Of a DNA stretch of 64,000 nt, positions 1-64,000 are shown piece after piece; the first letter of the stretch is position 1, and each line of letters opens with the position of its first letter. The position numbers and the translations under genes were made by a program. The notes beneath the pieces were generated by a model that did not search any database, was not told the DNA's origin, and worked only from the letters and a program-made list of their open reading frames with translations. Origin of the DNA: an uncultured Alphaproteobacteria bacterium (GTDB taxonomy: Bacteria > Pseudomonadota > Alphaproteobacteria > JAPOUT01 > G958296285); the NCBI GenBank assembly GCA_958296285.1, contig OY282459.1, forward strand, positions 570,367 to 634,366, in the 5' to 3' direction.

Positions 1-102
1 GGCGCTCTTTATGCCGATGTCTCGTCCGGCGTGGAGCGCGCGCCCGGCGTCAAAGATCGTCAGAAAATCGCCGATTTTCTCCGCGCCGCGAAAACCTTAT
101 AA
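1..102 (+). CDS. trpF: phosphoribosylanthranilate isomerase, C-terminal fragment
   Basis: The first 33 codons of the window, read in frame 1 and ending in TAA at 100-102, give the tail of TrpF, including the DVSSGVE..PGVKD segment that forms part of the phosphate-binding end of this beta/alpha barrel. The enzyme isomerises N-(5-phosphoribosyl)anthranilate in tryptophan synthesis. The gene begins outside the window. It lies seven bases upstream of trpB, as in the usual alphaproteobacterial trpFBA operon. It is too short for the family to be judged beyond this motif and context, but the two agree. Confidence 0.85.
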
Positions 103-109
103 CAGAGCG

Positions 110-1339
110 ATGACGACCCCGCGCCCCATCTCCAACGCCGCCCTTCCCGATGCTGATGGGCGTTTCGGCACTTTCGGCGGACGTTTTGTCGCCGAGACGC
201 TGATGCCTCCCCTTCTGGCCTTGGAAGAGGCTTATCGGGAGGCGCGTGAGGATCCCGATTTTCAAGCCGAGCTGGACTCCCTCCTTCAAGACTATGCCGG
301 GCGTCCAAGCCCGCTTTATTACGCGAAGCGTCTGACCGATCATTGCGGCGGCGCGAAAATCTATTTTAAGCGCGATGAGCTGAACCATACAGGATCGCAT
401 AAGATCAACGCCTGTCTGGGACAGATTCTGCTCGCCAAGCGGATGGGGAAAAAGCGCGTCATCGCCGAGACAGGGGCGGGGCAGCATGGCGTCGCCGCCG
501 CGACAGTCGCCGCCCGCTTCGCCATGCGCTGTCTGGTTTATATGGGCGCGAAGGACATAGCGCGGCAGAAACCCAATCTCTTTCGCATGAGGCTTTTGGG
601 CGCGGAGGTTCAGCCGGTGCGATCAGGCGGACAGGGTCTCAAGGATGCGATGAATGAGGCGCTCCGCGACTGGGTCTCTCATGTGGAGGACACCTTTTAC
701 ATCATCGGGACGGCGGCCGGCCCTCATCCCTATCCGAGGATCGTCCGCGATTTTCAATCGGTCATTGGGCGCGAGGTCAAAGCGCAAATGATGGAGAAAG
801 AAGGGCGTCTGCCCGATCTCTTGATCGCCTGCGTTGGCGGCGGCTCCAACGCGCTTGGTCTCTTTCATCCTTTTTTGGAGGAAGAGGGCGTGGAACTGTG
901 CGGCGTGGAAGCTGGAGGGCGGGGCGTTAAAGGCTTGGATCACGCCGCGCCCTTGAACGCCGGAAGCGTCGGCATTCTGCATGGCAGCCGATCCTATCTT
1001 CTTCAAGACGAGGAGGGGCAGATTCGCGACGGTCATTCCGTCTCGGCGGGGCTGGATTATCCGGGGGTCGGGCCGGAGCACGCCTTCCTCAAAGAGAGCG
1101 CCCGCGCCCGCTACGCCGCGATAGAGGACGGGGAAGCGCTCCAAGCCTTTCAGCTCTGCGCCAAACTGGAAGGGATTCTCCCCGCCTTTGAGCCCGCTCA
1201 CGCGCTGGCGCAGCTTCTCAAGGAAGCGCCGAAACTCCCAAAGACGCGCCTTATCGTCATGAATATGTGCGGGCGCGGCGACAAGGACGTCTTTCAAGCG
1301 GCGAAACTTCTCAAAATGGACATTGGAGACGAAGGATGA
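110..1339 (+). CDS. trpB: tryptophan synthase beta chain
   Basis: TrpB condenses indole, delivered by the alpha subunit, with serine to give tryptophan; it is a cytoplasmic PLP enzyme working as an alpha2-beta2 complex. The 409-residue product has the family length. The PLP lysine is in HTGSHKINA (K98) and the phosphate-binding GGGSNA lies near residue 245. The open frame extends upstream to position 11, but that part overlaps the trpF coding end and matches nothing in TrpB, so I start at ATG 110 (MTTPRPISN), just after the trpF stop. Its stop overlaps the trpA start as ATGA, suggesting translational coupling. Confidence 0.97.
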
Positions 1340-2193
1340 GCCGCCAAACGCGAATCGCCTCCGCCTTCGCGCGGCTCAAAGAGGAGAGGCGGGCGGGTCT
1401 TGCCGCCTTCGTCATGGCGGGCGATCCGGATATGGAGGCGTCAGCGAGGATATTGGAATCTCTGCCGCGCGCCGGCGCCGATATGGTGGAGCTCGGCATG
1501 GCGTTCAGCGATCCGATGGCGGACGGGCCGGCCATTCAAGCCTCTGGAGAGCGGGCGCGGCGCGCCGGCGCCTCTCTGAAAAAAACGCTTGAGATGACCA
1601 GCCGCTTCCGAAAGAGCGCCCCAGAGACGCCTCTCATTTTGATGGGCTACGCCAATCCCGTCCATCGCTATGGGATGGAGGGCTTCGCGCGAGACGCGGC
1701 TAAGGCGGGCGCGGACGGCGTCATCATCGTGGATATGCCGCCTGAAGAGGACGCGCCCCTCCGCCGCCCTCTGGCCAGAGAAGGCTTGGCGATGATACGC
1801 CTCGCCGCCCCGAACAGCGATGAGGCAAGACTCTCGCGCATTCTGGAAAAAGCGGAAGGGTTTTTGTATTATGTCGCGATCACCGGCGTCACCGGCGGGC
1901 CTCCTCCGAATATGAAGAAGGTCGCCCGTCATATGGCGGCGATAAGAAAGCGATCGCCTCTGCCGATGGCGCTGGGCTTCGGCGTCAAGACGGCGGCGCA
2001 GGCGGAAGAGGCGGCGCGTCATGCCGAGATGGTCGTTGTCGGCTCCGCCATCGCCCAGAAAATCGGCGGCGCGTCCGATCCTGAGACCGAAGCCTTCGCC
2101 TTTGTCCGCGAACTGAAAAAGGGCATAGAGCGGGCGGGCGGCGGGCGGCGGGCGGCGCTCGCCGATGACGAGAAGGAGATGAGAAAAACATGA
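1336..2193 (+). CDS. trpA: tryptophan synthase alpha chain
   Basis: TrpA cleaves indole-3-glycerol phosphate to indole and glyceraldehyde 3-phosphate and passes indole to TrpB. The 285-residue product shows the catalytic glutamate and aspartate regions ([16 protein letters not shown], near residues 50-65) and the barrel phosphate-binding end (GFGVKT, near 215). I chose ATG 1336 because it overlaps the trpB stop by four bases and starts at the conserved N-terminus; the longer frame from 1267 lies inside trpB. The stop again overlaps the next gene, accD, by ATGA. Confidence 0.97.
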
Positions 2194-3104
2194 ATTGGAT
2201 CAAGAATGTCGTCCGCCCGAAGATTCGCGGCGTCTTTCAGAAGCGGAGCGCGCCGGACGATCTTTGGAAAACATGCCCCGCCTGCAAGGCGATGCTTTTT
2301 CAGCAGGATCTGAAGAAGAGTTTTCAGGTCTGCGGCGAATGCGGACACCATATGCGCCTGGCGCCCGTTGAGCGCTTTCGCCTGCTTTTTGGCGATTCCT
2401 CCTATGATCGTCTGACGCCGCCGAAAGTGCCCGCCGATCCCCTGCGCTTCCGAGACGAGAAGCGCTACCGCGATCGCTTGAAAGCGGCGCGCGAGAAGAC
2501 AGGGGCGGAAGACGCGATCACTGTCGCCCATGGCGCGATCATGGATGTGGAATGCGTTGTCGCCGTTCAGGATTTCGCCTTTATGGGAGGCTCGCTGGGC
2601 ATGGCGGCGGGCGAGGCTCTGGTGGAGGGGGTCAGTTGGGCGGCGGAGCGCAAAGTTCCGCTTCTTGTCGTGACGTCCAGCGGGGGGGCGAGAATGCAGG
2701 AGGGAATCCTGTCGCTGATGCAGTTGCCGCGCACTTTGGCGGCGCTTCAAGCGCTGTCGGAAGCCGTCCTTCCTTATTTGGTGCTGCTCGCCCATCCGAC
2801 CACCGGCGGGGTGACCGCCTCTTACGGCATGGTGGGCGATGTTCATATGGCGGAGCCGGGGGCATTGATCGGCTTCGCCGGCCCCCGCGTCATTGAGCAG
2901 ACGATCCGCGAGAAACTCCCGAAAGGCTTTCAGTCGGCGGAATATCTCTTGGATCACGGCATGGTGGATATGGTCGTCCCGCGCGCCGAGCAGCCGGAAA
3001 TTTTGGCCAGACTCCTCCGCCTTTTCCTGAACCGATCCGGGCGGGTCAGCAAAAGGCGCGTGGCGAAGCATGACAGCGCCTTTCCAAAACCCGCCCAGCA
3101 ATAG
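2190..3104 (+). CDS. accD: acetyl-CoA carboxylase carboxyltransferase subunit beta
   Basis: AccD with AccA transfers carboxyl from carboxybiotin to acetyl-CoA, giving malonyl-CoA for fatty acid synthesis. The 304-residue protein has the N-terminal four-cysteine zinc ribbon (C29, C32, C48, C51) and the crotonase-like carboxyltransferase core with SSGGARMQEG and GGVTASYGM. It overlaps trpA by four bases and is followed by folC, the accD-folC order being widespread in Proteobacteria. The chain has the usual length and no oddities. Confidence 0.97.
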   Translation: MNWIKNVVRPKIRGVFQKRSAPDDLWKTCPACKAMLFQQDLKKSFQVCGECGHHMRLAPVERFRLLFGDSSYDRLTPPKVPADPLRFRDEKRYRDRLKAAREKTGAEDAITVAHGAIMDVECVVAVQDFAFMGGSLGMAAGEALVEGVSWAAERKVPLLVVTSSGGARMQEGILSLMQLPRTLAALQALSEAVLPYLVLLAHPTTGGVTASYGMVGDVHMAEPGALIGFAGPRVIEQTIREKLPKGFQSAEYLLDHGMVDMVVPRAEQPEILARLLRLFLNRSGRVSKRRVAKHDSAFPKPAQQ

Positions 3105-3134
3105 ACAAGCCGCCGCGCGTCAGGAGCGCCCAGC

Positions 3135-4505
3135 GTGTCTGAAAGCCAGCGCCTGCTAGAGCGTCTTTTCGCTCTTCACCCGAAGCGGATAGATTTGTCG
3201 CTTGGGCGAATCCGCCATCTGTTGGAGAAGCTGGGACGCCCCGATCTGAAACTTCCCCCTGTCTTTCATATCGCCGGGACGAACGGCAAGGGATCGGTCG
3301 CGGCGTTTCTCCTCGCCTTCTTAGAGAGCGAGGGGAGGCGCGTCCATGCTTACACATCGCCCCATTTGATTCGCTTCCATGAGCGGATTCGTCTGAGCGA
3401 GGGAGCAGGCGTCTCTCTCCCGATTTCCGAGCGCCGCCTCGTTCAGTCTTTGGAGGAGGTCATCGCCGCCAATGACGGCGACCCCATCACCTTCTTTGAG
3501 GCGACAAGCGCCGCCGCCTTCCTTTCCTTCGCCGCCCTTCCCGCCGATTTTCTGATCTTGGAGACAGGGCTGGGCGGCAGGCTGGACGCCACCAACATCT
3601 TGGAAAAACCCGCCGCGACAATCATCACGCCTGTTGGCTTGGATCACCAAAATTATTTGGGGAGGACGATTGGAAAAATCGCTTTTGAGAAAGCCGGAAT
3701 CATCAAGCCGCATTCGCCTCTTTTCTGCGCCAAACAGCCGCGCCAAGCGGCGGCAGTCATCGCCCGCCGCGCCGAAGAGACAGGCGCGCCTCTTTTCATG
3801 GAAGGCAGGGATTGGCAGCTTTGTCGGAAAAAGGACGCGATGATGTATCGCGAGAATGAGAAAGAATGGCGGCTTCCTCTGCCCGCCCTTTTGGGCGATC
3901 ACCAAATGCGGAACGCGGGGATCGCCATCAGGGCGTTGCGGGGGGGGCGCGGCATTTCGGAGATGGAAGACGCCGCCCCCTTCGCCAAAGGTTTGAGAAC
4001 CGTCCGCAATCCGGGACGCCTGCAGCTTTTGGGGAGCGAAGGCGGTTTGGAGATTTGGCTGGATGGCGGACATAATCCTCAAGCGGCGCGGGCGATCGCC
4101 AAAGAGTTCCGCGCCATGCGCCGCCGCCATGCCCCCAAGCCTCTTCATCTTCTCTGCGGCATGGGGAGGGCGAAAGACGCCGCCCTTTTTTTTCGCGCTT
4201 TTCGCGGCGTGGCGGACAAGATTCACGCCGTCCCGGTCAGACGGAATCCGTTGGCGGAGGCGGGATCCTATTATGATCCGTCTTTCTTGGCGGAGATCGC
4301 CGCCGCCGAGGGATTTCCATCAGAAGCCCACCCTTCGCTTGACGCCGCGCTTCAATCTCTAGCCCAAGAAGAGAAAGAGGCGCGGCTTCTCATTTGCGGC
4401 TCGCTTCATTTGGCGGGCGAGATTTTGGAGAAGCGGGGCGGGGCGGCGAGGCGTCTTGACGCGGGGCGGCGCGTCTTGACGCGGTGGATCAGAGCGTCTC
4501 CTTGA
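3135..4505 (+). CDS. folC: bifunctional folylpolyglutamate synthase/dihydrofolate synthase
   Basis: FolC adds glutamate to dihydropteroate and to folates. The Mur-ligase ATP loop [12 protein letters not shown] is near residue 48, and [12 protein letters not shown] and GLDHQNYLG are further family signatures. Translation seems to begin at GTG 3135, since no in-frame ATG gives the conserved N-terminus. The C-terminus is unusual: the last 20 or so residues come from two copies of a small palindrome, GCGTCTTGACGC (4451 and 4471), giving RRLDAGRR, a tail foreign to the family. The 3' end overlaps the convergent trxA by 17 bp. Confidence 0.95.
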
Positions 4506-4815
4506 TCCATGAGACGAGCTCGCTTTTCGGGCGAAGCCCGGTCAAAAACCCTGCCGCCTGCCCGTCCTGAAAGAGAATCAGAGTCGGGATCGCGCGGACG
4601 CCATATTGGGTCGGCGTTTTGGGATTCTCGTCTATATTGACTTTGGCGATGGCAAGATTCTCTCCCATTTCGGCGGCGATCTCTTCCAGCATCGGCGCGA
4701 TTTGCTTGCAGGGCTGACACCATTCCGCCCAAAAATCCACGAGGACGGGCTTCTCGGATTCCAGCACATCTTTGGCGAAGGAGGAGTCGGTGGTTTGCGG
4801 GATCGTGGATGCCAT
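4489..4815 (-). CDS. trxA: thioredoxin
   Basis: Small cytoplasmic dithiol-disulfide oxidoreductase. The start at 4815 (MASTIPQT) follows an AAAGGA ribosome site and yields 108 residues, the normal thioredoxin size; the frame continues upstream without homology. The active site is W32-C33-Q-P-C36, so the usual glycine of CGPC is glutamine, which may shift redox potential. The cis-proline loop RAIPTL and the FL.G end of the fold are present. It lies just downstream of addA on the same strand (64 bp apart), as in many alphaproteobacteria, and overlaps folC tail to tail. Confidence 0.95.
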
Positions 4816-4879
4816 GGCGGGTCCTTTCATTGTCTCATCGTCTCTGATTGCTCTTTGGCAGGATAGCACAATTCGGCAT

Positions 4880-7800
4880 TCATCGCAGGAAGGCGTCTAT
4901 TTTGAGCGCCGAGGCGGAGAGATTTTCCAAGCGCGGCGCGTCCGTCCAAAGAAGAGCGCAGAGAATCTGGCGATCAGGATGGCGGTCCTGCATCAGAGAT
5001 CGATAAAACGCCATTTGGCGCAAGTAGGATTCCGGCGTCTTCATTTTTCCGCCGCCCCCGCCCCCGCCCGCGCCGCCTGTCTTGAAATCCACGATCTCAA
5101 TCGCGCCCTTGTCCGGGAGGCGAAGCAGATCCATCCGCCCCGACAAGAAAAGAGACGTCCCGTCCTCGCGCCGAAGATAGCCGGCGATGGCGGCTTCGCG
5201 GCGACAAGCGCCGTCATTTTCGGCGAAAAAGCGGGCAAAAACCTCCTCCTCCAAAATGGCGATCGCGCTTTGGCGCATCGCCCGCCGCGCCTCTTGTGAG
5301 AAATCCGCCGCCCTGAAATCCAAATAGCGCTCCGCCGCCGCCTTCCGCGCCTCTTTCGGAAGAGACGGCAGATGATGAAGAAGATGATGAATATGAACGC
5401 CCCGCGCTCTTGAGGAATCGGCTTTCTCGTCCAAAAATTTCAGAGGCGAGAGCGGCGTGTCTTCGCTGGCGGAGGGCGTGAAGCGGGTCTCCGAAGCGCT
5501 CTCAATGGCGAAAGGCGTCAAAGCCCATTTTGGGAGGGAGGCGGCGGTTTCGGCGGCGGGGGTTTCGGCGGCGGGAGCGGCGGGTTCGGCGGCGGGGGTT
5601 TCGGCGGGTTCGGGGAGGAAGCGGAAGCGCATCGCGTCTTCTGTCGGGCGCAAGCCCTCGCGCCAAGCCGAAAGGATCAGATCATGCCAGCCCCCCTCTT
5701 GACGATTCTTGCCTTTCCGTCCGCAGACATGAATCTCCTCTTTCGCCCGCGTCAGAGCCACATAAAGAAGGCGATGATATTCCTGCCTCGCTTTCTCCCG
5801 TCTTTTCTCTCGCGCCTCTTTGGCGATGGCGGGCTCCAGCGCCCTCTCGGACGACCAAAAGGGAATCCGCCCCCCGCCCCCCCCGCGCTCCCCGGCGCTC
5901 TCTAGAAAAAGAGGGCTTGCCAGTTCCAAATGGCTGGGCGGGCTGCATGTGTCGGGCAGATAGACGACAGGCGCTTCCAAGCCTTTCGCGCCATGGACGG
6001 TCATCAGGCGGAGTTTCTGGCTGTCTTTTTCCGTGCCGCGCTTGACAGGCGGAACATCGGAGGCCAGCCAGCGCGAAAAATCCTGAAGAGACGGCGTATG
6101 ATCTCTCTCATAAAGGAGCGCCATATTGAGAAAAATCTCTATCGGCGTTTCGGCGTCCCTGCCCAGTTTTCGCAGAAGTTTTTCGCGCCCCCGATGGAGC
6201 GTGAGAATCTCATGGAAGAACTCAAAAGGCGGGACGAAATCGGCGCGCGCCAGCGCATGTTGGAGAAAGAGACGCGCCTCGCGCCACGAACTTTTCTCGT
6301 CCGCTCTTTTTTGAAGCGTCTCCCAAAGACTCTTTTGTCCGCGATGAGGGAGAAGCGCCATCAGATCCTCCTCGCCGAAGCCGATAAAGGGCGACTTTAA
6401 GACGATGGCGAGATTGAGATCGTCTTCCGGCAGAAGGGCGAAAGAAGCCAGCGCCAAGAGATCCATCACCGCCGCGTGCGAGGCCAGCGGAAAGCGATCC
6501 GCGCCGGAAAGTTCCAAATCCCTCTCTTTGAGGGCGCGAAGAAGATGCTGATAAAGCGCGGCGCGCTTTCGCATCAGAATGAGAATGTCGCCGGGAAGGA
6601 GGCGCTTCTCCTTGACGCGCGCGGCGATTTCGGAGGCGATTCGCTTCGCCAACCTCTCCTCCGATCGCGCCGCTTCCAAAGGATGGAGCGCCGGGCGCGC
6701 GGGCGCGGGCGCCGCCGCCTCTATGGTTTTCTCGCCCTCTTCTTCGGCGTCAAAAGGGCTGATCTCCTCGCTTTTCGGCTCTTGAAGAACGCGCCATTGC
6801 TCAATGAGAGCGGGCTTCGCGGCGTCATGGGCTTGATGGCGAACCTCCTCGCCCAAGCCCGCCCGCGTCTCAGGCAGCGCGAAGACTTTGTCTATCGCCC
6901 GGAGGACGCCGGGCGAAGAGCGAAATGAGAGAGTCATCTGAATCTCTTCCCATCGCGCGCCGGCCTGTCGGGCGCGCGTTCCGAAAAAAGCGCGCATCGC
7001 GTGAAACGTTTCCAGATCGGCCCCCTGAAAACTAAAAATGGACTGCTTCCCGTCTCCGACCACGAAGAGCGTGCGCGAGATTTTCTCCGCCTCTCTCGCC
7101 CCCTCGCCGACAAAAAACTCATCCGAAAGAGCGCGAATGACGCGCCATTGATCCGGCGAGGTGTCCTGCGCCTCGTCCAAGAGGATATGATCTATGCCGC
7201 CGTCCAATTTGTAGCGAATCCATGGGGCGATGTCGGGCTTCTCCAAAAGATCGGCGGCGAAATGGATGAGATCGTCAAAATCGGCGAGTCCCCGAAACCG
7301 CTTGCGATCGCGCAATCTCTGATAAAAATGCCGCGCGAAGAGAAGGAGGCTTTCGGTCAACGCCGCGTCCCGCGCATTTCGCGCGCGATGAAAAAGCGCA
7401 TGGACTCGCTTCCGCTCCTCCTCCAAGAAAGCGATGGTTCGGGGATGCCGCTCCGCCGTTTCCTTATTGGCGAGTTTGACGCGCGGCGCGAAGCCTTGCG
7501 AGGGCGTCAAAAAAACGCCGATGTAATTTTCCCGCGTCTCTTCGGCTTCGCCTTTTGCCAAATTTTTGAGATTTTTGAGAAAAGCGGCGAGAGCCTCCCC
7601 GCGCTTCCGCTCGCTGACGCCGCCTTTCTGAAAGATCGCCGCCGCCTTTTTTAGATTTTCGGCGGCGCTTTTGGGCAGATTGTCCACAGACGCCAAAATC
7701 TCCCGCTCGGTCTCGCCTTCGCCGAGACCCAAAGTTTCGCGCAAGAGGCGGCGGGTTTCCTCAAGCCCGCCCCCTTTGACGATCTCCTCCAGCTCTCCCC

Positions 7801-8410
7801 GCTCCGTCATCAGCACGTCCAGCCATTCGTCAAAGAGGGCGGGGGAGATGTGAAGGGCAAGAATCCGCCGCGCCTCGCTCGGCAGCAGATTCTGGCGCTC
7901 CGCCTCTTTCAGAATCTCTCTGCCGATTTTGCGCGAGAGCGCGTGGGCTTCCGCCTCGTCCATCTGACGAAAGGAGGGCGGCAGCCCCGCCTCCAAAGGA
8001 AATCGGTGCAGCAGATAGGCGCAGAAACTGTGAATCGTTTGGATTCTCACGCCATCGGCGCTTCTCATCAGGCGCGGGAAGATTCGCCGCGCTTCTGAGA
8101 GGGTCGCCGCCGATGGCGCGCGCCCCTGCAAATTGGCGATCTCCTCCCTGAGCGCCTCTTCGGAAATCAAGCTCCAAAGGCGGAGGGTCTCGGTGAGACG
8201 CCGCCGCATTTCTTCCGCCGCCGCGTTGGTGTAAGTGATGCAGAGGATTCGCTCAGGCGCGCTCCCCCGCAGCAGCAGACGCAGCGCGCGGGCGACAAGA
8301 ACATGCGTTTTGCCTGTCCCGGCGCTGGCATTGACCCAAACCGAAAGGCTGGGGTCGCTGGCGCGTCTTTGCGCCCCTGTGTAAGAGACGGGTTTCACGG
8401 GTTTCGTCAT
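4880..8410 (-). CDS. addA: double-strand break repair helicase AddA
   Basis: AddA is the helicase-nuclease subunit of AddAB, the RecBCD-like enzyme that resects double-strand breaks. The 1176-residue protein starts with a UvrD-type Walker A (NASAGTGKT, residues 27-35), carries [13 protein letters not shown] as motif II and [15 protein letters not shown] as motif V, and ends with a RecB-type nuclease domain (EIVDFKTG, near residue 1110). Two spots are low-complexity: an [11 protein letters not shown] alanine/proline stretch before the nuclease part and a run of seven glycines after FKTG. Its ATG overlaps the addB stop (ATGA), so the two are coupled. Confidence 0.96.
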
Positions 8411-11400
8411 CGCGCTTCCTCCTCCCTTTCGCCCTCATCGCCGATGACGCTCCAGCTCGTGATGCGGGAGAGACGATCATAATCGCTTCTGGCCAAGCGC
8501 CTCTCCGCCTCTTTGGGCGCGAAGACCGTCTTCTCGCGGAGAAGATAGCGCGTCAGATAATCCGCCAAAGGCTGCCGCAGCGCTTCCATCAATGGGATCG
8601 GATCGGGGATTTCGGCGAGGCTTTTCTCTGATCCTTTTCCGCGCTTGAAAGCGATATAGCCCAAGCGGCTGGGGCGCATGGGCGGGACGCCGTCAAAGCC
8701 GCCCTTTTCCGCGATCATCGCCGCCAAGACAAGCTGCGGACGAAAGCCCTGTTGGACGCTCTTTCGGGTCGGCGCTTGTCCGGTCTTATAGTCGTAAATG
8801 GCGAGCGTTCCGTCTTGAAGCATGTCTATTCTGTCGGCGCGGCCGTGAATGACGATCGGCGTCTCGGTCGGAAGCGCGATTTCGCCCTTCACCTCCAAAT
8901 GGGCGCGGCGCAGAGAGCGGCGCAGATCGCCGCGCTCAAGATTGATGAAGCGCCGCGCGGCGCTCTCAAAAATGGGCGTCCAAAAAAAAGCGGCGAGAGG
9001 CGCGTTCAAGCCGTATCGGGCGAAGCGGCTCTCCGCCGTCTCCATCAGACGCTTCTCGGCGTCAGGGGGGAGCGCCTCGGGATGCTCGCGGACGAATTCC
9101 TCCAAAATCTCATGGAAGAGAAGCCCCTGCGCCGTCGCCGGCGCGTCGGCTTCCAACGGCTCAAGCGGGCGGAGGTTTAAAATATAGCGCGCGTAGAAGG
9201 CGTAAGGATCGTTCAGGAGGGTCTCCGCGCCGCTGATGGAGAGGCTTTTCGGTCTGATCTTTAATGAGGGCGCGGGCTGCGGCTTTTCTTCCGGCGCGTC
9301 ATGATTGGGCTCGTCCAGTCGGCGCGCGAAGGCGGGGATTTCGGTCTCTTTCTCCAGAGACCCCGCCTCTTCCTCGCGGAAAGCCTCCAGCTGGGTCAGA
9401 AAGCGAGACGGCGATTGCGGCGCGCCTTCTTCATTCTGCGCGGCGCGGGTCAGGACGAGGCGCGAAGCGCCCATCGCGCTCTGCGCGAAATCATGCGCCG
9501 CGAGACCGAGAAAAGTTTCAGGCGGCGGCAAGCCCAGCGCCTTCGTCATGGCGCGGCTGAACCATGGCCCTTCGGCGACAGCGCCCGGCCAAACGGTCTC
9601 ATTGAGGCCTCCCAAAATGACGAGATCCGCCTCCTGCAGCCGCGCCTCCAACGGCCCCCACAGAAAGAGCCGCTCCGCCCCCCGATAAGGCGGACGCCAA
9701 ACGGCTCCCGCCGCCATCTCTTCCAAAAGGGCGGGATAATCGCCGGGCGGGATGGCGGGGATTTTCTCTTCATTGGCGAGAATCTCGGCGAAGAAGCCGG
9801 ACGCCGCCCGCCCTTCGGCGCGAGACGGATCCCAAAGGCGCGCCGCCCCTTCTTTTTCGCCGTCAAACGCCAAAGTTTCCGCCGCTTCCAGATGGCGTCT
9901 GACGAGATGATGGAAGGGGGCTTTTGTTTCTTCCATCAGGGCGAGGAAGGGCTGCAGGCTTTTTTCCAGTTTTTCGGCGAGGGCGCGCGCTTCGTTGGCG
10001 GCCTCCTGCCGCTTTCCTTTTTCTTCTTCTTCGGAGATCAGCGATTTCAGATCGGCGAGATTGGAGACGGGCTTGCCTTGACGCAAAAAATTCTTCTCCA
10101 AGCGTCTGGCGGCTTGGCGAAGGCGGCTCGTCTTCATGCCGCAGGCGGTCAGCGGATGTTTGAGGAGCGACAGGAGGGAGAGAGGCGTCAGCCCTTCCAG
10201 CGCCGCTTCGGCGATGAGGCGCAGAAAGACGAAGATGGGCGCGCTCGTCAGAGGCGCGCCTGCCGAATCGTCCAGCGCCACGCGCCAGCGCCGCATTTCG
10301 GCGCGGACGCGCCGCGCCAAGCCTCTGTCCCGCGTGATGAGGGCGGCGCGGAGATTTTTGGTCTCCAGAGCCTGTCGCAAAATGAGAGCGATGGCGCGGG
10401 CTTCGGCTTCAGGCGTCTCGGCTTCTATCAGGCGGATTTCGCCGCGCGCGAGCCGCGCCGCGCTCGCTTTTCGTCTTTCTGTCGGATGGAACGCCGCCGA
10501 GAGGAGGGCGCGGCGGGCGCTTTGGGCGCGGCGGGGCGCGTTCTCTTCGGCGTCCGGAAAGATTCTGACTTCTTCGCGCGAGACGTTCAGATGGGTCAGG
10601 AGTTTTTTCATCGCATATTGGGGATGGGCTTCCGTGATCGCGTTCCATGCGGCGTCTGTCATGGCGGTGTCCAGTCCGGGGAGGATGATCGCGCCATTGG
10701 GCATCGCGGCGATGGTTTTCAGAAACTGCGCGGTGGCGGGGTTTGCGCCTGTGGAGCCTGCCGCCAGGACGGGCGCTGTGGGCGGATTGTCGCGCAGATG
10801 GCGGGCGCGGAGGAGCGTTGCCGCGTTTCTTCGCGCGATCGGATCCATCAGGCGGAGTTTGGCGAGATAGTCGGGCAGGGCTCGCATCAGGATTTCTAGG
10901 AATTGGAGGAGGAATTGCCAATGTTCGGTCATGTCTTCGGGCGGCAGTTCGGCGAGGCGCTCGGGCGGGATGTCGTGGCGCGCGAGGGTGTCGGCGAGGC
11001 GCGAGAGATCGGCGGCGAGGCGCGCGGCGGTTCCCCATGACATTGTCATGGTTTTTTGGGCGGCGGCTTCGCGGACGAGGCGCGTGAGGATCATGCGTTT
11101 CGCGAGGGGTTTGATGGCGGGGGGGAGGTTTGTGGTTTCGGGGTTGTTTGGGGTTGGGGTTTCTTCGGCGAGGAGGGGTTCTTCTTCGTCTTCGGTCATA
11201 TCGCCGAGGGCGTTGAGTTGGGGGAGGAGGATTGGTTTTTTGGCTTGGGTGGCGAGGGTGTTGGCGAGGCTTGTGGTTGCGCGGCGTGTTGGGAGGAAGA
11301 TTTGCATATTTTCGGGCGCGGCGCTGCCTTGTTCTATTGCGCTTGAGAGGGAGGGGTTATGGAGGATGGCGTTGGCGAGGAGTTTGAGGAAGGGTTCGCC

Positions 11401-11436
11401 TGCGGGGATATTGAAGATGTGGGGGTGGGGTTTCAT
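8407..11436 (-). CDS. addB: double-strand break repair protein AddB
   Basis: Partner of AddA: an inactivated helicase fold plus a C-terminal nuclease that cuts the other strand. The 1009-residue chain opens with the AddB N-terminus (IFNIPAGEPFLKLLANAIL) and IFLPTRRA. It has LVILGGLNETVWP, and near the C-terminus the nuclease signature LAIYDYKTGQAP. The 3' end overlaps addA by four bases. Upstream there is a 330-bp hairpin cassette before murU on the same strand, so the tsaE-amgK-murU and addB-addA parts may be separately terminated despite co-orientation. Confidence 0.95.
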   Translation of the reverse strand: MKPHPHIFNIPAGEPFLKLLANAILHNPSLSSAIEQGSAAPENMQIFLPTRRATTSLANTLATQAKKPILLPQLNALGDMTEDEEEPLLAEETPTPNNPETTNLPPAIKPLAKRMILTRLVREAAAQKTMTMSWGTAARLAADLSRLADTLARHDIPPERLAELPPEDMTEHWQFLLQFLEILMRALPDYLAKLRLMDPIARRNAATLLRARHLRDNPPTAPVLAAGSTGANPATAQFLKTIAAMPNGAIILPGLDTAMTDAAWNAITEAHPQYAMKKLLTHLNVSREEVRIFPDAEENAPRRAQSARRALLSAAFHPTERRKASAARLARGEIRLIEAETPEAEARAIALILRQALETKNLRAALITRDRGLARRVRAEMRRWRVALDDSAGAPLTSAPIFVFLRLIAEAALEGLTPLSLLSLLKHPLTACGMKTSRLRQAARRLEKNFLRQGKPVSNLADLKSLISEEEEKGKRQEAANEARALAEKLEKSLQPFLALMEETKAPFHHLVRRHLEAAETLAFDGEKEGAARLWDPSRAEGRAASGFFAEILANEEKIPAIPPGDYPALLEEMAAGAVWRPPYRGAERLFLWGPLEARLQEADLVILGGLNETVWPGAVAEGPWFSRAMTKALGLPPPETFLGLAAHDFAQSAMGASRLVLTRAAQNEEGAPQSPSRFLTQLEAFREEEAGSLEKETEIPAFARRLDEPNHDAPEEKPQPAPSLKIRPKSLSISGAETLLNDPYAFYARYILNLRPLEPLEADAPATAQGLLFHEILEEFVREHPEALPPDAEKRLMETAESRFARYGLNAPLAAFFWTPIFESAARRFINLERGDLRRSLRRAHLEVKGEIALPTETPIVIHGRADRIDMLQDGTLAIYDYKTGQAPTRKSVQQGFRPQLVLAAMIAEKGGFDGVPPMRPSRLGYIAFKRGKGSEKSLAEIPDPIPLMEALRQPLADYLTRYLLREKTVFAPKEAERRLARSDYDRLSRITSWSVIGDEGEREEEAR

Positions 11437-11488
11437 GGATTGGATTGTAGTGGATATTTGGGGGGTGGGGATAGGGGGCGGTGCGAAT

Positions 11489-11818
11489 GCTCCCGTGAAG
11501 GGGGGTTTGGGGGGCTAGCCCCCCAAAAAAACCAAGGCGGGCGCAAGCCCGCCTATCGGTTGGGGGGTGGGGTGGGAAAAAAGCTTTTCCGAGCAAGCGC
11601 AGCGCAGCGAGGAAAAGCGACCCACCCCCCAACCGCTCCTGCTAGAAGAGCTCTTGCGAGCAGGGGGGTCGGCGGGCTTTCTCGCGGGCTTGCGCTGTCG
11701 CGCTACGCCCGCTTCGTTTCGCCACGCCCGCCGACTATTCGGGGGGGATTCCCCCCGACCCCCCCTTCTTCGCGGGGGGCTTCGCCCCCCACACCCCCCT
11801 TTACCGGAGTTACCGGAG
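11489..11818. repeat. hairpin cassette copy 1 (between addB and murU)
   Basis: This fills most of the 373-bp gap. It opens with GCTCCCGTGAAGGGGGG and closes with two CCGGAG-type ends. Inside, in order, are: a GGGGGGCTAGCCCCCC edge palindrome; a GGCGGGCGCAAGCCCGCC hairpin beside an A-run (a T-run on the minus strand); a long hairpin with GGTTGGGGGGTGGG / CCCACCCCCCAACC arms; a CCTGCTAGAAGAGCTCTT palindrome; a GTCGGCGGGC / GCCCGCCGAC hairpin; a TCGGGGGGA-type hairpin; and a CTTCG-looped G6/C6 edge hairpin. The murU stop codon (11810-11812) lies inside the right end of the cassette. Confidence 0.9.
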
Positions 11819-12517
11819 CATCCGCCTCGCCGCCCCATAACCCCCCACAGTCCCCGCATGAACCCAACGACCACCCAAAACCCATCCAAAAAGACGACCC
11901 CGCCGCCGAGCCAAATCCCAAACACGCCGCGCCGAAAAAACATCATCACCCACAGATAAAAAAATCTCAGGACAAACCAACTGAACCCCCCCATAAAAAC
12001 TATCCGATACGCCCTCCGCGAAATCTAACCGCCCCGCCCCATCCATAACAAAATCCCCCAAACCCTCATAACCCTCCGCGTAAGACCGCCGCGCCAACAT
12101 CAACAAAACATCCATCCGCGCCGCGTCAAAATGCTCCGCCATGCGCCGAAGCGCATCCGCCTCCTCCCAAAGCGAATCACAATTGCAGACGAAAAAAACC
12201 CGACCCCCAAAAAAAGACGCCGCCAACCTCACGCCCCCCCCCGTCCCCAAAAGACGATCCCGCTCATGCGAGAAAATCAACTCCCGATCCCAATGATCCC
12301 GAATATGAGCCTCCACCCTCTCCGCCTGATGATGAAGATTGACAACCAACCGCTCCACCCCCGCCTCCCGCAAACGCCGCAGCACGGCATCCACCAAAAC
12401 GCCCCCGCCATAAGGCAGCAAAGGCTTCGGACAATCCCGCAAAGGCGGAGAAAGCGCGCGCATCCGCTCGCCCCTGCCGGCGCAAAGAAGAAGCGCGTCT
12501 CGGATATGCCCCGTCAT
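11810..12517 (-). CDS. murU: nucleotidyltransferase, probable N-acetylmuramate-1-phosphate uridylyltransferase
   Basis: This belongs to the sugar-phosphate nucleotidyltransferases: LLLCAGRGERMRALSPPLRDCPKP carries the nucleotide-binding G.G.RM..L..PKP signature near residues 10-32. The 235-residue size and the position directly after an AmgK-type kinase (ATGA overlap at 12514-12517) match the MurU/AmgK route that turns recovered N-acetylmuramic acid into UDP-MurNAc. A mannose-1-phosphate guanylyltransferase is the alternative that sequence alone cannot exclude. The last two codons and the stop (CTC CGG TAA) lie within the terminal repeat of the neighbouring cassette. Confidence 0.82.
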   Translation of the reverse strand: MTGHIRDALLLCAGRGERMRALSPPLRDCPKPLLPYGGGVLVDAVLRRLREAGVERLVVNLHHQAERVEAHIRDHWDRELIFSHERDRLLGTGGGVRLAASFFGGRVFFVCNCDSLWEEADALRRMAEHFDAARMDVLLMLARRSYAEGYEGLGDFVMDGAGRLDFAEGVSDSFYGGVQLVCPEIFLSVGDDVFSARRVWDLARRRGRLFGWVLGGRWVHAGTVGGYGAARRMLR

Positions 12518-13593
12518 GCGCCCTCCCCGAAAAACTCAGCCAGACGAAAGCGAAGCCAGCCCCTCAAATTCGCCAAAGACTCATGCGCCAAATTGCGCCT
12601 CATATAAAAAAGAAGACGCGGAATATGCCGCATGTAAAGAGGCTTGCCGTCCCGAGCCTTCAGCCGCGCGAAAAGACCAAGAATCCGCGCCGCTCTCTGC
12701 GCGCCGAAGATGGCGTATGTCCTCAAAAAAGCGCGTCCGTTCTTGCCGTCTATTCCCATCCGCGCCATATAAAGATCGCGCATCTCGCGCTCCCGCGCCT
12801 CCCCTACGTCCAAGCGCGCGTCCTGAAGGAGCGAGACCAAATCATAAGCCGGAGGGCCAAGGATCGCGTCCTGAAAATCCAAAATCCCGACTCGCATCAG
12901 ATCCTTCTCATGCGGCATCCAGATCAGATTCGGCGTGTGATAATCGCGCAGCAGAAGGGCGGAGAAGCCCCAATCCAACTGCGGCAGAATCCCGCGCCAA
13001 ATGGCGTTCCAATCCTCCATCAGAGACGGCGAGTTGTCCGCCATAAACCATTCGGGAAAAAGACTGAGTTCGGTCAAGAGGATCGCCTCGTCAAAGATCG
13101 GCAGGCGGTGTCGGGTTTGGCGGTCAATGGGGAGAGTTTTCGGCGCGTCTTCCTGATGGAGGCGCGCCAAGACTTTCACCGCCGCGCGATAGAGCGTGTT
13201 GGGGTTTCGTTTTTTGAGGGCGGAGGCGTAATCTTCGCTGCCCAGATCTTCCAACAGCAGCAAGCCTTGACTTTCGTCATGCGCCAAGATTTCGGGCGCG
13301 TGGAGGCGGAGGCTTCTCAAATAGCGCGCGATGGCGAGGAAGGGTTGAGGATTCCCCGCCAAGCCGACCTTGCGGCTGTAATCTTCGGCGTCTTGATAGG
13401 GGGGGAGCGGGGGCCATTCCATCAGGATGGCGGTTTTGTTGTTCATGGCGAGGCGGGAGTAGCGTCTTTGCGAGGCGTCGCCGGGCAGAGCGCGGCGGGC
13501 GGCGTTTTTCCAGCCTGCGCGGGCGAGGAAGGTTTGGAGGGCCGGTTGGTGGTTTTGAGGTTTTTTGGGGTTTTCTGTTGGCGTTTTTTTCAT
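12514..13593 (-). CDS. amgK: aminoglycoside-phosphotransferase-fold sugar kinase (AmgK-like)
   Basis: A 359-residue kinase of the APH/choline-kinase fold. LLLRDYHTPNLIWM near residue 212 is the catalytic HxDxxxxN-like loop, here with RDYHTPN, and GILDFQDAILGPPAYDLVSL near 237 is the metal-binding DFxD segment. Next to murU and tsaE, the expected role is anomeric phosphorylation of MurNAc/GlcNAc in peptidoglycan recycling. The N-terminus (MKKTPTENPKKPQNHQ) is a poorly conserved basic extension, so a later start is possible. It overlaps murU by four bases. Confidence 0.85.
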   Translation of the reverse strand: MKKTPTENPKKPQNHQPALQTFLARAGWKNAARRALPGDASQRRYSRLAMNNKTAILMEWPPLPPYQDAEDYSRKVGLAGNPQPFLAIARYLRSLRLHAPEILAHDESQGLLLLEDLGSEDYASALKKRNPNTLYRAAVKVLARLHQEDAPKTLPIDRQTRHRLPIFDEAILLTELSLFPEWFMADNSPSLMEDWNAIWRGILPQLDWGFSALLLRDYHTPNLIWMPHEKDLMRVGILDFQDAILGPPAYDLVSLLQDARLDVGEAREREMRDLYMARMGIDGKNGRAFLRTYAIFGAQRAARILGLFARLKARDGKPLYMRHIPRLLFYMRRNLAHESLANLRGWLRFRLAEFFGEGA

Positions 13594-13614
13594 GGCTGTC
13601 GCGCTCTGATGGTT

Positions 13615-14073
13615 TTATGCCGCGATATTTTTGGCGAGTTTTTGGATTTTGTTTTCCCAGCTTTTGCCGAGCGGGTTGATATGGATGATTCGGGAGTCGT
13701 TTTTGGGCGTGATTTCCAATCGGAGATGGAGTCGGGTTTCGGGGATTGTTTCGCCCATGCGCTCGGGCCATTCTATGAGGAGGGTTTCGGCGTCTTCCAG
13801 TCCGAGTTCGGCGATTTCGGATAGGTTTTGGATTCGGTAGAGGTCTATGTGGGAGAGTTGGAATTTTGGGAGGTTGTAGTTTTGGACGAGGGTGAAGGTT
13901 GGGCTTGGGATTTGTCCTGTTTCGCCGAGTTCGCGGAGGATAGCGCGGGCGAGGGTTGTTTTTCCGCTTGCGAGGGGTCCTTCCAGGGCGATGGTGTCGC
14001 CTTTTTCTAGGAGTGGCGCGAGGGTTTTGCCGAGTTTGATGGTTTCGGCTTCGTTTTGGAGGTTGAGTTTCAT
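13615..14073 (-). CDS. tsaE: tRNA threonylcarbamoyladenosine biosynthesis ATPase TsaE
   Basis: TsaE is the small P-loop ATPase that supports TsaB/TsaD in making t6A37 in ANN-decoding tRNAs. The Walker A is EGPLASGKTT (residues 31-40); SPTFTLVQNY and HIDLYRI are the next conserved blocks, and LLIEWPERMG follows. Length 152 is normal. It is the first gene of the minus-strand tsaE-amgK-murU run (21 bp to amgK). A cassette begins 46 bp upstream of its start codon. Confidence 0.95.
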   Translation of the reverse strand: MKLNLQNEAETIKLGKTLAPLLEKGDTIALEGPLASGKTTLARAILRELGETGQIPSPTFTLVQNYNLPKFQLSHIDLYRIQNLSEIAELGLEDAETLLIEWPERMGETIPETRLHLRLEITPKNDSRIIHINPLGKSWENKIQKLAKNIAA

Positions 14074-14119
14074 GATGGTGAAGAGGATAGCGCGATTGGG
14101 GAATCTCTAAAAGACAGGG

Positions 14120-14322
14120 GAGCTCCCTGACGGGGGGTGTGGGGGGCGAAGCCCCCCGCGAAGAAGGGGGGGATCGGGGGGGAATCCCCCCCGAATAGTC
14201 GGCGGGCGTGGCGCAACGAAGCAAGCGAGGCGAGCGTAGCCACTCGTGGCGTAGCGAGACGAGCTTGCGAGAAGCCCGCCGACCCCCCTCCAAGAGCTCT
14301 TGGCGTTCAGGGGACGCAGGCG
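14120..14322. repeat. hairpin cassette copy 2 (upstream of tsaE and the NYN gene)
   Basis: This copy sits between divergent genes. The left terminus is GAGCTCCCTGACGGGGGG, followed by the CGAAG-looped G6/C6 edge hairpin, a [18 protein letters not shown] hairpin and a GTCGGCGGGC..GCCCGCCGAC hairpin whose loop contains the sub-palindrome GCCACTCGTGGC. Then comes a CAAGAGCTCTTGG palindrome, after which the copy stops at CAGGGGACGC without a right edge hairpin, so it is truncated. The rest of the gap (14323-14504) is the leader of the NYN gene. Confidence 0.85.
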
Positions 14323-14426
14323 TGAGAACAGATTTGAGTCCAGAAAACATAGAAAAAGAAAAAGGAAAAAATAGGAAAAAACTCTTTACACGCGCATCGC
14401 GCAGCTCCATCTTATCGGCAACCCGC

Positions 14427-14485
14427 CTTGTCATTCAATGGCAGGGCAGAAGACCTCCCCCTACCCAAAGGGGGGGGTCTTTCTT
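14427..14485 (+). terminator. two leader hairpins, the second terminator-like, before the NYN gene
   Basis: The first hairpin is CCTTGTCA-TTCAA-TGGCAGGG (eight pairs including two G-U). It is followed at about 14449-14485 by AGACCTCCCCC..GGGGGGGTCT and then TTCTTT. This is a convincing intrinsic terminator placed 20 bp before the ribosome site of the next gene. It could end a short RNA starting near 14380-14410, or attenuate the NYN gene. I recognise no known riboswitch in the sequence. Confidence 0.65.
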
Positions 14486-14504
14486 TGTAAGAAGGATCGC
14501 GCCC

Positions 14505-15155
14505 ATGCAAGACAAACCGCGCGTGAATGTTTATGTTGACAGTTTCAATCTTTATTTCGGCCTTCTCAAAGATCAGCATGGCTGCCGTTGGTTAAGTTTG
14601 ACATCTTTGAGCCAAACTCTATGCGGACAGCTCCCCCAACTTCGTCAAGACATGGCGCCGCGCATCCAATCCATCTACTTCTTTACCGCTCATGTTCGCG
14701 CGACAAATGAGGATCCTAAAAAAAACAATCGCCAAAGGGTCTATTTGCGCGCTCTCAAACATGACGGCGTGCGCGTGATTGTTGGATATTTTTCGCGGAA
14801 TCGTCGCAAGATGAGAGCTGTCGATTCCAAGAGATCTGTTAGAGTTTGGCATACGGAAGAGAAGGGATCGGACGTGAATTTGGCGACACAGATGGTTCGG
14901 GACGCCGCGAAAGATGAGATGGACGCCGCCATTTTGATCAGCAACGATGGCGACTTTAAAGCGGCGGTCGCTTGCGTGAGACAGGATTTCCAGAAAGATG
15001 TCTATGTTGTAGCCCTGGTTAATAACAGACAGCCTACGCGCGGATTGAAGGAAGCCGCTTCGGGTATCTTGAAGTTGTCACGCCCTCTTGTGAGGAGGCA
15101 TCAGTTTCCTGAAACAATCCCCGGCACGACGATTCGCAAGCCTCCCTCATGGTGA
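14505..15155 (+). CDS. NYN domain (PIN-like) predicted RNase
   Basis: The 216-residue protein fits the NYN/LabA-like branch of PIN nucleases: an N-terminal strand with an aspartate (VNVYVDSFNLYFG, D12), a central KGSDVNLATQMVRDA (D123), and LISNDGDFKAAV (D148, D150), the acidic set that binds metal in this family. I start at ATG 14505, preceded by GAAGGA; the longer frame from 14208 would translate the cassette. It is somewhat AT-richer than its neighbours. A terminator-like hairpin lies in its leader. The target RNA is unknown; relatives occur both as housekeeping RNases and in mobile defence loci. Confidence 0.85.
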   Translation: MQDKPRVNVYVDSFNLYFGLLKDQHGCRWLSLTSLSQTLCGQLPQLRQDMAPRIQSIYFFTAHVRATNEDPKKNNRQRVYLRALKHDGVRVIVGYFSRNRRKMRAVDSKRSVRVWHTEEKGSDVNLATQMVRDAAKDEMDAAILISNDGDFKAAVACVRQDFQKDVYVVALVNNRQPTRGLKEAASGILKLSRPLVRRHQFPETIPGTTIRKPPSW

Positions 15156-15194
15156 TTCGTTAAGAGGCTGCGGTTGCGCATGTGAAGTTTCGGC

Positions 15195-15334
15195 GATGCA
15201 GGGGGGTCGGCGGGCTTCCTCGCCTCGCTACGCTCGGCTTCGGGAAAGCCACGCCCGCCGACCTGTAGCGGCGCTCCGCGCCGCTTGGGTTTTTTTTGGG
15301 GGGCTAGCCCCCCAAACCCCCCTGTCTTTTGGAG
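15195..15334. repeat. hairpin cassette copy 3 (short form)
   Basis: A truncated copy between two plus-strand genes. It starts in the middle of the palindromic module (GATGCAGGGGGG), then has the GTCGGCGGGC..GCCCGCCGAC hairpin, AGCGGCGCTCCGCGCCGCTT followed by a T-run (an intrinsic-terminator shape on the plus strand), the GGGGGGCTAGCCCCCC edge palindrome, and the end CTTTTGGAG. It lacks the left edge hairpin. The ferredoxin reductase ATG follows 30 bp later. Confidence 0.85.
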
Positions 15335-15363
15335 ATTCCTCTAAACCTCTATATTCTAAGCCC

Positions 15364-16584
15364 ATGACCGCAGGAACCATCATCATCGGCGCAGGACAAG
15401 CAGGAGCCGAAACCGCCTTCGCCCTCCGAAAACTCGGATACCAAAAACCTATCCACATCATCGGAAAAGAACCCTCGCTCCCCTACCAACGCCCGCCACT
15501 CTCCAAAACCTTCCTCAAAGGCGAAATTGCCCCCGAAAGACTCCTCTTCAAACCCGCCGAAATCTATCAGCGCGAAAAAATCCGCGTCCTCACAAAAACC
15601 GAAGCCGCCAAAATCCTCCGCGAAAAAAAAACGCTCCGCCTCAAAAATGGCGAAAATCTCGCCTATGACCATCTCGTCCTCGCCACAGGCGGCGAAGCGC
15701 GACAACTCAACATCCCCGGCGCGTCCCTGCGAGGCGTCCATCTCCTGCGGAAGCGCGAGGATTCCGAAAGCCTCCGCGAAGCCGCCGAGAAAGAAGGACG
15801 CATCGTCATTGTCGGCGGCGGCTATATCGGATTGGAAGTCGCGGCGAGCCTCAAACAAAAAGGCTGTGACGTAATCCTCTTAGAAGCCGAGCCGCGTCTG
15901 CTCTCGCGGGTCGCCGCGCCTGAAATCTCCGCCTTCTTTCAAGAGATTCACGAAGCGCATGGCGTTGAGATTCGCTGCGGCGCGCGTCTCGTCTCCCTTG
16001 AGGGGCGCGATCATGTGGAGGCGCTGCGTCTTGACGGCGGCGAGATTATCAAGACGCCGCTCGCTCTTATTGGCGTGGGTCTTTGTCCGAATACGGGGCT
16101 TGCCGAGGAGGCGGGGCTTCTTGTGGCGGACGGCATTACGACCGACATTCATTCGCGGACGAGCGATCCTTTCATTTTCGCGGCGGGCGATTGCGCGAAT
16201 CATCCGAGTCGGATTTATCGGCGGCGGCTGCGGTTGGAATCGGTTCAGAATGCCATCGCGCAGGCGCAGAGCGCGGCGGCGACGATATGCGGTTGTGAGA
16301 AGCCTTATATTGAGGTTCCGTGGTTTTGGTCGGATCAGTATGATGTCAAGTGGCAGATGGCGGGGTTAAGCGAGGGGTATGATGGGAGGGTTGTTCGGGG
16401 CGAGATGGGGGGTCGGCGGTTTTCGGTTTTTTATTTGCGCGGGGGTTTTTTGATTGCGGCGGATGCGATTAATAGCGCGGCGGATTTCATGGCGGCGCGG
16501 TTGGCGATTGCGGCCGGGGTGTTTGTGGATATGGGGAGGTTGGGGGATGAGTCTTGTTCGGTGAGGGAGGCTTTGGGGATTTAG
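15364..16584 (+). CDS. NAD(P)H-dependent ferredoxin/rubredoxin reductase (FAD)
   Basis: Pyridine nucleotide-disulfide oxidoreductase of the putidaredoxin-reductase/BenA4 type. It has an FAD-binding GAGQAGAETA at residues 9-18, a conserved PYQRPPLSK segment near 41, an NAD-binding IVGGGYIGLEVAASL near 150, and FAAGDCANHP near 275. It has no redox-active CxxC, as expected for this subgroup. The 406-residue length is typical. It could feed electrons through a ferredoxin to the P450 at 32.4 kb, but no ferredoxin gene is visible here. The upstream frame from 15196 runs through a cassette, so ATG 15364 is preferred. Confidence 0.9.
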   Translation: MTAGTIIIGAGQAGAETAFALRKLGYQKPIHIIGKEPSLPYQRPPLSKTFLKGEIAPERLLFKPAEIYQREKIRVLTKTEAAKILREKKTLRLKNGENLAYDHLVLATGGEARQLNIPGASLRGVHLLRKREDSESLREAAEKEGRIVIVGGGYIGLEVAASLKQKGCDVILLEAEPRLLSRVAAPEISAFFQEIHEAHGVEIRCGARLVSLEGRDHVEALRLDGGEIIKTPLALIGVGLCPNTGLAEEAGLLVADGITTDIHSRTSDPFIFAAGDCANHPSRIYRRRLRLESVQNAIAQAQSAAATICGCEKPYIEVPWFWSDQYDVKWQMAGLSEGYDGRVVRGEMGGRRFSVFYLRGGFLIAADAINSAADFMAARLAIAAGVFVDMGRLGDESCSVREALGI

Positions 16585-16587
16585 CTT

Positions 16588-16903
16588 GCTCCTGTGAAGG
16601 GGGGTCAAGGGGGGCTAGCCCCCCTTGAAAAACCAAGCGGGCGAAGCCCGCTACGGTCGGCGGGCGTGGCGAAACGAAGCGGGCGAAGCGCGACAGCGCA
16701 AGCCCGCGAGAAAGCCCGCCGACCCCCCCCGCTTACAATAGCTCTTGCGAGCAGGGGGCGCGTGGGTGGGTCGCATTTTCTCGTTTCGCTACGCTTCACT
16801 CGCAAATGCTCTTTTCCCACCCACCCACGCGCTTTCGGGGGTTTCCCCCGAACCCCCTTTTTTCAAGGGGGGCAAGCCCCCCTTGACCCCCCTTTTTTGG
16901 AGA
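16588..16903. repeat. hairpin cassette copy 4 (convergent gap)
   Basis: It fills the entire space between the stop of the reductase (16584) and the stop of the convergent fadJ-like gene (16907). The ends are GCTCCTGTGAAGGGGGG and CCCCCCTTTTTTGGAG. Both edge hairpins are of the TCAAGGGGGG..CCCCCCTTGA type. Between them are the AGCGGGCGAAGCCCGCT hairpin, the GTCGGCGGGC hairpin, an AATAGCTCTT palindrome (one base off the usual AAGAGCTCTT) and the GCGTGGGTGGG / CCCACCCACGC hairpin. Confidence 0.92.
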
Positions 16904-16906
16904 AAT

Positions 16907-19105
16907 TCAAGTTGACTGAAAGCGATCGTAAAAACACTCCCCCCTCTTCCCCAAATCCTCCAACAAATCAGGCGGACTAAAACGCGCCCCAAACTCATCC
17001 GCCATCAAACGACAACGCTCCGCAAAAACATCCGAACCCACAATGTCAATCAACGAAATCGGCCCCCCGCTCCACGGCGCGAAACCCCAACCCAAAATCG
17101 CGCCAACATCCGCATCGCGCAAATCCTCCACAACACCCTCCTCTAAACACCGAACCGCCTCCAACGACTGAATATACAAAAATCGCCGCCGCAAAATCTC
17201 CGCATCATAATCCGACCCCTCGCCCTTCGCATAAACGCCAAGACCATCCCACAAACGCCGACCGCCATCCGAATCATAATCATAAAAACCCCTGCCATTC
17301 TTCCTCCCATGACGAGCATGATCCTCAACCATGGAAGCGATAATCGCATCGCCCGCGCCCGCCCGATAAGCCTCGCCCAAATCCGCCCTCGTCTGAAGCT
17401 GAACCTTGTGAGCCAAATCAATCCCAACTTCGTCAGAAAGAGCGAGCGGCGGCATCGGCATCCCCGTCATGCGCCCGGCATTCTCAATCATCGCGGCAGG
17501 CGCGCCATCAGAAAGCATCGCCAAACCCTCGCGCAAATACGTCCCGAAAACGCGAGAGGTGTAAAAACCCCGACTGTCATTCACGACAATCGGAATCTTG
17601 CCAATCGCGCGAACATAATCCATCGCGGCGGCGAGCGTCTCGTCTGACGTCTTTTTTCCCCTGATCAGTTCCACCAGCTGCATCCGCTCCACAGGCGAAA
17701 AGAAATGAACCCCAATGAAACGCTCCGGACGCGCGCTCGCCTCCGCCAAACCGGTGATCGGCAGCGTGGAAGTGTTGGAGCCGAAAAACGCCCCCGCGCC
17801 AATATGCTTCTCGGTCTCTTTCGTGACCTCCGCCTTGATGTCTCTGTTCTCAAAGACCGCCTCAATGACGAGATCGCTTTTTTTGAGCGCCGCGAAATCG
17901 TCAGTCGGATGAATGCGCGAGAGAATCGCCGCCGCCTCATCCTCCGAGACGCGCTTTCTCGCCTTCCGCTTCTCTAAAGATTTAACGACAGCCTCCTTGC
18001 CTCTCTGGGCGCTCTTCAAATCTCTGTCCAACAGACAGACCTCCATCCCCGCCGCCGCCGAAACATGCGCGATCCCCGATCCCATCAGCCCCGCCCCCAA
18101 AATGCCGAGATTTTTCACCCGAAAAGGCGGCGCGTCTTTCGGACGCCTCGCCCCTTTGCGCAAATCCTGCATGGACAAAAAAAGCGAGCGCACCATCGCC
18201 TGAGCGCGAGGATCATGCAGAATCTTCGTGAAATATCGCGCCTCCACCCGAAGCGCCGCCTCCATCGGCAGCATGATTCCCTCATAAACCGCCGACATGA
18301 TCGCCTCCTGCGCCGGATAATTGCCGAAACCGCTCTTCCTGAGCTGCGCGTTCCCCATGACGAAAGCCAATCCGCCGCCCCTCTCATGAGGCTTGCCGCC
18401 GGGAATGCGGAAGCCCTGCTTGTCCCATGGCTGGGTCGCGTCCCCTTTTTCCAAAATCCATCTTTTCGCGCGGGCGATCAGTTCCGCTTTGGGCGCGGTC
18501 TCATGGATGAGTCCCGCTTGAAGCGCCTTCTCCGCCGTCAGACTCGTCCCCTGCATGATGAGCGGGAGCGCCGCCGCCGAGCCGATCAGCCGGGGAAGAC
18601 GCTGCGTCCCGCCCCCGCCCGGCAGAAGCCCGACCCTCGCCTCAGGAAGACCAAAACGCGCGGACGGAACATCATCGGCGGCAATCCGATAATGACAGGC
18701 CAGCGCGACTTCCAAGCCGCCGCCAAGCGCCGTCCCATTGAGCGCCGCCGCGATTGGCTTCCCGCAGCTCTCCAATTTCCGAAACTGCATATTCATCGCC
18801 AAGACGCCGTCATAGGTTTCTTTAAGACGCGCCTTTTTGTCTTTTTTCGCGCCGCCGCCGCCGCCGCCGCCGCTTCCCAAAACGCCCAGATCGGCCCCGG
18901 CGCAAAACGCCTCCTTCGCCGAAGTCAGCACCGCGCCTTTGATCGCGTCATCCGCCGCCACGCGATCGATGATCGCGCTCAGTTCGGCGACAGCGTCCGG
19001 CGACAAGACATTCATGCTGCGCCCCGGCATGTCCCACAGGGCGGCGGCGATTCCGTCCTTGTCAATCTCCAGGGCGAAGTTTTTGTAAGCCCCCTCTTTC
19101 GGCAT
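16907..19105 (-). CDS. fadJ: fatty acid oxidation complex alpha subunit (enoyl-CoA hydratase/3-hydroxyacyl-CoA dehydrogenase)
   Basis: A multifunctional beta-oxidation enzyme of 732 residues. The crotonase part (1-190) has the oxyanion-hole segments AFCAGADLG and NGTALGGGLE and the catalytic glutamate region FGLPEARVGLLPGGGGTQRLPR (near 155). The dehydrogenase part starts with the NAD loop GILGAGLMGSGIAH (near 332) and has the catalytic HFFSPVERM (near 468). A run of seven or eight glycines (near residue 80, GCC repeats on the plus strand) interrupts a loop of the hydratase domain and is not typical. Five bases separate it from the upstream thiolase gene, forming a two-gene operon. Confidence 0.94.
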   Translation of the reverse strand: MPKEGAYKNFALEIDKDGIAAALWDMPGRSMNVLSPDAVAELSAIIDRVAADDAIKGAVLTSAKEAFCAGADLGVLGSGGGGGGGAKKDKKARLKETYDGVLAMNMQFRKLESCGKPIAAALNGTALGGGLEVALACHYRIAADDVPSARFGLPEARVGLLPGGGGTQRLPRLIGSAAALPLIMQGTSLTAEKALQAGLIHETAPKAELIARAKRWILEKGDATQPWDKQGFRIPGGKPHERGGGLAFVMGNAQLRKSGFGNYPAQEAIMSAVYEGIMLPMEAALRVEARYFTKILHDPRAQAMVRSLFLSMQDLRKGARRPKDAPPFRVKNLGILGAGLMGSGIAHVSAAAGMEVCLLDRDLKSAQRGKEAVVKSLEKRKARKRVSEDEAAAILSRIHPTDDFAALKKSDLVIEAVFENRDIKAEVTKETEKHIGAGAFFGSNTSTLPITGLAEASARPERFIGVHFFSPVERMQLVELIRGKKTSDETLAAAMDYVRAIGKIPIVVNDSRGFYTSRVFGTYLREGLAMLSDGAPAAMIENAGRMTGMPMPPLALSDEVGIDLAHKVQLQTRADLGEAYRAGAGDAIIASMVEDHARHGRKNGRGFYDYDSDGGRRLWDGLGVYAKGEGSDYDAEILRRRFLYIQSLEAVRCLEEGVVEDLRDADVGAILGWGFAPWSGGPISLIDIVGSDVFAERCRLMADEFGARFSPPDLLEDLGKRGECFYDRFQST

Positions 19106-19110
19106 CGGCT

Positions 19111-20319
19111 TTAGACGCGCTCAAGGACAGTCGCCGTCCCCATGCCCGCGCCGACACAGAGAGTCACAAGCGCCGTGCTAAGGTCGCGGCGCTCCAGCTC
19201 GTCCAAGACGGTGCCGAGGATCATCGCGCCTGTCGCGCCCAACGGATGCCCCATCGCGATCGCGCCGCCATTGACGTTAATTTTCTCATGCGGAATGTCA
19301 AAGGCTTGCATATAGCGAAGGACGACCGCCGCGAAAGCCTCATTCAGCTCAAAGAGGTCAATCTCTTGGAGCGTCATGCCCGCCTGTTTGAGCGCCTTTT
19401 CGGTGGCGGCGATGGGGCCGGTCAGCATGATGCATGGCTCGGAGCCGATGGAGGCGAAGCCTCGTATTTTGGCGCGAGGTTTTAAGCCCTGCGCCGCGCC
19501 GGCTTCTTCTGTCCCGAGCAGCACCGCCGCCGCGCCGTCCACAATGCCGGACGAGTTCCCGGCGTGATGGACATGGCGGATCCTTTCCAACTCCGGATAG
19601 CGCTGCAGCGCGACGGCGTCATAGCCCGCCATCTCGCCCATCTGCGCGAAGGCGGGCTCCAGCGCGCCCAAAGACTGCATCGTGGTTTGGGGGCGGATAT
19701 GCTCGTCTTTCTCCAAGACCGTCAAGCCGTTGGGGTCTTCCACAGGGATGACGGATTTGGCGAAATAGTCTTTCTTCCAAGCGCGCGCCGCGCGTTTTTG
19801 ACTCTCCAGCGCGTAGGAATCCACCTCATCGCGGGAGAAGCCGTGCTTGGTGGCGAGGAGATCGGCGCTGACCCCTTGCGGGACGAAATAGGATTTCATC
19901 GCGATTTCGGGATCCGCCGCCCACGCGCCGCCCGACGCGCCCATGCCCACGCGGGACATGGATTCCACGCCGCCGCCGATCGTCATCTCGGCCTGCCCCG
20001 CCATGATCTGCCCCGCCGCCATATTGACGGCTTCCAAGCCTGAGGCGCAAAAGCGATTGATCTGCACGCCCGCCGCGCGCTCGGCATAGCCGGCGTTCAA
20101 GACGGCGATGCGGGCGATGTCGCCCCCCTGCTCGCCGACAGGATCCACGCAGCCAAAGACGACATCTTCCACCTTCCTGGTATCCAAGCCGTTTCGGTCG
20201 CGGATTTTCTCCAAAGCCTGCGTTCCAAGCTGGAGGGCTGTGATTTCGTGGAGCGCGCCGTCTTTCTTGCCGCGCCCTCGGGGGGTTCGGACATGATCGT
20301 AAATGAAGCAGTCGGACAT
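19111..20319 (-). CDS. acetyl-CoA C-acyltransferase (thiolase) of the beta-oxidation operon
   Basis: Thiolase partner of the fadJ-like enzyme, releasing acetyl-CoA from 3-ketoacyl-CoA. The nucleophilic cysteine is in NRFCASG (near residue 90), the histidine in GHPLGATG (near 359) and the second cysteine in CVGAGMG (near 389), all in place. I start at 20319 ([15 protein letters not shown]), behind an AAGGAT ribosome site; the longer frame adds 38 unrelated residues. The 402-residue length matches degradative thiolases. The gene is divergent from a TauE permease, with about 190 bp between them, likely holding both promoters. Confidence 0.94.
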
Positions 20320-20510
20320 GATCCTTCTCCTCGTCTTGCCTTTCGTGATTTCGCGAGACTGTAGCGAAAAAACTTCTGCGAGACAATGCGCGATCTTTAA
20401 GCGCGGCGCTCTTTTTGAGAGCGCATCCTCCACCGCTCCCCTCGCTCCCGCTTTACAAGAGAGCGGGGCGCGCTTAGATTGCCTGTGGATAACTCAAAAA
20501 CCCGCGCGCC

Positions 20511-21431
20511 ATGCCGATCTATCTGCCCATCGCCGAAGTCTCCATAGACCTCATCACGCTTCTCGCGATCGGAACCTCTGTCGGGATTCTGTCGGGCATG
20601 TTCGGGGTCGGCGGCGGCTTTCTGATGACGCCGCTTTTGATCTTCGCCGGCATTCCGGCGCCGGTGGCGGTGGCGTCTGAAGCGAATCACATTATGGGCT
20701 CTTCGGTCTCCGGCGCGCTCGCTTATGCGCGGCAGGGGGCGGTGGATTACAAAATGGGCGCGCTGCTGATTTTGGGCGGAATCTTCGGATCCGCTTTGGG
20801 CGTCAATCTTTATCAGTGGCTGCGCGGCGCCGGGCAGTTGGATCTGATGATTTATCTCGCTTATGTCGGATTTCTCGGCGTGATCGGCGTGATCATGCTG
20901 ACCGAGAGCGTCCAAACGATCCGCGCGCGCCGAGGCGGACATCCGCCGCCCTTGCGCCGTCCCGGACAGCATATGTGGGTGCTGGGCTTGCCCCTTCGCG
21001 CGCGCTTTAGGAAGTCGCGTCTTTATATCAGCGTCTTCCCGCCTGTCGGGCTGGGCGCGCTGGCGGGTCTGCTCGCCGCCATTATGGGAGTCGGCGGCGG
21101 CTTCATGATGGTTCCCGCCATGATTTATCTGCTGCGCATGCCGACCAACATCGTCATTGGAACTTCTCTTTTCCAAATCACTTTCGTGACCGGCTTCGTG
21201 ACGATTTTGCACGCCGCGCAAAACCAAACTGTGGATATTTTCCTCGCCGCGCTCTTGCTGATAGGCGGGACGATCGGCGCGCAGATCGGCGCGCGCATGA
21301 CGCTCAAGCTTCGCGGCGAGGATTTGCGCGCGCTTCTCGCCCTTCTCGTTCTGACGGTCTCCGCCGTCATCGCCTATGGCTTGCTCACTCCGCCGGAGGA
21401 GCTTTTTCTTCTTGAGGAGCTGCGGCGATGA
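20511..21431 (+). CDS. TauE/SafE family sulfite/anion exporter permease
   Basis: An integral membrane protein of 306 residues with two related halves. Each half has the signature of the family: SGMFGVGGGFLMTPLLIF near residue 28 and AAIMGVGGGFMMVPAMIY near 193. The halves are separated by a hydrophilic, Arg/Pro-rich segment (about 140-170). The family exports small anionic sulfur compounds or other organic anions; substrate here is unknown. It overlaps the next gene by ATGA, and this pairing with an Alph_Pro_TM protein recurs in alphaproteobacteria. Confidence 0.92.
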   Translation: MPIYLPIAEVSIDLITLLAIGTSVGILSGMFGVGGGFLMTPLLIFAGIPAPVAVASEANHIMGSSVSGALAYARQGAVDYKMGALLILGGIFGSALGVNLYQWLRGAGQLDLMIYLAYVGFLGVIGVIMLTESVQTIRARRGGHPPPLRRPGQHMWVLGLPLRARFRKSRLYISVFPPVGLGALAGLLAAIMGVGGGFMMVPAMIYLLRMPTNIVIGTSLFQITFVTGFVTILHAAQNQTVDIFLAALLLIGGTIGAQIGARMTLKLRGEDLRALLALLVLTVSAVIAYGLLTPPEELFLLEELRR

Positions 21432-22210
21432 AGGCGATGAAGGCGATGGTGAAGGGCGGCGCGGTTTTCGCTCTTGCGGCGTCATTGGCTCTGTCATTGG
21501 CTCTGACCGTCGCGGCTTCGCTCGCGCGCGGCGAGGAAGGGTCGGCTCTTGCCGGGGGTCTTTCGCAGGATCGCATTCATTTGCGCGCCGGCTTCACTGG
21601 CGCGGAGCTTCTGATTTTTGGCGCGCTGGATCAGGGCGATCGCTTCTCCGAGACCAGCGCGATCATCATCACGCTGACCGGCCCTGCCCGCGATATGGGT
21701 TTATGGAAAAAGGCTCCTGTCGCCGGGGTTTGGACGAATTATCGCTGGCGGCGCTTTCCGGACATTCCCAGTTTCTACGCGCTTGCCTCCACGCGGCGCG
21801 TCTCCGAGATTTTGGAGAGCGCCGAGCGCCGCCGTCTTCAGATCGGCGCTGAGAGTTTTCTGCCTGCGCCGTCAGACGATTTCGCGCGGGCGCTTTTGCG
21901 TTTGATGAGAAAGAGCGGCGCTTATCCTTCTCGCGCCGAGCAGGTTGTTTTTTTGGGGCAGCGGCTTTTTCGCGCGACTTTTCACATTCCGCCTTCCGCG
22001 CCTTTGGGGCTTTATCGGGCGAAGATTCATCTTTTTGAGGCGGGGCGTTTGTTGGACACGCGCGCTTTTTCTCTGCAGGTCAATGCCACGGGCGTGGCGG
22101 CTTGGGTTTCGCATTTCGCTTGGCATTATCCTCTGCTTTATGGCTTCGCGGCGGCGCTGATCGGCTTGGCGCTTGGCGGCGCGGCGTTTCTTCTGATGCG
22201 GCGGCGCTAG
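21428..22210 (+). CDS. Alph_Pro_TM (TIGR02186-like) membrane-anchored protein
   Basis: A 260-residue protein with an N-terminal signal/anchor. The hydrophobic stretch contains a duplicated SLALSLA-type segment encoded by a short direct repeat at 21480. A periplasmic domain follows, beginning LSQDRIHLRAGFTGAELLIFGA, and a C-terminal transmembrane helix ends in RRR. The domain start and the coupling to a TauE permease are those of the alphaproteobacterial family known as Alph_Pro_TM. Its function is not established; a role as accessory to the permease is an inference from the ATGA overlap. Confidence 0.85.
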   Translation: MKAMKAMVKGGAVFALAASLALSLALTVAASLARGEEGSALAGGLSQDRIHLRAGFTGAELLIFGALDQGDRFSETSAIIITLTGPARDMGLWKKAPVAGVWTNYRWRRFPDIPSFYALASTRRVSEILESAERRRLQIGAESFLPAPSDDFARALLRLMRKSGAYPSRAEQVVFLGQRLFRATFHIPPSAPLGLYRAKIHLFEAGRLLDTRAFSLQVNATGVAAWVSHFAWHYPLLYGFAAALIGLALGGAAFLLMRRR

Positions 22211-22276
22211 AAGCCTTCCCTATCTTTTGGATAGGCGCTAGACTGTCCTTTTCGCGTCTCATTGGAGGAGGGGATC

Positions 22277-23212
22277 ATGGCTGACGGCAAGAGCAAGAAT
22301 ATGGCGACGATGTTCCGCGACGGTCTTTTTGACGATGCGCGGATTTTGGTTACTGGCGGCGGCACTGGGTTGGGGCGCGTCATGGCGGAGGCTTATTTGG
22401 CGCTGGGCGCGGAGATTCACATATGCGGGCGGCGCAAGGGCGTTTTGGACGAAACGGCGGAGGCTTTGATGAAGGCGCATGGCGGGAAGGTCGTCACTCA
22501 TGGGGTGGACATTCGCGTGGCGGCGGCGGTGGAGGAGATGGTGGAGGAGATTTGGCGGGGTTCTGGCCCTTTGACGGGCTTGGTGAACAATGCGGCGGGG
22601 AATTTCATTTCGCCGACAAAGATGCTTTCGCCGAAGGGGTTTGACGCGATTGCCGGGATTGTGTTTCACGGGTCGTTTTATGTGACGTTGGCGTGCGGGA
22701 AGCGTTGGATTGGTGATGGGTTGGCGGGGAGCGTCATTTCCATTTTGACGACGTGGGTATGGAATGGGAGTCCTTTCACGGTTCCGTCCGCGATGTCGAA
22801 GGCGGGGTTGCATATTATGACGAAGTCTTTATCGGCGGAGTGGGCGCCTTATCGGATTCGTTTGAACGCGATTGCGCCTGGTCCTTTTCCGACTGAGGGG
22901 GCTTGGGCGCGGTTGAATCCTGGGGGCGCGATGGAGGCGGCGGCTTCGGGGGGTTCGGAGGCTTCGGCCTATGGCGGGAATCCGTGGGGTCGTCAGGGGG
23001 AGATGGTTGAGTTGGCGAATTTGGCGTGTTTTTTGATGGCGCCGGGCTGTGATTATATGACGGGTCAATGCGTGGCGATTGATGGGGGGGCTTATGTTTC
23101 TTCGGGGGGCAATTTTTCGGGTTTGTCGCGGATAGATGATGAGATGTGGGTTAGGATTCGGGATCAGATTCGTTCTGTGAATGAGAAGGATAAGGCTTCG
23201 CGGACGGTTTGA
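22277..23212 (+). CDS. SDR oxidoreductase, 2,4-dienoyl-CoA reductase-like
   Basis: Short-chain dehydrogenase with the NADP loop TGGGTGLG (near residue 26) and NNAAGNF. The usual YxxxK is replaced by S-A-M-S-K in VPSAMSKAGLHIM, which together with AEWAPYRIRLNAIAPGPFPTEGAWARL closely follows the DECR/PECR group that reduces 2,4-dienoyl-CoA in the oxidation of polyunsaturated acyl chains. I start at ATG 22277 behind GGAGGAGGGG rather than the TTG at 22262. The length is 311 residues. A cassette starts five bases after the stop. Confidence 0.88.
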   Translation: MADGKSKNMATMFRDGLFDDARILVTGGGTGLGRVMAEAYLALGAEIHICGRRKGVLDETAEALMKAHGGKVVTHGVDIRVAAAVEEMVEEIWRGSGPLTGLVNNAAGNFISPTKMLSPKGFDAIAGIVFHGSFYVTLACGKRWIGDGLAGSVISILTTWVWNGSPFTVPSAMSKAGLHIMTKSLSAEWAPYRIRLNAIAPGPFPTEGAWARLNPGGAMEAAASGGSEASAYGGNPWGRQGEMVELANLACFLMAPGCDYMTGQCVAIDGGAYVSSGGNFSGLSRIDDEMWVRIRDQIRSVNEKDKASRTV

Positions 23213-23216
23213 CTTT

Positions 23217-23535
23217 CTCCCGTTGAGGGGGGTTTGGGGGGCTAGCCCCCCAAAAAAAGAGGGGGATCGGGGGGGAATCCCCCCCGAAAGTCGGCGGGCG
23301 TGGCGAAACGAAGCGCACGAAGCGCGAAGCGCAAGTGCGCGAGAAAGCCCGCCGACCTCCCTGCTACAAGAGCTCTTGCGGCAGGGGCGGTTGGGGGGTG
23401 GGTCGCTTTTCCTCGTTTCGCTTCGCTTCACTCGGAAAAGCTTTTTCCCCACCCCACCCCCCAACCGATAGGCTGCCTTCGGCAGCCTTGGTTTTTCAAG
23501 GGGGGCTAGCCCCCCTTGACCCCCCTCAACGGGAG
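23217..23535. repeat. hairpin cassette copy 5 (convergent gap)
   Basis: It occupies the whole gap between two convergent stops (23212 and 23539). The ends are CTCCCGTTGAGGGGGG and CCCCTCAACGGGAG, a perfect terminal inverted repeat. The left edge hairpin is of the TTT..AAA type and the right one of the TCAA..TTGA type. The long internal hairpin has the GGTTGGGGGGTGGG arms shared with copy 1 rather than the GCGTGGGTGGG arms of most copies. Confidence 0.92.
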
Positions 23536-23538
23536 ATT

Positions 23539-24669
23539 CTAACGCGGCGCAACCCTTATCAAACGACCAGACTCCTCCGCCAAAATATACAAAGCCCCAT
23601 CCGGACCCGTCCGAATATCCCGCAAACGCTCCCCCAACTCCCCAAACAACCGCTCCTCGCCACGCACAACCCCATCATCCATATCAACGCGCCAAACATC
23701 ACGAAAAACCAAACTCGTAATAAATAAATCCCCGCGCCACATCGGAAACAAATCGCCATCATAAAGCGTCATCCCCGACGGCGCGATGGAAGGCGTCCAA
23801 TGACGCAACGGCTGCTCCATCCCAGGCAACGCCGTGTAAGGCGAAATCTTCGCGCCGCTATAATCCAAACCCCACGTGATCGCAGGCCAACCATAATTCC
23901 GACCCCGCTCAATCAAATTCAACTCATCACCCCCGCGAGCGCCATGCTCATTCTGATAAACGCGCCCGCTATCCTTCTCCAACAAAAGCGCCTGCGCGTT
24001 CCGATGCCCATAAGTCCATATTTCAGGAAGCGCCCCCGCCTCGCCGACAAAAGGATTATCATCAGGAACGGAGCCGTCATCGCGCACCCGCGCGATCTTG
24101 CCGTAATGATTGTCGCGCGCCTGCGCCTGCTCCCGATAATCAAAGCCGTCTCCGACATTAATCAGAAGCGTGCCGTCCGCCATGAACGCCATGCGCCCGC
24201 CATAATGCACGGAAGTGTCCTTATAAGGCTTCGCCTCAAAGATGGTCTTGATGTCGGCGAGCGCGTCTCCTGTGAAGCGCGCGCGGATGACCTTCGTCCT
24301 GTTCTTTCCCCATCCGCCTTCGGAGTAGGAGAGATAAACCCATTGATTCTTCTCATAATCGGGATGGAGGATGATGTCCATCAGCCCGCCCTGTCCTGCG
24401 TAATGGACTTTGGGGACGTTCTTGATCGGCGCTTGGACGAGACGCCCGTCTCGCATCAGACGCAGCTGCCCGGAGAGTTCGGTGATGAGCATGTCGCCAT
24501 TGGGGAGGAAGACGAGGCTCCATGGCATATCCAAGCCTTTGGCGAGGGTTTCCATTTTATAGTCGGCGGCGGGCGCGGCGGGCGCGAAGGGCGCGTTCCC
24601 GATGAGCGCGGCAACGCTCGCGCCGAGCGTCAAGAAGAGGGCGAGAGATTTTGTCAGAGATTTTGTCAT
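23539..24669 (-). CDS. PQQ-dependent soluble sugar dehydrogenase (Yli-type)
   Basis: A secreted six-bladed beta-propeller of the soluble glucose/aldose sugar dehydrogenase family. The signal peptide is MTKSLTKSLALFLTLGASVAALIG and cleavage probably falls in the Ala/Pro-rich APAAPAADY stretch. Family blocks include GLDMPWSLVFLPNGDMLITE, HYAGQGGLMDIILHPDY, YGHRNAQALL and NEHGARGGDELNLI. ATG 24669 has AAGGAG six bases upstream and is preferred over 24684. The electron acceptor and natural substrate are not deducible, and PQQ synthesis genes are not in the window. Confidence 0.9.
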   Translation of the reverse strand: MTKSLTKSLALFLTLGASVAALIGNAPFAPAAPAADYKMETLAKGLDMPWSLVFLPNGDMLITELSGQLRLMRDGRLVQAPIKNVPKVHYAGQGGLMDIILHPDYEKNQWVYLSYSEGGWGKNRTKVIRARFTGDALADIKTIFEAKPYKDTSVHYGGRMAFMADGTLLINVGDGFDYREQAQARDNHYGKIARVRDDGSVPDDNPFVGEAGALPEIWTYGHRNAQALLLEKDSGRVYQNEHGARGGDELNLIERGRNYGWPAITWGLDYSGAKISPYTALPGMEQPLRHWTPSIAPSGMTLYDGDLFPMWRGDLFITSLVFRDVWRVDMDDGVVRGEERLFGELGERLRDIRTGPDGALYILAEESGRLIRVAPR

Positions 24670-24758
24670 GGCGATCTCCTTCATTTCCGAGATTTCCGAG
24701 ATGGGCTTTTGTGCTAGAGTATAGGGCGATCTTGGGGAATCATAAAGGGGTTGTGAAG

Positions 24759-25223
24759 ATGTCTTATTTTCGTCCTGTGTGGGCTTATCTTTTGGCGTTG
24801 GCGGCGCTCATTATTTTGGGGACGGCTTCGGCGGCGCAATATGCGTTGGCGATGATCGCTTCTTTGGGCGTGGAGATTCCGGTTGGCGTTTGGATAGAGA
24901 CGACGTTGCATGATGTTGTTGGCATGGCGCCGTTATATGGGGTGATTTTCGGATTGGGTCTTTTGTTGGGGATGATGGGGGGCGCTTTGGCTTCGCGCTT
25001 TTTGCCGTTTTCGCGTGTGGTGATTTTTGGGTTTGCGGGGTTTGCGGCGATTTTGGCGACTTATTTGGCGATGGAGAGTTTTTTCGCGATGTCGGGGGCT
25101 GACATTACGCCGATAGGGGCGACTCGTTTTTGGCATGGTTTGTTGGTTCAGTGTTTGATGGGGGGTTTTGCGGGGATGATTTACGCCCGCGCCTCGCGGG
25201 GAGAGGGGCATATATCTCAATGA
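24759..25223 (+). CDS. conserved four-helix membrane protein
   Basis: A 154-residue hydrophobic protein with about four predicted membrane helices (7-30, 55-80, 85-105, 125-148) and few charged residues. I do not recognise a named family. The start at 24759 (MSYFRPVWAYLLALA) gives a natural N-terminus; the frame continues upstream into the divergent gene's leader without membrane character. Base composition follows the host genes. Its stop overlaps by ATGA the start of a much more AT-rich gene, which is odd for a native operon. Confidence 0.72.
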   Translation: MSYFRPVWAYLLALAALIILGTASAAQYALAMIASLGVEIPVGVWIETTLHDVVGMAPLYGVIFGLGLLLGMMGGALASRFLPFSRVVIFGFAGFAAILATYLAMESFFAMSGADITPIGATRFWHGLLVQCLMGGFAGMIYARASRGEGHISQ

Positions 25224-26296
25224 CGTCTGAGGAAAAAAATAACGAAAAAACTAGTTTGCCTGAAGCAGTAGCAGAGGGAATCATAGACTCAACTCTGCCA
25301 GCTCCTATAAGAAAGAATCTCTTCAAAGCGCTCAACCGACTGAGCACGGCAACGATAGAAATACCTGTTGCGTACCTTGAAGGGAAAGCTGATGAAATAC
25401 GCGCTGGAACAAGGGCGAGGGTAAAGTTGATTGAAAAAACTTCTGATCAAATTGCACAACAAATGAAAGTTGATCCTGTCTATGCTCGAGCTGCCGTAGA
25501 GAAACTCGGTCAAAAGGTCATTAGGGAACAAGTTAACCTTGACCAAATTGTTTTTAAAGCTGCAGAGGATCTTAAGAAAAACCCATCCCCGAAGGATGAA
25601 AGAAATCTAGGCAGTAAGAAGACAATCAACGACGATTTCCTGACCGCCTTTGAGAAGGAAGCATCACAAAAAAGCACTGAGGAAATGCAGGCACATTTTG
25701 GCAAGGTGTTAGCTGGCGAGATAAGATCGCCAGGGTCTTTCTCAATCAGGTCACTTAAGATTTTAGGTCAAATGGATCAGTCTGTTGCCATGCTCTTCGC
25801 CAAATTTTGTTCCTGTTGCATAGTTGCAAATATTCCAAGGCTGGAACTAATATCGAGACTGATAAAGGAGCCAATTTCGCATTTCCAGCCAGAGGTGAGC
25901 AAAATTCTAGATGCTCGGGTGTGTTCCATGGGAGGAAGCCCAGGTCAAAATTCTCTGCAAAAATTCCACCTGTCTTTCGACCAGCTTAACACCCTTCAAG
26001 AGTATGGACTGATAATAGCAGATTACAATTCGTGGTTTGATTATGGTATGGCAGTGCCGCTGGAGGGATCAGGAATTTTACTCTCATTTTATCATGCTAG
26101 CTTTGATTGGCTTCTGCTTCCTATGGAAGGTTACCAGAAAGGGGAGCTCCGTGTTCCAGGGGTTGCCCTAACAAATACTGGTAAAGAGATATTCCCAATT
26201 GTTCCTATCACTCCGATGGAAGAGTACACAGTTGAACTAAAGAAATATTTTGAGGGCCAGAAGTTAAAAATGACGAAAGTGGAGAGCAAGTCTTAA
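25220..26296 (+). CDS. DUF2806 family protein
   Basis: A 358-residue soluble protein. The segment DDFLTAFEKEASQKSTEEMQ followed by GKVLAGEIRSPGSFSIRSLKIL (near residues 140-180) is the hallmark of the DUF2806 family, whose function is unknown and which is patchily distributed. The N-terminal third is helical and charged (EGKADEIRAGTRARVKLIEKTSDQIAQQM). Codon use is strikingly AT-rich against its neighbours, consistent with recent transfer. It lies between the end of a host membrane-protein gene, which it overlaps by ATGA, and a tRNA-Ser eight bases downstream. Confidence 0.82.
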   Translation: MTSEEKNNEKTSLPEAVAEGIIDSTLPAPIRKNLFKALNRLSTATIEIPVAYLEGKADEIRAGTRARVKLIEKTSDQIAQQMKVDPVYARAAVEKLGQKVIREQVNLDQIVFKAAEDLKKNPSPKDERNLGSKKTINDDFLTAFEKEASQKSTEEMQAHFGKVLAGEIRSPGSFSIRSLKILGQMDQSVAMLFAKFCSCCIVANIPRLELISRLIKEPISHFQPEVSKILDARVCSMGGSPGQNSLQKFHLSFDQLNTLQEYGLIIADYNSWFDYGMAVPLEGSGILLSFYHASFDWLLLPMEGYQKGELRVPGVALTNTGKEIFPIVPITPMEEYTVELKKYFEGQKLKMTKVESKS

Positions 26297-26303
26297 CCAA
26301 CTG

Positions 26304-26393
26304 TGGCGGAGAGGGTGGGATTCGAACCCACGGCGCCCATAAGAGCGCAACGGTTTTCGAGACCGCCCCGTTCGACCACTCCGGCACCTCTCC
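26304..26393 (-). tRNA. tRNA-Ser(CGA)
   Basis: The reverse complement folds into a class II tRNA: seven-pair acceptor stem GGAGAGG/CCTCTCC; D-arm with GGTCGAACGG; anticodon loop CTCGAAA (anticodon CGA, reading UCG); long variable arm; T-loop GGTTCGAATCC; and an encoded CCA end. It lies just after the DUF2806 gene on the opposite strand; tRNA genes commonly serve as insertion sites. Confidence 0.97.
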
Positions 26394-26418
26394 TCTTAAT
26401 CAAAATAGCACGTCTTGC

Positions 26419-26624
26419 GCTCCTGTTAAGGGGGGGGGGCGGGGGGCTAGCCCCGCAAAAAAACAAGCGGCGCGAAGCGCCGCTACAAGTCGCAGAACTA
26501 GGGGAAGTCGGCGGGCTTCCTCGCTCGCTGACGCTCGCTTCGTTTCGCCACGCCCGCCGACTATAGCGGGCTTCGCCCGCTTGGTTTTTTTGGGGGGCTA
26601 GCCCCCCAAACCCCCCTTCACCTC
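26419..26624. repeat. hairpin cassette copy 6 (short form)
   Basis: The left end is GCTCCTGTTAAGGGGGG, followed by a decayed edge hairpin (GGGGGGCTAGCCCCGC), the AGCGGCGCTTCGCGCCGCT hairpin, the GTCGGCGGGC hairpin in reverse, AGCGGGCTTCGCCCGCTT with a T-run, and an intact TTTGGGGGG..CCCCCCAAA right edge. The long GCGTGGGTGGG hairpin and the AAGAGCTCTT module are absent. The copy runs directly into the second repeat family at 26622. Confidence 0.88.
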
Positions 26625-26700
26625 AAGCTTCTATGCATTAGTTCCCCTGCGGCAAAAACACATGCCTATCCATGAAAAAGATGCCTGTCGCGGCAGCGAC
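26622..26700 (-). repeat. second repeat family (R2), copy a
   Basis: Read on the minus strand it begins GTCGCTGCCGCGACAGGC directly after the autotransporter stop codon, continues through ATCTTTTTCAT, has TTGCCGCAGGGGAACTAA, and ends GCATAGAAGCTTGAGGTG next to a hairpin cassette. The same element is found in opposite orientation at 37278-37364. The outer end contains a short hairpin (GTCGC..GCGAC). No open reading frame lies inside it. Confidence 0.85.
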
Positions 26701-29700
26701 TAAAAAGTCGCGCCCAAACGAAAAATCGCGCTATGAATGCTTGTCTCCCCAGCCAAACCAATCCCCGCCTCATAACCCAACTTGATCTCCACACCCTCAT
26801 AAGACCGATAACCCAAACTCACGCCCAAATCCATCATCGCCCGCTCCATCGTGCCGCGCGCGCGCAGCGACCTGTCCAAAACAGAAGCGCGAAGATCAGA
26901 AGCAGGATCAGTCGGAAAATAATGCGCGCCAAAATAAAAGGAAGACGCAATCTCACCCCAACGCAACTCCCGCGAAGCGCGCAAATCCGCGAAAGCGCCC
27001 GTGAAAGCGAGAATCTCGTCAATCGGCTCCACGACAAAAGGCGCGCTGCCGCCGCTCTCAGCGAAACCATCCGCCGTCTGCGAAAGCGCGCCCAGCTCCG
27101 CCCGCCCCACCAAAACCCAATCGCCGAAAAGAACCGCCCGCTTGGCAAAACCCATCGCGATCGCCACCGTCAAAAGCTCCGGCGCGCTCCGCGCCAGCGC
27201 CTGACCCGCTTCCGTGAAACGACCAGTCTCATAAGCCGCATAGGCAAGACGCAACTGCAAATCCAAATCCCAAGCGCCGGGAAGACGCTGCCCCTCCGTC
27301 CCCAAATGCGCGCCCAACAAAAAACGATCCGCCAAACTCGGAAAAGCCGACTCATTCGGCGCGCGCGCCTCCACGCGACTCCGCTCATAGCCTGTCGCGA
27401 CCGTCAAACGCCATTTGCGCCGCGCGAAATGCATCCCCGCCAGCATGCCGTAAGTCTCCTCGTCATAATGCGCCTCGGCGAGAGGACGGTGGCTCGTGAA
27501 ACGCCCGCGCAAATCCATCCAGCCGCAGACGCCGTCTCCAAATTGAAAGGCGGGATCGCACGCCGCCGAAAAAATCGCCCGTCCCAAAACCCGCTCGGCA
27601 TGCCAGCCCGCCTGAAGAAGCGAATCATAAGTCTGAAGACCGCCCACCATGCTGTGCGCGATGACAAGACGGGTGAAAACGCCGTCATCCATCACGGTCA
27701 CATGTCTGGGAAGATTCAGATTCTCCACATTCACCGCGCTCGGAAAAAGCGAGATCACCGCGATGGAAGGCGCGACCTCCGACAAATCCACCGCGCCTTC
27801 CGCTTGCCCCGAAGCCGCGTCTATCACGACCCCTTGCGGATGCGCCTCAAAGGCCAGTTCTAACACGCCCTCCGGCTCCTGCGTGAAACTCTCAAGCCCG
27901 ATGATGCGCGCGCTCCCCTCCAGACGCAGCGTGCCGGCGTTGGAAAAACTGTCGCGCCCGCTTCCGAAATCAGAAAGAGCGTTCAGCGTCATCATGCCGG
28001 CATTCTCCACAATGTCCGCGCCTCCGCCCATTTGGAAACTTCCGCGAAAGACGCCGTCGCTGCGAATGAGATCGCTTCCGCCTCCCTCGTTCAAAGCGGC
28101 GGGGGCGGAGGATTCCAGCCTGCTTTGGTTGTGAAAAGCGTCATGCCCTTCGCTGCCCTGCAGGACGCCATAGACGCTTCCCAGATTGGCTATTCGGTTG
28201 CGCTGGCGCGCTGACGGATTTCTGCCGGAAAGACGAATCGCGCGCCGCCCCATCACAGTGCCGACTGTCGCGCCTTTGGCGATGTCCAAACTGATTCGCC
28301 CGGCGCCCCCTCGCAGATTGACAGTCGCCGCCTCGTCATCCTGCGCGCCGGAACTCTGATGAGTCCCGCCTTCAATCCTGACCTCTATCGGCATCGCGCC
28401 CACAGTGATGGCATGGATCGCGTCTCCATTCGGGCTGATGGCGGAGGAGGAGCCTCCCAAACTCATCCGAATCGGACCCTCGCCAGAGGCGAAGATCGCG
28501 TGGCTTGAAGAGCGCGCGTCCTCATTGCGGACGGATGTCCCGGAGGCGGTCGTGATGGCGATGGAATCGTGGTGGGCGCTGCTGAGGCGGATGGCTTCGC
28601 GCGCCGCGATATGCTCCTTCTTGGAGACAGAGCCGCTTTCCAAATGAATCTCGCCGCCCCGCCCTGCATGATGAATGAAGGCGGTCGCTCCCGCCCCCGC
28701 CCTATGGCGAAGCGCCGTGTCTTCGGCGGCGAGCGCGATGCCCTGCTCTATCGCGCGGCGGCAGGTGATATGGGTGCGCGCGTCTCCGGGGTGAATCGGC
28801 GCGTTGCCTGTCGTCAGACTCCCCGTGCCGCAGAAATTCGTGTTGCGCGGCGCGAGCGCGATGCTGAGCGTGTGTCCGGCGAGGCGGATCGTTCCGAAAG
28901 CGCTTGAGAGACCGCTAATATCCAAATCTTCGGCGATTCCAGCGCCGGTCATCAGAGGAAGAACGCCCGTGGTCGGCACATGGCCGGCCTGCGCGGCGAT
29001 TTCTATCGCGCTGGCGGCGAAAATCGTCTCCGCCGCGCCAATATGGAGGAGCGGCACTTCGGGAAGGGGGCGCGTGAAGTCCAAGCGGAAGCGCAGCCTC
29101 CCGCCGCGATTCTGCGTGAAATGGTTGAGATTGGCGATCTCCATCTGCCGGCTGCCATTGGCGGCGTGATCGATGACAAGGAGTCCGCCATTGGCGAGTT
29201 TGTCGTCCCCGCCGCCGAAATCGGACGCGGCGTTGAGCGTCATCACGCCGCCATTGGTGATGAGATCCGCGCCGCCGCCCATCTCCAGAGAGCCTGTGAA
29301 AACGCCGAAATTGCGAAAATTGTTGCCCAGCCCGCCAAAAGCGATTCTGCCGGAAATCTCCGCCCCGCTGAAATTTTGCATGACGGCGAGTCCTGTCAGC
29401 CGCGCCCCCGATTGCAGCGTGATTCTGCCCCAATTGCTTAAAGCATCGGCGGCTGTGTCGCCCGCCGCGCCGAAATTGGACGCGCCTTTCGCGCGGAAGA
29501 TTCCGTAATTCTCAAAATCATGAGACCCAGCGCCCCCGACGACTCTGCCGGTGATTTCGCCGCCAGCCAAATTCCGAATGAGATTCCTCCCCGACAAATC
29601 CGCGATGGTCTGCTGGAAGAGAATGTCGCCGGTGAGAGTGCCGCCATTGACGACGGTCGCATATCCGCCATTGACGAAAATGACGCCGCCCCGCGCGATG

Positions 29701-31004
29701 CTCGCGCCTTCGGCGATTTCCAGCGAGAGATTGCCGGTCTTGCCTTCCAGACGCGCGCCTTTCTCCGCCGAGAGGCTCGCCCCGGGGGGGCTTGCCCCGG
29801 AGAGGCTCGCCTCTGATCGCAGACGGACATCCACATCGCCATCGCTGCCGACAGAGGCGCGGACGGCATGGCTGCCTGCGCCGCTCGCCGTGATGGAGGC
29901 CGCCGTCTCTATCATGATGCTCCCGCGTTTTTCCACGGTCGCGCGGACGCCGTCCGCGCCGGCGCCTTGTGTCGTAATGCTGCCGCCGGGGAGCGCGATC
30001 GTGATATTTCTTACCTTTTTCGGCTCTTGGATCACGGCGTAGACGCCATGGCTGGCTAGTCCTTTCGTGCTTATTCTTGCCCGCGAGAGGATCGTTATTT
30101 CTGCGGAAGATGGCGCGGTGGCGTAGAGGGCGTGGTTGCCGCTCCCTGCGCCTTCTGTCCTGATCGCGCCGCCTAGAATCTCTATGTTCATATTCCCTGT
30201 GCCGTGACTGTGGATTCCGTGGGCGTTCGTCATGCCTTGGGTTGTGATTTGGGCGGGGGAATGGAGTTTCATATTTATGATTCCGGAGGAGGGGCTGTTG
30301 GCGAAGATGGCTTTTCCGCCTGTTCCTCGCGCTTCCGCCGCGCCTTTGATGTCCATCAGGATGAAGCCGCCGCCTTGCGAGGCGTCCACATAGATGGCGT
30401 GGCGTTTTGTCGCGCGGGCGCGCACGGTCGCGCCTTGGGCGAGCGAGACGCGCAGCCCGCGCACGCCTTCCAGATGGACGGCGCCGCCGCCTATTGGCAC
30501 GTCGCTTGTGTTGGCGGGGAGATCCACTTCGCCGCTTTCTATCGCCACTTCCAGCGTTTCGCCATAATGTTTGATGGAGGGGGCCCATCCTCCGTCGGCT
30601 TGGTAGAAGATGGCGAGATCGTTTTCTCTATAGGAGATGGCTGGGCCTGCGGCTCTATTTGTTCCGCTATAGCCGTCGCTGCTGTCGCAGATGACGGATC
30701 GGGAGGCGTAATAGCCTGTGACTTCGCGCCAGCCTATGCCGTTGGTCAGGGGGTTTCCGAGCGCTAGGCCTTGCGGTTCCCAGAGGCGCAGGGGTGTTTC
30801 TTTATTGCCGCGCGTGCCGGTTGTGAGGATTGTTCCTGTTCTGTAGCGGGTGGGCGCGGTTCGCTCCCAGGCGGTGTAGCGGTCTGTGAAGGTTGCGCCG
30901 CAGGCGTTTGTGGCGCGCGCTTGCGGGGGGTGTGTCAGCGCCGATCCTGCCGCGAGGAGACAGGCGAGAGAGAGGGGGGAAAGGAAAGGTGATTTGCGAG
31001 ACAT
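26700..31004 (-). CDS. autotransporter with beta-helix-type passenger and C-terminal beta-barrel
   Basis: A 1434-residue type V secretion protein. A signal peptide (MSRKSPFLSPLSLACLLAAGSALTHPPQARA) leads a passenger of roughly residues 32-1130 rich in G, S, A, N and short strands. The last 280 or so residues form the autotransporter barrel, starting near GVCGWMDLRG and ending ...IFRLGATF, with the terminal phenylalanine needed for outer-membrane insertion. The passenger contains a duplicated block: SLEMGGGADLITNGGVMTLN and SFQMGGGADIVENAGMMTLN each precede a DFG-rich segment. Adhesion is the usual role but no ligand can be read. Eleven bases of a GGGGCTTGC-type direct repeat add a small local duplication near residue 410. 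Confidence 0.93.
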   Translation of the reverse strand: MSRKSPFLSPLSLACLLAAGSALTHPPQARATNACGATFTDRYTAWERTAPTRYRTGTILTTGTRGNKETPLRLWEPQGLALGNPLTNGIGWREVTGYYASRSVICDSSDGYSGTNRAAGPAISYRENDLAIFYQADGGWAPSIKHYGETLEVAIESGEVDLPANTSDVPIGGGAVHLEGVRGLRVSLAQGATVRARATKRHAIYVDASQGGGFILMDIKGAAEARGTGGKAIFANSPSSGIINMKLHSPAQITTQGMTNAHGIHSHGTGNMNIEILGGAIRTEGAGSGNHALYATAPSSAEITILSRARISTKGLASHGVYAVIQEPKKVRNITIALPGGSITTQGAGADGVRATVEKRGSIMIETAASITASGAGSHAVRASVGSDGDVDVRLRSEASLSGASPPGASLSAEKGARLEGKTGNLSLEIAEGASIARGGVIFVNGGYATVVNGGTLTGDILFQQTIADLSGRNLIRNLAGGEITGRVVGGAGSHDFENYGIFRAKGASNFGAAGDTAADALSNWGRITLQSGARLTGLAVMQNFSGAEISGRIAFGGLGNNFRNFGVFTGSLEMGGGADLITNGGVMTLNAASDFGGGDDKLANGGLLVIDHAANGSRQMEIANLNHFTQNRGGRLRFRLDFTRPLPEVPLLHIGAAETIFAASAIEIAAQAGHVPTTGVLPLMTGAGIAEDLDISGLSSAFGTIRLAGHTLSIALAPRNTNFCGTGSLTTGNAPIHPGDARTHITCRRAIEQGIALAAEDTALRHRAGAGATAFIHHAGRGGEIHLESGSVSKKEHIAAREAIRLSSAHHDSIAITTASGTSVRNEDARSSSHAIFASGEGPIRMSLGGSSSAISPNGDAIHAITVGAMPIEVRIEGGTHQSSGAQDDEAATVNLRGGAGRISLDIAKGATVGTVMGRRAIRLSGRNPSARQRNRIANLGSVYGVLQGSEGHDAFHNQSRLESSAPAALNEGGGSDLIRSDGVFRGSFQMGGGADIVENAGMMTLNALSDFGSGRDSFSNAGTLRLEGSARIIGLESFTQEPEGVLELAFEAHPQGVVIDAASGQAEGAVDLSEVAPSIAVISLFPSAVNVENLNLPRHVTVMDDGVFTRLVIAHSMVGGLQTYDSLLQAGWHAERVLGRAIFSAACDPAFQFGDGVCGWMDLRGRFTSHRPLAEAHYDEETYGMLAGMHFARRKWRLTVATGYERSRVEARAPNESAFPSLADRFLLGAHLGTEGQRLPGAWDLDLQLRLAYAAYETGRFTEAGQALARSAPELLTVAIAMGFAKRAVLFGDWVLVGRAELGALSQTADGFAESGGSAPFVVEPIDEILAFTGAFADLRASRELRWGEIASSFYFGAHYFPTDPASDLRASVLDRSLRARGTMERAMMDLGVSLGYRSYEGVEIKLGYEAGIGLAGETSIHSAIFRLGATF

Positions 31005-31251
31005 GGGGGGTTTTCCTCATGGGGGTTGTTGTTTTTGGTTTGGGTGATGAAAGACGAGGGAGGCTTTGGGCGTAAGGCAAAATTATCTCGCGGCGTCTAA
31101 ACTCTTGGGCGGGTCAAGGGGGTGGGAGATCAAGGTTTTTTGTGGTTGGCGGGGTTGGGGGCTCTTTTTTTGGGGGGATCACGAAGTTTGGGTTTGTTGG
31201 AAATTTGAGTTGCGATGGTTTCACGGCTTGTTGAGGCGCGGGCGCTGCCGC

Positions 31252-31557
31252 GCTCCCGTGAAGGGGGGTTTGGGGGGCTAGCCCCCCAAAAAAACCAAGC
31301 GGGCGCAAGCCCGCTATAGTCGGCGGGCGTGGCGAAACGAAGCCGAGCGTAGCGAGGCGAGAAAGCCCGCCGACCCCCCTGCAACGCGAGAACTCTTGCG
31401 AGCAGGGGGCGCGTGGGTGGGGTCGCATTTGCTCGCTCGTTTCACTCGCTTCGCAAATGCTTTTCCCCCACCCCACCCACGCGTTTCGGGGGGATTCCCC
31501 CCGACCCCCCCTTCTTCGCGGGGGGCGTTCCGCCCCCCACACCCCCCTTCACAGGAG
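31252..31557. repeat. hairpin cassette copy 7
   Basis: It lies between the autotransporter promoter region and the 3' end of the enoyl-CoA hydratase (stop at 31569). The left end is GCTCCCGTGAAGGGGGG with a TTT..AAA edge; the right edge is the CGTTCCG variant of the looped G6/C6 hairpin, ending CACAGGAG. The central palindrome is modified to GAGAACTCTTGCGAGCAG. The 247 bp between the autotransporter start and this cassette (31005-31251) are unique sequence in which I see no gene; the autotransporter promoter is expected there. Confidence 0.9.
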
Positions 31558-31568
31558 CAAGTCAAATC

Positions 31569-32336
31569 TCATCTCCCCCGAAAAACTGCCCCCCGCCGCT
31601 CCGAAACCGCCCGAACACCCTCCCGATGATCCTCCGTCCCAAAAAGACGCCTCTGCTCCAACCACTCCCGCTTCACAATCTCCCCAAAAGCCAAAACGCC
31701 CCCCATCCGTAAAGTCTCCTTCACAGAAACCAACGCCAAAGGCGCATTCGCCGCAATCTCCTCAGCAAAACGCTGCGCCGCATCATCAAGCTCCTCGCGC
31801 GACACAAGCTCATCCACAATGCCCCATTGAAACGCCTCCTCGCCCCCTAAACGCCGACCCGTCAAAAGAAGCCGCGCCGCCTTCTGCCCGCCAATAAGAG
31901 CAGGGAGCGTATGAGATATGCCAAAACCCGGATGAACGCCCAATTTGACAAAATTCGCCCAAAACCGAGCCTCAGGACACGCCACGCGAAAATCAGCCAC
32001 AAGAGCAAGGCCAAAACCCCCGCCAGTCGCAGGCCCCTGAATCGCCGCGACAATCGGAATCGGACAGGCATAAACACGCCGCGCATATTCATAAAGCTGA
32101 GAAACATCGCCCGTCCGCTCGGTCGGACGAGACGCCTCCGCCGAAAAAAGCCCGCCCGCGCAAAAAGCCTTCCCCCGAGACGCCAACACAATCGCGCGGC
32201 ACGAAGCCTCCGCCCTGAAACTGTCGCAAGATTCAGCAATGCCGCGAATCAGCGCCTCGTCAAAATAATTGTGCGGCGGACGGTTCAGCCTAATCCAGCC
32301 GACCAATCCGCGCCTCTCTATTAAGAGATCGTCCAT
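31569..32336 (-). CDS. enoyl-CoA hydratase/isomerase family protein
   Basis: A 255-residue crotonase. The oxyanion-hole segments are SRGKAFCAGG (near 57) and IQGPATGGGFGLALVADFRVA (near 100); the region ANFVKLGVHPGFGISHTLPALIG occupies the place of the two catalytic glutamates of true hydratases, and here the expected acidic residues are not obvious, so isomerase, hydrolase or another crotonase activity is possible. It diverges from a P450 gene with 117 bp between them. Substrate unknown. Confidence 0.88.
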   Translation of the reverse strand: MDDLLIERRGLVGWIRLNRPPHNYFDEALIRGIAESCDSFRAEASCRAIVLASRGKAFCAGGLFSAEASRPTERTGDVSQLYEYARRVYACPIPIVAAIQGPATGGGFGLALVADFRVACPEARFWANFVKLGVHPGFGISHTLPALIGGQKAARLLLTGRRLGGEEAFQWGIVDELVSREELDDAAQRFAEEIAANAPLALVSVKETLRMGGVLAFGEIVKREWLEQRRLFGTEDHREGVRAVSERRGAVFRGR

Positions 32337-32453
32337 CGCGCCACTATATCATCTCTCCTCGCGCGCGCGCATTTTCCTCTTGCCTCTTCGCCCGATAGCG
32401 GCGAAAATCGCTGAGGGGATGAGAGATCGGAAGGATTGGGAGGATCGGAAGCC

Positions 32454-33737
32454 ATGAGCCTTGTCAAAGAAAAACCCTCAACGGATAAGAAAAATCTCGC
32501 CAACGAGATTGTCAGCCCTGCCGTTTATGCCGATGAAGAGCGGCTGCATCGCGCGCTCGCCCGTCTTCGGCGCGAGAGTCCGATTTTTTGGGCAGAGCCG
32601 GACGATTATCGTCCTTTCTGGGCGATCACGAAACACGCCGACATTCTGGAAATAGAGAAGCTCAACGATTTCTTCCTCAACGATCCGAGAACGACTTTGA
32701 TTGATATTCCGACCGAGAAGGGGATCAAGGATTACACAGGCGGCAGCCATATTCTCTTGCGGACGCTTGTTCATATGGACAATCCCGATCACAGAAAATA
32801 TCGCGCGCTGACGCAATCATGGTTCATGCCGCCCAATTTGCGCAAAATTCAAGAGGATGTCGCCAAGATCGCCGCGCGCGCCGTGGATCGCATGGCGGAG
32901 AAGGGCGGCTCGTGCGATTTCGTTCAAGATGTGGCGGTGTGGTATCCGTTGCAGGTGATCATGTCCATTCTTGGCGTGCCTCAGAAGGATGAGCCTTTCA
33001 TGCTCAAACTGACGCAGCAGCTTTTCGGCACGACCGATCCGGAGATGCGGCGCGGGCGCGAGCGTGATCTTTCCGAGACGCTGGACATGGATGTGGTGCA
33101 GGATTTTATCAACTATTTCACCGCCATGACTGAGGATAGGCGCAAGAATCCTAAAGATGATGTGGCGACGGTCATTGCGAATGCCCAGATTGACGGCGCG
33201 CCGATTGGTCATTTGGAGGCGATGTCTTATTACATCATCATTGCGTCTGCCGGGCATGACACGACCAGTTCGGCGACTGCCGGCGGCATGTTGGAGCTCA
33301 TTCGCAATCCTGATGAGATGCGGAAGGTTAGGGAGGATCGCTCTTTGATTCCGAAGATGTTGGAGGAGTGTTTTCGGTGGGTTTCGCCGGTGAAGCATTT
33401 TTTCCGCACGCCGATTGAGGATTATGAGATTGGGGGCGTCAAGATTAAGAAGGGGGAGAGCGTATTTTTGTCTTATCCGTCTGGGAATCGTGATGAGGAT
33501 GTTTTTGCGGATTCCTTTTCGTTTCGGGCGGACAGGGATCCGAATCGGCATTTGGCGTTTGGACATGGGGCGCATATATGTTTGGGGATGCATTTGGCGC
33601 GGATGGAGATGGCGGCGTTTTTTGACGCGTTGTTGGAGAGGGTTGGGGAGATTGGTTTGGATGGGGATCCGGAATGGGTTGAGTCGAGTTTTGTGAGTGG
33701 GTTGAAGCACATGCCGGTGCGTTTCAAGCTCCTTTAA
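32454..33737 (+). CDS. cytochrome P450
   Basis: A soluble bacterial P450 of 427 residues. Oxygen-activating I-helix ASAGHDTTSSA near residue 266, K-helix ExxR (EECFRW) near 307, and heme ligand loop FGHGAHICLGMHLAR near 372 with the cysteine. It has no membrane anchor or fused reductase, so it needs a ferredoxin and a reductase such as the one at 15364. Substrate cannot be deduced; neighbours of acyl-CoA metabolism suggest lipid, terpenoid or steroid chemistry. I start at ATG 32454 behind GGAGGATCGGAA. The stop codon is within the end of a cassette (CTCCTTTAAGAGG). Confidence 0.94.
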   Translation: MSLVKEKPSTDKKNLANEIVSPAVYADEERLHRALARLRRESPIFWAEPDDYRPFWAITKHADILEIEKLNDFFLNDPRTTLIDIPTEKGIKDYTGGSHILLRTLVHMDNPDHRKYRALTQSWFMPPNLRKIQEDVAKIAARAVDRMAEKGGSCDFVQDVAVWYPLQVIMSILGVPQKDEPFMLKLTQQLFGTTDPEMRRGRERDLSETLDMDVVQDFINYFTAMTEDRRKNPKDDVATVIANAQIDGAPIGHLEAMSYYIIIASAGHDTTSSATAGGMLELIRNPDEMRKVREDRSLIPKMLEECFRWVSPVKHFFRTPIEDYEIGGVKIKKGESVFLSYPSGNRDEDVFADSFSFRADRDPNRHLAFGHGAHICLGMHLARMEMAAFFDALLERVGEIGLDGDPEWVESSFVSGLKHMPVRFKLL

Positions 33738-34036
33738 GAGGGGGGTCAAGGGGGGCTTGCCCCCCTTGAAAAAAGGGGGTTCGGGGGAAACCCCCGAAGA
33801 GTCGGCGGGCGTGGCGAAACGAAGCGAGCGTTAGCGAGCGAGAAAGCCCGCCGACTTCCCTGCTTACAAGAGCTCTTGGCGTTCAGGGGGCGCGTGGGTG
33901 GGGTCGCATTTGCTCGCTCGTTGCCCTCGCTTCGCAAATGCTTTTTTCCCACCCACCCACGCGTTTTCGGGGGGATTCCCCCCGACCCCCCCTTCTTCGC
34001 GGGGGGCTTCGCCCCCCACACCCCCCTTCACCTTCA
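33728..34036. repeat. hairpin cassette copy 8 (convergent gap)
   Basis: Lies between the P450 and the convergent pdhC. Its left terminus, GCTCCTTTAAGAGGGGGG, contains the P450 stop codon; the right edge ends CACACCCCCCTTCACC seven bases before the pdhC stop. The left edge is a TCAAGGGGGGCTTGCC type and the right a CTTCG-looped type. A TTCGGGGGAAACCCCCGAA hairpin replaces the TCGGGGGGAATCCC form found elsewhere. Confidence 0.92.
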
Positions 34037-34042
34037 TGGGCG

Positions 34043-34894
34043 CTAAACAAACATCCGCCACGGCTCCTCTATAAACCCCCCCAACACACCCATAAACCGA
34101 CCCGCCAAAACCCCATCAATCACACGATGATCAGACGACAAAACGCAAGAAAGCCGCAAACCATCGCCCGTCTCCCGCAAAGCCCCAACCGCCAAAATCG
34201 CCGCCTGCGGCGGATTGATCACCGCCGTGAAACGATCCACCCCATGCATCCCCAAATTGGACAAACCAAAACTCCCCCCCTCATAATCACGCGGCAGCAA
34301 TCTCCGCGACCGAGCCTTCTCCACAATCTCGCCAATAGCGTCAGAAAGCCCGCGCAAAGACCTCTCCTCCGACCGCCACAGAATCGGCGCGATCAATCCA
34401 TGATCAGTCGCCACCGCCATGCCAATATCCGCATGACGATGCCGCAATAACGAATCCCCCGCGAAACTCACATTGACGCCCCGCTCCTCCATCAGCGCCA
34501 ACGACACCGCCCGCGTGATCAAAAGATTTAAGCCAAAACGCTCGCCCTCTCTCCGACCCAAATTAATCTGCCTCCGAAAATCATCAAGCGCCGCGGCGCG
34601 AAAATCCCTCTCGGTGAAAAAATGCGGAATCTCGCGCCAAGACGCCGCCATCCGCTTCGCCATCGCCAAACCCATCGGCGAAAGCGCGACCTCCTCATAA
34701 CTCCCCTCCTCATAAAAAAGACGCGGCGAAGGAAGAGCGTCCGCCATCGCCGAGCGCGAAACCCGCCCTGACAGCGCCGCCTCCACGTCTCGCGCGACAA
34801 TCCGCCCGCCCGGACCGCTTCCGCGAATCTCCCGCAGCCTCAAACCCTTCTCGCGCGAGAGGCGTCTGGCATAAGGGCTAGCGATAACAGACAT
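34043..34894 (-). CDS. pdhC: dihydrolipoamide acetyltransferase (E2) lacking a lipoyl domain
   Basis: E2 core of pyruvate dehydrogenase, 283 residues. It begins directly with the peripheral-subunit-binding domain ([33 protein letters not shown], residues 5-37). A short linker leads to the catalytic acetyltransferase domain with the active-site SSDHRVIDG near residue 258. The N-terminal lipoyl domain found in ordinary E2 (about 420 residues) is absent, and upstream is only the coding sequence of pdhB, whose end it overlaps by 17 bp. Acetyl groups must therefore arrive on the lipoyl domain carried by E1 beta, or by another protein. A branched-chain E2 is less likely given the neighbours. Confidence 0.9.
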
Positions 34895-36284
34895 GGCGCA
34901 CCGCCTTGATCACATCCTCTTTGGAAGGAAGCGCCGCCTTCTCCAGCTTGTCGGCATAGGGCATCGGAACATCCCGCGCCGAGACGCGCAGAGGCGGCGC
35001 GTCCAAAAAATCAAACCGCTCGGCGACCACGCGCGCGCAAATCTCCGCGCCGATATTGCAGACCGGCCAGCAATCCTCCACGATCACCAAGCGATGCGTC
35101 TTCTCCACCGATTGAAAAATGAGCCGCAGATCCATCGGGCGCAAACTTCGCAAATCCACGATCTCGCACTCTATGCCGTCAGAAGCGAGCGCTTCGGCGG
35201 CGTCATGCGCGTAAAGAAGCGCGTGGCTGTAAGAGACGATTGTCGCCTCCGCGCCGCGCCGCCGATACGCCGCGCGCCCGATGGGAAGAGTGAAACTCTC
35301 GTCTGTCGGGACTCTGCCCTTCCGCCCGTAAAGGAGCTCGCTCTCCAAAAAGACGACAGGATTGGGATCGCGTATCGCCGATTTGAGAAGCGCTTTCGCG
35401 TCAGAGGCGGAGAAGGGGGCGACAACCTTTAATCCCGGAATATGCGCGAACCACGCCGAGAAATCCTGACTATGCTGCGCGGCGACTCGGGGCGCGGCGC
35501 CATTGGGACCCCGAAAGACGATCGGACAGCCCATCTGCCCGCCGGACATATAAAGCGTCTTCGCGGCGGAATTGACGATCTGATCCATCGCCTGCATGGC
35601 GAAGTTGAACGTCATGAACTCCACGATCGGGCGCAAGCCTCCGAAAGCCGCGCCCACGCCAAGCCCGGCGAAGCCATGCTCCGTCACAGGCGTGTCAATG
35701 ACGCGCCTCGCGCCAAACTCTTTTAGGAGACCGCGCGTGACTTTGTAAGCGCCTTCATATTCGGCGACTTCCTCGCCAATGACGAAGACGCGGTCATCGC
35801 GGCGCATTTCTTCCGCCATCGCGTCTCGGAGGGCATCGCGCATTGTGATGTCCGCCGTTTCGCCGTGATACTCCGGTGTTTCGGGAGGAGAGTCCGCCGA
35901 GACGGAAGAGGCGGGGGCGGCGGCGGCGGGGCGTCTTGACGCGGGAGCGGGGCGTCTTGACGCGGGGGCATCAGGGGCGGCGGGCGTTGGGCGCGTCTCT
36001 TTGGCTTCGGCGAGCGCTTTCGCCAAATCCGTCTCGCCTTCGCCGTCTCGCAGCAGAATCGCCAAGACCTCATTCACCGGAACGGGATCGCCTCCGGCCT
36101 CATAGAGAATCTTGCCGACTTTGCCTCCTTCTTCGGCTTCTATGTCCATCGCGGCTTTGTCGGTTTCAATCTCGCCGATGACATCGCCTTCGCCGACTGT
36201 GTCGCCTTCTTTCACGTGCCACGCCGTCAGCAGACCTTCCTCCATTGTCGGCGACAGGGTCGGCATTCGGACGAGGATCGGCAT
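34878..36284 (-). CDS. pdhB: pyruvate dehydrogenase E1 beta subunit with N-terminal lipoyl domain
   Basis: A 468-residue fusion typical of alphaproteobacteria. The lipoyl domain (1-80) carries the modified lysine in EIETDKAAM (K43). A linker of about 60 residues rich in Ala/Pro includes two ASRRP repeats made by the GCGTCTTGACGC palindrome (35931 and 35952), and the transketolase-like E1 beta domain starts near residue 140 ([15 protein letters not shown]). It forms the thiamine-dependent E1 with PdhA. It begins one base after the pdhA stop and overlaps pdhC. Confidence 0.96.
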
Positions 36285-36285
36285 G

Positions 36286-37254
36286 TCAATGGCTTTCCTT
36301 CTCGGTGATGAGAATATCGGTCATCAGTTCGCTCAGAGGGGGTTCGGGGCTGTTTTCGGCGAAGCGCGCCGCTTCTTCCATTTCGGCGTCTATGGTTTTT
36401 TCCATTGCCGCCAGCGTCTTTTCCTTTGCCGCGCCCGTCTCCAAGAGGCGCTGCCGCGCGCTGTCTATCGGATCGTGATGCTCGCGCATTTCTTTGACTT
36501 CTTCTTTGGAGCGATATTTCGCCGGATCCGACATGGAATGGCCGGCGTAGCGATAGGTTTGCATTTCCAAGATGAAGGGGCCTTTGCCGTTTCGGCAGAA
36601 ATCCAGAGCCTGTCGCGCTTCGTCCATGACTTTTTCCACATTCATGCCGTCCACGGCTTTGCCTGGGATGTCGAAACTGTCGCCGCGTCTATGGAGGGCG
36701 GTTTGGGCGGTGGCGCGCTCTAGGCTTGTTCCCATGGCGTAGTGGTTGTTTTCTATGATGTAGAGGATGGGGAGTTTCCAGAGTTTCGCCATATTGAAAC
36801 TTTCATAGACTTGTCCTTGGTTGGCGGCGCCGTCTCCGAAGGAGGCGATAGAGACGGCGTTTTGTTTGAGGTAGGCGTTGGCGAAGGCGAGTCCTGTTCC
36901 GATTGGCACTTGCGCGCCGACGATGCCGTGTCCGCCGAAGAAGTTTTTTTCGCGGCTGAACATGTGCATAGAGCCGCCTTTGCCTTTGGAGTATCCGGCG
37001 TTTCGTCCCATCAGTTCTGCCATGACTTGTGTTGGGTTCATGTCGCAGGCGAGCATATGTCCGTGGTCGCGGTATCCTGTGATGATTTGGTCTTGGGGGA
37101 GGGCGGCGTGTTGGAGTCCGACGACGACGGCTTCTTGTCCGAGGTAGAGGTGGCAGAAGCCGCCGATTTTTCCTAGCGCGTAGAGTCGTCCGGCTTTTTG
37201 CTCAAAGCGTCTGATTCGGAGCATGGTTTGGAAGGCGCGGAGGAGTGGGGGCAT
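36286..37254 (-). CDS. pdhA: pyruvate dehydrogenase E1 alpha subunit
   Basis: E1 alpha of 322 residues. The thiamine diphosphate motif [16 protein letters not shown] spans about 140-170, and [13 protein letters not shown] and the phosphorylation-loop-like [11 protein letters not shown] are conserved. It decarboxylates pyruvate together with PdhB and reductively acetylates a lipoyl group. It is first in pdhA-pdhB-pdhC; no lipoamide dehydrogenase (E3) gene is present in the window. The promoter region contains the second copy of repeat R2 and then a hairpin cassette shared with the divergent ATP synthase operon. Confidence 0.96.
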
Positions 37255-37277
37255 GGGGGTGAGGATAGCATATTGGG

Positions 37278-37364
37278 GTCGCTGCCGCGACAGGCATCTT
37301 TTTCATAGACAGGCATTTTGGATTTGCCGCAGGGGAACTAATGCATAGAAGCTGAAGGTGAAGG
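37278..37364 (+). repeat. second repeat family (R2), copy b
   Basis: Plus-strand copy of the element at 26622-26700, starting GTCGCTGCCGCGACAGGC 24 bp upstream of the pdhA start and running into a hairpin cassette through GCATAGAAGCTGAAGGTGAAGG. Compared with copy a, the ends are nearly identical and a few bases differ around the middle. The two copies are inverted and enclose the 10.6-kb block from the autotransporter to pdhA. Confidence 0.85.
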
Positions 37365-37666
37365 GGGGTGTGGGGGGCGAAGCCCCCCGCGAAAAGGGGG
37401 TTCGGGGGAAACCCCCGAAAGCGCGTGGGTGGGTGGGAAAAGAGCTTTTGCGAAGTGAGCGTAGCGAACGAGCAAAAGCGACCCACCCACGCGCCCCCTG
37501 CTAGAAGAGCTCTTGCGAGCAGGGGGGTCGGCGGGCTTTCTCGCGGGCTTGCGCTGACGCGCTTCGCCCGCTTCGTTTCGCCACGCCCGCCGACTATTCG
37601 GGGGGATTCCCCCCGACCCCCCCTTTTCTCAAGGGGGGCAAGCCCCCCTTGACCCCCCTTTTTGCA
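37351..37666. repeat. hairpin cassette copy 9 (upstream of the atp operon)
   Basis: Sits between divergent pdhA and atpH. The left edge is a GTGTGGGGGGCGAAGCC hairpin preceded by GCTGAAGGTGAAGG, and the right edge a TCAAGGGGGGCAAGCC type. The GCGTGGGTGGGTGGG hairpin, the AGAAGAGCTCTT palindrome, the GTCGGCGGGC hairpin and a TCGGGGGGATTCC hairpin follow in order. A promoter for atpH must lie either inside it or in the 74 bp between it and the ATG. Confidence 0.9.
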
Positions 37667-37740
37667 GAGCGCAGGATTGTCCTTGCGCCAACAACGCCCC
37701 CATGCTAGACCCCCCAAAACCAAACAAAACCCCCAACCCC

Positions 37741-38313
37741 ATGCCAGCCAAAAATCCACAACTCGGAACAACAGCAGGACGATACGCCGCCGCCCTCCTC
37801 TCACTCGCCCGCGAACACAATCGCGCCGACATAATCGCCGCCAATCTCCAAAATCTCCAAAAACTCCTCGCAAACCACCCCAAACTCGCCCAAACCCTCA
37901 AAAATCCCTCCATCCCCCTCAACCAAAGAAACGCCCTCCTCGCAAAACTGATGAAAAAAACCCGCTTTGACCCCCTCACCACATCCTGCGCCGGACTCCT
38001 CCTGCGAAACAGACGCTTCCACCTCCTCAAAAATATGAGCGAAATCTTCGCCCAAACACTCGCCGAAGAAAAAGGCGAGCGCCTCGTCCGAATCATCAGC
38101 GCCCAACCCATAGACGAAAAAACCCAGCAAACCCTCCGCCGCCACCTCGCCCGCGCCCTCAAAGCCAAGCCGCAAGATTTGCGTCTGATAAGCGCCGAAG
38201 ACCCGTCCCTCTTAGGCGGCTTCCGCCTGGAAATCGGAAGCCGCGCCATAGACGCCTCGCTCTCAGCGAAACTCAGCCGCTTTGAAGAAACGCTGTCGCG
38301 CCCAGCGTCCTGA
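37741..38313 (+). CDS. atpH: ATP synthase F1 delta subunit
   Basis: Delta subunit (OSCP) linking F1 to the peripheral stalk; 190 residues. The N-terminal helical domain starts [17 protein letters not shown] and the C-terminal part ends with the conserved [25 protein letters not shown]. The first in-frame ATG is at 37702, but [16 protein letters not shown] at 37741 gives the normal length; neither has a clear ribosome site. It is first in an atpHAGDC operon, the F1 part being separate from F0 as is usual for alphaproteobacteria. Confidence 0.94.
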
Positions 38314-38339
38314 CATCAGACGAGCGGGAGGGAAAAAAG

Positions 38340-39928
38340 ATGGACATCCGAGCGTCCGAAATATCCGCGCTCCTCAAAGAGCAAATCGCCGCCTTTGACG
38401 CGACAGCCGAAAGTTCCGAAACAGGGCGCGTCCTGTCAGTCGGAGACGGCATCGCGCGCGTCTATGGTCTGGACAGCGTCCAAGCAGGCGAGATGGTCGC
38501 CTTCAAAGGCGGCGCGCGAGGCATGGCGCTCAATCTGGAGGCGGACAATGTCGGCATCGTCCTTTTCGGCTCGGATCAGAAAATCCGCGAAGGAGACGAA
38601 GTCCGCCGCCTGGGCGAAATCGTGGAGACGCCTGTCGGAAAAGCCCTCTTAGGGCGCGTCCTAGACCCTCTCGGCAGACCGATGGACGGCAAAGGCTCTC
38701 TAAAAACCGAAGCCAAGCGCCGCGTGGACGTCAAAGCGCCGGGCATTCTGCCCCGCCGCTCCGTCCATGAGCCGATGCAGACCGGCATCAAAGCCATTGA
38801 CGCCCTCATCCCAATCGGACGCGGGCAGCGCGAACTGATCATCGGCGACAGACAGACAGGAAAAACCACCATCGCGCTGGACGCGATCCTCAATCAAAAA
38901 GAAGCGAATCAATCCAAAGACGAAACGCGGAAACTCTATTGCGTTTATGTCGCGATTGGACAAAAGCGCTCCAATGTCGCGCGGATCGCGCGTGCGCTGG
39001 AAGAAGCCGGCGCTTTGGACTACACGATCCTTGTCGCCGCGACAGCCTCCGATCCCGCGCCGCTTCAATATCTAGCCCCCTTCACAGGCTGCGCGATGGG
39101 TGAATATTTCCGCGACAACGGTATGCATGCGCTCATCATTTATGACGATCTTTCCAAACATGCCGTCGCCTATCGGCAGATGTCGCTGCTGCTGCGGCGT
39201 CCCCCCGGGCGCGAAGCCTATCCGGGAGACGTCTTCTACCTCCACAGCCGCCTCCTAGAGCGCGCCGCCAAACTCAATGACGATCACGGAGGCGGCTCGC
39301 TCACCGCCCTGCCCATCATTGAGACCCAAGCCAATGACGTCTCCGCCTATATTCCGACCAATGTGATTTCCATCACGGACGGGCAGATTTTCTTGGAAAC
39401 CGATCTTTTTTATCAAGGCGTCCGCCCCGCCTTGAATGTCGGCTTGTCGGTGTCGCGGGTGGGGTCGGCGGCGCAGATTAAGGCGATGAAGCAGGTGGCG
39501 GGACGAATCAAAGGCGAGCTGGCGCAATATCGGGAGATGGCGGCTTTCGCGCAATTCGGATCGGATTTGGACGCCGCGACCCAGCGCCTCCTCCATAGAG
39601 GCGCGCGTCTGACGGAATCGCTGAAACAGCCGCAATTCTCGCCCCTTCCCGCCGAAGAGCAGGTGGCTGTCATTTACGCCGGCGTGCATGGACATTTGGA
39701 CTCGCTGCCGTTGGAGACAATCTCCGCCTTTGAGGCGGCGATGCTTCAATCTCTGCGCGCCGACAAGCCCGAAATCCTCCGCGCGATCCGCCAGAGCGGC
39801 GAGATGACGGAGAAAACGGCAGAGGCTTTGGAAGATTTTCTCAAATCTTTCGCGCAGTCTTTCGCCGAAGGATCGGCGGCGGCAGGGCGTCTTGACGCGG
39901 GGCGTCTTGACGCGGAGGCGGCGGGCTG

Positions 39929-39929
<1 letters not shown>
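38340..39929 (+). CDS. atpA: ATP synthase F1 alpha subunit
   Basis: Non-catalytic nucleotide-binding subunit, 529 residues. The P-loop is [13 protein letters not shown] near residue 168; [17 protein letters not shown] context and [12 protein letters not shown] follow. AGGGAAAA precedes the start. The C-terminus is extended beyond the family by about 20 residues, ending [17 protein letters not shown]. This tail is written by two adjacent copies of the GCGTCTTGACGCGG palindrome (39887 and 39902). The stop overlaps the atpG start (TGATG). Confidence 0.96.
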
Positions 39930-42289
<2,360 letters not shown>

Positions 42290-42290
<1 letters not shown>

Positions 42291-42583
42291 TGGCGGAGAC
42301 GCCGTCCAGCCTCGCTTATATTTTGGCGACTCCGTCAGACCTCATTCGGGAGGGAGAGGCTTTGGCGATTTCGGCGCGCGGCGCGGAAGGGCAGTTTGTC
42401 GTCGGACCCAGCCACGCGCCCTTCATGACGATTCTGTCGGCGGGCGAGATTGTCATTTCCGAAACGGGCGCGCGCTTTTTTTATTCCGTCTCCGGGGGAT
42501 TTTTTGAGATTTCCGAAGGGCGGGCGCGGATTTTAGCCGATTCGGTTCAGGCGTCAGAGAAAGTCGGCGAAAATCTCCAATAG
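42290..42583 (+). CDS. atpC: ATP synthase F1 epsilon subunit, short form
   Basis: The N-terminal beta-sandwich domain is intact (ATPSDLIREGEALAI, GPSHAPFMTILSAGEI, FYSVSGGFFEIS, RARILADSV), but the 97-residue chain ends right after it. The usual 130-140 residue epsilon carries a C-terminal helix-turn-helix that can inhibit rotation; it is missing here. The stop is not in a cassette, and the last 30 bp overlap the 3' end of the convergent rppH. Position and TAATG coupling leave no doubt about identity. Confidence 0.93.
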
Positions 42584-43030
42584 ATCCTGATAGAGTTTCC
42601 GCTTGAACGGCACAGTCCGCTCCAACAGGTTTTTTGGCGCGACCCAGTTCCATCTGCGAAACTCGGCCGGCGGATGCGCCGAAAGATTGAAGTCGGAATC
42701 TCGTCCTTGAAAATCCATCAAGAACCATCGCTGCTTCTGCCCGCGAAAGCCTTTGAGGACTTTTCCCAGCAGGGATTCCGGCAGATCGTAGAAGAGAATC
42801 TTCGGCGCTTGGGCGAGAATGCGGACGCGGCTCGCGCCTGTTTCTTCTTGGAGTTCTCGCAAAGCCGCCTTTTCGGGGGTCTCGCCTTTGTCAATGCCGC
42901 CCTGAGGCATCTGCCATGCCGGGGCGTCAGGGATGAGGATTTGGGTGTCCATGCGCTCGCCCATCCAGATTCGCTTGCGCCGATTGACAAGCATGACGCC
43001 CACGCCCTCGCGGTAGGGGAGAGTCTCCAC
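42554..43030 (-). CDS. rppH: RNA pyrophosphohydrolase
   Basis: Nudix hydrolase that converts 5'-triphosphate RNA to monophosphate and starts mRNA decay, or acts as a dinucleoside polyphosphate hydrolase. The Nudix box GGIDKGETPEKAALRELQEETG spans residues 44-65; YREGVGVMLVNRRKRIWMGER is the usual start of RppH. Length 158. It lies downstream of ctpA and overlaps atpC tail to tail. Confidence 0.94.
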   Translation of the reverse strand: METLPYREGVGVMLVNRRKRIWMGERMDTQILIPDAPAWQMPQGGIDKGETPEKAALRELQEETGASRVRILAQAPKILFYDLPESLLGKVLKGFRGQKQRWFLMDFQGRDSDFNLSAHPPAEFRRWNWVAPKNLLERTVPFKRKLYQDLLEIFADFL

Positions 43031-43039
43031 CGCCTGTTT

Positions 43040-44410
43040 CTATCTGTCGGATGCGGCGCGCGCCAAACTCTGCCCGTCATCGCCCAGCCTGCCCAAGGCG
43101 CGGCTGTTCTTTCTCATCTCTCGCAGCAGGCGGAGCGCGTGATTGAGCTGCGTGTCTTTGGTCTTGTCGGCAGGCACATAGGAGGCCGAGCCGGATCGCT
43201 GCTCGGAGCCCGGCGAATCCAAATGTTTTCTCAGATCGGTCTCGCCGACAACCCCCATCGTGCCGCTGCTCTTCTCGCCCTCCGGCGGCGCCTGATGGAC
43301 GATCAGATCGGGCTTGACGCCGGCGGCTTGAATCTTCTTGCCTGACGGCGTGTAATATCTGGCCGTCGTGATCCTGATCGCGCCATGCCCATGACTCAAA
43401 GGGCGTATCGTCTGCACCGAGCCTTTGCCGAAAGAGAGCGTTCCCAAGACAGTCGCGCGGCGATGATCTTGCAGCGCGCCGGCGACAATTTCAGACGCCG
43501 AAGCCGATCCCCCATTAATGAGAATGATCAGCGGCTTGCCGTTGATATAGTCGCCGGCGCGCGCGTTGTAGCGCTCAATCTTTCGGCGATCGCGCCCGCG
43601 CGTGGAGACGATCTCGCCGCCGGAGAGAAAAGTGTCGGTCACGCTGACCGCCTGATCCAAAAGGCCGCCCGGATTGTTCCGCAGATCCAAAATATAGCCG
43701 ATGGGATTGCGAATCTCGCCGTCTATTTTGGAAATCGCGCCGCGCAAAGTGGAGGCGGCGCGCTCGCTAAAAGTCGTGATTCGCAAATAGCCGACATCCC
43801 CCTCCACGCTGTGGCGCACAGGCGTGATGCGGATGATGTCGCGCACGATCGTGATTTCCAAAGCCCCGCTCTTCCCCTCGCGCCTGACGGTGAGCGTGAT
43901 GGAAGTGCCGGGCTTGCCGCGCATCGTCTCCACCGCCGCCATCAGATCCATGCCCATAATGGGCTTGCCGTCCAAATGGGTGATGAAATCGCCGGCGCGC
44001 ATCCCGGCTTTCTCCGCCGGCGTGCCGGCGATCGGCGTGATCACTTTGACCCAGCCTTTCTCCATCGTGACTTCCAGCCCCAGCCCGCCAAACTCGCCGC
44101 GCGTGTAAATCTGCATATTCTCAAAAGTCTTCGCGTCCAAATAGGCGGAGTGCGGATCCAGAGAGGAGAGGACGCCTTTGACGGCGGCTTCCATCAGTTT
44201 TTCATCCTCCACCCGCTCCACATAGTCGCGGCGGACAGTCTCCAGCACTTCGCCGAAGAGATCCAGCTGTCTGTAGATGGGATCGCGCGCGGCTTCGGCG
44301 CGCTCGCCGGCCAGATAGAAGAGGCCCAGCGCCGACAGAAAGCCAACGCAAAAAGCGCCGACAAGAACATTGTTCCAATCGCCTCTCCGTTTTTTCTTAT
44401 CCGCCAGCAT
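43040..44410 (-). CDS. ctpA: carboxyl-terminal processing protease (S41 family)
   Basis: Periplasmic serine protease. An N-terminal anchor (NVLVGAFCVGFLSALGLFYLAG) is followed by a PDZ domain (ARGEFGGLGLEVTMEKG.. through RAGDFITHLDGKPI, about 90-180) and the S41 core with GGSASASEIVAGAL (serine near 302) and FGKGSVQ (lysine near 327). The ATG at 44410 has AGGA ten bases upstream; the frame continues to a TTG at 44434. The last 80 or so residues are hydrophilic and poorly conserved. It is arranged with the EnvC-like gene upstream, a common pair in cell-wall turnover. Confidence 0.93.
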   Translation of the reverse strand: MLADKKKRRGDWNNVLVGAFCVGFLSALGLFYLAGERAEAARDPIYRQLDLFGEVLETVRRDYVERVEDEKLMEAAVKGVLSSLDPHSAYLDAKTFENMQIYTRGEFGGLGLEVTMEKGWVKVITPIAGTPAEKAGMRAGDFITHLDGKPIMGMDLMAAVETMRGKPGTSITLTVRREGKSGALEITIVRDIIRITPVRHSVEGDVGYLRITTFSERAASTLRGAISKIDGEIRNPIGYILDLRNNPGGLLDQAVSVTDTFLSGGEIVSTRGRDRRKIERYNARAGDYINGKPLIILINGGSASASEIVAGALQDHRRATVLGTLSFGKGSVQTIRPLSHGHGAIRITTARYYTPSGKKIQAAGVKPDLIVHQAPPEGEKSSGTMGVVGETDLRKHLDSPGSEQRSGSASYVPADKTKDTQLNHALRLLREMRKNSRALGRLGDDGQSLARAASDR

Positions 44411-44430
44411 GAGGATCGTCCTGTCTTGTC

Positions 44431-45489
44431 TCAAGGATTTGCCCGTGGGATTGTCGGGCGAAACTTTCCGCTTCCGCGCCTTTTGCCTCTGCGGAGGAAG
44501 GGGAAGGGGTCTATCGGGGTTCCTCTGTCCAGAAGTTCCATATAGAGGCGCGGGCGCGATGAGCCGCCCATGCGCCCGACAGGCTCGCCCCGATGAAGAC
44601 GCTGTCCCACCGCGCCTGTGATCTGGGCTAGTCCCGCCATGACGATATGATAGCCGCCCCCGACCGACAGAATCAAGACTTTCTTGAAATGGCGGAGCGG
44701 CCCCTGAAGCGGCCCGGCATGGATGACGCTGCCTGTCGCCGGGGCGGTGATTTGCGCGCCCTCTCTGGTTTGGAACGCCAGCCCTTCGCTCTGATCGCCG
44801 CTCCGCCTGCGCTCGCCGAAAATGCGCGCGATCGGCGCGCTTGTCGGAAGGGCGAGGCTCAGCGCCTCTTCCAAAGAGGGCGCCGGCAGAAGACGAGACG
44901 CCTCCTTCGCCAAATCCTGCGCGCTTCCCCCTTTGAGAAGAGGGCTTCGCGCCGCGATGGCGGGATCCACGCCTCTTTGGCGCGCGCGCCGCCTCTGCAG
45001 CCTCTCCAGAGAGGCGTAGAGTTTTTTCGCTTTGGCGAGCGCTTTTTCCATCGCCCGTTTTTCGCGGCGGCGCTTTTTCGCCAGATCGCGCATCTGTTCC
45101 AGCCGTCCCGAAATCGCGCCGGCGTCATGCCGCAGACGCGGCAGCATGTGCCGAAGCAGCATCGCGCCGCGCCATCGGCGGCGATCTTCGTCAGGGACAG
45201 CCAAGAGCGGCGCGCCGGGCGCGCGCGAAAGGCGCAGAAGCGCTTCGCCCAACAGAGAGGTCTGATCCCGATTTTCCCCCAGCGCCGCTTTGATGCGGCG
45301 CTGCCGTCCTTGAAGAGCGCGAATGCGTCTCTCTCGCGCCTCCAGCTGCGCCTCCAAGGCTTGCACTTCGGCGGCTCGCGCCACAAGACGCTTGCTTAAA
45401 GAGGCGTCCTCCGCGCGGAGACTCTCCGCCCACAGCGCCAAGAGGAGCGAGAGGAGCGCCGCCGCCAAACATTCGCGGAGGGGCGGCAT
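44431..45489 (-). CDS. envC: EnvC-like murein hydrolase activator (degenerate M23)
   Basis: A secreted protein of 352 residues: a signal peptide ending near LRAED, a long coiled coil rich in Arg/Ala/Glu (about 28-170), and a C-terminal M23 domain (FQTREGAQITAPATGSVIHAGPL, LYMELLDRGTPIDPFPFL). The zinc-binding histidine and aspartate of active LytM enzymes are not seen at their usual places, as in EnvC, which activates amidases instead of cutting peptidoglycan. It immediately precedes ctpA on the minus strand, overlapping only the TTG-extended form of that gene. Confidence 0.87.
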   Translation of the reverse strand: MPPLRECLAAALLSLLLALWAESLRAEDASLSKRLVARAAEVQALEAQLEARERRIRALQGRQRRIKAALGENRDQTSLLGEALLRLSRAPGAPLLAVPDEDRRRWRGAMLLRHMLPRLRHDAGAISGRLEQMRDLAKKRRREKRAMEKALAKAKKLYASLERLQRRRARQRGVDPAIAARSPLLKGGSAQDLAKEASRLLPAPSLEEALSLALPTSAPIARIFGERRRSGDQSEGLAFQTREGAQITAPATGSVIHAGPLQGPLRHFKKVLILSVGGGYHIVMAGLAQITGAVGQRLHRGEPVGRMGGSSRPRLYMELLDRGTPIDPFPFLRRGKRRGSGKFRPTIPRANP

Positions 45490-45490
45490 G

Positions 45491-46183
45491 TCAGCGCTGC
45501 AGGATTGTCCGCGCCTCTTTGGAGAAGCGCTTCGCGCCTTCGCTGTCTTCTTTGCCTTCGGTCAGCAGGCGCAGATCCACAGGCACCGTGATGCCTTTCT
45601 GGCAGGCGGGGCGCTGATGGAGCGCCTTCAGCCATCGTTGGAGATGCGGAAGCTCCTCCACCGAGACCCCCGACCATTTATGCGTCCTCGCCCAAGCCCA
45701 GTTGGCGATGTCGGCGATGCTGTAATCGCCGGCCAGATATTCATGGTCTTGGAGGCGGCTGTTCAGAACCTCAAAGAGACGCCGCGATTCATTTTGATAG
45801 CGGTCAATGGCGGGCTGAATCTTCTCCGGAAAATAGCGATAAAAGACATTCGCCTGCCCCATCATCGGACCAACCCCTCCCATTTGGAACATCAGCCATT
45901 GGATGACGAGGGAGCGCCCCTTCATGTCGGTCGGCATCAGTTTGCCGGTCTTCTCGGCAAGATAGATCAGAATCGCGCCCGATTCAAAGACGGCGAACCC
46001 GTCTTCGTCCCTGTCGGCGATGGCGGGGATTCGTCCATTTGGGTTCAGTTTCAAGAAGCTCGGTTTTTTCTGATCCCCCGCCATCAGATCAATCGCGTGA
46101 GTCTGATAGGGGAGCGCCAGCTCTTCCAGCGCGATGGAGGCTTTCCAGCCATTGGGGGTGGGGGAGGTGTAGAGGTCAATCAT
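45491..46183 (-). CDS. glutathione S-transferase-like disulfide reductase (YfcG type)
   Basis: A 230-residue GST fold. The thioredoxin-like N-terminal part has [22 protein letters not shown], with the TxPNGxK pattern of the YfcG/YghU (Nu class), and NPNGRIPAI with [12 protein letters not shown] as the glutathione-binding segments; the helical part has [12 protein letters not shown]. Proteins of this class reduce disulfides with glutathione. It starts one base after the envC-like gene begins, on the same strand, and is probably unrelated in function. Confidence 0.9.
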
Positions 46184-46243
46184 CGGAATCTCCTTGTTTC
46201 AAGGGCGGGGGCGCGGGCGGCGATCTTCTATCGTAGCAGATTT

Positions 46244-48520
46244 TCAAGCGAAACTCTGCGGATCCATATCCACGACAAGGCGCAGCCGCGAGAGATTCGG
46301 CCAGCGCGCCTTCCACGCCCGCATGTAAGAGGGCAGATCCACGCCAAGCTCGGCTTTGACCAAGAGGCGAAAGCGAAACCATCGCCGCAGACGAAAAAGG
46401 GGCGCCGGCGCCGGACCAAGACAGCGCGCGCCTTCGGTCTTTGGCGCGAGGCTCGCCAAGATTCGCGCCGCCTCTTCCGCCGCCGCCGCCTCGCGCCCCG
46501 AGACGATCACCGCCGCCAGCCTTCCGAAAGGCGGCATATGGCGCTCCCGCCGCGCCGTCATTTCGGCGCGGAAGAAATCCTCGCGCCCTCCGCCGGCGAG
46601 CGCGCGCATGACGGGATGATCGGGCATGACGGTCTGCAGGAGCGCACGCCCTGGCCTCGTCTCGCGCCCGGCGCGCCCCGCCACCTGCTGGAGAAGCTGA
46701 AAACTGCGCTCCGCCGCCCGCAGATCGCTGTTGGCGAGTCCGAGATCCGCATCCACCACGCCGACAAAAGTGAGACGCGGAAAATGCAAGCCTTTCGCGA
46801 TAATCTGCGTGCCGATCAGAATGTCAATCTCTCGTTTTTCCATCGCCTCTAAGAGCGCGCGCCGCGCCGCCATGCCCTTCGGAAGATCGCCGGAGAGACA
46901 TGCCAGCCGCGCTTCGGGGAAAAGATCGCGCGTCTCTTCCATCAGACGCTCCACGCCCGGCCCGCATGAGGCGCGGGAATCCTCCGCGCCGCAGGAGGGG
47001 CAGAGGCGGAAGGACGGAATCTGATGTCCGCAATGGTGGCACAAAAGACGCCCCCCGCCCCCCCCGCTCCCCCCGCTCTTATGCTCCACCAGCCAAGCGG
47101 AGCAGTCCGGACAGGCGAAATGCGTCCCGCAGGCGCGGCAGAGCGTCAGCGGAGCGTAGCCCCGCCGATTGAGAAAAAGAAGCGCCTGCTCTTGGCGCGC
47201 CAGCGTCTCTTGAAGCGCCGCGCGCAAAGGCGGCGAGAGCCATCGGCCGGAAGGCGGCGGATGGGCGCGCAGATCCACGCTCGCCACATCCGGGAGACGC
47301 GCCAGCCCAACCCGCTTCGGCAGCAGAAGATGCCGATAGCGTCCGCGCTTCGCATTGACCAAACTCTCTAAAGAGGGAGTCGCGGAACTGAGAATGACGG
47401 GGAATTTGTCCAAAAAGCCCCGCGCGATCGCCATGTCTCGCGCGTGATAAAAGACGATCTCCTCCTGCTTATAGGCGGGATCATGCTCCTCATCCACCAC
47501 GACGAAGCCCAGCCGCGAGAAAGGGAGGAAAAGCGCCGAGCGCGCGCCGATCACAAGACAGGGACGCGCCTCCGAGACAGCGCGCCAAACCGCCCGCCGA
47601 CGCCCCTCGGAGATGGAGGAATGCCAGAGAAGCGTCTCTTTCGGAAAGCGGCTTTGGAAGCGTTTTAAAAGATGCTGCGTCAGCGCGATTTCGGGAAGGA
47701 GAAGAAGAGCCTGTTTTCCCTGTCGGAGCGCCTCTTTGACGCCTTCGGCATAGACTTCGGTTTTGCCGGCGCCGGTCACGCCGTCCAAGAGGAAGGGGGC
47801 GAAGATTTTGTCTCGCAAAGCGGCGCGGAGAGCGGCGGCGGCTTTTTCTTGCGCCGCCGAGAGGATCAATCTCGTCTTTTCTTCTGACGCGGCGGCGGCG
47901 CGTCTTGACGCGGGGGCGGGTGGGGCAGGGGGCGGTTGGGCGGGGCGGAGGAGACCTTTCTTTTTCATCCGCGCCGCGACTCCGACTGAGACGCCGGCGC
48001 TCTTCGCCATGTCGGCGGCTGTCGCCGGAAAGAGGGCTTTTTCCAAAATGAGACGCTCTTTCGGCGTCAGTTTCGCCGTGTCCAAAGCGCCCAAAGCGCT
48101 TTTGTCAGGCTCCAAAAGGCTTGGCGATGTCGGCGCGCGCAACAGGGCGGAGGAAGAGAGGGTCAGTTTCAGAATCGCGCCTTTCGGCGTCAGCGTGTAG
48201 CGCGCGACCCAATCCAAAAAGCGCCGATGCGAGGCGCTCAAAGGCGGGACGGGATGGATGGCGGCAATCTCTTTGAGCGCGTGAGAAGGAATGGTCTTTT
48301 TCGCGCCGCCCACGCCCCCGCCCACGCCCCCGCCGCCCTCTCCCTCCCAGACCACGCCGTCCAATCTCCGAGCGCCGAAGGGAACGCGCAGGAACGACCC
48401 CAAAGGCGGCGAGACGCCTTCGGGCAGCCGATAAAGATAAGTCTCCGCCAAAGGCAGAGGCAGCAGAAGACGCGCCGTTTTTTCTTTTCGCGGAAAACTC
48501 ATAAAGGCATAATGGGGCAT
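46244..48520 (-). CDS. priA: primosomal protein N' (replication restart helicase)
   Basis: PriA reloads DnaB at stalled forks. The 758-residue protein has the N-terminal DNA-binding domain (TARLLLPLPLAETYLYRLPEG), P-loop GVTGAGKTEVY near 247, DEEHD near 342, the zinc-binding cysteine cluster (CRACG, CPDC, CHHCG, CPSCG, about 455-505) and IGTQIIAKGLHFP. Two inserts look recent: a glycine run (GEGGGGVGGGVGG, near 65) and PPAPPAPASRRAAAASEEK before the helicase domain, the latter containing one copy of the GCGTCTTGACGC palindrome (47900). A start at 48502 (MSFPRKEK) is also possible. Confidence 0.95.
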   Translation of the reverse strand: MPHYAFMSFPRKEKTARLLLPLPLAETYLYRLPEGVSPPLGSFLRVPFGARRLDGVVWEGEGGGGVGGGVGGAKKTIPSHALKEIAAIHPVPPLSASHRRFLDWVARYTLTPKGAILKLTLSSSALLRAPTSPSLLEPDKSALGALDTAKLTPKERLILEKALFPATAADMAKSAGVSVGVAARMKKKGLLRPAQPPPAPPAPASRRAAAASEEKTRLILSAAQEKAAAALRAALRDKIFAPFLLDGVTGAGKTEVYAEGVKEALRQGKQALLLLPEIALTQHLLKRFQSRFPKETLLWHSSISEGRRRAVWRAVSEARPCLVIGARSALFLPFSRLGFVVVDEEHDPAYKQEEIVFYHARDMAIARGFLDKFPVILSSATPSLESLVNAKRGRYRHLLLPKRVGLARLPDVASVDLRAHPPPSGRWLSPPLRAALQETLARQEQALLFLNRRGYAPLTLCRACGTHFACPDCSAWLVEHKSGGSGGGGGRLLCHHCGHQIPSFRLCPSCGAEDSRASCGPGVERLMEETRDLFPEARLACLSGDLPKGMAARRALLEAMEKREIDILIGTQIIAKGLHFPRLTFVGVVDADLGLANSDLRAAERSFQLLQQVAGRAGRETRPGRALLQTVMPDHPVMRALAGGGREDFFRAEMTARRERHMPPFGRLAAVIVSGREAAAAEEAARILASLAPKTEGARCLGPAPAPLFRLRRWFRFRLLVKAELGVDLPSYMRAWKARWPNLSRLRLVVDMDPQSFA

Positions 48521-48567
48521 GAGACAAAAACGAATCGCTGAAGAGCGGGAAAGAACAGGATAGAATA

Positions 48568-49227
48568 ATGGAACTTTTTTTGGACAGCGCCGATATAGAA
48601 GAAATCCGCGATTTGGCGAAAACAGGCCTCGTGGATGGAATCACCACGAACCCCTCGCTTGTCGCCAAAAGCGGAGGCGATTTTAAGACCCTTCTCAAAG
48701 AGATCGCCGCCGTCATTAAAGGCCCGATCAGCGCCGAGACTGTCGCGCCAAAGGCTGAGGGCATGATTGAAGAGGCGAAGAAACTTCTTCCGATCGCCGA
48801 AAATATCGTCATTAAAGTCCCGCTCACTTGGGAGGGCTTGAAGGCGACTCGCGCGCTCTCAAGGGAGGGCGTCAAGGTGAATGTGACTCTTTGCTTTTCG
48901 GCGGCGCAGGCGCTCGCCGCCGCGAAAGCCGGAGCCTTTTATGTCTCGCCCTTCATCGGGCGCTTGGACGATGTCGGCGCGTCGGGGAGCGAGCTCCTTC
49001 AAGAGATTCGCGCCATCTACGACAATTATCCCGACAGCATAGAGACGAGGATTTTGGCGGCCTCCATCCGCTCGGCGGATCATATCGCCGAGGCGGCGCT
49101 GGCGGGCGCGGATTGCGCGACCGCGCCTCCGAAAATCTTGCGCCAGATCGTCCATCATCCTCTGACCGACAAGGGTCTCGCCGCCTTTCTCGCAGATTGG
49201 AAAAAGACGGGGCAGTCCATTTTGTGA
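48568..49227 (+). CDS. tal: transaldolase/fructose-6-phosphate aldolase family protein
   Basis: A 219-residue short transaldolase (TalC/FSA size). [31 protein letters not shown] is the N-terminal signature; the Schiff-base lysine lies in [14 protein letters not shown] (near residue 86), and [31 protein letters not shown] is strongly conserved. It interconverts sugar phosphates in the non-oxidative pentose phosphate pathway; family members differ in whether they act as transaldolase or aldolase, which sequence does not settle. It diverges from priA with 47 bp between the start codons. Confidence 0.94.
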
Positions 49228-49265
49228 TCTCTTTCGCCGAATCTTTCTGGCACGGCTCTCCGCCG

Positions 49266-50246
49266 ATGCCGGACTTTCCGTCCGTGGAAGCGCCGCTCCG
49301 CCGCCACGCCCATGGCTTTCTTCTTTATTTGGCGCATGAGCGGAAACTCTCCCCCCACAGCGTTTCGGCTTATGGGCGGGATCTCAAAAGTTTTTTCGGA
49401 TTCCTTTCCGATCATTTGGGCGGCGCTGTCGGAATCGCCGCCTTGAGAGGCCTCGCGCCGTCCGATCTCCGCGCTTTCTTGGCGCGCCGCCGAAGCGAGG
49501 GTCTCTCGCCGCGCTCTTTGGCGCGGGCGCTTTCCACGCTTCGCGGCTTCGCGCGCTATCTCTCGCGGAATCGCGTCGCCGATCTGACGGCGCTCTCGCG
49601 CATCGCCGCCCCGCGACTCCCCCGCGCCATCCCCAAATCTTTGGGCGAAGAGGCGATGCGCTCTTTGCTCCGCGCGGTCGCGCGAGAGAAAAAGCCCTTA
49701 TGGATCGCCCATCGGGACAAAGCGATCCTGCTTCTTCTTTACGGGGCGGGCTTGCGAATCGGCGAGGCGCTGGCGCTCAAAGGACGAGACGCGCCCTTCA
49801 GCCCTTCGCTCCGCGTCAAGGGGAAGGGCGGGAAGGAGCGCGTCCTTCCCCTTTTGCCGGCGATAAGAGAGGAAGTGGAAGCCTATCTTCTCCGCGCCCC
49901 CTTTCAGAAGGAGGATGCGAAGCCGCTTTTTAGAAATTCGCGGGGCGGCGCTTTGGGCGCGCGCGCGGTTCAGAAGATTCTCGAGCGGCTTCGGCACAGT
50001 CTGGGCTTGCCTGAGACCGTCACGCCTCATGCGCTGCGGCATAGTTTCGCGACTCATCTTCTGGGCGCGGGGGGCGATCTGCGCGCCATTCAGGCGCTTT
50101 TGGGACACGCCTCGCTCTCCACGACTCAGATCTACGCCCATGCGGACGCCGCGCATATTGTCAAGGTTCATCGCGCGTCCCATCCGCGGGCGAATTTGTC
50201 GCGGGCAAGAAAGGTCTTGCAATCCTCGCGCGGCGCTTCACAATAG
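49266..50246 (+). CDS. xerC: tyrosine recombinase XerC
   Basis: Site-specific recombinase acting with XerD at dif to resolve chromosome dimers. The 326-residue product has the SAM-like N-terminal domain (LSPHSVSAYGRDLKSFFGFL) and the catalytic set: R in GAGLRIGEAL, K in KGKGGKER, HALRHSFATHLL (H, R), LGHASLSTTQIYAH with the tyrosine near residue 289. The start is uncertain: ATG 49266, or a GTG at 49224 that overlaps the transaldolase stop (GTGA) and adds 14 residues. There is no mobile element around it, so it is the housekeeping copy. Confidence 0.94.
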   Translation: MPDFPSVEAPLRRHAHGFLLYLAHERKLSPHSVSAYGRDLKSFFGFLSDHLGGAVGIAALRGLAPSDLRAFLARRRSEGLSPRSLARALSTLRGFARYLSRNRVADLTALSRIAAPRLPRAIPKSLGEEAMRSLLRAVAREKKPLWIAHRDKAILLLLYGAGLRIGEALALKGRDAPFSPSLRVKGKGGKERVLPLLPAIREEVEAYLLRAPFQKEDAKPLFRNSRGGALGARAVQKILERLRHSLGLPETVTPHALRHSFATHLLGAGGDLRAIQALLGHASLSTTQIYAHADAAHIVKVHRASHPRANLSRARKVLQSSRGASQ

Positions 50247-50294
50247 CCTCCGCGACAGTTTGAAAGAATCATTCTCGCGGGAAGGGAGGAGATC

Positions 50295-50777
50295 ATGAAA
50301 CCATCGGCTCGCGGAGACGGTCTGCCGCGCAATTTTATCGGCGCTCTTATCGGCGCGGCTTTGCCGAATTGCCTTGCCGTTTCTTTCGCTTTTTCTTTCG
50401 CTTTTTCTTTCGCTTTTTCTTTCGCTTTGATCCTCGCTCTGCCCGCCGCCGCCGCCGCCAAACTTCCCGAAGGCTTGGCGCATTGCGGCGAGCGTCAGGC
50501 GGGCGATTGCGACGCATGGTGGGGGCGGCGCTCCAAGGCGCAGAAAAAATGGCTTCTCTCCTTTGAGGTGGAAGACAGAAATCCGGCTCTCGTCTGCATG
50601 GTGCTGCACGGCTATCCCGATCCCAATGCCGCGCTTGACGATTGCGCGAAAAAGAGCATCGGCAATAAGCGCTCGCTCGCTTATTGCATGGGGCAGGGGC
50701 ACGACATTATGGGCGAGAAGACGGCGGACTGTCAGACCAAGTGGAAGAAGAAGAACGGCTATCCGACAAATTATTAA
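50295..50777 (+). CDS. small secreted protein with repeat-expanded signal sequence
   Basis: A 160-residue protein I cannot place in a family. The N-terminal hydrophobic segment (about residues 28-55) consists of four FAFS units encoded by 12-bp tandem repeats, followed by an AAAAA signal-peptidase region. The mature part has six cysteines (HCGE, DCDAW, VCMV, DDCAK, YCMG, DCQT) in 100 residues, suggesting disulfides in the periplasm, and many Lys residues at its C-terminus. GGGAGGAG precedes the start. A secreted cysteine-rich role is inferred only from this. Confidence 0.7.
   Translation: MKPSARGDGLPRNFIGALIGAALPNCLAVSFAFSFAFSFAFSFALILALPAAAAAKLPEGLAHCGERQAGDCDAWWGRRSKAQKKWLLSFEVEDRNPALVCMVLHGYPDPNAALDDCAKKSIGNKRSLAYCMGQGHDIMGEKTADCQTKWKKKNGYPTNY
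50380..50428. repeat. 12-bp tandem repeat inside a signal-peptide coding region
   Basis: About four units of TTTCTTTCGCTT, each encoding FAFS in the signal sequence of the secreted protein. Unit changes keep the frame, so the length can vary without inactivating the gene. Confidence 0.9.
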
Positions 50778-50810
50778 CCCTCTTTAATTAATTCTCCGCT
50801 CTTCGCCGGG

Positions 50811-50865
50811 CGAATTTCTCGCCTGCGAATTTCTCGCCGCGCGAATTTCTCGCCGCGCGAATTTG
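50811..50865. repeat. CGAATTTCTCGCC tandem repeat upstream of the LLM oxidoreductase
   Basis: Three and a half units of 15-16 bp (CGAATTTCTCGCCGCG) in the 176-bp gap before the LLM gene. The unit contains CGAATTTCTCGC-type near-palindromic text. It could hold binding sites for a regulator or be a replication-slippage product. The rest of the gap shows no gene. Confidence 0.9.
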
Positions 50866-50953
50866 GTCTTTTCATTTTTAGGGGGGTTGCGCAGGCCTTT
50901 TGCCGAATCTATAATTTCCCCCCAAGCCACACGAGGAGACGGAGATTAGAGCC

Positions 50954-52174
50954 ATGAAGCATTTTCTTTTCCATCTGATGCCCTACCGCGATCTGCCCGC
51001 CGATTTCAGCGAGAAGCACGAATCCTCATGGATTTGGCCGCCGAACAGCCTCTTTGATCCGAAAAAGGGCGCGGTCTATTACAACGACTATTTGGACGAA
51101 CTCTGCGCCGCCGAAGAGCAGGGCTTTGACGGCGTCTGCATCAATGAGCATCACCAAAATGTCTATGGGCTGATGCCGTCTCCGAACATCATCGCGGCGA
51201 TGCTCGCCGTTCGGACGAAGCGCGTGCGGATCGCGATTGTCGGGAACGCGCTCCCCCTTTACAACCCGCCGACCCGAGTCGCCGAAGAAATGGCGATGCT
51301 GGATTGCGTCTCCGAAGGGCGCATCATCACGGGGATGGTCATTGGCGGCGGTCCGGAATATTACTCCTTCTCCGTCAATGGCGCGGAAGCCAGGACGCGC
51401 TTCCGCGAAGCGCATGACATCATCATGGGCGCTTGGACGAAGCCCGGCCCCTTCCCCTTCTATGGCGAGCATTACAAACTGCGCTATGTGAATCCGTGGC
51501 CCAGACCCTATCAGACGCCCCATCCGCGCATTTGGATCCCCGGCGCGGGCTCCATAGAAACGATGGAGTTTGTCGCCAAGCGCCGCTACGCCTATATGGG
51601 AATCCCCTATTTCCACATTGACTTCTTCAAGAAGAACTACGCCATGTTCCGCGAGATCTGCGAGAAGAAGGAAGGCTATAAGGCGCATCCCGAGCAGATG
51701 GGTCTCTTGATGCCGATCTATATCTCCGATACGGACGAGAAGGCGCGCGCCGAATATGAGGAGCATTTCTGGTATTTCCAACAGAAACTGCTGCCCGGCC
51801 TTCTGACTTCGCCGCCCGGCTACACCTCGCCCGTCTCGGCGATGCGAACCTTGAAGGCGCTCCGATCCGGCGACACATGGATCAACAGCTGCCACAAATG
51901 GGACGATGTGGAAAAAGGCTGCTTCGCTCTTGTCGGCAGCGCCGAGACTGTCGCGCAGAAACTGGTGGAGCATGCCAAGGATATTGGCTGCGGCAATATG
52001 CTGGGGCTTTTCCAGCTCGGCAGCATGCCGCACGAACAAGCTTTGGAGAACGCCGCGCGTTATGCGAAGGAGGTCATGCCGCTTGTCAATAAGTCTCTGC
52101 CGGCGACCAAAGAGCCTCTTCCCAAGATGGTTCCGTTCCCGGCGGATGATCCGTTAAAACAAGCCGCGCAATAG
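50954..52174 (+). CDS. LLM class flavin-dependent oxidoreductase
   Basis: A 406-residue TIM-barrel oxidoreductase of the bacterial luciferase-like group. LDELCAAEEQGFDGVCINEHHQN is the classic N-terminal block, VGNALPLYNPPTRVAEEMAMLDCVSEGRIITGMVIGGG the second, and FALVGSAETVAQKLVEHA the third. Such enzymes use reduced FMN or F420 for monooxygenation. It is followed 15 bp later by an alpha/beta hydrolase, a pairing seen for ring-oxidising pathways in which a lactone or ester is then hydrolysed; the substrate is not deducible. Confidence 0.9.
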   Translation: MKHFLFHLMPYRDLPADFSEKHESSWIWPPNSLFDPKKGAVYYNDYLDELCAAEEQGFDGVCINEHHQNVYGLMPSPNIIAAMLAVRTKRVRIAIVGNALPLYNPPTRVAEEMAMLDCVSEGRIITGMVIGGGPEYYSFSVNGAEARTRFREAHDIIMGAWTKPGPFPFYGEHYKLRYVNPWPRPYQTPHPRIWIPGAGSIETMEFVAKRRYAYMGIPYFHIDFFKKNYAMFREICEKKEGYKAHPEQMGLLMPIYISDTDEKARAEYEEHFWYFQQKLLPGLLTSPPGYTSPVSAMRTLKALRSGDTWINSCHKWDDVEKGCFALVGSAETVAQKLVEHAKDIGCGNMLGLFQLGSMPHEQALENAARYAKEVMPLVNKSLPATKEPLPKMVPFPADDPLKQAAQ

Positions 52175-52189
52175 CCTTAGGAGGGTTTC

Positions 52190-53005
52190 ATGGAAAAAGA
52201 GATCGCGCATTTTGAAGTGCGCGGGCGGAAAGTCCGCGAGCTCAGAGGCGGGGATGGCGCGCCGCTTCTTTATCTGCATGGGGCGGGCGCGGAGAATGAG
52301 TTTTGGCTTCCTTTCGCGGACGCTTTGGCGGAGAGATACGCTTTTCATGCGCCGTCTCATCCGGGCTTTTTGGATTCGGACGGTTTGGACGAGATGCGTC
52401 TTGTGGCTGACATCGCCGCCCATTACGCTGATTATATTGACGCGAAGGGATGGGATCGCGTGGCGGTGGCGGGCTTGTCTTTTGGCGGCTGGATCGCGGC
52501 GGAGTTGGCGGCGCGTTATCCTGAGAAGGTGGCGAAATTGGTTCTTGTGGATGCGGTTGGCATATGGATTCATGATGATCCGATCGTGGATTTGTTCGCG
52601 ATAGATGTGGCGCGTTTTCCTGAGCGGATGCGGCGTCTTTTGTTCGCCGATCCAAAGGGCGCTTTGCCGATGATGGCGTTTCCTGACGCGGCTGAGGGCG
52701 GCGATTTGCCGGATCTTCCTGACGAGGAGATTCTGAAACAGATGAATCACATGGCGGCGGTGGCGAAGTTTTCGTGGAATCCGTTGTTGCACAATCCGAG
52801 ATTGCCGGGGTTGCTGCATCGGATTTCTGCGGAGACTTTAATTATTTGGGGCAAGCATGATGGATTGGTTTCCACGGCTTATGCGAAAGCGTATGGGAAG
52901 TTGATACCGAATTCGCGGGTTGAGATTATAGATTCCGCCGGACATCTGCCTCCATTGGAGACGCCTGATCTTTTCATAGAGAAAGTTGCCAAATTTGTTG
53001 GCTAG
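52190..53005 (+). CDS. alpha/beta hydrolase
   Basis: A 271-residue hydrolase. The oxyanion-hole segment is YLHGAGAENEFW, the nucleophile elbow GLSFGGW (serine near residue 98), the acid in IIWGKHDGLV (near 222) and the histidine in AGHLPPLE (near 250): a complete Ser-Asp-His triad. AGGAGGG lies seven bases upstream of ATG 52190. It is coupled to the LLM oxidoreductase. Substrate unknown; esterase or lactonase activity is the natural guess. Confidence 0.9.
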   Translation: MEKEIAHFEVRGRKVRELRGGDGAPLLYLHGAGAENEFWLPFADALAERYAFHAPSHPGFLDSDGLDEMRLVADIAAHYADYIDAKGWDRVAVAGLSFGGWIAAELAARYPEKVAKLVLVDAVGIWIHDDPIVDLFAIDVARFPERMRRLLFADPKGALPMMAFPDAAEGGDLPDLPDEEILKQMNHMAAVAKFSWNPLLHNPRLPGLLHRISAETLIIWGKHDGLVSTAYAKAYGKLIPNSRVEIIDSAGHLPPLETPDLFIEKVAKFVG

Positions 53006-53007
53006 AC

Positions 53008-53343
53008 ATGGCGGATCAAAAGATATTGGGGGCGGAATTCACGCGGTTTCTTTTTGATTTGGCGAACCGCACGACGACAGAGACGAGCTATAACCCTACG
53101 CTTTTTAAGCAGATGCTCGGAGATAGGGGCGGGGTGGAGACTGCCAAGAATCTGATAAACAGGTCGCAACCGAGCGATGGTTATAGGCGGCTTTGGGAGT
53201 TGGGGCGTCTTGATTTGACTGTGGAGGCGGCTCTTTGGGAATCCCCTAGATTTCATAGTCTTTTCAGCGAGGAAGAAATTACGAGATGTCGGAAACGCCT
53301 GATAGAATATGAGTATGAGGTAAATCACGAGGGGGAGAAATAA
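53008..53343 (+). CDS. small conserved protein of unknown function
   Basis: A soluble 111-residue protein. The segments NRTTTETSYNPTLFKQML, DRGGVETAKNLINR and DGYRRLWELGRLDLTVEAALWE resemble a common short bacterial family found alone or next to restriction-type genes; I cannot name it with certainty. It starts two bases after the hydrolase stop. Base composition begins to drop here and stays AT-rich through the next two genes, so this may be the first gene of an acquired block or the last host gene. Confidence 0.75.
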   Translation: MADQKILGAEFTRFLFDLANRTTTETSYNPTLFKQMLGDRGGVETAKNLINRSQPSDGYRRLWELGRLDLTVEAALWESPRFHSLFSEEEITRCRKRLIEYEYEVNHEGEK

Positions 53344-53345
53344 AG

Positions 53346-53651
53346 ATGGAGCTTTTTCTTTTATGGCTTGTTATGGCAGTTATCACTGCGATGATCGCCT
53401 CATCAAGAGATCTTTCTTCAAAATCTCTTCCTAATCCACTTAATTGGTTTATATATGGTCTCCTGATTTGGCCGATCGCTATTGTTCATGCGCTTGTGTC
53501 AAAGGGAGGGCGTGTTCCTTGCCGATATTGTGCTGAATATATCAATAAAAAAGCGACTATCTGCCCGTTCTGCCGCAAAAAAGTGGATGGGGTGGAGGTG
53601 GATAAAGTAAAAGATGATCCGCCTGATCCTCATGAAACAGGCGCTTTTTAG
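53346..53651 (+). CDS. small membrane protein with zinc ribbon
   Basis: A 101-residue protein with an N-terminal membrane helix (LFLLWLVMAVITAMIA), a second hydrophobic stretch (WFIYGLLIWPIAIVHALV), and a cytoplasmic zinc ribbon CRYCAEYINKKATICPFCRK (about 57-77). Its tail is charged. It is AT-rich and unlike its upstream host neighbours. ATAAAG separates it from the previous stop. The ribbon may mediate protein contacts; function unknown. Confidence 0.78.
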   Translation: MELFLLWLVMAVITAMIASSRDLSSKSLPNPLNWFIYGLLIWPIAIVHALVSKGGRVPCRYCAEYINKKATICPFCRKKVDGVEVDKVKDDPPDPHETGAF

Positions 53652-53707
53652 CGCTGAGTCTCGCTCTCATCACAGAATTGGTTTGGTCTCAACCGAGAGG
53701 AAATGAA

Positions 53708-54241
53708 ATGGATAAATATAAAGTTTACGGACCTTATGATTTGCCGAGTGCGGAAGAGTTAAAGGTAGGAGAAAGGGCAGAGAGGGAATTTTGGACAGCT
53801 CTTGATCCGAGAGATGAAAAATTTGGAAACCGCATTAAGAAAGCCTATGGTCTATATGTATTCAGCCGAAAAATACGAGGTGCGCGCTGCCCTGTATATG
53901 TTGGGAAAACAAACAAAGGACAAGGTTTCGGTGGGAGAGTTTTTGGTGATGAAAAATTCAGGAGAATTTTTCTCCCCGAGCTAGACAGAAGAGGAGTTCT
54001 GCAACTTCATCTGATTGTAAAGATGACTGAGAAAGGCAAGATCGGTCAAAATGCAGGAAGATATATAGATGAGCTTGAATCTTTTTTTATTGCTCTCGGC
54101 TACTTGCAAAATGATGAGATAGTAAATAAAAGAGGGACAACTTTCCTCAAGAATGTTCGGGTGCCGGGGATTATGAATACAGGAAAAAAGGGACGTATTA
54201 AGGACAGTGCTAGAACGCTGAAAAAGGTTCTTGGCTTTTAA
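53708..54241 (+). CDS. GIY-YIG-like nuclease domain protein
   Basis: A 177-residue protein whose first half fits a GIY-YIG fold. GLY at 48-50 (KKAYGLYVFS) and YVG at 64-66 (CPVYVGKTNK) stand for the two name motifs, an arginine follows in GFGGRVF (R77), and a glutamate in YIDELESFFIALG (E122 or E124) fits the metal-binding position. It is strongly AT-rich and its C-terminal part is lysine-rich. It follows the membrane zinc-ribbon gene by 56 bp. Target and role are unknown; GIY-YIG enzymes occur in phage, repair, homing and restriction. Confidence 0.72.
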   Translation: MDKYKVYGPYDLPSAEELKVGERAEREFWTALDPRDEKFGNRIKKAYGLYVFSRKIRGARCPVYVGKTNKGQGFGGRVFGDEKFRRIFLPELDRRGVLQLHLIVKMTEKGKIGQNAGRYIDELESFFIALGYLQNDEIVNKRGTTFLKNVRVPGIMNTGKKGRIKDSARTLKKVLGF

Positions 54242-54251
54242 AGCCTTTTTC
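54220..54251 (+). terminator. terminator-like inverted repeat after the GIY-YIG-like gene
   Basis: GAAAAAGG and CCTTTTTC flank an inner GGCTTTTAAAGCC; the hairpin spans the gene's stop codon and reads into a T-run. With A and T runs on both sides it may act in both directions. It marks the end of the AT-rich block. Confidence 0.55.
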
Positions 54252-54265
54252 AATGGAGGTCTCAT

Positions 54266-54724
54266 ATGGTTGATGAATCAAAAGAAACGCCCAATCTATT
54301 GCGTTTGGATTGGCGCGATGGGGCAGTCTGGAGACAGGCGTCCGTCAATACGTTTTGGTGTCTGGTCGGATGCTCTATCGGCGATATGGGGACAATCCTT
54401 TTCTTCCAAGTCATGGAAATCCCATGGAATCCGCTCGCCATCATGGCGCTCGCCATGTTCAATGGAATCCTGACCTCCATCATGTTGGAGACCGCCATTC
54501 TCTTGAAGCAGATGCCGTTCCGAGACGCTCTTAAAACGGCGGCGGGCATGTCCATCATTTCTATGGTGGGGATGGAGTTGGCGATGAACGCGGTGGATCT
54601 TTTCATGACGGGCGGCGCGCGTTTGACCTTGTGGGTTTTGCCGTTTATGTGGGGGGCGGGATTTATCGCGCCGTTGCCGTATAATTATTGGCGTTTGAAG
54701 GCGTTGGGCAAGGCTTGTCATTGA
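54266..54724 (+). CDS. DUF4396 domain membrane protein
   Basis: A 152-residue membrane protein. ASVNTFWCLVGCSIGDMGTILFFQ, NGILTSIMLETAILLKQM, MSIISMVGMELAMNAVDLFMTGGA and a C-terminal LPYNYWRLKALGKACH follow the DUF4396 family closely; about four membrane helices. GGAGGT precedes the start by seven bases. The family is of unknown function, sometimes found next to copper or multicopper proteins. Composition returns to host values here. Confidence 0.88.
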   Translation: MVDESKETPNLLRLDWRDGAVWRQASVNTFWCLVGCSIGDMGTILFFQVMEIPWNPLAIMALAMFNGILTSIMLETAILLKQMPFRDALKTAAGMSIISMVGMELAMNAVDLFMTGGARLTLWVLPFMWGAGFIAPLPYNYWRLKALGKACH

Positions 54725-54725
54725 A

Positions 54726-55094
54726 ACTCCCCGTGAAGGGGGGTCAAGGGGGGCTAGCCCCCCTTGAAAAACCAAGCGGGCGAAGCCCGCTATGGTCGGC
54801 GGGCGAGAGCGAGACAAAGTCCACAAGCCCGAAGGGCGCAGTGAAACGAAGCGGGCGAAGCCGAAGGCAAGCCCGCGAGAAAGCCCGCCGACTTCCCTGC
54901 TAAAAGAGCTCTTGCGAGTAGGGGGCGCGTGGGTGGGTGGGAAAAGAGCATTTGTTCGTTTCGCTACGCCACGAGTGGCTTCGCTTCACTCGCAAATGCT
55001 CTTTTCCCACCCACCCACGCGTTTTCGGGGGGATTCCCCCCGACCCCCCCTTCTTCGCGGGGGGCTTCGCCCCCCACACCCCCCTCTTTTGGAG
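54726..55094. repeat. hairpin cassette copy 10 (longest copy)
   Basis: At 369 bp this is the longest copy, between two plus-strand genes. The left edge (ACTCCCCGTGAAGGGGGG, TCAA..TTGA type) starts two bases after the DUF4396 stop. The GTCGGCGGGC hairpin has an enlarged loop containing ACAAGCCCGAAGGGCG, shared with copy 12. The GTGGGTGGG hairpin has the loop palindrome GCCACGAGTGGC shared in reverse with copy 2. The right edge is the CTTCG-looped type, ending TTTTGGAG. Confidence 0.92.
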
Positions 55095-55116
55095 AAAATC
55101 TGCTAATCTCAAACCC

Positions 55117-55989
55117 ATGCAAAACCAACCCATCAAACTCGCTATCATCGCCTCCCTCATCCTCCATCTGCCGCTGATCCTCCCGGCAATCTCCCTCGCC
55201 ATCCTAAACGCTATCAACCCCGACCTCCTCGGACTCCGCGGCGGCAAACAATGGGCAGAATCCATAAAACTCCAAAACATCCCCCCACAACACAAGACGC
55301 TCACCCCCTCGCTGGAAGTCAGAATCGTCACCGCTATCCCCAAACAAGACCCCCCGCCCCCAGAAGAAAATAAAGACCCCCACGCGCTCCACAAAAAACA
55401 AAACCCAAACAATAAACCGCGCCGCGCCGACAAAGCGCCGCAAGAACCCATCCGCCAAGCCGATTCGCCAAGCGCGTCAGAAGGCGCGAAACAAAGCGCC
55501 GCCGCGAAAGCAGGTCTGGACGCGCTCGGAAATGACGAAGGCGATTCCGACCAGAACGCCAAAGGCCTTTTCCTATCAGGAGGCGAAGCGAAACTGCTCC
55601 TCGCCGGCTGGACTTTTCGCGGCTCCAACGGCTTCCTAGACGGGTCTATCGCCGCCGCGCGCGATAAAAGACGGCAAGCCATTCCGTGGCGCATCTATTA
55701 CGCCCGAGACGGACAATTGCGCGCGCGCTTTTCTCGGATGGCGGCGGCTTATCCGCATGGGCCGATCGCGGTTCGGGATTTTTGGTCGTCGGGGCGCTGG
55801 TGGGTCAAGGGCGATTATCTATGCCAGCGCATAGAGGCGTGGTTTTACGGCTCGCCGATCTGTTTCGCGCTTCGCCGCGAGGGTCGCGCGCTTGCGATGT
55901 ATTACGCTGAATGTTGGGGGGTTGCGCGCTGTTATCGCGGACGGCTGGGTCCGAGGGGCGTGATTGTCAGGGGACGGCGGCTGAATTAG
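55117..55989 (+). CDS. membrane-anchored proline-rich envelope protein (unknown family)
   Basis: A 290-residue protein with an N-terminal anchor (LAIIASLILHLPLILPAISLAI). A periplasmic linker rich in Pro, Lys and Ala follows (about 65-130, PPPPEENKD..), reminiscent of TonB/TolA spacers. The C-terminal domain contains WRIYYARDGQLRARF, SSGRWWVKGDYLCQR and three further cysteines. The GxWWxxGdxLC text recurs in small secreted bacterial domains, but I cannot name this one. The longer frame from 54937 lies in a cassette; ATG 55117 gives the anchor at the N-terminus. Confidence 0.7.
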   Translation: MQNQPIKLAIIASLILHLPLILPAISLAILNAINPDLLGLRGGKQWAESIKLQNIPPQHKTLTPSLEVRIVTAIPKQDPPPPEENKDPHALHKKQNPNNKPRRADKAPQEPIRQADSPSASEGAKQSAAAKAGLDALGNDEGDSDQNAKGLFLSGGEAKLLLAGWTFRGSNGFLDGSIAAARDKRRQAIPWRIYYARDGQLRARFSRMAAAYPHGPIAVRDFWSSGRWWVKGDYLCQRIEAWFYGSPICFALRREGRALAMYYAECWGVARCYRGRLGPRGVIVRGRRLN

Positions 55990-55998
55990 GGGCGGCGA

Positions 55999-56189
55999 GC
56001 ATAGAAGCTGAAGGTGAAGGTGAAGGGGGGTTTGGGGGGCTTGCCCCCCAAGAGAAGGGGGGATCGGGGGGAATCCCCCCGAAAAGGTCGGCGGGCGTGG
56101 CGCAACGAAGCGGGCGAAGCCGTAGGCAAGCCCGCGAGAAGCCCGCCGACCCCCCCTGCTCGCAGGAGCTCTTGCGATGCAGGGGGGTC
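55999..56189. repeat. hairpin cassette copy 11 (truncated) with R2 end
   Basis: It starts with GCATAGAAGCTGAAGGTGAAGG, the terminal part of repeat R2, followed by a TTTGGGGGGCTTGCC edge, a TCGGGGGGAATCC hairpin, the GTCGGCGGGC hairpin and the CAGGAGCTCTTGCG palindrome, where it stops. The right half of the cassette is missing. The remaining 112 bp to the next gene end (56190-56301) are unique, without an obvious gene. Confidence 0.85.
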
Positions 56190-56301
56190 CGAAGGAAGAT
56201 CCGCCACTTCAAGAGCCGAAGTCTGTATTTTGGCTGCGAAGATGCTTTTTAAAGGAATTATTGGCCGCCGCTTCCGCGATCGGGGTGAAGCGATTCTCTC
56301 T

Positions 56302-56655
56302 TTAGACAAACGCTCGACATTTGTCTTCATACTGAGCTTGATTCTCTGCCAATAGACTTTTCGCCCTTGTATATCTTATCTCAAGGTCTTTAAGCTCGTT
56401 TTTCACCAAATCTCGCTCCGCTATCTTTTTACTAAGTTCACGCATCTTGCTCCAACGGTCGTTCGGTTTCACAGCCGCATTAATCTCACCTTCAAGGTCG
56501 TTGATCTCGCTATTGAGAATCTTCAGCTTGTTTTCCCTTTGGAAAAATTGTTTAGCAAGGAAATCAACCGTCTCTTCTCCCTTGCGCATGACTTCTAGAA
56601 GTCCGGTGCAAAATTCATGGCGCGGGTCTATCCGCTGTTTTGTCTCGCATGGCAT
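56302..56655 (-). CDS. predicted coiled-coil protein
   Basis: A 117-residue hydrophilic protein. From about residue 35 to 110 it is a heptad-rich alpha helix (FQRENKLKILNSEINDLEGEI... AERDLVKNELKDLEIRYTRAKSLLAENQ). Two cysteines lie near the N-terminus and one near the end. No domain is recognised. It is somewhat AT-richer than average, has AAGGAG nine bases before its start, and stands alone between convergent neighbours. Confidence 0.65.
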   Translation of the reverse strand: MPCETKQRIDPRHEFCTGLLEVMRKGEETVDFLAKQFFQRENKLKILNSEINDLEGEINAAVKPNDRWSKMRELSKKIAERDLVKNELKDLEIRYTRAKSLLAENQAQYEDKCRAFV

Positions 56656-56789
56656 GTCCTAATCTCCTTGTATGGGTGGTCGGCGTCTAGATACGATATG
56701 GAGCTTCTTTTGGGAAAGGGGATAAGTTTTTGGAGAATGCAGAAGAGTCTCGCTTGACATCAGCGCGGTGTTTTTGGCATAGCGGGGTC

Positions 56790-57677
56790 ATGAAAGAGCG
56801 CAGAACCTATCTTCTCTTTCTCGCATTCGTGCTGAGTTTCATGCTTGTCTCTTGCGCTCCTCCCAAAGACCAACTCTCCATCTTCATAGAAAAATTTGAG
56901 ACGATGGAGCGGGTGAAAAAAAATTACGGCAGATGGCAAAACCCCTCCAGCCCCTTCCTGCCCTATCTGAAGAAAGAATTCCACGAGGGACTCACGGCGG
57001 ATCAGAAAAGGCTCTATCACGCCGTGCGCGATCGCTTGGATTGCGACATGGTCGCGCGTTTGGAGCGCGAAGGCTTTCTCAATCTTTATCCTCATCTGGC
57101 ACCCGCCTTTGAGCGCGAGAATGTCGGCGAGGTCTTTTCAAGAATTCTCCGCGATCGCTCTTCGGCTCTGCGCTACTGCGAATATCGCAAGCAGATCAAA
57201 GATGCGCTCTCTTTCGCGGCGCGGCATAAGATCGTCCTTCCTCCATTTCGGGCGGAAGATTTCTTCCGCGAGAATCTTTATAAAACCGACCCTCCTCTGA
57301 CGAGGAAAGAACGATGGATTCTCTATCATCGCTGCTTGGGGATATCGCGCCTTGTTCTTCTCGCGCTTGAAAAGCAATACGCGCCGGCTCTGAGAATTCT
57401 GATCAATTGGATGGGGGCATCCGACTTTATCATTCTTTCGTCGGAGATAGAATTTTCCCTTTATCAGATAGCGGAGGGCGCAGGGCTTTTGTCAGAGGCG
57501 GAAAGAGCGCATAGCCAGACATTGCGAGAGAAAATGATCGTCAAGGATGTTGGACATCAAATCAAGGAGGTTGAATATATTGATCTTAAGCTGCAGCTTT
57601 CTTGGATGAGATCTGTGTTCACCTATTATGGCGGCTGCTCTCATGCTTTTGGCGATCCTCCCCGCCCCCTGGAATGA
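56790..57677 (+). CDS. predicted lipoprotein of unknown function
   Basis: A 295-residue protein starting MKERRTYLLFLAFVLSFMLVSCAPP, a short lipoprotein signal with the LVSC lipobox; C at residue 22 should be acylated. The mature part is helical and charged, with no family I recognise (for example KKNYGRWQNPSSPFLPYLKKEFHEGLTADQKRLYHAVRDRL). The frame extends to 56730, but ATG 56790 places the signal peptide correctly. Composition is intermediate. Confidence 0.75.
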   Translation: MKERRTYLLFLAFVLSFMLVSCAPPKDQLSIFIEKFETMERVKKNYGRWQNPSSPFLPYLKKEFHEGLTADQKRLYHAVRDRLDCDMVARLEREGFLNLYPHLAPAFERENVGEVFSRILRDRSSALRYCEYRKQIKDALSFAARHKIVLPPFRAEDFFRENLYKTDPPLTRKERWILYHRCLGISRLVLLALEKQYAPALRILINWMGASDFIILSSEIEFSLYQIAEGAGLLSEAERAHSQTLREKMIVKDVGHQIKEVEYIDLKLQLSWMRSVFTYYGGCSHAFGDPPRPLE

Positions 57678-57712
57678 AGGCTTGGCTAGACGATCGCGCG
57701 GCATGCTTCAAT

Positions 57713-57840
57713 GCCCGCTTCGTTTCACTGCGCCCTTCGGGCTTGTGGACTTCGTCTCGCCACGCCCGCCGACCATAGCGGGCTTCGCCCGCTTGGTTTT
57801 TCTTGGGGGGCTAGCCCCCCAAACCCCCCTTCACCGGAGC
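57713..57840. repeat. hairpin cassette copy 12 (right half)
   Basis: It starts inside the GTCGGCGGGC module (read in reverse, with the GCGCCCTTCGGGCTTGTGG loop text also present in copy 10), then AGCGGGCTTCGCCCGCTTGG with a T-run, a TTGGGGGGCTAGCC edge and the end CTTCACCGGAG. It ends 15 bp from the 3' end of tRNA-Ala and could terminate the lipoprotein transcript. Confidence 0.87.
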
Positions 57841-57854
57841 GCGGCAGCGACCGG

Positions 57855-57927
57855 TGGAGCCGATCGGGATTGAACCGACGACCTCCTGCTTGCAAAACAG
57901 GCGCTCTCCCAACTGAGCTACGGCCCC
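57855..57927 (-). tRNA. tRNA-Ala(TGC)
   Basis: The reverse complement has the acceptor stem GGGGCCG/CGGCTCC with the G3-U70 pair that identifies tRNA-Ala, D-loop AGTTGGGAGAGC, anticodon loop TTTGCAA (anticodon TGC), and T-loop GGTTCAATCCC. The genomic 3' end continues ACCG, so CCA is not completely encoded, unlike the tRNA-Ser in this window. Confidence 0.96.
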
Positions 57928-57952
57928 CTGTCGCCTCTAACGCCTAAAGCGA

Positions 57953-58801
57953 TCACGAAAGAAGACAACGTCCATTATTAAGCGCAACCACATCGCGCTC
58001 CTTAACGCGCGCCGTGAAGGAAAAGGTCTTGCCATCCTCCCAAACCTCAAAAAGAAGCGTCTCGCCCGGAATGACAGGCGCCGAAAAACGCGCGTCAAAC
58101 TCTAAAATCCGCCGATGATCATAATCGCAGAGATTCTCCAAAATCGCGCGGCACGCCGTCCCATAAGAGCAAAGCCCATGCAGAATGGGCTTGTCAAAAC
58201 CCGCCATCTTGGCAAACTCCGGATCAATGTGCAGAGGATTGCGATCGCCGCAAAGACGATAAAGCGCCGCCTGATCAATCCGAGTCTCGGCTTCAAAATG
58301 ATGATCCGCCGCGCGCTCCGGAATGGCGTGCGGCTTGGGATTCCCCTCCCGAGGCCCGCCAAAACCGCCATCGCCCCGCGCGAAAATCGTGGAGCCCAAC
58401 GTGCAGAGCTTCTCGCCCGATCTCAGCGTCAGATCAGTCTCGGTCAAAATGAGCGCGCCCTTCCCCTCCCCCTTGTCGTAAGCGCCAATGACGCGGCTCG
58501 CCGCCACAAGATCGCCGGCAGGCGGCAGAGGGCGATGCAGTTTGAGACGCTGCTCGCCATGAACCACCATCATGAAATTGATCCCGCTCCCCCCCAAAGC
58601 CCCCGCGCCCCAAGCCAAAACAGTCGCCAAAGTCGGGACAGTCTTCAGCTCCTTCTCATAAATATAGGGAAGCTCCCGCTCTTTCATCGGATCGCGCCCA
58701 AGCCCGACCCCCAGCGCGTAGAGCATCGTCTCTCTGTCCGTGTAGGAGAAACTCTCGCCCTCGCTCTTGAGCGCCATCAGTTTTTCATGCGAAATCGCCA
58801 T
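57953..58801 (-). CDS. MaoC-like (R)-specific enoyl-CoA hydratase 2
   Basis: A 282-residue double-hotdog hydratase like the hydratase-2 part of peroxisomal multifunctional enzyme 2. The catalytic motif is LYRLCGDRNPLHIDPEFAKMAGFDKPILHGLCSYG (near residue 185). The N-terminal half (RETMLYALGVGLG, ELPYIYEKELKTVPTLATVLAW) is also conserved. ATG 58801 follows AGGGAGG; upstream in-frame codons repeat GKMPRGKMSRE from a short tandem repeat and are probably untranslated. It diverges from the dienoyl-CoA isomerase gene. Confidence 0.92.
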   Translation of the reverse strand: MAISHEKLMALKSEGESFSYTDRETMLYALGVGLGRDPMKERELPYIYEKELKTVPTLATVLAWGAGALGGSGINFMMVVHGEQRLKLHRPLPPAGDLVAASRVIGAYDKGEGKGALILTETDLTLRSGEKLCTLGSTIFARGDGGFGGPREGNPKPHAIPERAADHHFEAETRIDQAALYRLCGDRNPLHIDPEFAKMAGFDKPILHGLCSYGTACRAILENLCDYDHRRILEFDARFSAPVIPGETLLFEVWEDGKTFSFTARVKERDVVALNNGRCLLS

Positions 58802-58919
58802 CGCCGCCTCCCTGCTCATTTTGCCTCTTGGCATTTTGCCTCTTGGCATCGGTGAGACTCTCATGCTAGTAATCGCGGCGGAGAATATCAAGTCTAAGGG
58901 ACAAACGGAGGGAGTCGTC

Positions 58920-59801
58920 ATGTCGCAAGCCGCGCCGAACATCGCTTCTATGGATGAGAAAAAAGACGCCATCGCGCTCAAGATTGACAAGAATGTCGCC
59001 CATCTCATTCTCAATCGCCCTGAGAAACTGAACTCGCTCAACCCCGCCCTCTGGGACGGATTGCCGCGTCTGATCCGCGAGATTGACGAACAGGCGAAAG
59101 CGCGAGTCATTGTGATTTCCTCCACAGGCAAGCATTTCACGGCGGGGATGGATTTGGCCGTCTTTGCCGCGCCGGACAGCGACAGTCGCGGCGAGATGGA
59201 GGAGGGGCGCAAGAGAAGCGCGGTTATGAAAACCGTCATGGCGTTTCAGAGCGCCGTCTCGTCATTGGAGGAGGCGCGGCAGCCTGTTCTGATGGCGATT
59301 CAGGGCGGCTGCATCGGGGGCGGCGTGGATTTCGCCGCCGCCGCCGACATTCGCTATGCCAGCAAGGACGCCTTCTTCTGCATTCAAGAGATCAATATCG
59401 GCATGACGGCGGATGTCGGAACCTTCCCGCGTCTCCCGAAGGTCATGCCGGAGGGCTTGGCGCGAGAACTCGCTTATACCGGACGGCGTCTCTACGCCGA
59501 GGAAGCGCATCGCGCGGGATTCATCACGCGTCTTTATGAGACCCATGAGAAGATGGTCGCCGGCGTGTTGGAGATCGCGCAGGAGATCGCCGAGCGCTCG
59601 CCCCTTGCCGTTTGGGGCTCTAAAGAGATGATCAATTACGGACGCGATCACGCGACCGCCGACACGCTCAAATATCTTGCCGCATGGCAGTCCGGGATGT
59701 TTCACTTTCCCGATCTGAAAGAGTCTTTTGAGGCTCAGCAAGAGAAGCGCAAGCCCTCTTATAAGGACTTGCCGCCTCTCAAGACGAAATCGCTTTTTTA
59801 A
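58920..59801 (+). CDS. delta(3,5)-delta(2,4)-dienoyl-CoA isomerase-like enoyl-CoA hydratase
   Basis: A 293-residue crotonase very close to the ECH1 group. GGCIGGGVDFAAAADIRYASKDAFFCIQEINIGMTADVGTFPRLPKVM (near residues 125-170) includes the acidic pair of that subgroup (E in QEINIG and D in TADVG), which moves double bonds in 3,5-dienoyl-CoA. The longer frame from 58767 overlaps the divergent MaoC gene; ATG 58920 behind GGAGGGAG is preferred. With the thiolase that follows after 36 bp it forms an acyl-CoA degradation operon. Confidence 0.92.
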   Translation: MSQAAPNIASMDEKKDAIALKIDKNVAHLILNRPEKLNSLNPALWDGLPRLIREIDEQAKARVIVISSTGKHFTAGMDLAVFAAPDSDSRGEMEEGRKRSAVMKTVMAFQSAVSSLEEARQPVLMAIQGGCIGGGVDFAAAADIRYASKDAFFCIQEINIGMTADVGTFPRLPKVMPEGLARELAYTGRRLYAEEAHRAGFITRLYETHEKMVAGVLEIAQEIAERSPLAVWGSKEMINYGRDHATADTLKYLAAWQSGMFHFPDLKESFEAQQEKRKPSYKDLPPLKTKSLF

Positions 59802-59837
59802 GAACGCCCGCCAAGGGCATCAGAAGGAGGAAACCCC

Positions 59838-61025
59838 ATGAGAGAAGTCGTTATCGCATCCACGGCCCGGACGGGTCTTGCGAAATCGGGGCGCGGGAGT
59901 CTGAATCAGACCCACGGCGCCGCCATGACAGGACACGCTTTGAAGCACGCGATAGAGCGCGCCAAGATTGAGCCAAAAGAGGTGGAGGACGTCTATATTG
60001 GCTGCGGGACGCCGGAAGGCGCGACGGGACAGAATATCGCGCGGCTTGCCGCCATTCGCGCCGGCTGTCCGCCGACCACGGCGGGCGTCACGATCAACCG
60101 CTTTTGCTCGTCCGGCTTGCAGGCGATCGCGATGGGCGCGCATCTCATTATGAATGAGAAGGTGGATGTTGTCGCGGCGGGCGGCGTGGAATCCATATCG
60201 CTCGTGCAGATGGGAGGCATTAATGTCAATCACATCACGGAGGAGGAGTTGATGAAGACCAAGCCCGAACTTTGGATGCCGATGATTGACACGGCTGATG
60301 TTGTCGCCAAGCGCTATAAGATCAGCCGCGAGGCGCAGGATGAGTATTCGCTGCAGAGTCAGATGCGCACCGCCGCCGCGCAGCAGCAGGGGCGCTTTGA
60401 CGATGAGATTGTTCCGATGGAGACTGTGATGAAGAAGGTCAATCGGGAGAGCGGCGAAGAGACGATGGAGAAGGCGACGGTCACGCGTGATGAGTGCAAT
60501 CGTCCAACGACCACGTTGGAGGGTTTGGCGTCTTTGCAGCCTATTCGGGGCGAGGGCAATTTCATCACGGCGGGGAATGCCAGTCAGTTGTCGGATGGCG
60601 CGTCTGTTTGCGTTTTGATGGAGGCGAAGGAGGCGGAGCGCCGCGGGGTTGAGCCGTTGGGTTATTTTCGGGGCTTTAATGTTGCCGGCTGCGAGCCGGA
60701 CGAGATGGGGATTGGTCCTGTTTATGCTGTGCCGCGTCTTCTTGAGCGGAATGGTTTGAAGAAGGATGACATTGATTTGTGGGAGTTGAATGAGGCTTTT
60801 GCGAGTCAGTGTTTATATTGCCGTGATGAGTTGGGCATTGACAATGAGATCTACAATGTCAATGGCGGGTCTATTTCGGTTGGTCATCCTTATGGGATGA
60901 CGGGTTCGCGTTTGGCGGGGCATTTGTTGATTGAGGGTCGTCGTCGGAAGGCGAGATATGGTGTTGTGACGATGTGTATTGGCGGCGGCATGGGTGCTGC
61001 GGGCTTGTTTGAGGTTATTGCTTAG
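59838..61025 (+). CDS. acetyl-CoA C-acyltransferase (second thiolase)
   Basis: A 395-residue degradative thiolase. Cysteine in [12 protein letters not shown] (near 89), histidine in [16 protein letters not shown] (near 350; proline-tyrosine in place of the commoner proline-leucine/phenylalanine), and second cysteine in [13 protein letters not shown] (near 380). AGAAGGAGGAAA precedes the start. It is different from the thiolase at 19.1 kb and lies with dienoyl-CoA isomerase, suggesting a route for unsaturated or unusual acyl chains. A cassette starts at its stop codon (TAG GCTCC). Confidence 0.95.
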
Positions 61026-61346
61026 GCTCCAAAAAAGGGGGGTGTGGGGGGCGAAGTCCCCCGCGAAGAAGGGGGGGGTCGGGGGGAATCCCCCCGAAAA
61101 GCGCGTGGGTGGGGTGGGGAGAAAGCATTTGCGAGCAAACGCAGTGCAGCGAGCAAATGCGACCCCACCCACGCGCCCCCTGCTAGAAGAGCTCTTGTAA
61201 GCAGGGGGGTCGGCGGGCTTCTCGCAAGCTTGCCTCGCTATGCTCGGCTGCGCTTGCTTCGTTGCGCCACGCCCGCCGACTATAGCGGACTTCGCCCGCT
61301 TGGTTTTTTTGGGGGGCTAGCCCCCCAAACCCCCCTTAACGGGAGC
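61026..61346. repeat. hairpin cassette copy 13
   Basis: The left end GCTCCAAAAAAGGGGGG begins directly after the thiolase stop; the edge is a GTGTGGGGGGCGAAGTCC type with one mismatch. The GCGTGGGTGGGGTGGG hairpin, the CTAGAAGAGCTCTTG palindrome and the GTCGGCGGGC hairpin follow, then AGCGGACTTCGCCCGCT with a T-run, a TTTGGGGGG..CCCCCCAAA edge and the end CTTAACGGGAGC. Confidence 0.92.
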
Positions 61347-61360
61347 ATTTGCACCGCCGC

Positions 61361-61376
61361 CCCCCTTCACGGGAGC
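61361..61376. repeat. solitary cassette terminus
   Basis: CCCCCTTCACGGGAGC, the right terminal repeat of the hairpin cassettes without a cassette attached, ending directly at the stop codon of the o-spanin-like gene (61377). It may be the remnant of an excised or nested copy. Confidence 0.75.
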
Positions 61377-61598
61377 TCACCAACCGCACAGCAACTCGCC
61401 AGACCCATTGTGCCAATCTATCTGCCGCAACGTCTCCTCACTATCCAACTCCACATCCCCATGAATCGGACGCGCGACCAAACAAAAAGACTCAGCGCGA
61501 AAACTTCCGCCGCAAGCGCCGACGCTCATCAGGATCACGCAAACGCCGAGACAACCCCCCCAACGCCCGAAGCGATCGCAAAAGAGACCGCGCCCCAT
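61377..61598 (-). CDS. Rz1-like outer-membrane spanin lipoprotein
   Basis: A 73-residue frame whose N-terminus (MGRGLFCDRFGRWGGCLGVCVILMSVGAC) can act as a lipoprotein signal with VGAC as lipobox. The mature part ARPIHGDVELDSEETLRQIDWHNGSGELLCGW resembles small phage-lysis proteins that end with HN..G...CGW. Its first third is embedded, in another frame, inside the preceding i-spanin-like gene, the classic Rz/Rz1 arrangement. The start is uncertain (61598, or a GTG further in). Outer-membrane fusion with its inner partner is the expected role. Confidence 0.62.
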   Translation of the reverse strand: MGRGLFCDRFGRWGGCLGVCVILMSVGACGGSFRAESFCLVARPIHGDVELDSEETLRQIDWHNGSGELLCGW

Positions 61599-61692
61599 CA
61601 GCCCGCGCCCGCGACCAGCCCAAACGAATCCCCAAAAACGCCGCGCCGACAAAAGCCAGCGCCGCCAAACCAAAAGCGAGCGCATAACTCAC
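61492..61692 (-). CDS. small membrane-anchored basic protein, i-spanin-like
   Basis: A 66-residue product starting at a GTG that overlaps the holin-like stop (GTGA, 61689-61692). One membrane helix (YALAFGLAALAFVGAAFLGI) is followed by a very arginine-rich tail (SRARADGARSLLRSLRALGGLSRRLRDPDERRRLRR). An anchored periplasmic or cytoplasmic helix, with the o-spanin frame nested in its 3' half, fits an Rz-like spanin, though it is shorter than typical Rz. It is not recognisable by sequence alone. Confidence 0.58.
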   Translation of the reverse strand: MSYALAFGLAALAFVGAAFLGIRLGWSRARADGARSLLRSLRALGGLSRRLRDPDERRRLRRKFSR

Positions 61693-61862
61693 GCGCCCGA
61701 TCCCTTGTTCGGAAGAAAATACACCAACGCCGCCCCCGCCAAAGACGACACCGCGCCAATAACCTCCGGAGTCGCCCAAGCGCGAACATCCACGCCAAAA
61801 GCCGACAAAATCGTGATCAACGCCGCGATCGCTGCCGCGACAGATTTTTTGTAAGAACCCAT
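61689..61862 (-). CDS. holin-like small membrane protein
   Basis: A 57-residue product, MGSYKKSVAAAIAALITILSAFG.., with two hydrophobic segments (SVAAAIAALITILSAFGV and EVIGAVSSLAGAALVYFLPN) and a basic N-terminus; the VYFLPNK end is common among small phage holins. It has an excellent ribosome site (GAGGAGG, seven bases before ATG 61862). First of a three-gene minus-strand set with spanin-like products, lying between two cassettes; no endolysin is visible nearby. Confidence 0.65.
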   Translation of the reverse strand: MGSYKKSVAAAIAALITILSAFGVDVRAWATPEVIGAVSSLAGAALVYFLPNKGSGA

Positions 61863-61953
61863 CAAAAACCTCCTCATTTCATCATGCGCCCTCAATGCGA
61901 GAGCGCTTCTCACGAGAAGATGGGAAGCCTAAAGAGACGGGGGATAAATTTTT

Positions 61954-62256
61954 CTCTAAAAGGGGGGTCAAGGGGGGCTTGCCCCCCTTGAAAAAAAGGG
62001 GGGGGGGTCGGGGGGAATCCCCCCCGAAACGCGTGGGTGGGTGGGAAAAAAGCATTTGCGAGCGAAGCAACGCGAAGCGAGCAAATGCGACCCACCCACG
62101 CGCCCCTGCTCGCAAGAGCTCTTGGAGGGGGGGTCGGCGGGCTTTCTCGCTCGCTAGCGCTCGCTTCGTTTCGCCACGCCCGCCGACTTTCGGGGGTTTC
62201 CCCCGAACCCCCTTTTCGCGGGGGGCTTCGCCCCCCACACCCCCCTCAACGGGAGC
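61954..62256. repeat. hairpin cassette copy 14
   Basis: It lies between the holin-like gene and the porin (both minus strand). The left terminus is degraded (CTCTAAAAGGGGGG) with a TCAAGGGGGGCTTGCC edge; the right edge is the CTTCG-looped type ending CTCAACGGGAGCC one base from the porin stop codon. The GCGTGGGTGGGTGGG hairpin, the CGCAAGAGCTCTTGG palindrome, GTCGGCGGGC and TTTCGGGGGTTTCC hairpins are all present. The remaining 91 bp (61863-61953) are unique leader sequence. Confidence 0.92.
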
Positions 62257-62257
62257 C

Positions 62258-63427
62258 TCAAAAAGATACGCCAATAATCACGCCCGCCGATAAAGAATCC
62301 AACTTGATCTGCCCCGCCATGTCAGGATCTCTGTCCTGAAGATATTGCACATCCAAGCCCAACCTCAAACCGCCGCCGGCATGATAAGTCCCGCCCGCCT
62401 GCGCGCCCCAATTGATCTTTTTCGCGCCAGCGCCCCTCCGCAAACTATGCCGCCACGCCACGCCCGCCTCCCAAGCGCGATAGCGATAGGAAAACCCCGC
62501 CGCCCAAACATGATCCTTCGCGCCGCGCAAAGCGACATTTCTCTGATATTTATACGCCGCGCCAAAACGAAGCCCCCGCCAAATCGCCGCCATGCCCGCC
62601 GAAACATATTCCACATCCCCCGATGCCGAAAAACCATCATTATAGCCGTAAGCCGCCGAGACCCCAATATCCCAATGCCGCGCCACCGCGCCGAAATAGC
62701 TGGCGGCGAAAAGAAAAATATCCGAAGGCGAGCCGCTTACCTCTCCCCCAGCTCGGCTTTGGCTTCCTATCGGAACGCGAAGCCCATTATTCCCCCGCGC
62801 TTCCGAGAGAGTCGGAACATAAGAAAAACCAAAACGCAAGCCGATCAGGCGAGGCGTGTAAAAAGAGACTTTGTAATCCGCCTCCGTGGCAATGATGAAA
62901 GTCGCCAAATCCGCGCTCTGCCGCGAGATATTGACGGCATAAGGATAATCAATGCTGTTGTTCGGAACGAATTCGGGCGCGGTGTAATGGAGCGTCTCGG
63001 AAACGGCATAGGGCGCGCCGAATTCCAGTCTCCCGAAAGCGCCCTCCATGAAAATATAATGCTCCTCCAGATCGCCATCTATGGCGAATTCCAATTTCAG
63101 CCCGATCGTGATTCCTTTGTCGTTGGTGAAGTCGCCGGTCAAGGCGACAACGCTCTCATTGTTCTTGACCGTGAGGTCGCCGACCGTCATCACATTGTCA
63201 GGGTCGCCCTTAATATCGTCATGGCTGAGCCAATAGAGTCCGTGATAGATATCGCCGCCTATGGCGATCCTGACCCCCCCGCCGCCGCCCTCCTCAAAGC
63301 GATCGGAGGCATGGACAGGCGCGTGGGTCGGCGCGAGGAGGAGAAAGGCGGCGAAGAAAAACGCCGTCCCGCGCCCGCCTCCGCGTTCCGCCTCTCCCCC
63401 ACGCCCCGTCTTGGCAGATAGATGCAT
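62258..63427 (-). CDS. outer-membrane porin (first of two)
   Basis: A 389-residue general porin. The N-terminus has a long arginine/glycine-rich n-region and then a signal core (TAFFFAAFLLLAPTHAPVHA). The mature barrel starts RIAIGGDIYHGLYWL and consists of alternating strands (GRLEFGAPYAVSETLHYTAPEF is the loop after strand segments), ending ...LSAGVIIGVSF with the terminal phenylalanine. A glycine run (EEGGGGG) lies after the signal. A later start within the frame is possible, given the unusual N-terminal extension. A second, related porin gene lies upstream. Confidence 0.9.
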   Translation of the reverse strand: MHLSAKTGRGGEAERGGGRGTAFFFAAFLLLAPTHAPVHASDRFEEGGGGGVRIAIGGDIYHGLYWLSHDDIKGDPDNVMTVGDLTVKNNESVVALTGDFTNDKGITIGLKLEFAIDGDLEEHYIFMEGAFGRLEFGAPYAVSETLHYTAPEFVPNNSIDYPYAVNISRQSADLATFIIATEADYKVSFYTPRLIGLRFGFSYVPTLSEARGNNGLRVPIGSQSRAGGEVSGSPSDIFLFAASYFGAVARHWDIGVSAAYGYNDGFSASGDVEYVSAGMAAIWRGLRFGAAYKYQRNVALRGAKDHVWAAGFSYRYRAWEAGVAWRHSLRRGAGAKKINWGAQAGGTYHAGGGLRLGLDVQYLQDRDPDMAGQIKLDSLSAGVIIGVSF

Positions 63428-63435
63428 GGATGTCC

Positions 63436-63476
63436 CTAAAGAAAAGAGGCGTCCCCTTCACGCGAAAGGGCGCCTC
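63436..63476 (-). terminator. intrinsic terminator between the two porin genes
   Basis: On the minus strand GAGGCGCCCTTTCGCG..AAGGGGACGCCTC folds into a stem of about eleven pairs with one mismatch, followed by TTTTCTTT. It lies after the stop of the partial porin and just upstream of the next porin, so the two porins are probably transcribed separately. Confidence 0.8.
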
Positions 63477-63541
63477 CTTATTGATTGCGATGTTTCGCCG
63501 CGATGCTTGTCCCGCGAGGGACGAGTCGCCTTGGCCGTCCT

Positions 63542-64000
63542 TTAGAAAGAAAGGGCCATCACGAATCCGATGGAGAAAGAATCCAGCTCTGGGGTCACAG
63601 CGTCCGGATCTTTGTCGGTGACATATTGGAGATCAAGACCTGTCTGCAGTCCTGGCCCCAATTTGTATCCGCCTCCGACTTGCCACGCCTCATGCGAGGT
63701 CTTGGAGCCTGTGAACGTGGGCGCGCTGGAACTGACATCCGCCTGTCTGTAGGCGAAGCCGACAGTCCATGGACCTTCCGTGTAAGCCAAGCCGGCGGAG
63801 ATCACCTCTTGGTTTGGATAGACGGCAAGAGAATTCGGCGCGGCCATGTTTCTCGCCGCCGTGATGTCTTCAGCCAATTTGTATCCGAAGCCGATGGTCA
63901 GACTCTCCCAACTATATTGAAGGCCGGCGCTAAAAATTTCGGGATCGTCTTGAACGCCGGGAACGCCGTCTGCGACCAAATAGGCGGCGGAGAAGCGAAG
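63542..64000 (-). CDS. outer-membrane porin (second, cut by window edge)
   Basis: The C-terminal 152 or so residues of a porin related to its downstream neighbour: amphipathic strands SAGLQYSWESLTIGFGYKLA, SAGLAYTEGPWTVGFAYRQA, WQVGGGYKLGPGLQTGLDLQYVTDKDPD and the end SFSIGFVMALSF. The same D.QY..D.DPD...LDS.S.G..... end pattern occurs in the first porin, so the two are tandem paralogues. The frame is open to the window end (codons before 63979 also fit a porin strand), so the start is outside. Confidence 0.9.
   Translation of the reverse strand, partial: LRFSAAYLVADGVPGVQDDPEIFSAGLQYSWESLTIGFGYKLAEDITAARNMAAPNSLAVYPNQEVISAGLAYTEGPWTVGFAYRQADVSSSAPTFTGSKTSHEAWQVGGGYKLGPGLQTGLDLQYVTDKDPDAVTPELDSFSIGFVMALSF

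What the first reader, a model, noticed from the sequence alone, without database searches (positions are those of the whole stretch)
11489..62256. Fourteen copies of a modular intergenic hairpin cassette
Every few kilobases the non-operon gaps hold a 130-370 bp element (14 copies, about 3.8 kb, near 6% of the window). Full copies have inverted ends (GCTCC(C)GTGAAGGGGGG) and a chain of up to six or seven hairpins. The modules are: an edge G6..C6 palindrome; AGCGGGC..GCCCGCT beside a T-run; GTCGGCGGGC..GCCCGCCGAC; CCTGCT-AAGAGCTCTT-AGCAGG; a long GTGGGTGGG..CCCACCCAC hairpin; and a TCGGGGGG..CCCCCCGA hairpin. Modules are combined differently in each copy, and some copies lack half the chain. 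The cassettes do not encode a transposase and do not match REP/BIME, ERIC or Rickettsia palindromic elements as I know them. Bidirectional terminators, insulators, MITE-like mobile DNA and structured RNAs are all possible.
Basis: seen in the sequence. Interest (0 to 1): 0.9.

Follow-up and report, generated by a model that had tools for sequence, protein, structure and literature searches.

The report
Hairpin arms that bracket foreign genes
In the gaps between genes of a small alphaproteobacterial genome lies a family of hairpin-rich DNA elements that occur either whole or split into two halves around low-GC genes, and they are likely a transposase-less mobile wrapper that carries acquired accessory genes, some of them defence-like.

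Summary
In detail: 14 pieces cover 3,719 bp (5.8%) of the window. In about half of the genome I found 113 pieces. A full copy is two hairpin arms, type c and type d, joined at a GAGCTC-cored centre (71 full copies); no piece has two c or two d hairpins (0 of 113). The copies that "lack half the chain" are the main new point. Most break near the centre, and most occur as left half then right half around 0.3-2 kb of DNA: 12 pairs in the first 822 kb, 4 in regions fetched later. Ten pairs are strictly adjacent; label shuffles give 0.47. The enclosed DNA is low in GC: 12 of 16 segments below 0.52, against 5.4% of control windows. It encodes accessory genes (NYN/HEC-09, Mrr, DNA methyltransferase, XRE, Sel1), and related cargo recurs in separate units. 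Four of the 14 pieces in the window form two such pairs. Four transposase/recombinase families tested are absent. I read it as a MITE-like family whose arms bracket passenger genes, with terminator-like hairpins facing outward. Movement is inferred: no sister genome could be compared, no target duplication was seen, and my written prediction was only partly met.

The parts
11489..11809 (-). full copy (d-centre-c on the + strand)
14121..14317 (+). left half copy (outer end, hairpins a, b, c, centre)
14505..15155 (+). bracketed gene, NYN domain / PADLOC HEC-09 candidate defence protein, 216 aa, GC 0.50
   Evidence: Pfam NYN 3.3e-11 (longer frame), HEC-09 3.7e-41, GC
15193..15325 (-). right half copy (centre remnant, c, b, a, outer end)
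16588..16902 (+). full copy c-centre-d
23216..23536 (+). full copy c-centre-d
26419..26625 (.). short copy with both outer ends but no centre and no d arm, next to a tRNA-Ser gene (26304-26393)
31252..31558 (+). full copy c-centre-d, query of the genome searches
33727..34036 (+). full copy c-centre-d
37352..37663 (-). full copy
54728..55094 (+). full copy c-centre-d
56014..56190 (+). left half copy (a, b, c, centre)
56302..56655 (-). bracketed ORF, 117 aa, coiled-coil-looking, no Pfam family over its cut-off
56790..57677 (+). bracketed gene, 295 aa, lipoprotein-like N terminus (by eye), no Pfam or PADLOC family, GC 0.50
   Evidence: (longer frame)
57663..57840 (-). right half copy (c, b, a, outer end), near a tRNA-Ala gene (57853-57927)
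61026..61346 (-). full copy
61954..62256 (-). full copy

Best explanation
The cassettes are copies of one repeat family made of two hairpin-array arms that sit either fused back to back at a GAGCTC-cored centre or split around low-GC accessory genes, and they likely work as the ends of a MITE-like, transposase-less mobile unit that carries those genes. Shown: each arm runs from an outer end (GCTCC.GT..AAGGGGGG or another outer block) through hairpins a, b and c or d to the centre; no piece has two c or two d hairpins; half copies mostly break near the centre and mostly come as left half, gene, right half; the enclosed DNA is low in GC and some cargo is homologous between distant units; hairpins followed by T-runs point away from the enclosed gene in 17 of 32 halves and towards it in none. 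Inferred: that full copies are the cargo-less miniature form; that units have moved by a transposase supplied from outside or since lost; that the outward terminator-like hairpins insulate host genes from cargo transcription; that recombination among copies shuffles the modules.
For: Pairing: of 113 pieces in the first sample (84 with both ends, 14 left halves, 15 right halves) there are 10 directly adjacent left-to-right pairs within 1.7 kb; label shuffles give a mean of 0.47, maximum 4, 0 of 20,000 reach 10; two more pairs have a small piece inside. Later regions gave four more pairs. Break points: in 26 of the 32 paired halves the best model match ends between positions 130 and 180 of 315, the centre lying near 155 (hand count). 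Cargo: 13 ORFs chosen by eye (12 pairs plus the unpaired left half 744576) have GC 0.42-0.51 against a median of 0.597 and a 5th percentile of 0.520 for 678 other predicted genes. Segments between halves: 12 of 16 below 0.52 against 5.4% of 1,296 element-free 1-kb windows. Families: NYN/HEC-09 3.7e-41, Mrr_cat 1.3e-28, N6_N4_Mtase 6.1e-34, XRE, Sel1, ParA-like. Homologous cargo in separate units: XRE 79% over 399 bp, the match running on into the centre and the c arm; small coiled-coil (CCDC90-like, weak) and Sel1 proteins. Alleles are linked mainly between neighbouring modules, and the modules do not occur outside the elements, apart from one c-core match at the cut end of a stretch. Outward hairpin plus T-run in 17 of 32 halves, inward in 0 of 32.
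Against: No transposase found: Y1, serine recombinase, DDE_Tnp_1 and rve absent, and only two tyrosine recombinases, likely XerC/XerD; other transposase families were not tested and part of the genome is masked. No target-site duplication in 9 copies with a plain E1 end on both sides. No genome with a longer match to the element was found, so no empty site was seen. Unpaired halves: 5 of 29 in the first sample; 5 more right-end pieces in L178 (two are short both-ended copies on inspection); 3 of 9 in the nine later stretches. Several halves keep a remnant of the opposite arm, so they may be eroded full copies. Most low-GC genes that my gene finder calls are not bracketed. The generic terminator scan of 14000-15500 finds 4 sites against 2.3 in shuffles. 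The prediction written before the nine stretches was partly met: 3 left-to-right pairs, but two exceeded 1.7 kb (1,715 and 1,993 bp) and only one of three was below 0.52 GC (0.474, 0.530, 0.542).
Confidence: 0.5

Rival explanations
1. Docking sites used by homologous recombination. The repeats would be universal landing pads, and foreign genes would be swapped in and out by crossovers in the repeated arms, with no transposase of the family's own.
For: Four transposase/recombinase families not found; AddAB present; most non-neighbouring module alleles assort independently; homologous XRE cargo sits beside the same centre junction but with different outer modules; arms of bracketed units are not bound to the c-d rule (10 c..c, 2 d..d, 2 c/d, 1 with a c/d hybrid arm, 1 undetermined of 16).
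Against: Does not explain how some hundred copies spread between genes in the first place; no strain comparison.
Confidence: 0.2
2. Selected bidirectional terminators or insulators. Copies would be kept at gene borders because they stop transcription on both strands.
For: 77 of 142 full-copy ends have hairpin b followed within 16 bases by T5 or more, read outward; convergent gaps are most often occupied (31 of 90); 0 of 113 pieces overlap a predicted gene by more than 60 bp.
Against: 20 of 80 divergent gaps also hold copies; 65 of 142 ends lack the T-run; a 300-bp chain of six or seven hairpins is far more than a terminator needs; does not explain left/right halves around low-GC genes.
Confidence: 0.15
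3. Eroded inverted pairs. A foreign gene happened to lie between two full copies in inverted order and the inner arms were lost by deletion; nothing moves as a unit.
For: Several halves keep a remnant of the inner d arm or match the model well beyond the centre (17386, 328294, 863866, 1243823); pieces are common, about one per 7 kb.
Against: Break points cluster at the centre (26 of 32 within positions 130-180 of 315); enclosed genes are mostly low in GC while a host-like gene (1241782-1243242, GC 0.591) lies between units; related cargo recurs in separate units.
Confidence: 0.1
4. Family of structured RNAs made from the copies.
For: Strong folding; the d-to-c strand folds on average 3.15 kcal/mol better than the c-to-d strand (sd 6.11, n = 71), a small but consistent difference.
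Against: Both strands fold strongly; no clear orientation preference in tandem gaps (20 full copies one way, 17 the other); no Rfam match.
Confidence: 0.03

Closest known systems
MITEs and mobile insertion cassettes (MIC), and TIMEs (Tn3-derived inverted-repeat miniature elements, PMC4133298: abstract and outline seen; MIC from the search listing and recall)
   Same: Small, inverted ends, between genes; a miniature form beside a form that carries passenger genes; two TIMEs can mobilise the DNA between them.
   Different: Arms are chains of hairpins with exchangeable modules; no parent transposon or transposase found; no target duplication seen; full copies pair unlike arms.
BOX elements of Streptococcus pneumoniae and REPIN/BIME (PMC3049150, PMC3116915, PMC3733652: search listings and starts of abstracts only; module names recalled)
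   Same: Interspersed repeats of many copies, palindromic or modular.
   Different: Not known to me as left and right halves around foreign genes; no RAYT-type Y1 transposase found in this genome; sequences were not compared.
pdif modules of Acinetobacter (PMC6449649: abstract and outline seen)
   Same: Adaptive genes flanked on both sides by recombination sites.
   Different: The centre varies in length and no dif-like site was found with the one pattern used.
Rhizobium intergenic mosaic elements (recalled; not read)
   Same: Alphaproteobacterial mosaic palindromic intergenic repeats.
   Different: Sequence not compared; cargo bracketing not known to me.

Membership tests
MITE / MIC | terminal inverted repeats | tested here: met
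   GCTCC.GT..AAGGGGGG ends inverted at both sides; strong conservation starts at that G (67 ends of this type); other outer-end types exist
MITE / MIC | target-site duplication | tested here: not met
   none in 9 copies with plain E1 ends on both sides; older copies may have lost it
MITE / MIC | parent element with a matching transposase | tested here: not met
   PF01797, PF00239, PF01609, PF00665 absent; other families not tested; genome partly masked and 93.5% complete
MITE / MIC | presence/absence between related genomes | not testable with these tools
   no match in 40 relatives; in 384 other class members only six matches of 22-49 bases
MIC | passenger genes between the ends, no transposase | tested here: met
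   16 left-to-right pairs with ORFs between them
REP/REPIN/BIME | RAYT (Y1) transposase in the genome | tested here: not met
   the control search rings in 5 of 14 genomes, E. coli and Caulobacter among them
pdif module / Xer-dependent element | 28-bp dif-like site at the cargo border | tested here: not met
   half-centre alleles differ in length; no dif-like match in the genome with one pattern and 2 mismatches
integron gene cassette | integron integrase and attC | tested here: inconclusive
   only two tyrosine recombinases, the one in the window with XerC/D-like domains; attC models not run
intrinsic terminator | hairpin followed by T-run | tested here: met
   77 of 142 full-copy ends, 17 of 32 paired halves outward and 0 of 32 inward; activity not testable

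The most novel reading that the evidence does not exclude
A transposase-free gene-exchange platform: hairpin-array repeats spread between host genes act as standard docking sites, and single accessory or defence genes wrapped in half repeats are swapped in and out at the GAGCTC centre by host recombination, each cassette arriving with its own outward terminators.
Probability: 0.22. Interest if true: 0.9.

Novelty: new variant of a known kind. Interest (0 to 1): 0.7.

Why it matters
If right, a genome in which four common transposase/recombinase families were not found still takes up single foreign genes through a dispersed, hairpin-built wrapper. The half copies would then be a marker that points straight at acquired genes, including unnamed candidate defence genes, in this lineage. 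It would also link two things usually studied apart: intergenic palindromic repeats and accessory-gene cassettes.

Tried and rejected
That spent the only scan that would have named the organism, so the organism is known only as an alphaproteobacterium (addA_alphas, addB_alphas).

Insertion of genes into the centre of full c-d copies: would give one c and one d flank only; rejected as the sole route because 12 of the 14 units with two clear arms are c..c (10) or d..d (2).

SbcCD-driven removal of perfect palindromes as the reason for unlike arms: no SbcD found (13 of 14 control genomes ring), so that cause is not supported. Like b alleles (9 of 71, 14.1 expected, P 0.034), like a-plus-b (1 of 71, 5.4 expected, P 0.017) and like half-centres (2 of 69, 6.8 expected, P 0.011) are rarer than chance; like a alleles are not significantly so (20 of 71, 24.8 expected, P 0.13). 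A first classing of half-centres by raw strings was uninformative (0 of 69, 0.13 expected). Two arm lineages would also explain the unlikeness.

Apparent absence of copies in 1.62-1.64 Mb: that stretch is all N. Zero counts elsewhere (e.g. 0.44-0.46, 0.69-0.71, 1.06-1.08, 1.31-1.33, 1.50-1.52 Mb) stand but were not followed.

Search for one repeat copy's translation in the protein database: one hit (67% identity, 97% of the query) on a 7,712-base contig whose source is not shown.

Two viral scans for exact element patterns found nothing. Seven paper searches showed no report of this family in the titles and abstract starts listed; subscription papers are not held.
Full report
Observation. No Rfam family reaches its gathering score on them; the only two Rfam matches in the window are tRNAs.

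Setting. The window is bases 570,367-634,366 of a 1,733,000-base single-contig genome that is 93.5% complete. AddA and AddB are of the alphaproteobacterial type. The 296-base query matches only its own genome among 41 searched. In 385 genomes of the class, with two candidates scored per genome, it matches its own and, over 22-49 bases only, six others. Plasmid and phage records and exact patterns in viral contigs gave nothing.

Anatomy. I held 822,149 bases of this genome after two rounds of stretches. A profile from 49 copies finds 114 clusters, 29,245 bp, merged to 113 pieces. A full copy reads: outer end, GGGGGG, hairpin a, hairpin b, hairpin c, centre, hairpin d, hairpin b', hairpin a', CCCCCC, outer end. 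Each position has a small set of alleles. For a: TTTG6, TCAAG6, TGTG6. For b: GCGGGC, TCG6, TTCG5 and rarer ones. For the half-centre: six main kinds. The class 'full' (71 copies; six more) is defined by a match to more than 270 positions of the c-centre-d model, so its c-d order is partly by construction. The independent checks are that 69 of the 71 show c stem, centre and d stem in order and that none of 113 pieces has two c or two d hairpins. Allele linkage is significant between a and b on either side, between the two half-centres, and weakly between a and the half-centre of the c arm (P 0.0145); of the other eleven pairs one has P 0.054 and ten have P of 0.19 or more. Copies are therefore mosaics. 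Modules do not occur outside the elements, except one c-core match at the cut end of a stretch. Outer ends come in several kinds. One is a longer block ending in TTTTGCCGCAGGGGAACTAA.GCATAGAAGCTGAAGGTGAA, with 42 of 43 matches of its core within 120 bp of an element; a palindrome precedes it in most of the 41 ends listed (by eye).

Half copies. Of the 113 pieces, 14 have only a left outer end and 15 only a right one (classes set by hand). In order along the genome, ten left halves are directly followed by a right half within 1.7 kb. Shuffled labels give 0.47 on average, at most 4, and 0 of 20,000 shuffles reach 10. Two further pairs enclose a small piece (16253/17386 and 350377/351941). One right-to-left neighbour within 1.7 kb was seen. 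Five halves are unpaired: 744576, 929108 (near a stretch end), 183832, 229817 and 768794. With the four pairs found later, 26 of 32 paired halves break between model positions 130 and 180 of 315 (hand count); the exceptions are 814808, 863866, 1247353, 128802, 329652 and 1243823.

Enclosed genes. In the window: a 216-aa NYN protein (PADLOC HEC-09, 3.7e-41) between 14121 and 15325, and a 295-aa lipoprotein-like ORF plus a 117-aa ORF between 56014 and 57840. Elsewhere: Mrr_cat endonuclease, ParA-like ATPase, XRE regulators, UDG-like protein (0.0035, below the cut-off), Sel1-like protein, a TIR-model match (9.2e-12) and small unknowns. A SocA_Panacea protein (8.3e-18) follows the unpaired left half 744576. 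Thirteen ORFs chosen by eye (12 pairs and that SocA gene) have GC 0.42-0.51; 678 other predicted genes have median 0.597 and 5th percentile 0.520. My gene finder is trained on host genes and misses some low-GC genes, so I also used 1,296 element-free 1-kb windows: 5.4% are below 0.52, against 10 of 12 segments between paired halves. Low-GC genes also exist away from half copies: 37 of 686 predicted genes are below 0.515 and most of these are not bracketed. So bracketing is one route, not the only one.

Recurrence. The XRE unit at 16253 and that at 1152619 are 79% identical over 399 bp of cargo, and the match runs through the centre into the c arm. In both, the gene's stop codon abuts the centre, while a, b and the outer ends differ. 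A small coiled-coil protein (CCDC90-like; the one Pfam match is below the cut-off) recurs in units 16253, 128079 and 1243265 and beside 866742. Sel1-type cargo recurs in 356663 and 1247353 at 81% over 432 bp.

Later regions. Beside the window, 634,367-650,000 held one more pair, 637868/639271, around a 385-aa ORF with GC 0.44 and no Pfam or PADLOC match, five further right-end pieces, and a Drt2 reverse transcriptase (1.4e-125). I then wrote a prediction and fetched nine stretches. Result: three left-to-right pairs, at 387, 1,715 and 1,993 bp, with GC 0.530, 0.542 and 0.474. Two missed my distance limit and two missed my GC limit; three of nine halves were unpaired (one, 868274, lies 1.6 kb from a stretch end). 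Cargo: the coiled-coil protein, a Sel1-trypsin protein, and a 566-aa DNA methyltransferase whose C terminus looks Mrr-like to me. The full copies fit the c-d model. Two right-to-left gaps (1,457 and 1,867 bp) hold genes of GC 0.538 and 0.591. In total, 16 left-to-right pairs: 12 of 16 segments below 0.52. Arms: 10 c..c, 2 d..d, 2 c/d, one whose left arm is a c/d hybrid (128079), one whose left arm lacks c and d (814808).

PADLOC check. Of 16 cargo proteins scanned (6, 8, 2), seven match at 1e-5 or better: NYN, Mrr, TIR-like, ParA-like, XRE, methyltransferase and Sel1-trypsin (protease part only). Of eight host genes in the window, one matched (2.6e-9). The sample is small and the ORFs were chosen by eye, so I claim 'some defence-like', not enrichment.

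Placement. Copies lie in 31 of 90 convergent, 49 of 492 tandem and 20 of 80 divergent gaps; none of 113 overlaps a predicted gene by more than 60 bp; in tandem gaps 20 full copies point one way and 17 the other.

Mechanism. The b hairpin is followed within 16 bases by T5 or more, read outward, in 77 of 142 full-copy ends and 17 of 32 paired halves, and inward in 0 of 32. A cargo transcript that leaves the unit would likely stop there; a generic scan of one unit finds 4 terminator-like sites against 2.3 (sd 1.4) in its shuffles. Four transposase/recombinase families are absent; two tyrosine recombinases are present, one in the window with XerC/D-like domains. RVT_1 has one match, the Drt2 protein. 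SbcD was not found. Mobility rests on copy number, recurrence of cargo and foreign composition; it is not shown.

Comparison. It works like a miniature element with a passenger-carrying form (MIC, TIME). It is not filed as a member of any of these, because a target duplication and a matching transposase were looked for and not found.

Noticed in passing
L178:6903-8249 (-), G000 641269-642615, 7 kb beyond the window: Drt2-type reverse transcriptase (PADLOC 1.4e-125) with an upstream match to Rfam RT-13 RNA (55.7 bits, below the gathering score of 69.1).
   Followed up: partly
window 35937, 39872, 47885 and elsewhere in the held genome: A second short dispersed repeat: 62 matches to GCGTCTTGACGCGGGG with up to 2 mismatches in 822 kb, none within 60 bp of the hairpin elements.
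   Followed up: no
window 26304-26393 and 57853-57927: Two pieces lie within about 30 bases of tRNA genes; some copies elsewhere also look tRNA-adjacent by eye.
   Followed up: no
G000 1500001-1520000 and 1620001-1640000: My gene finder calls only 2 genes in the first stretch; the second is masked, all N.
   Followed up: no
P0002: A 76% identical NYN protein on a 1,723,605-base contig suggests a related genome that could not be fetched here.
   Followed up: no
L178:12758-14593: MT-A70 and N6/N4 methyltransferase genes next to right-end pieces of the element at 648983 and 649291; no left half recognised.
   Followed up: partly
c and d hairpin loops, e.g. window 14250-14261: A small palindrome, GCCACTCGTGGC, appears inside the loops of several copies, as if inserted.
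   Followed up: no
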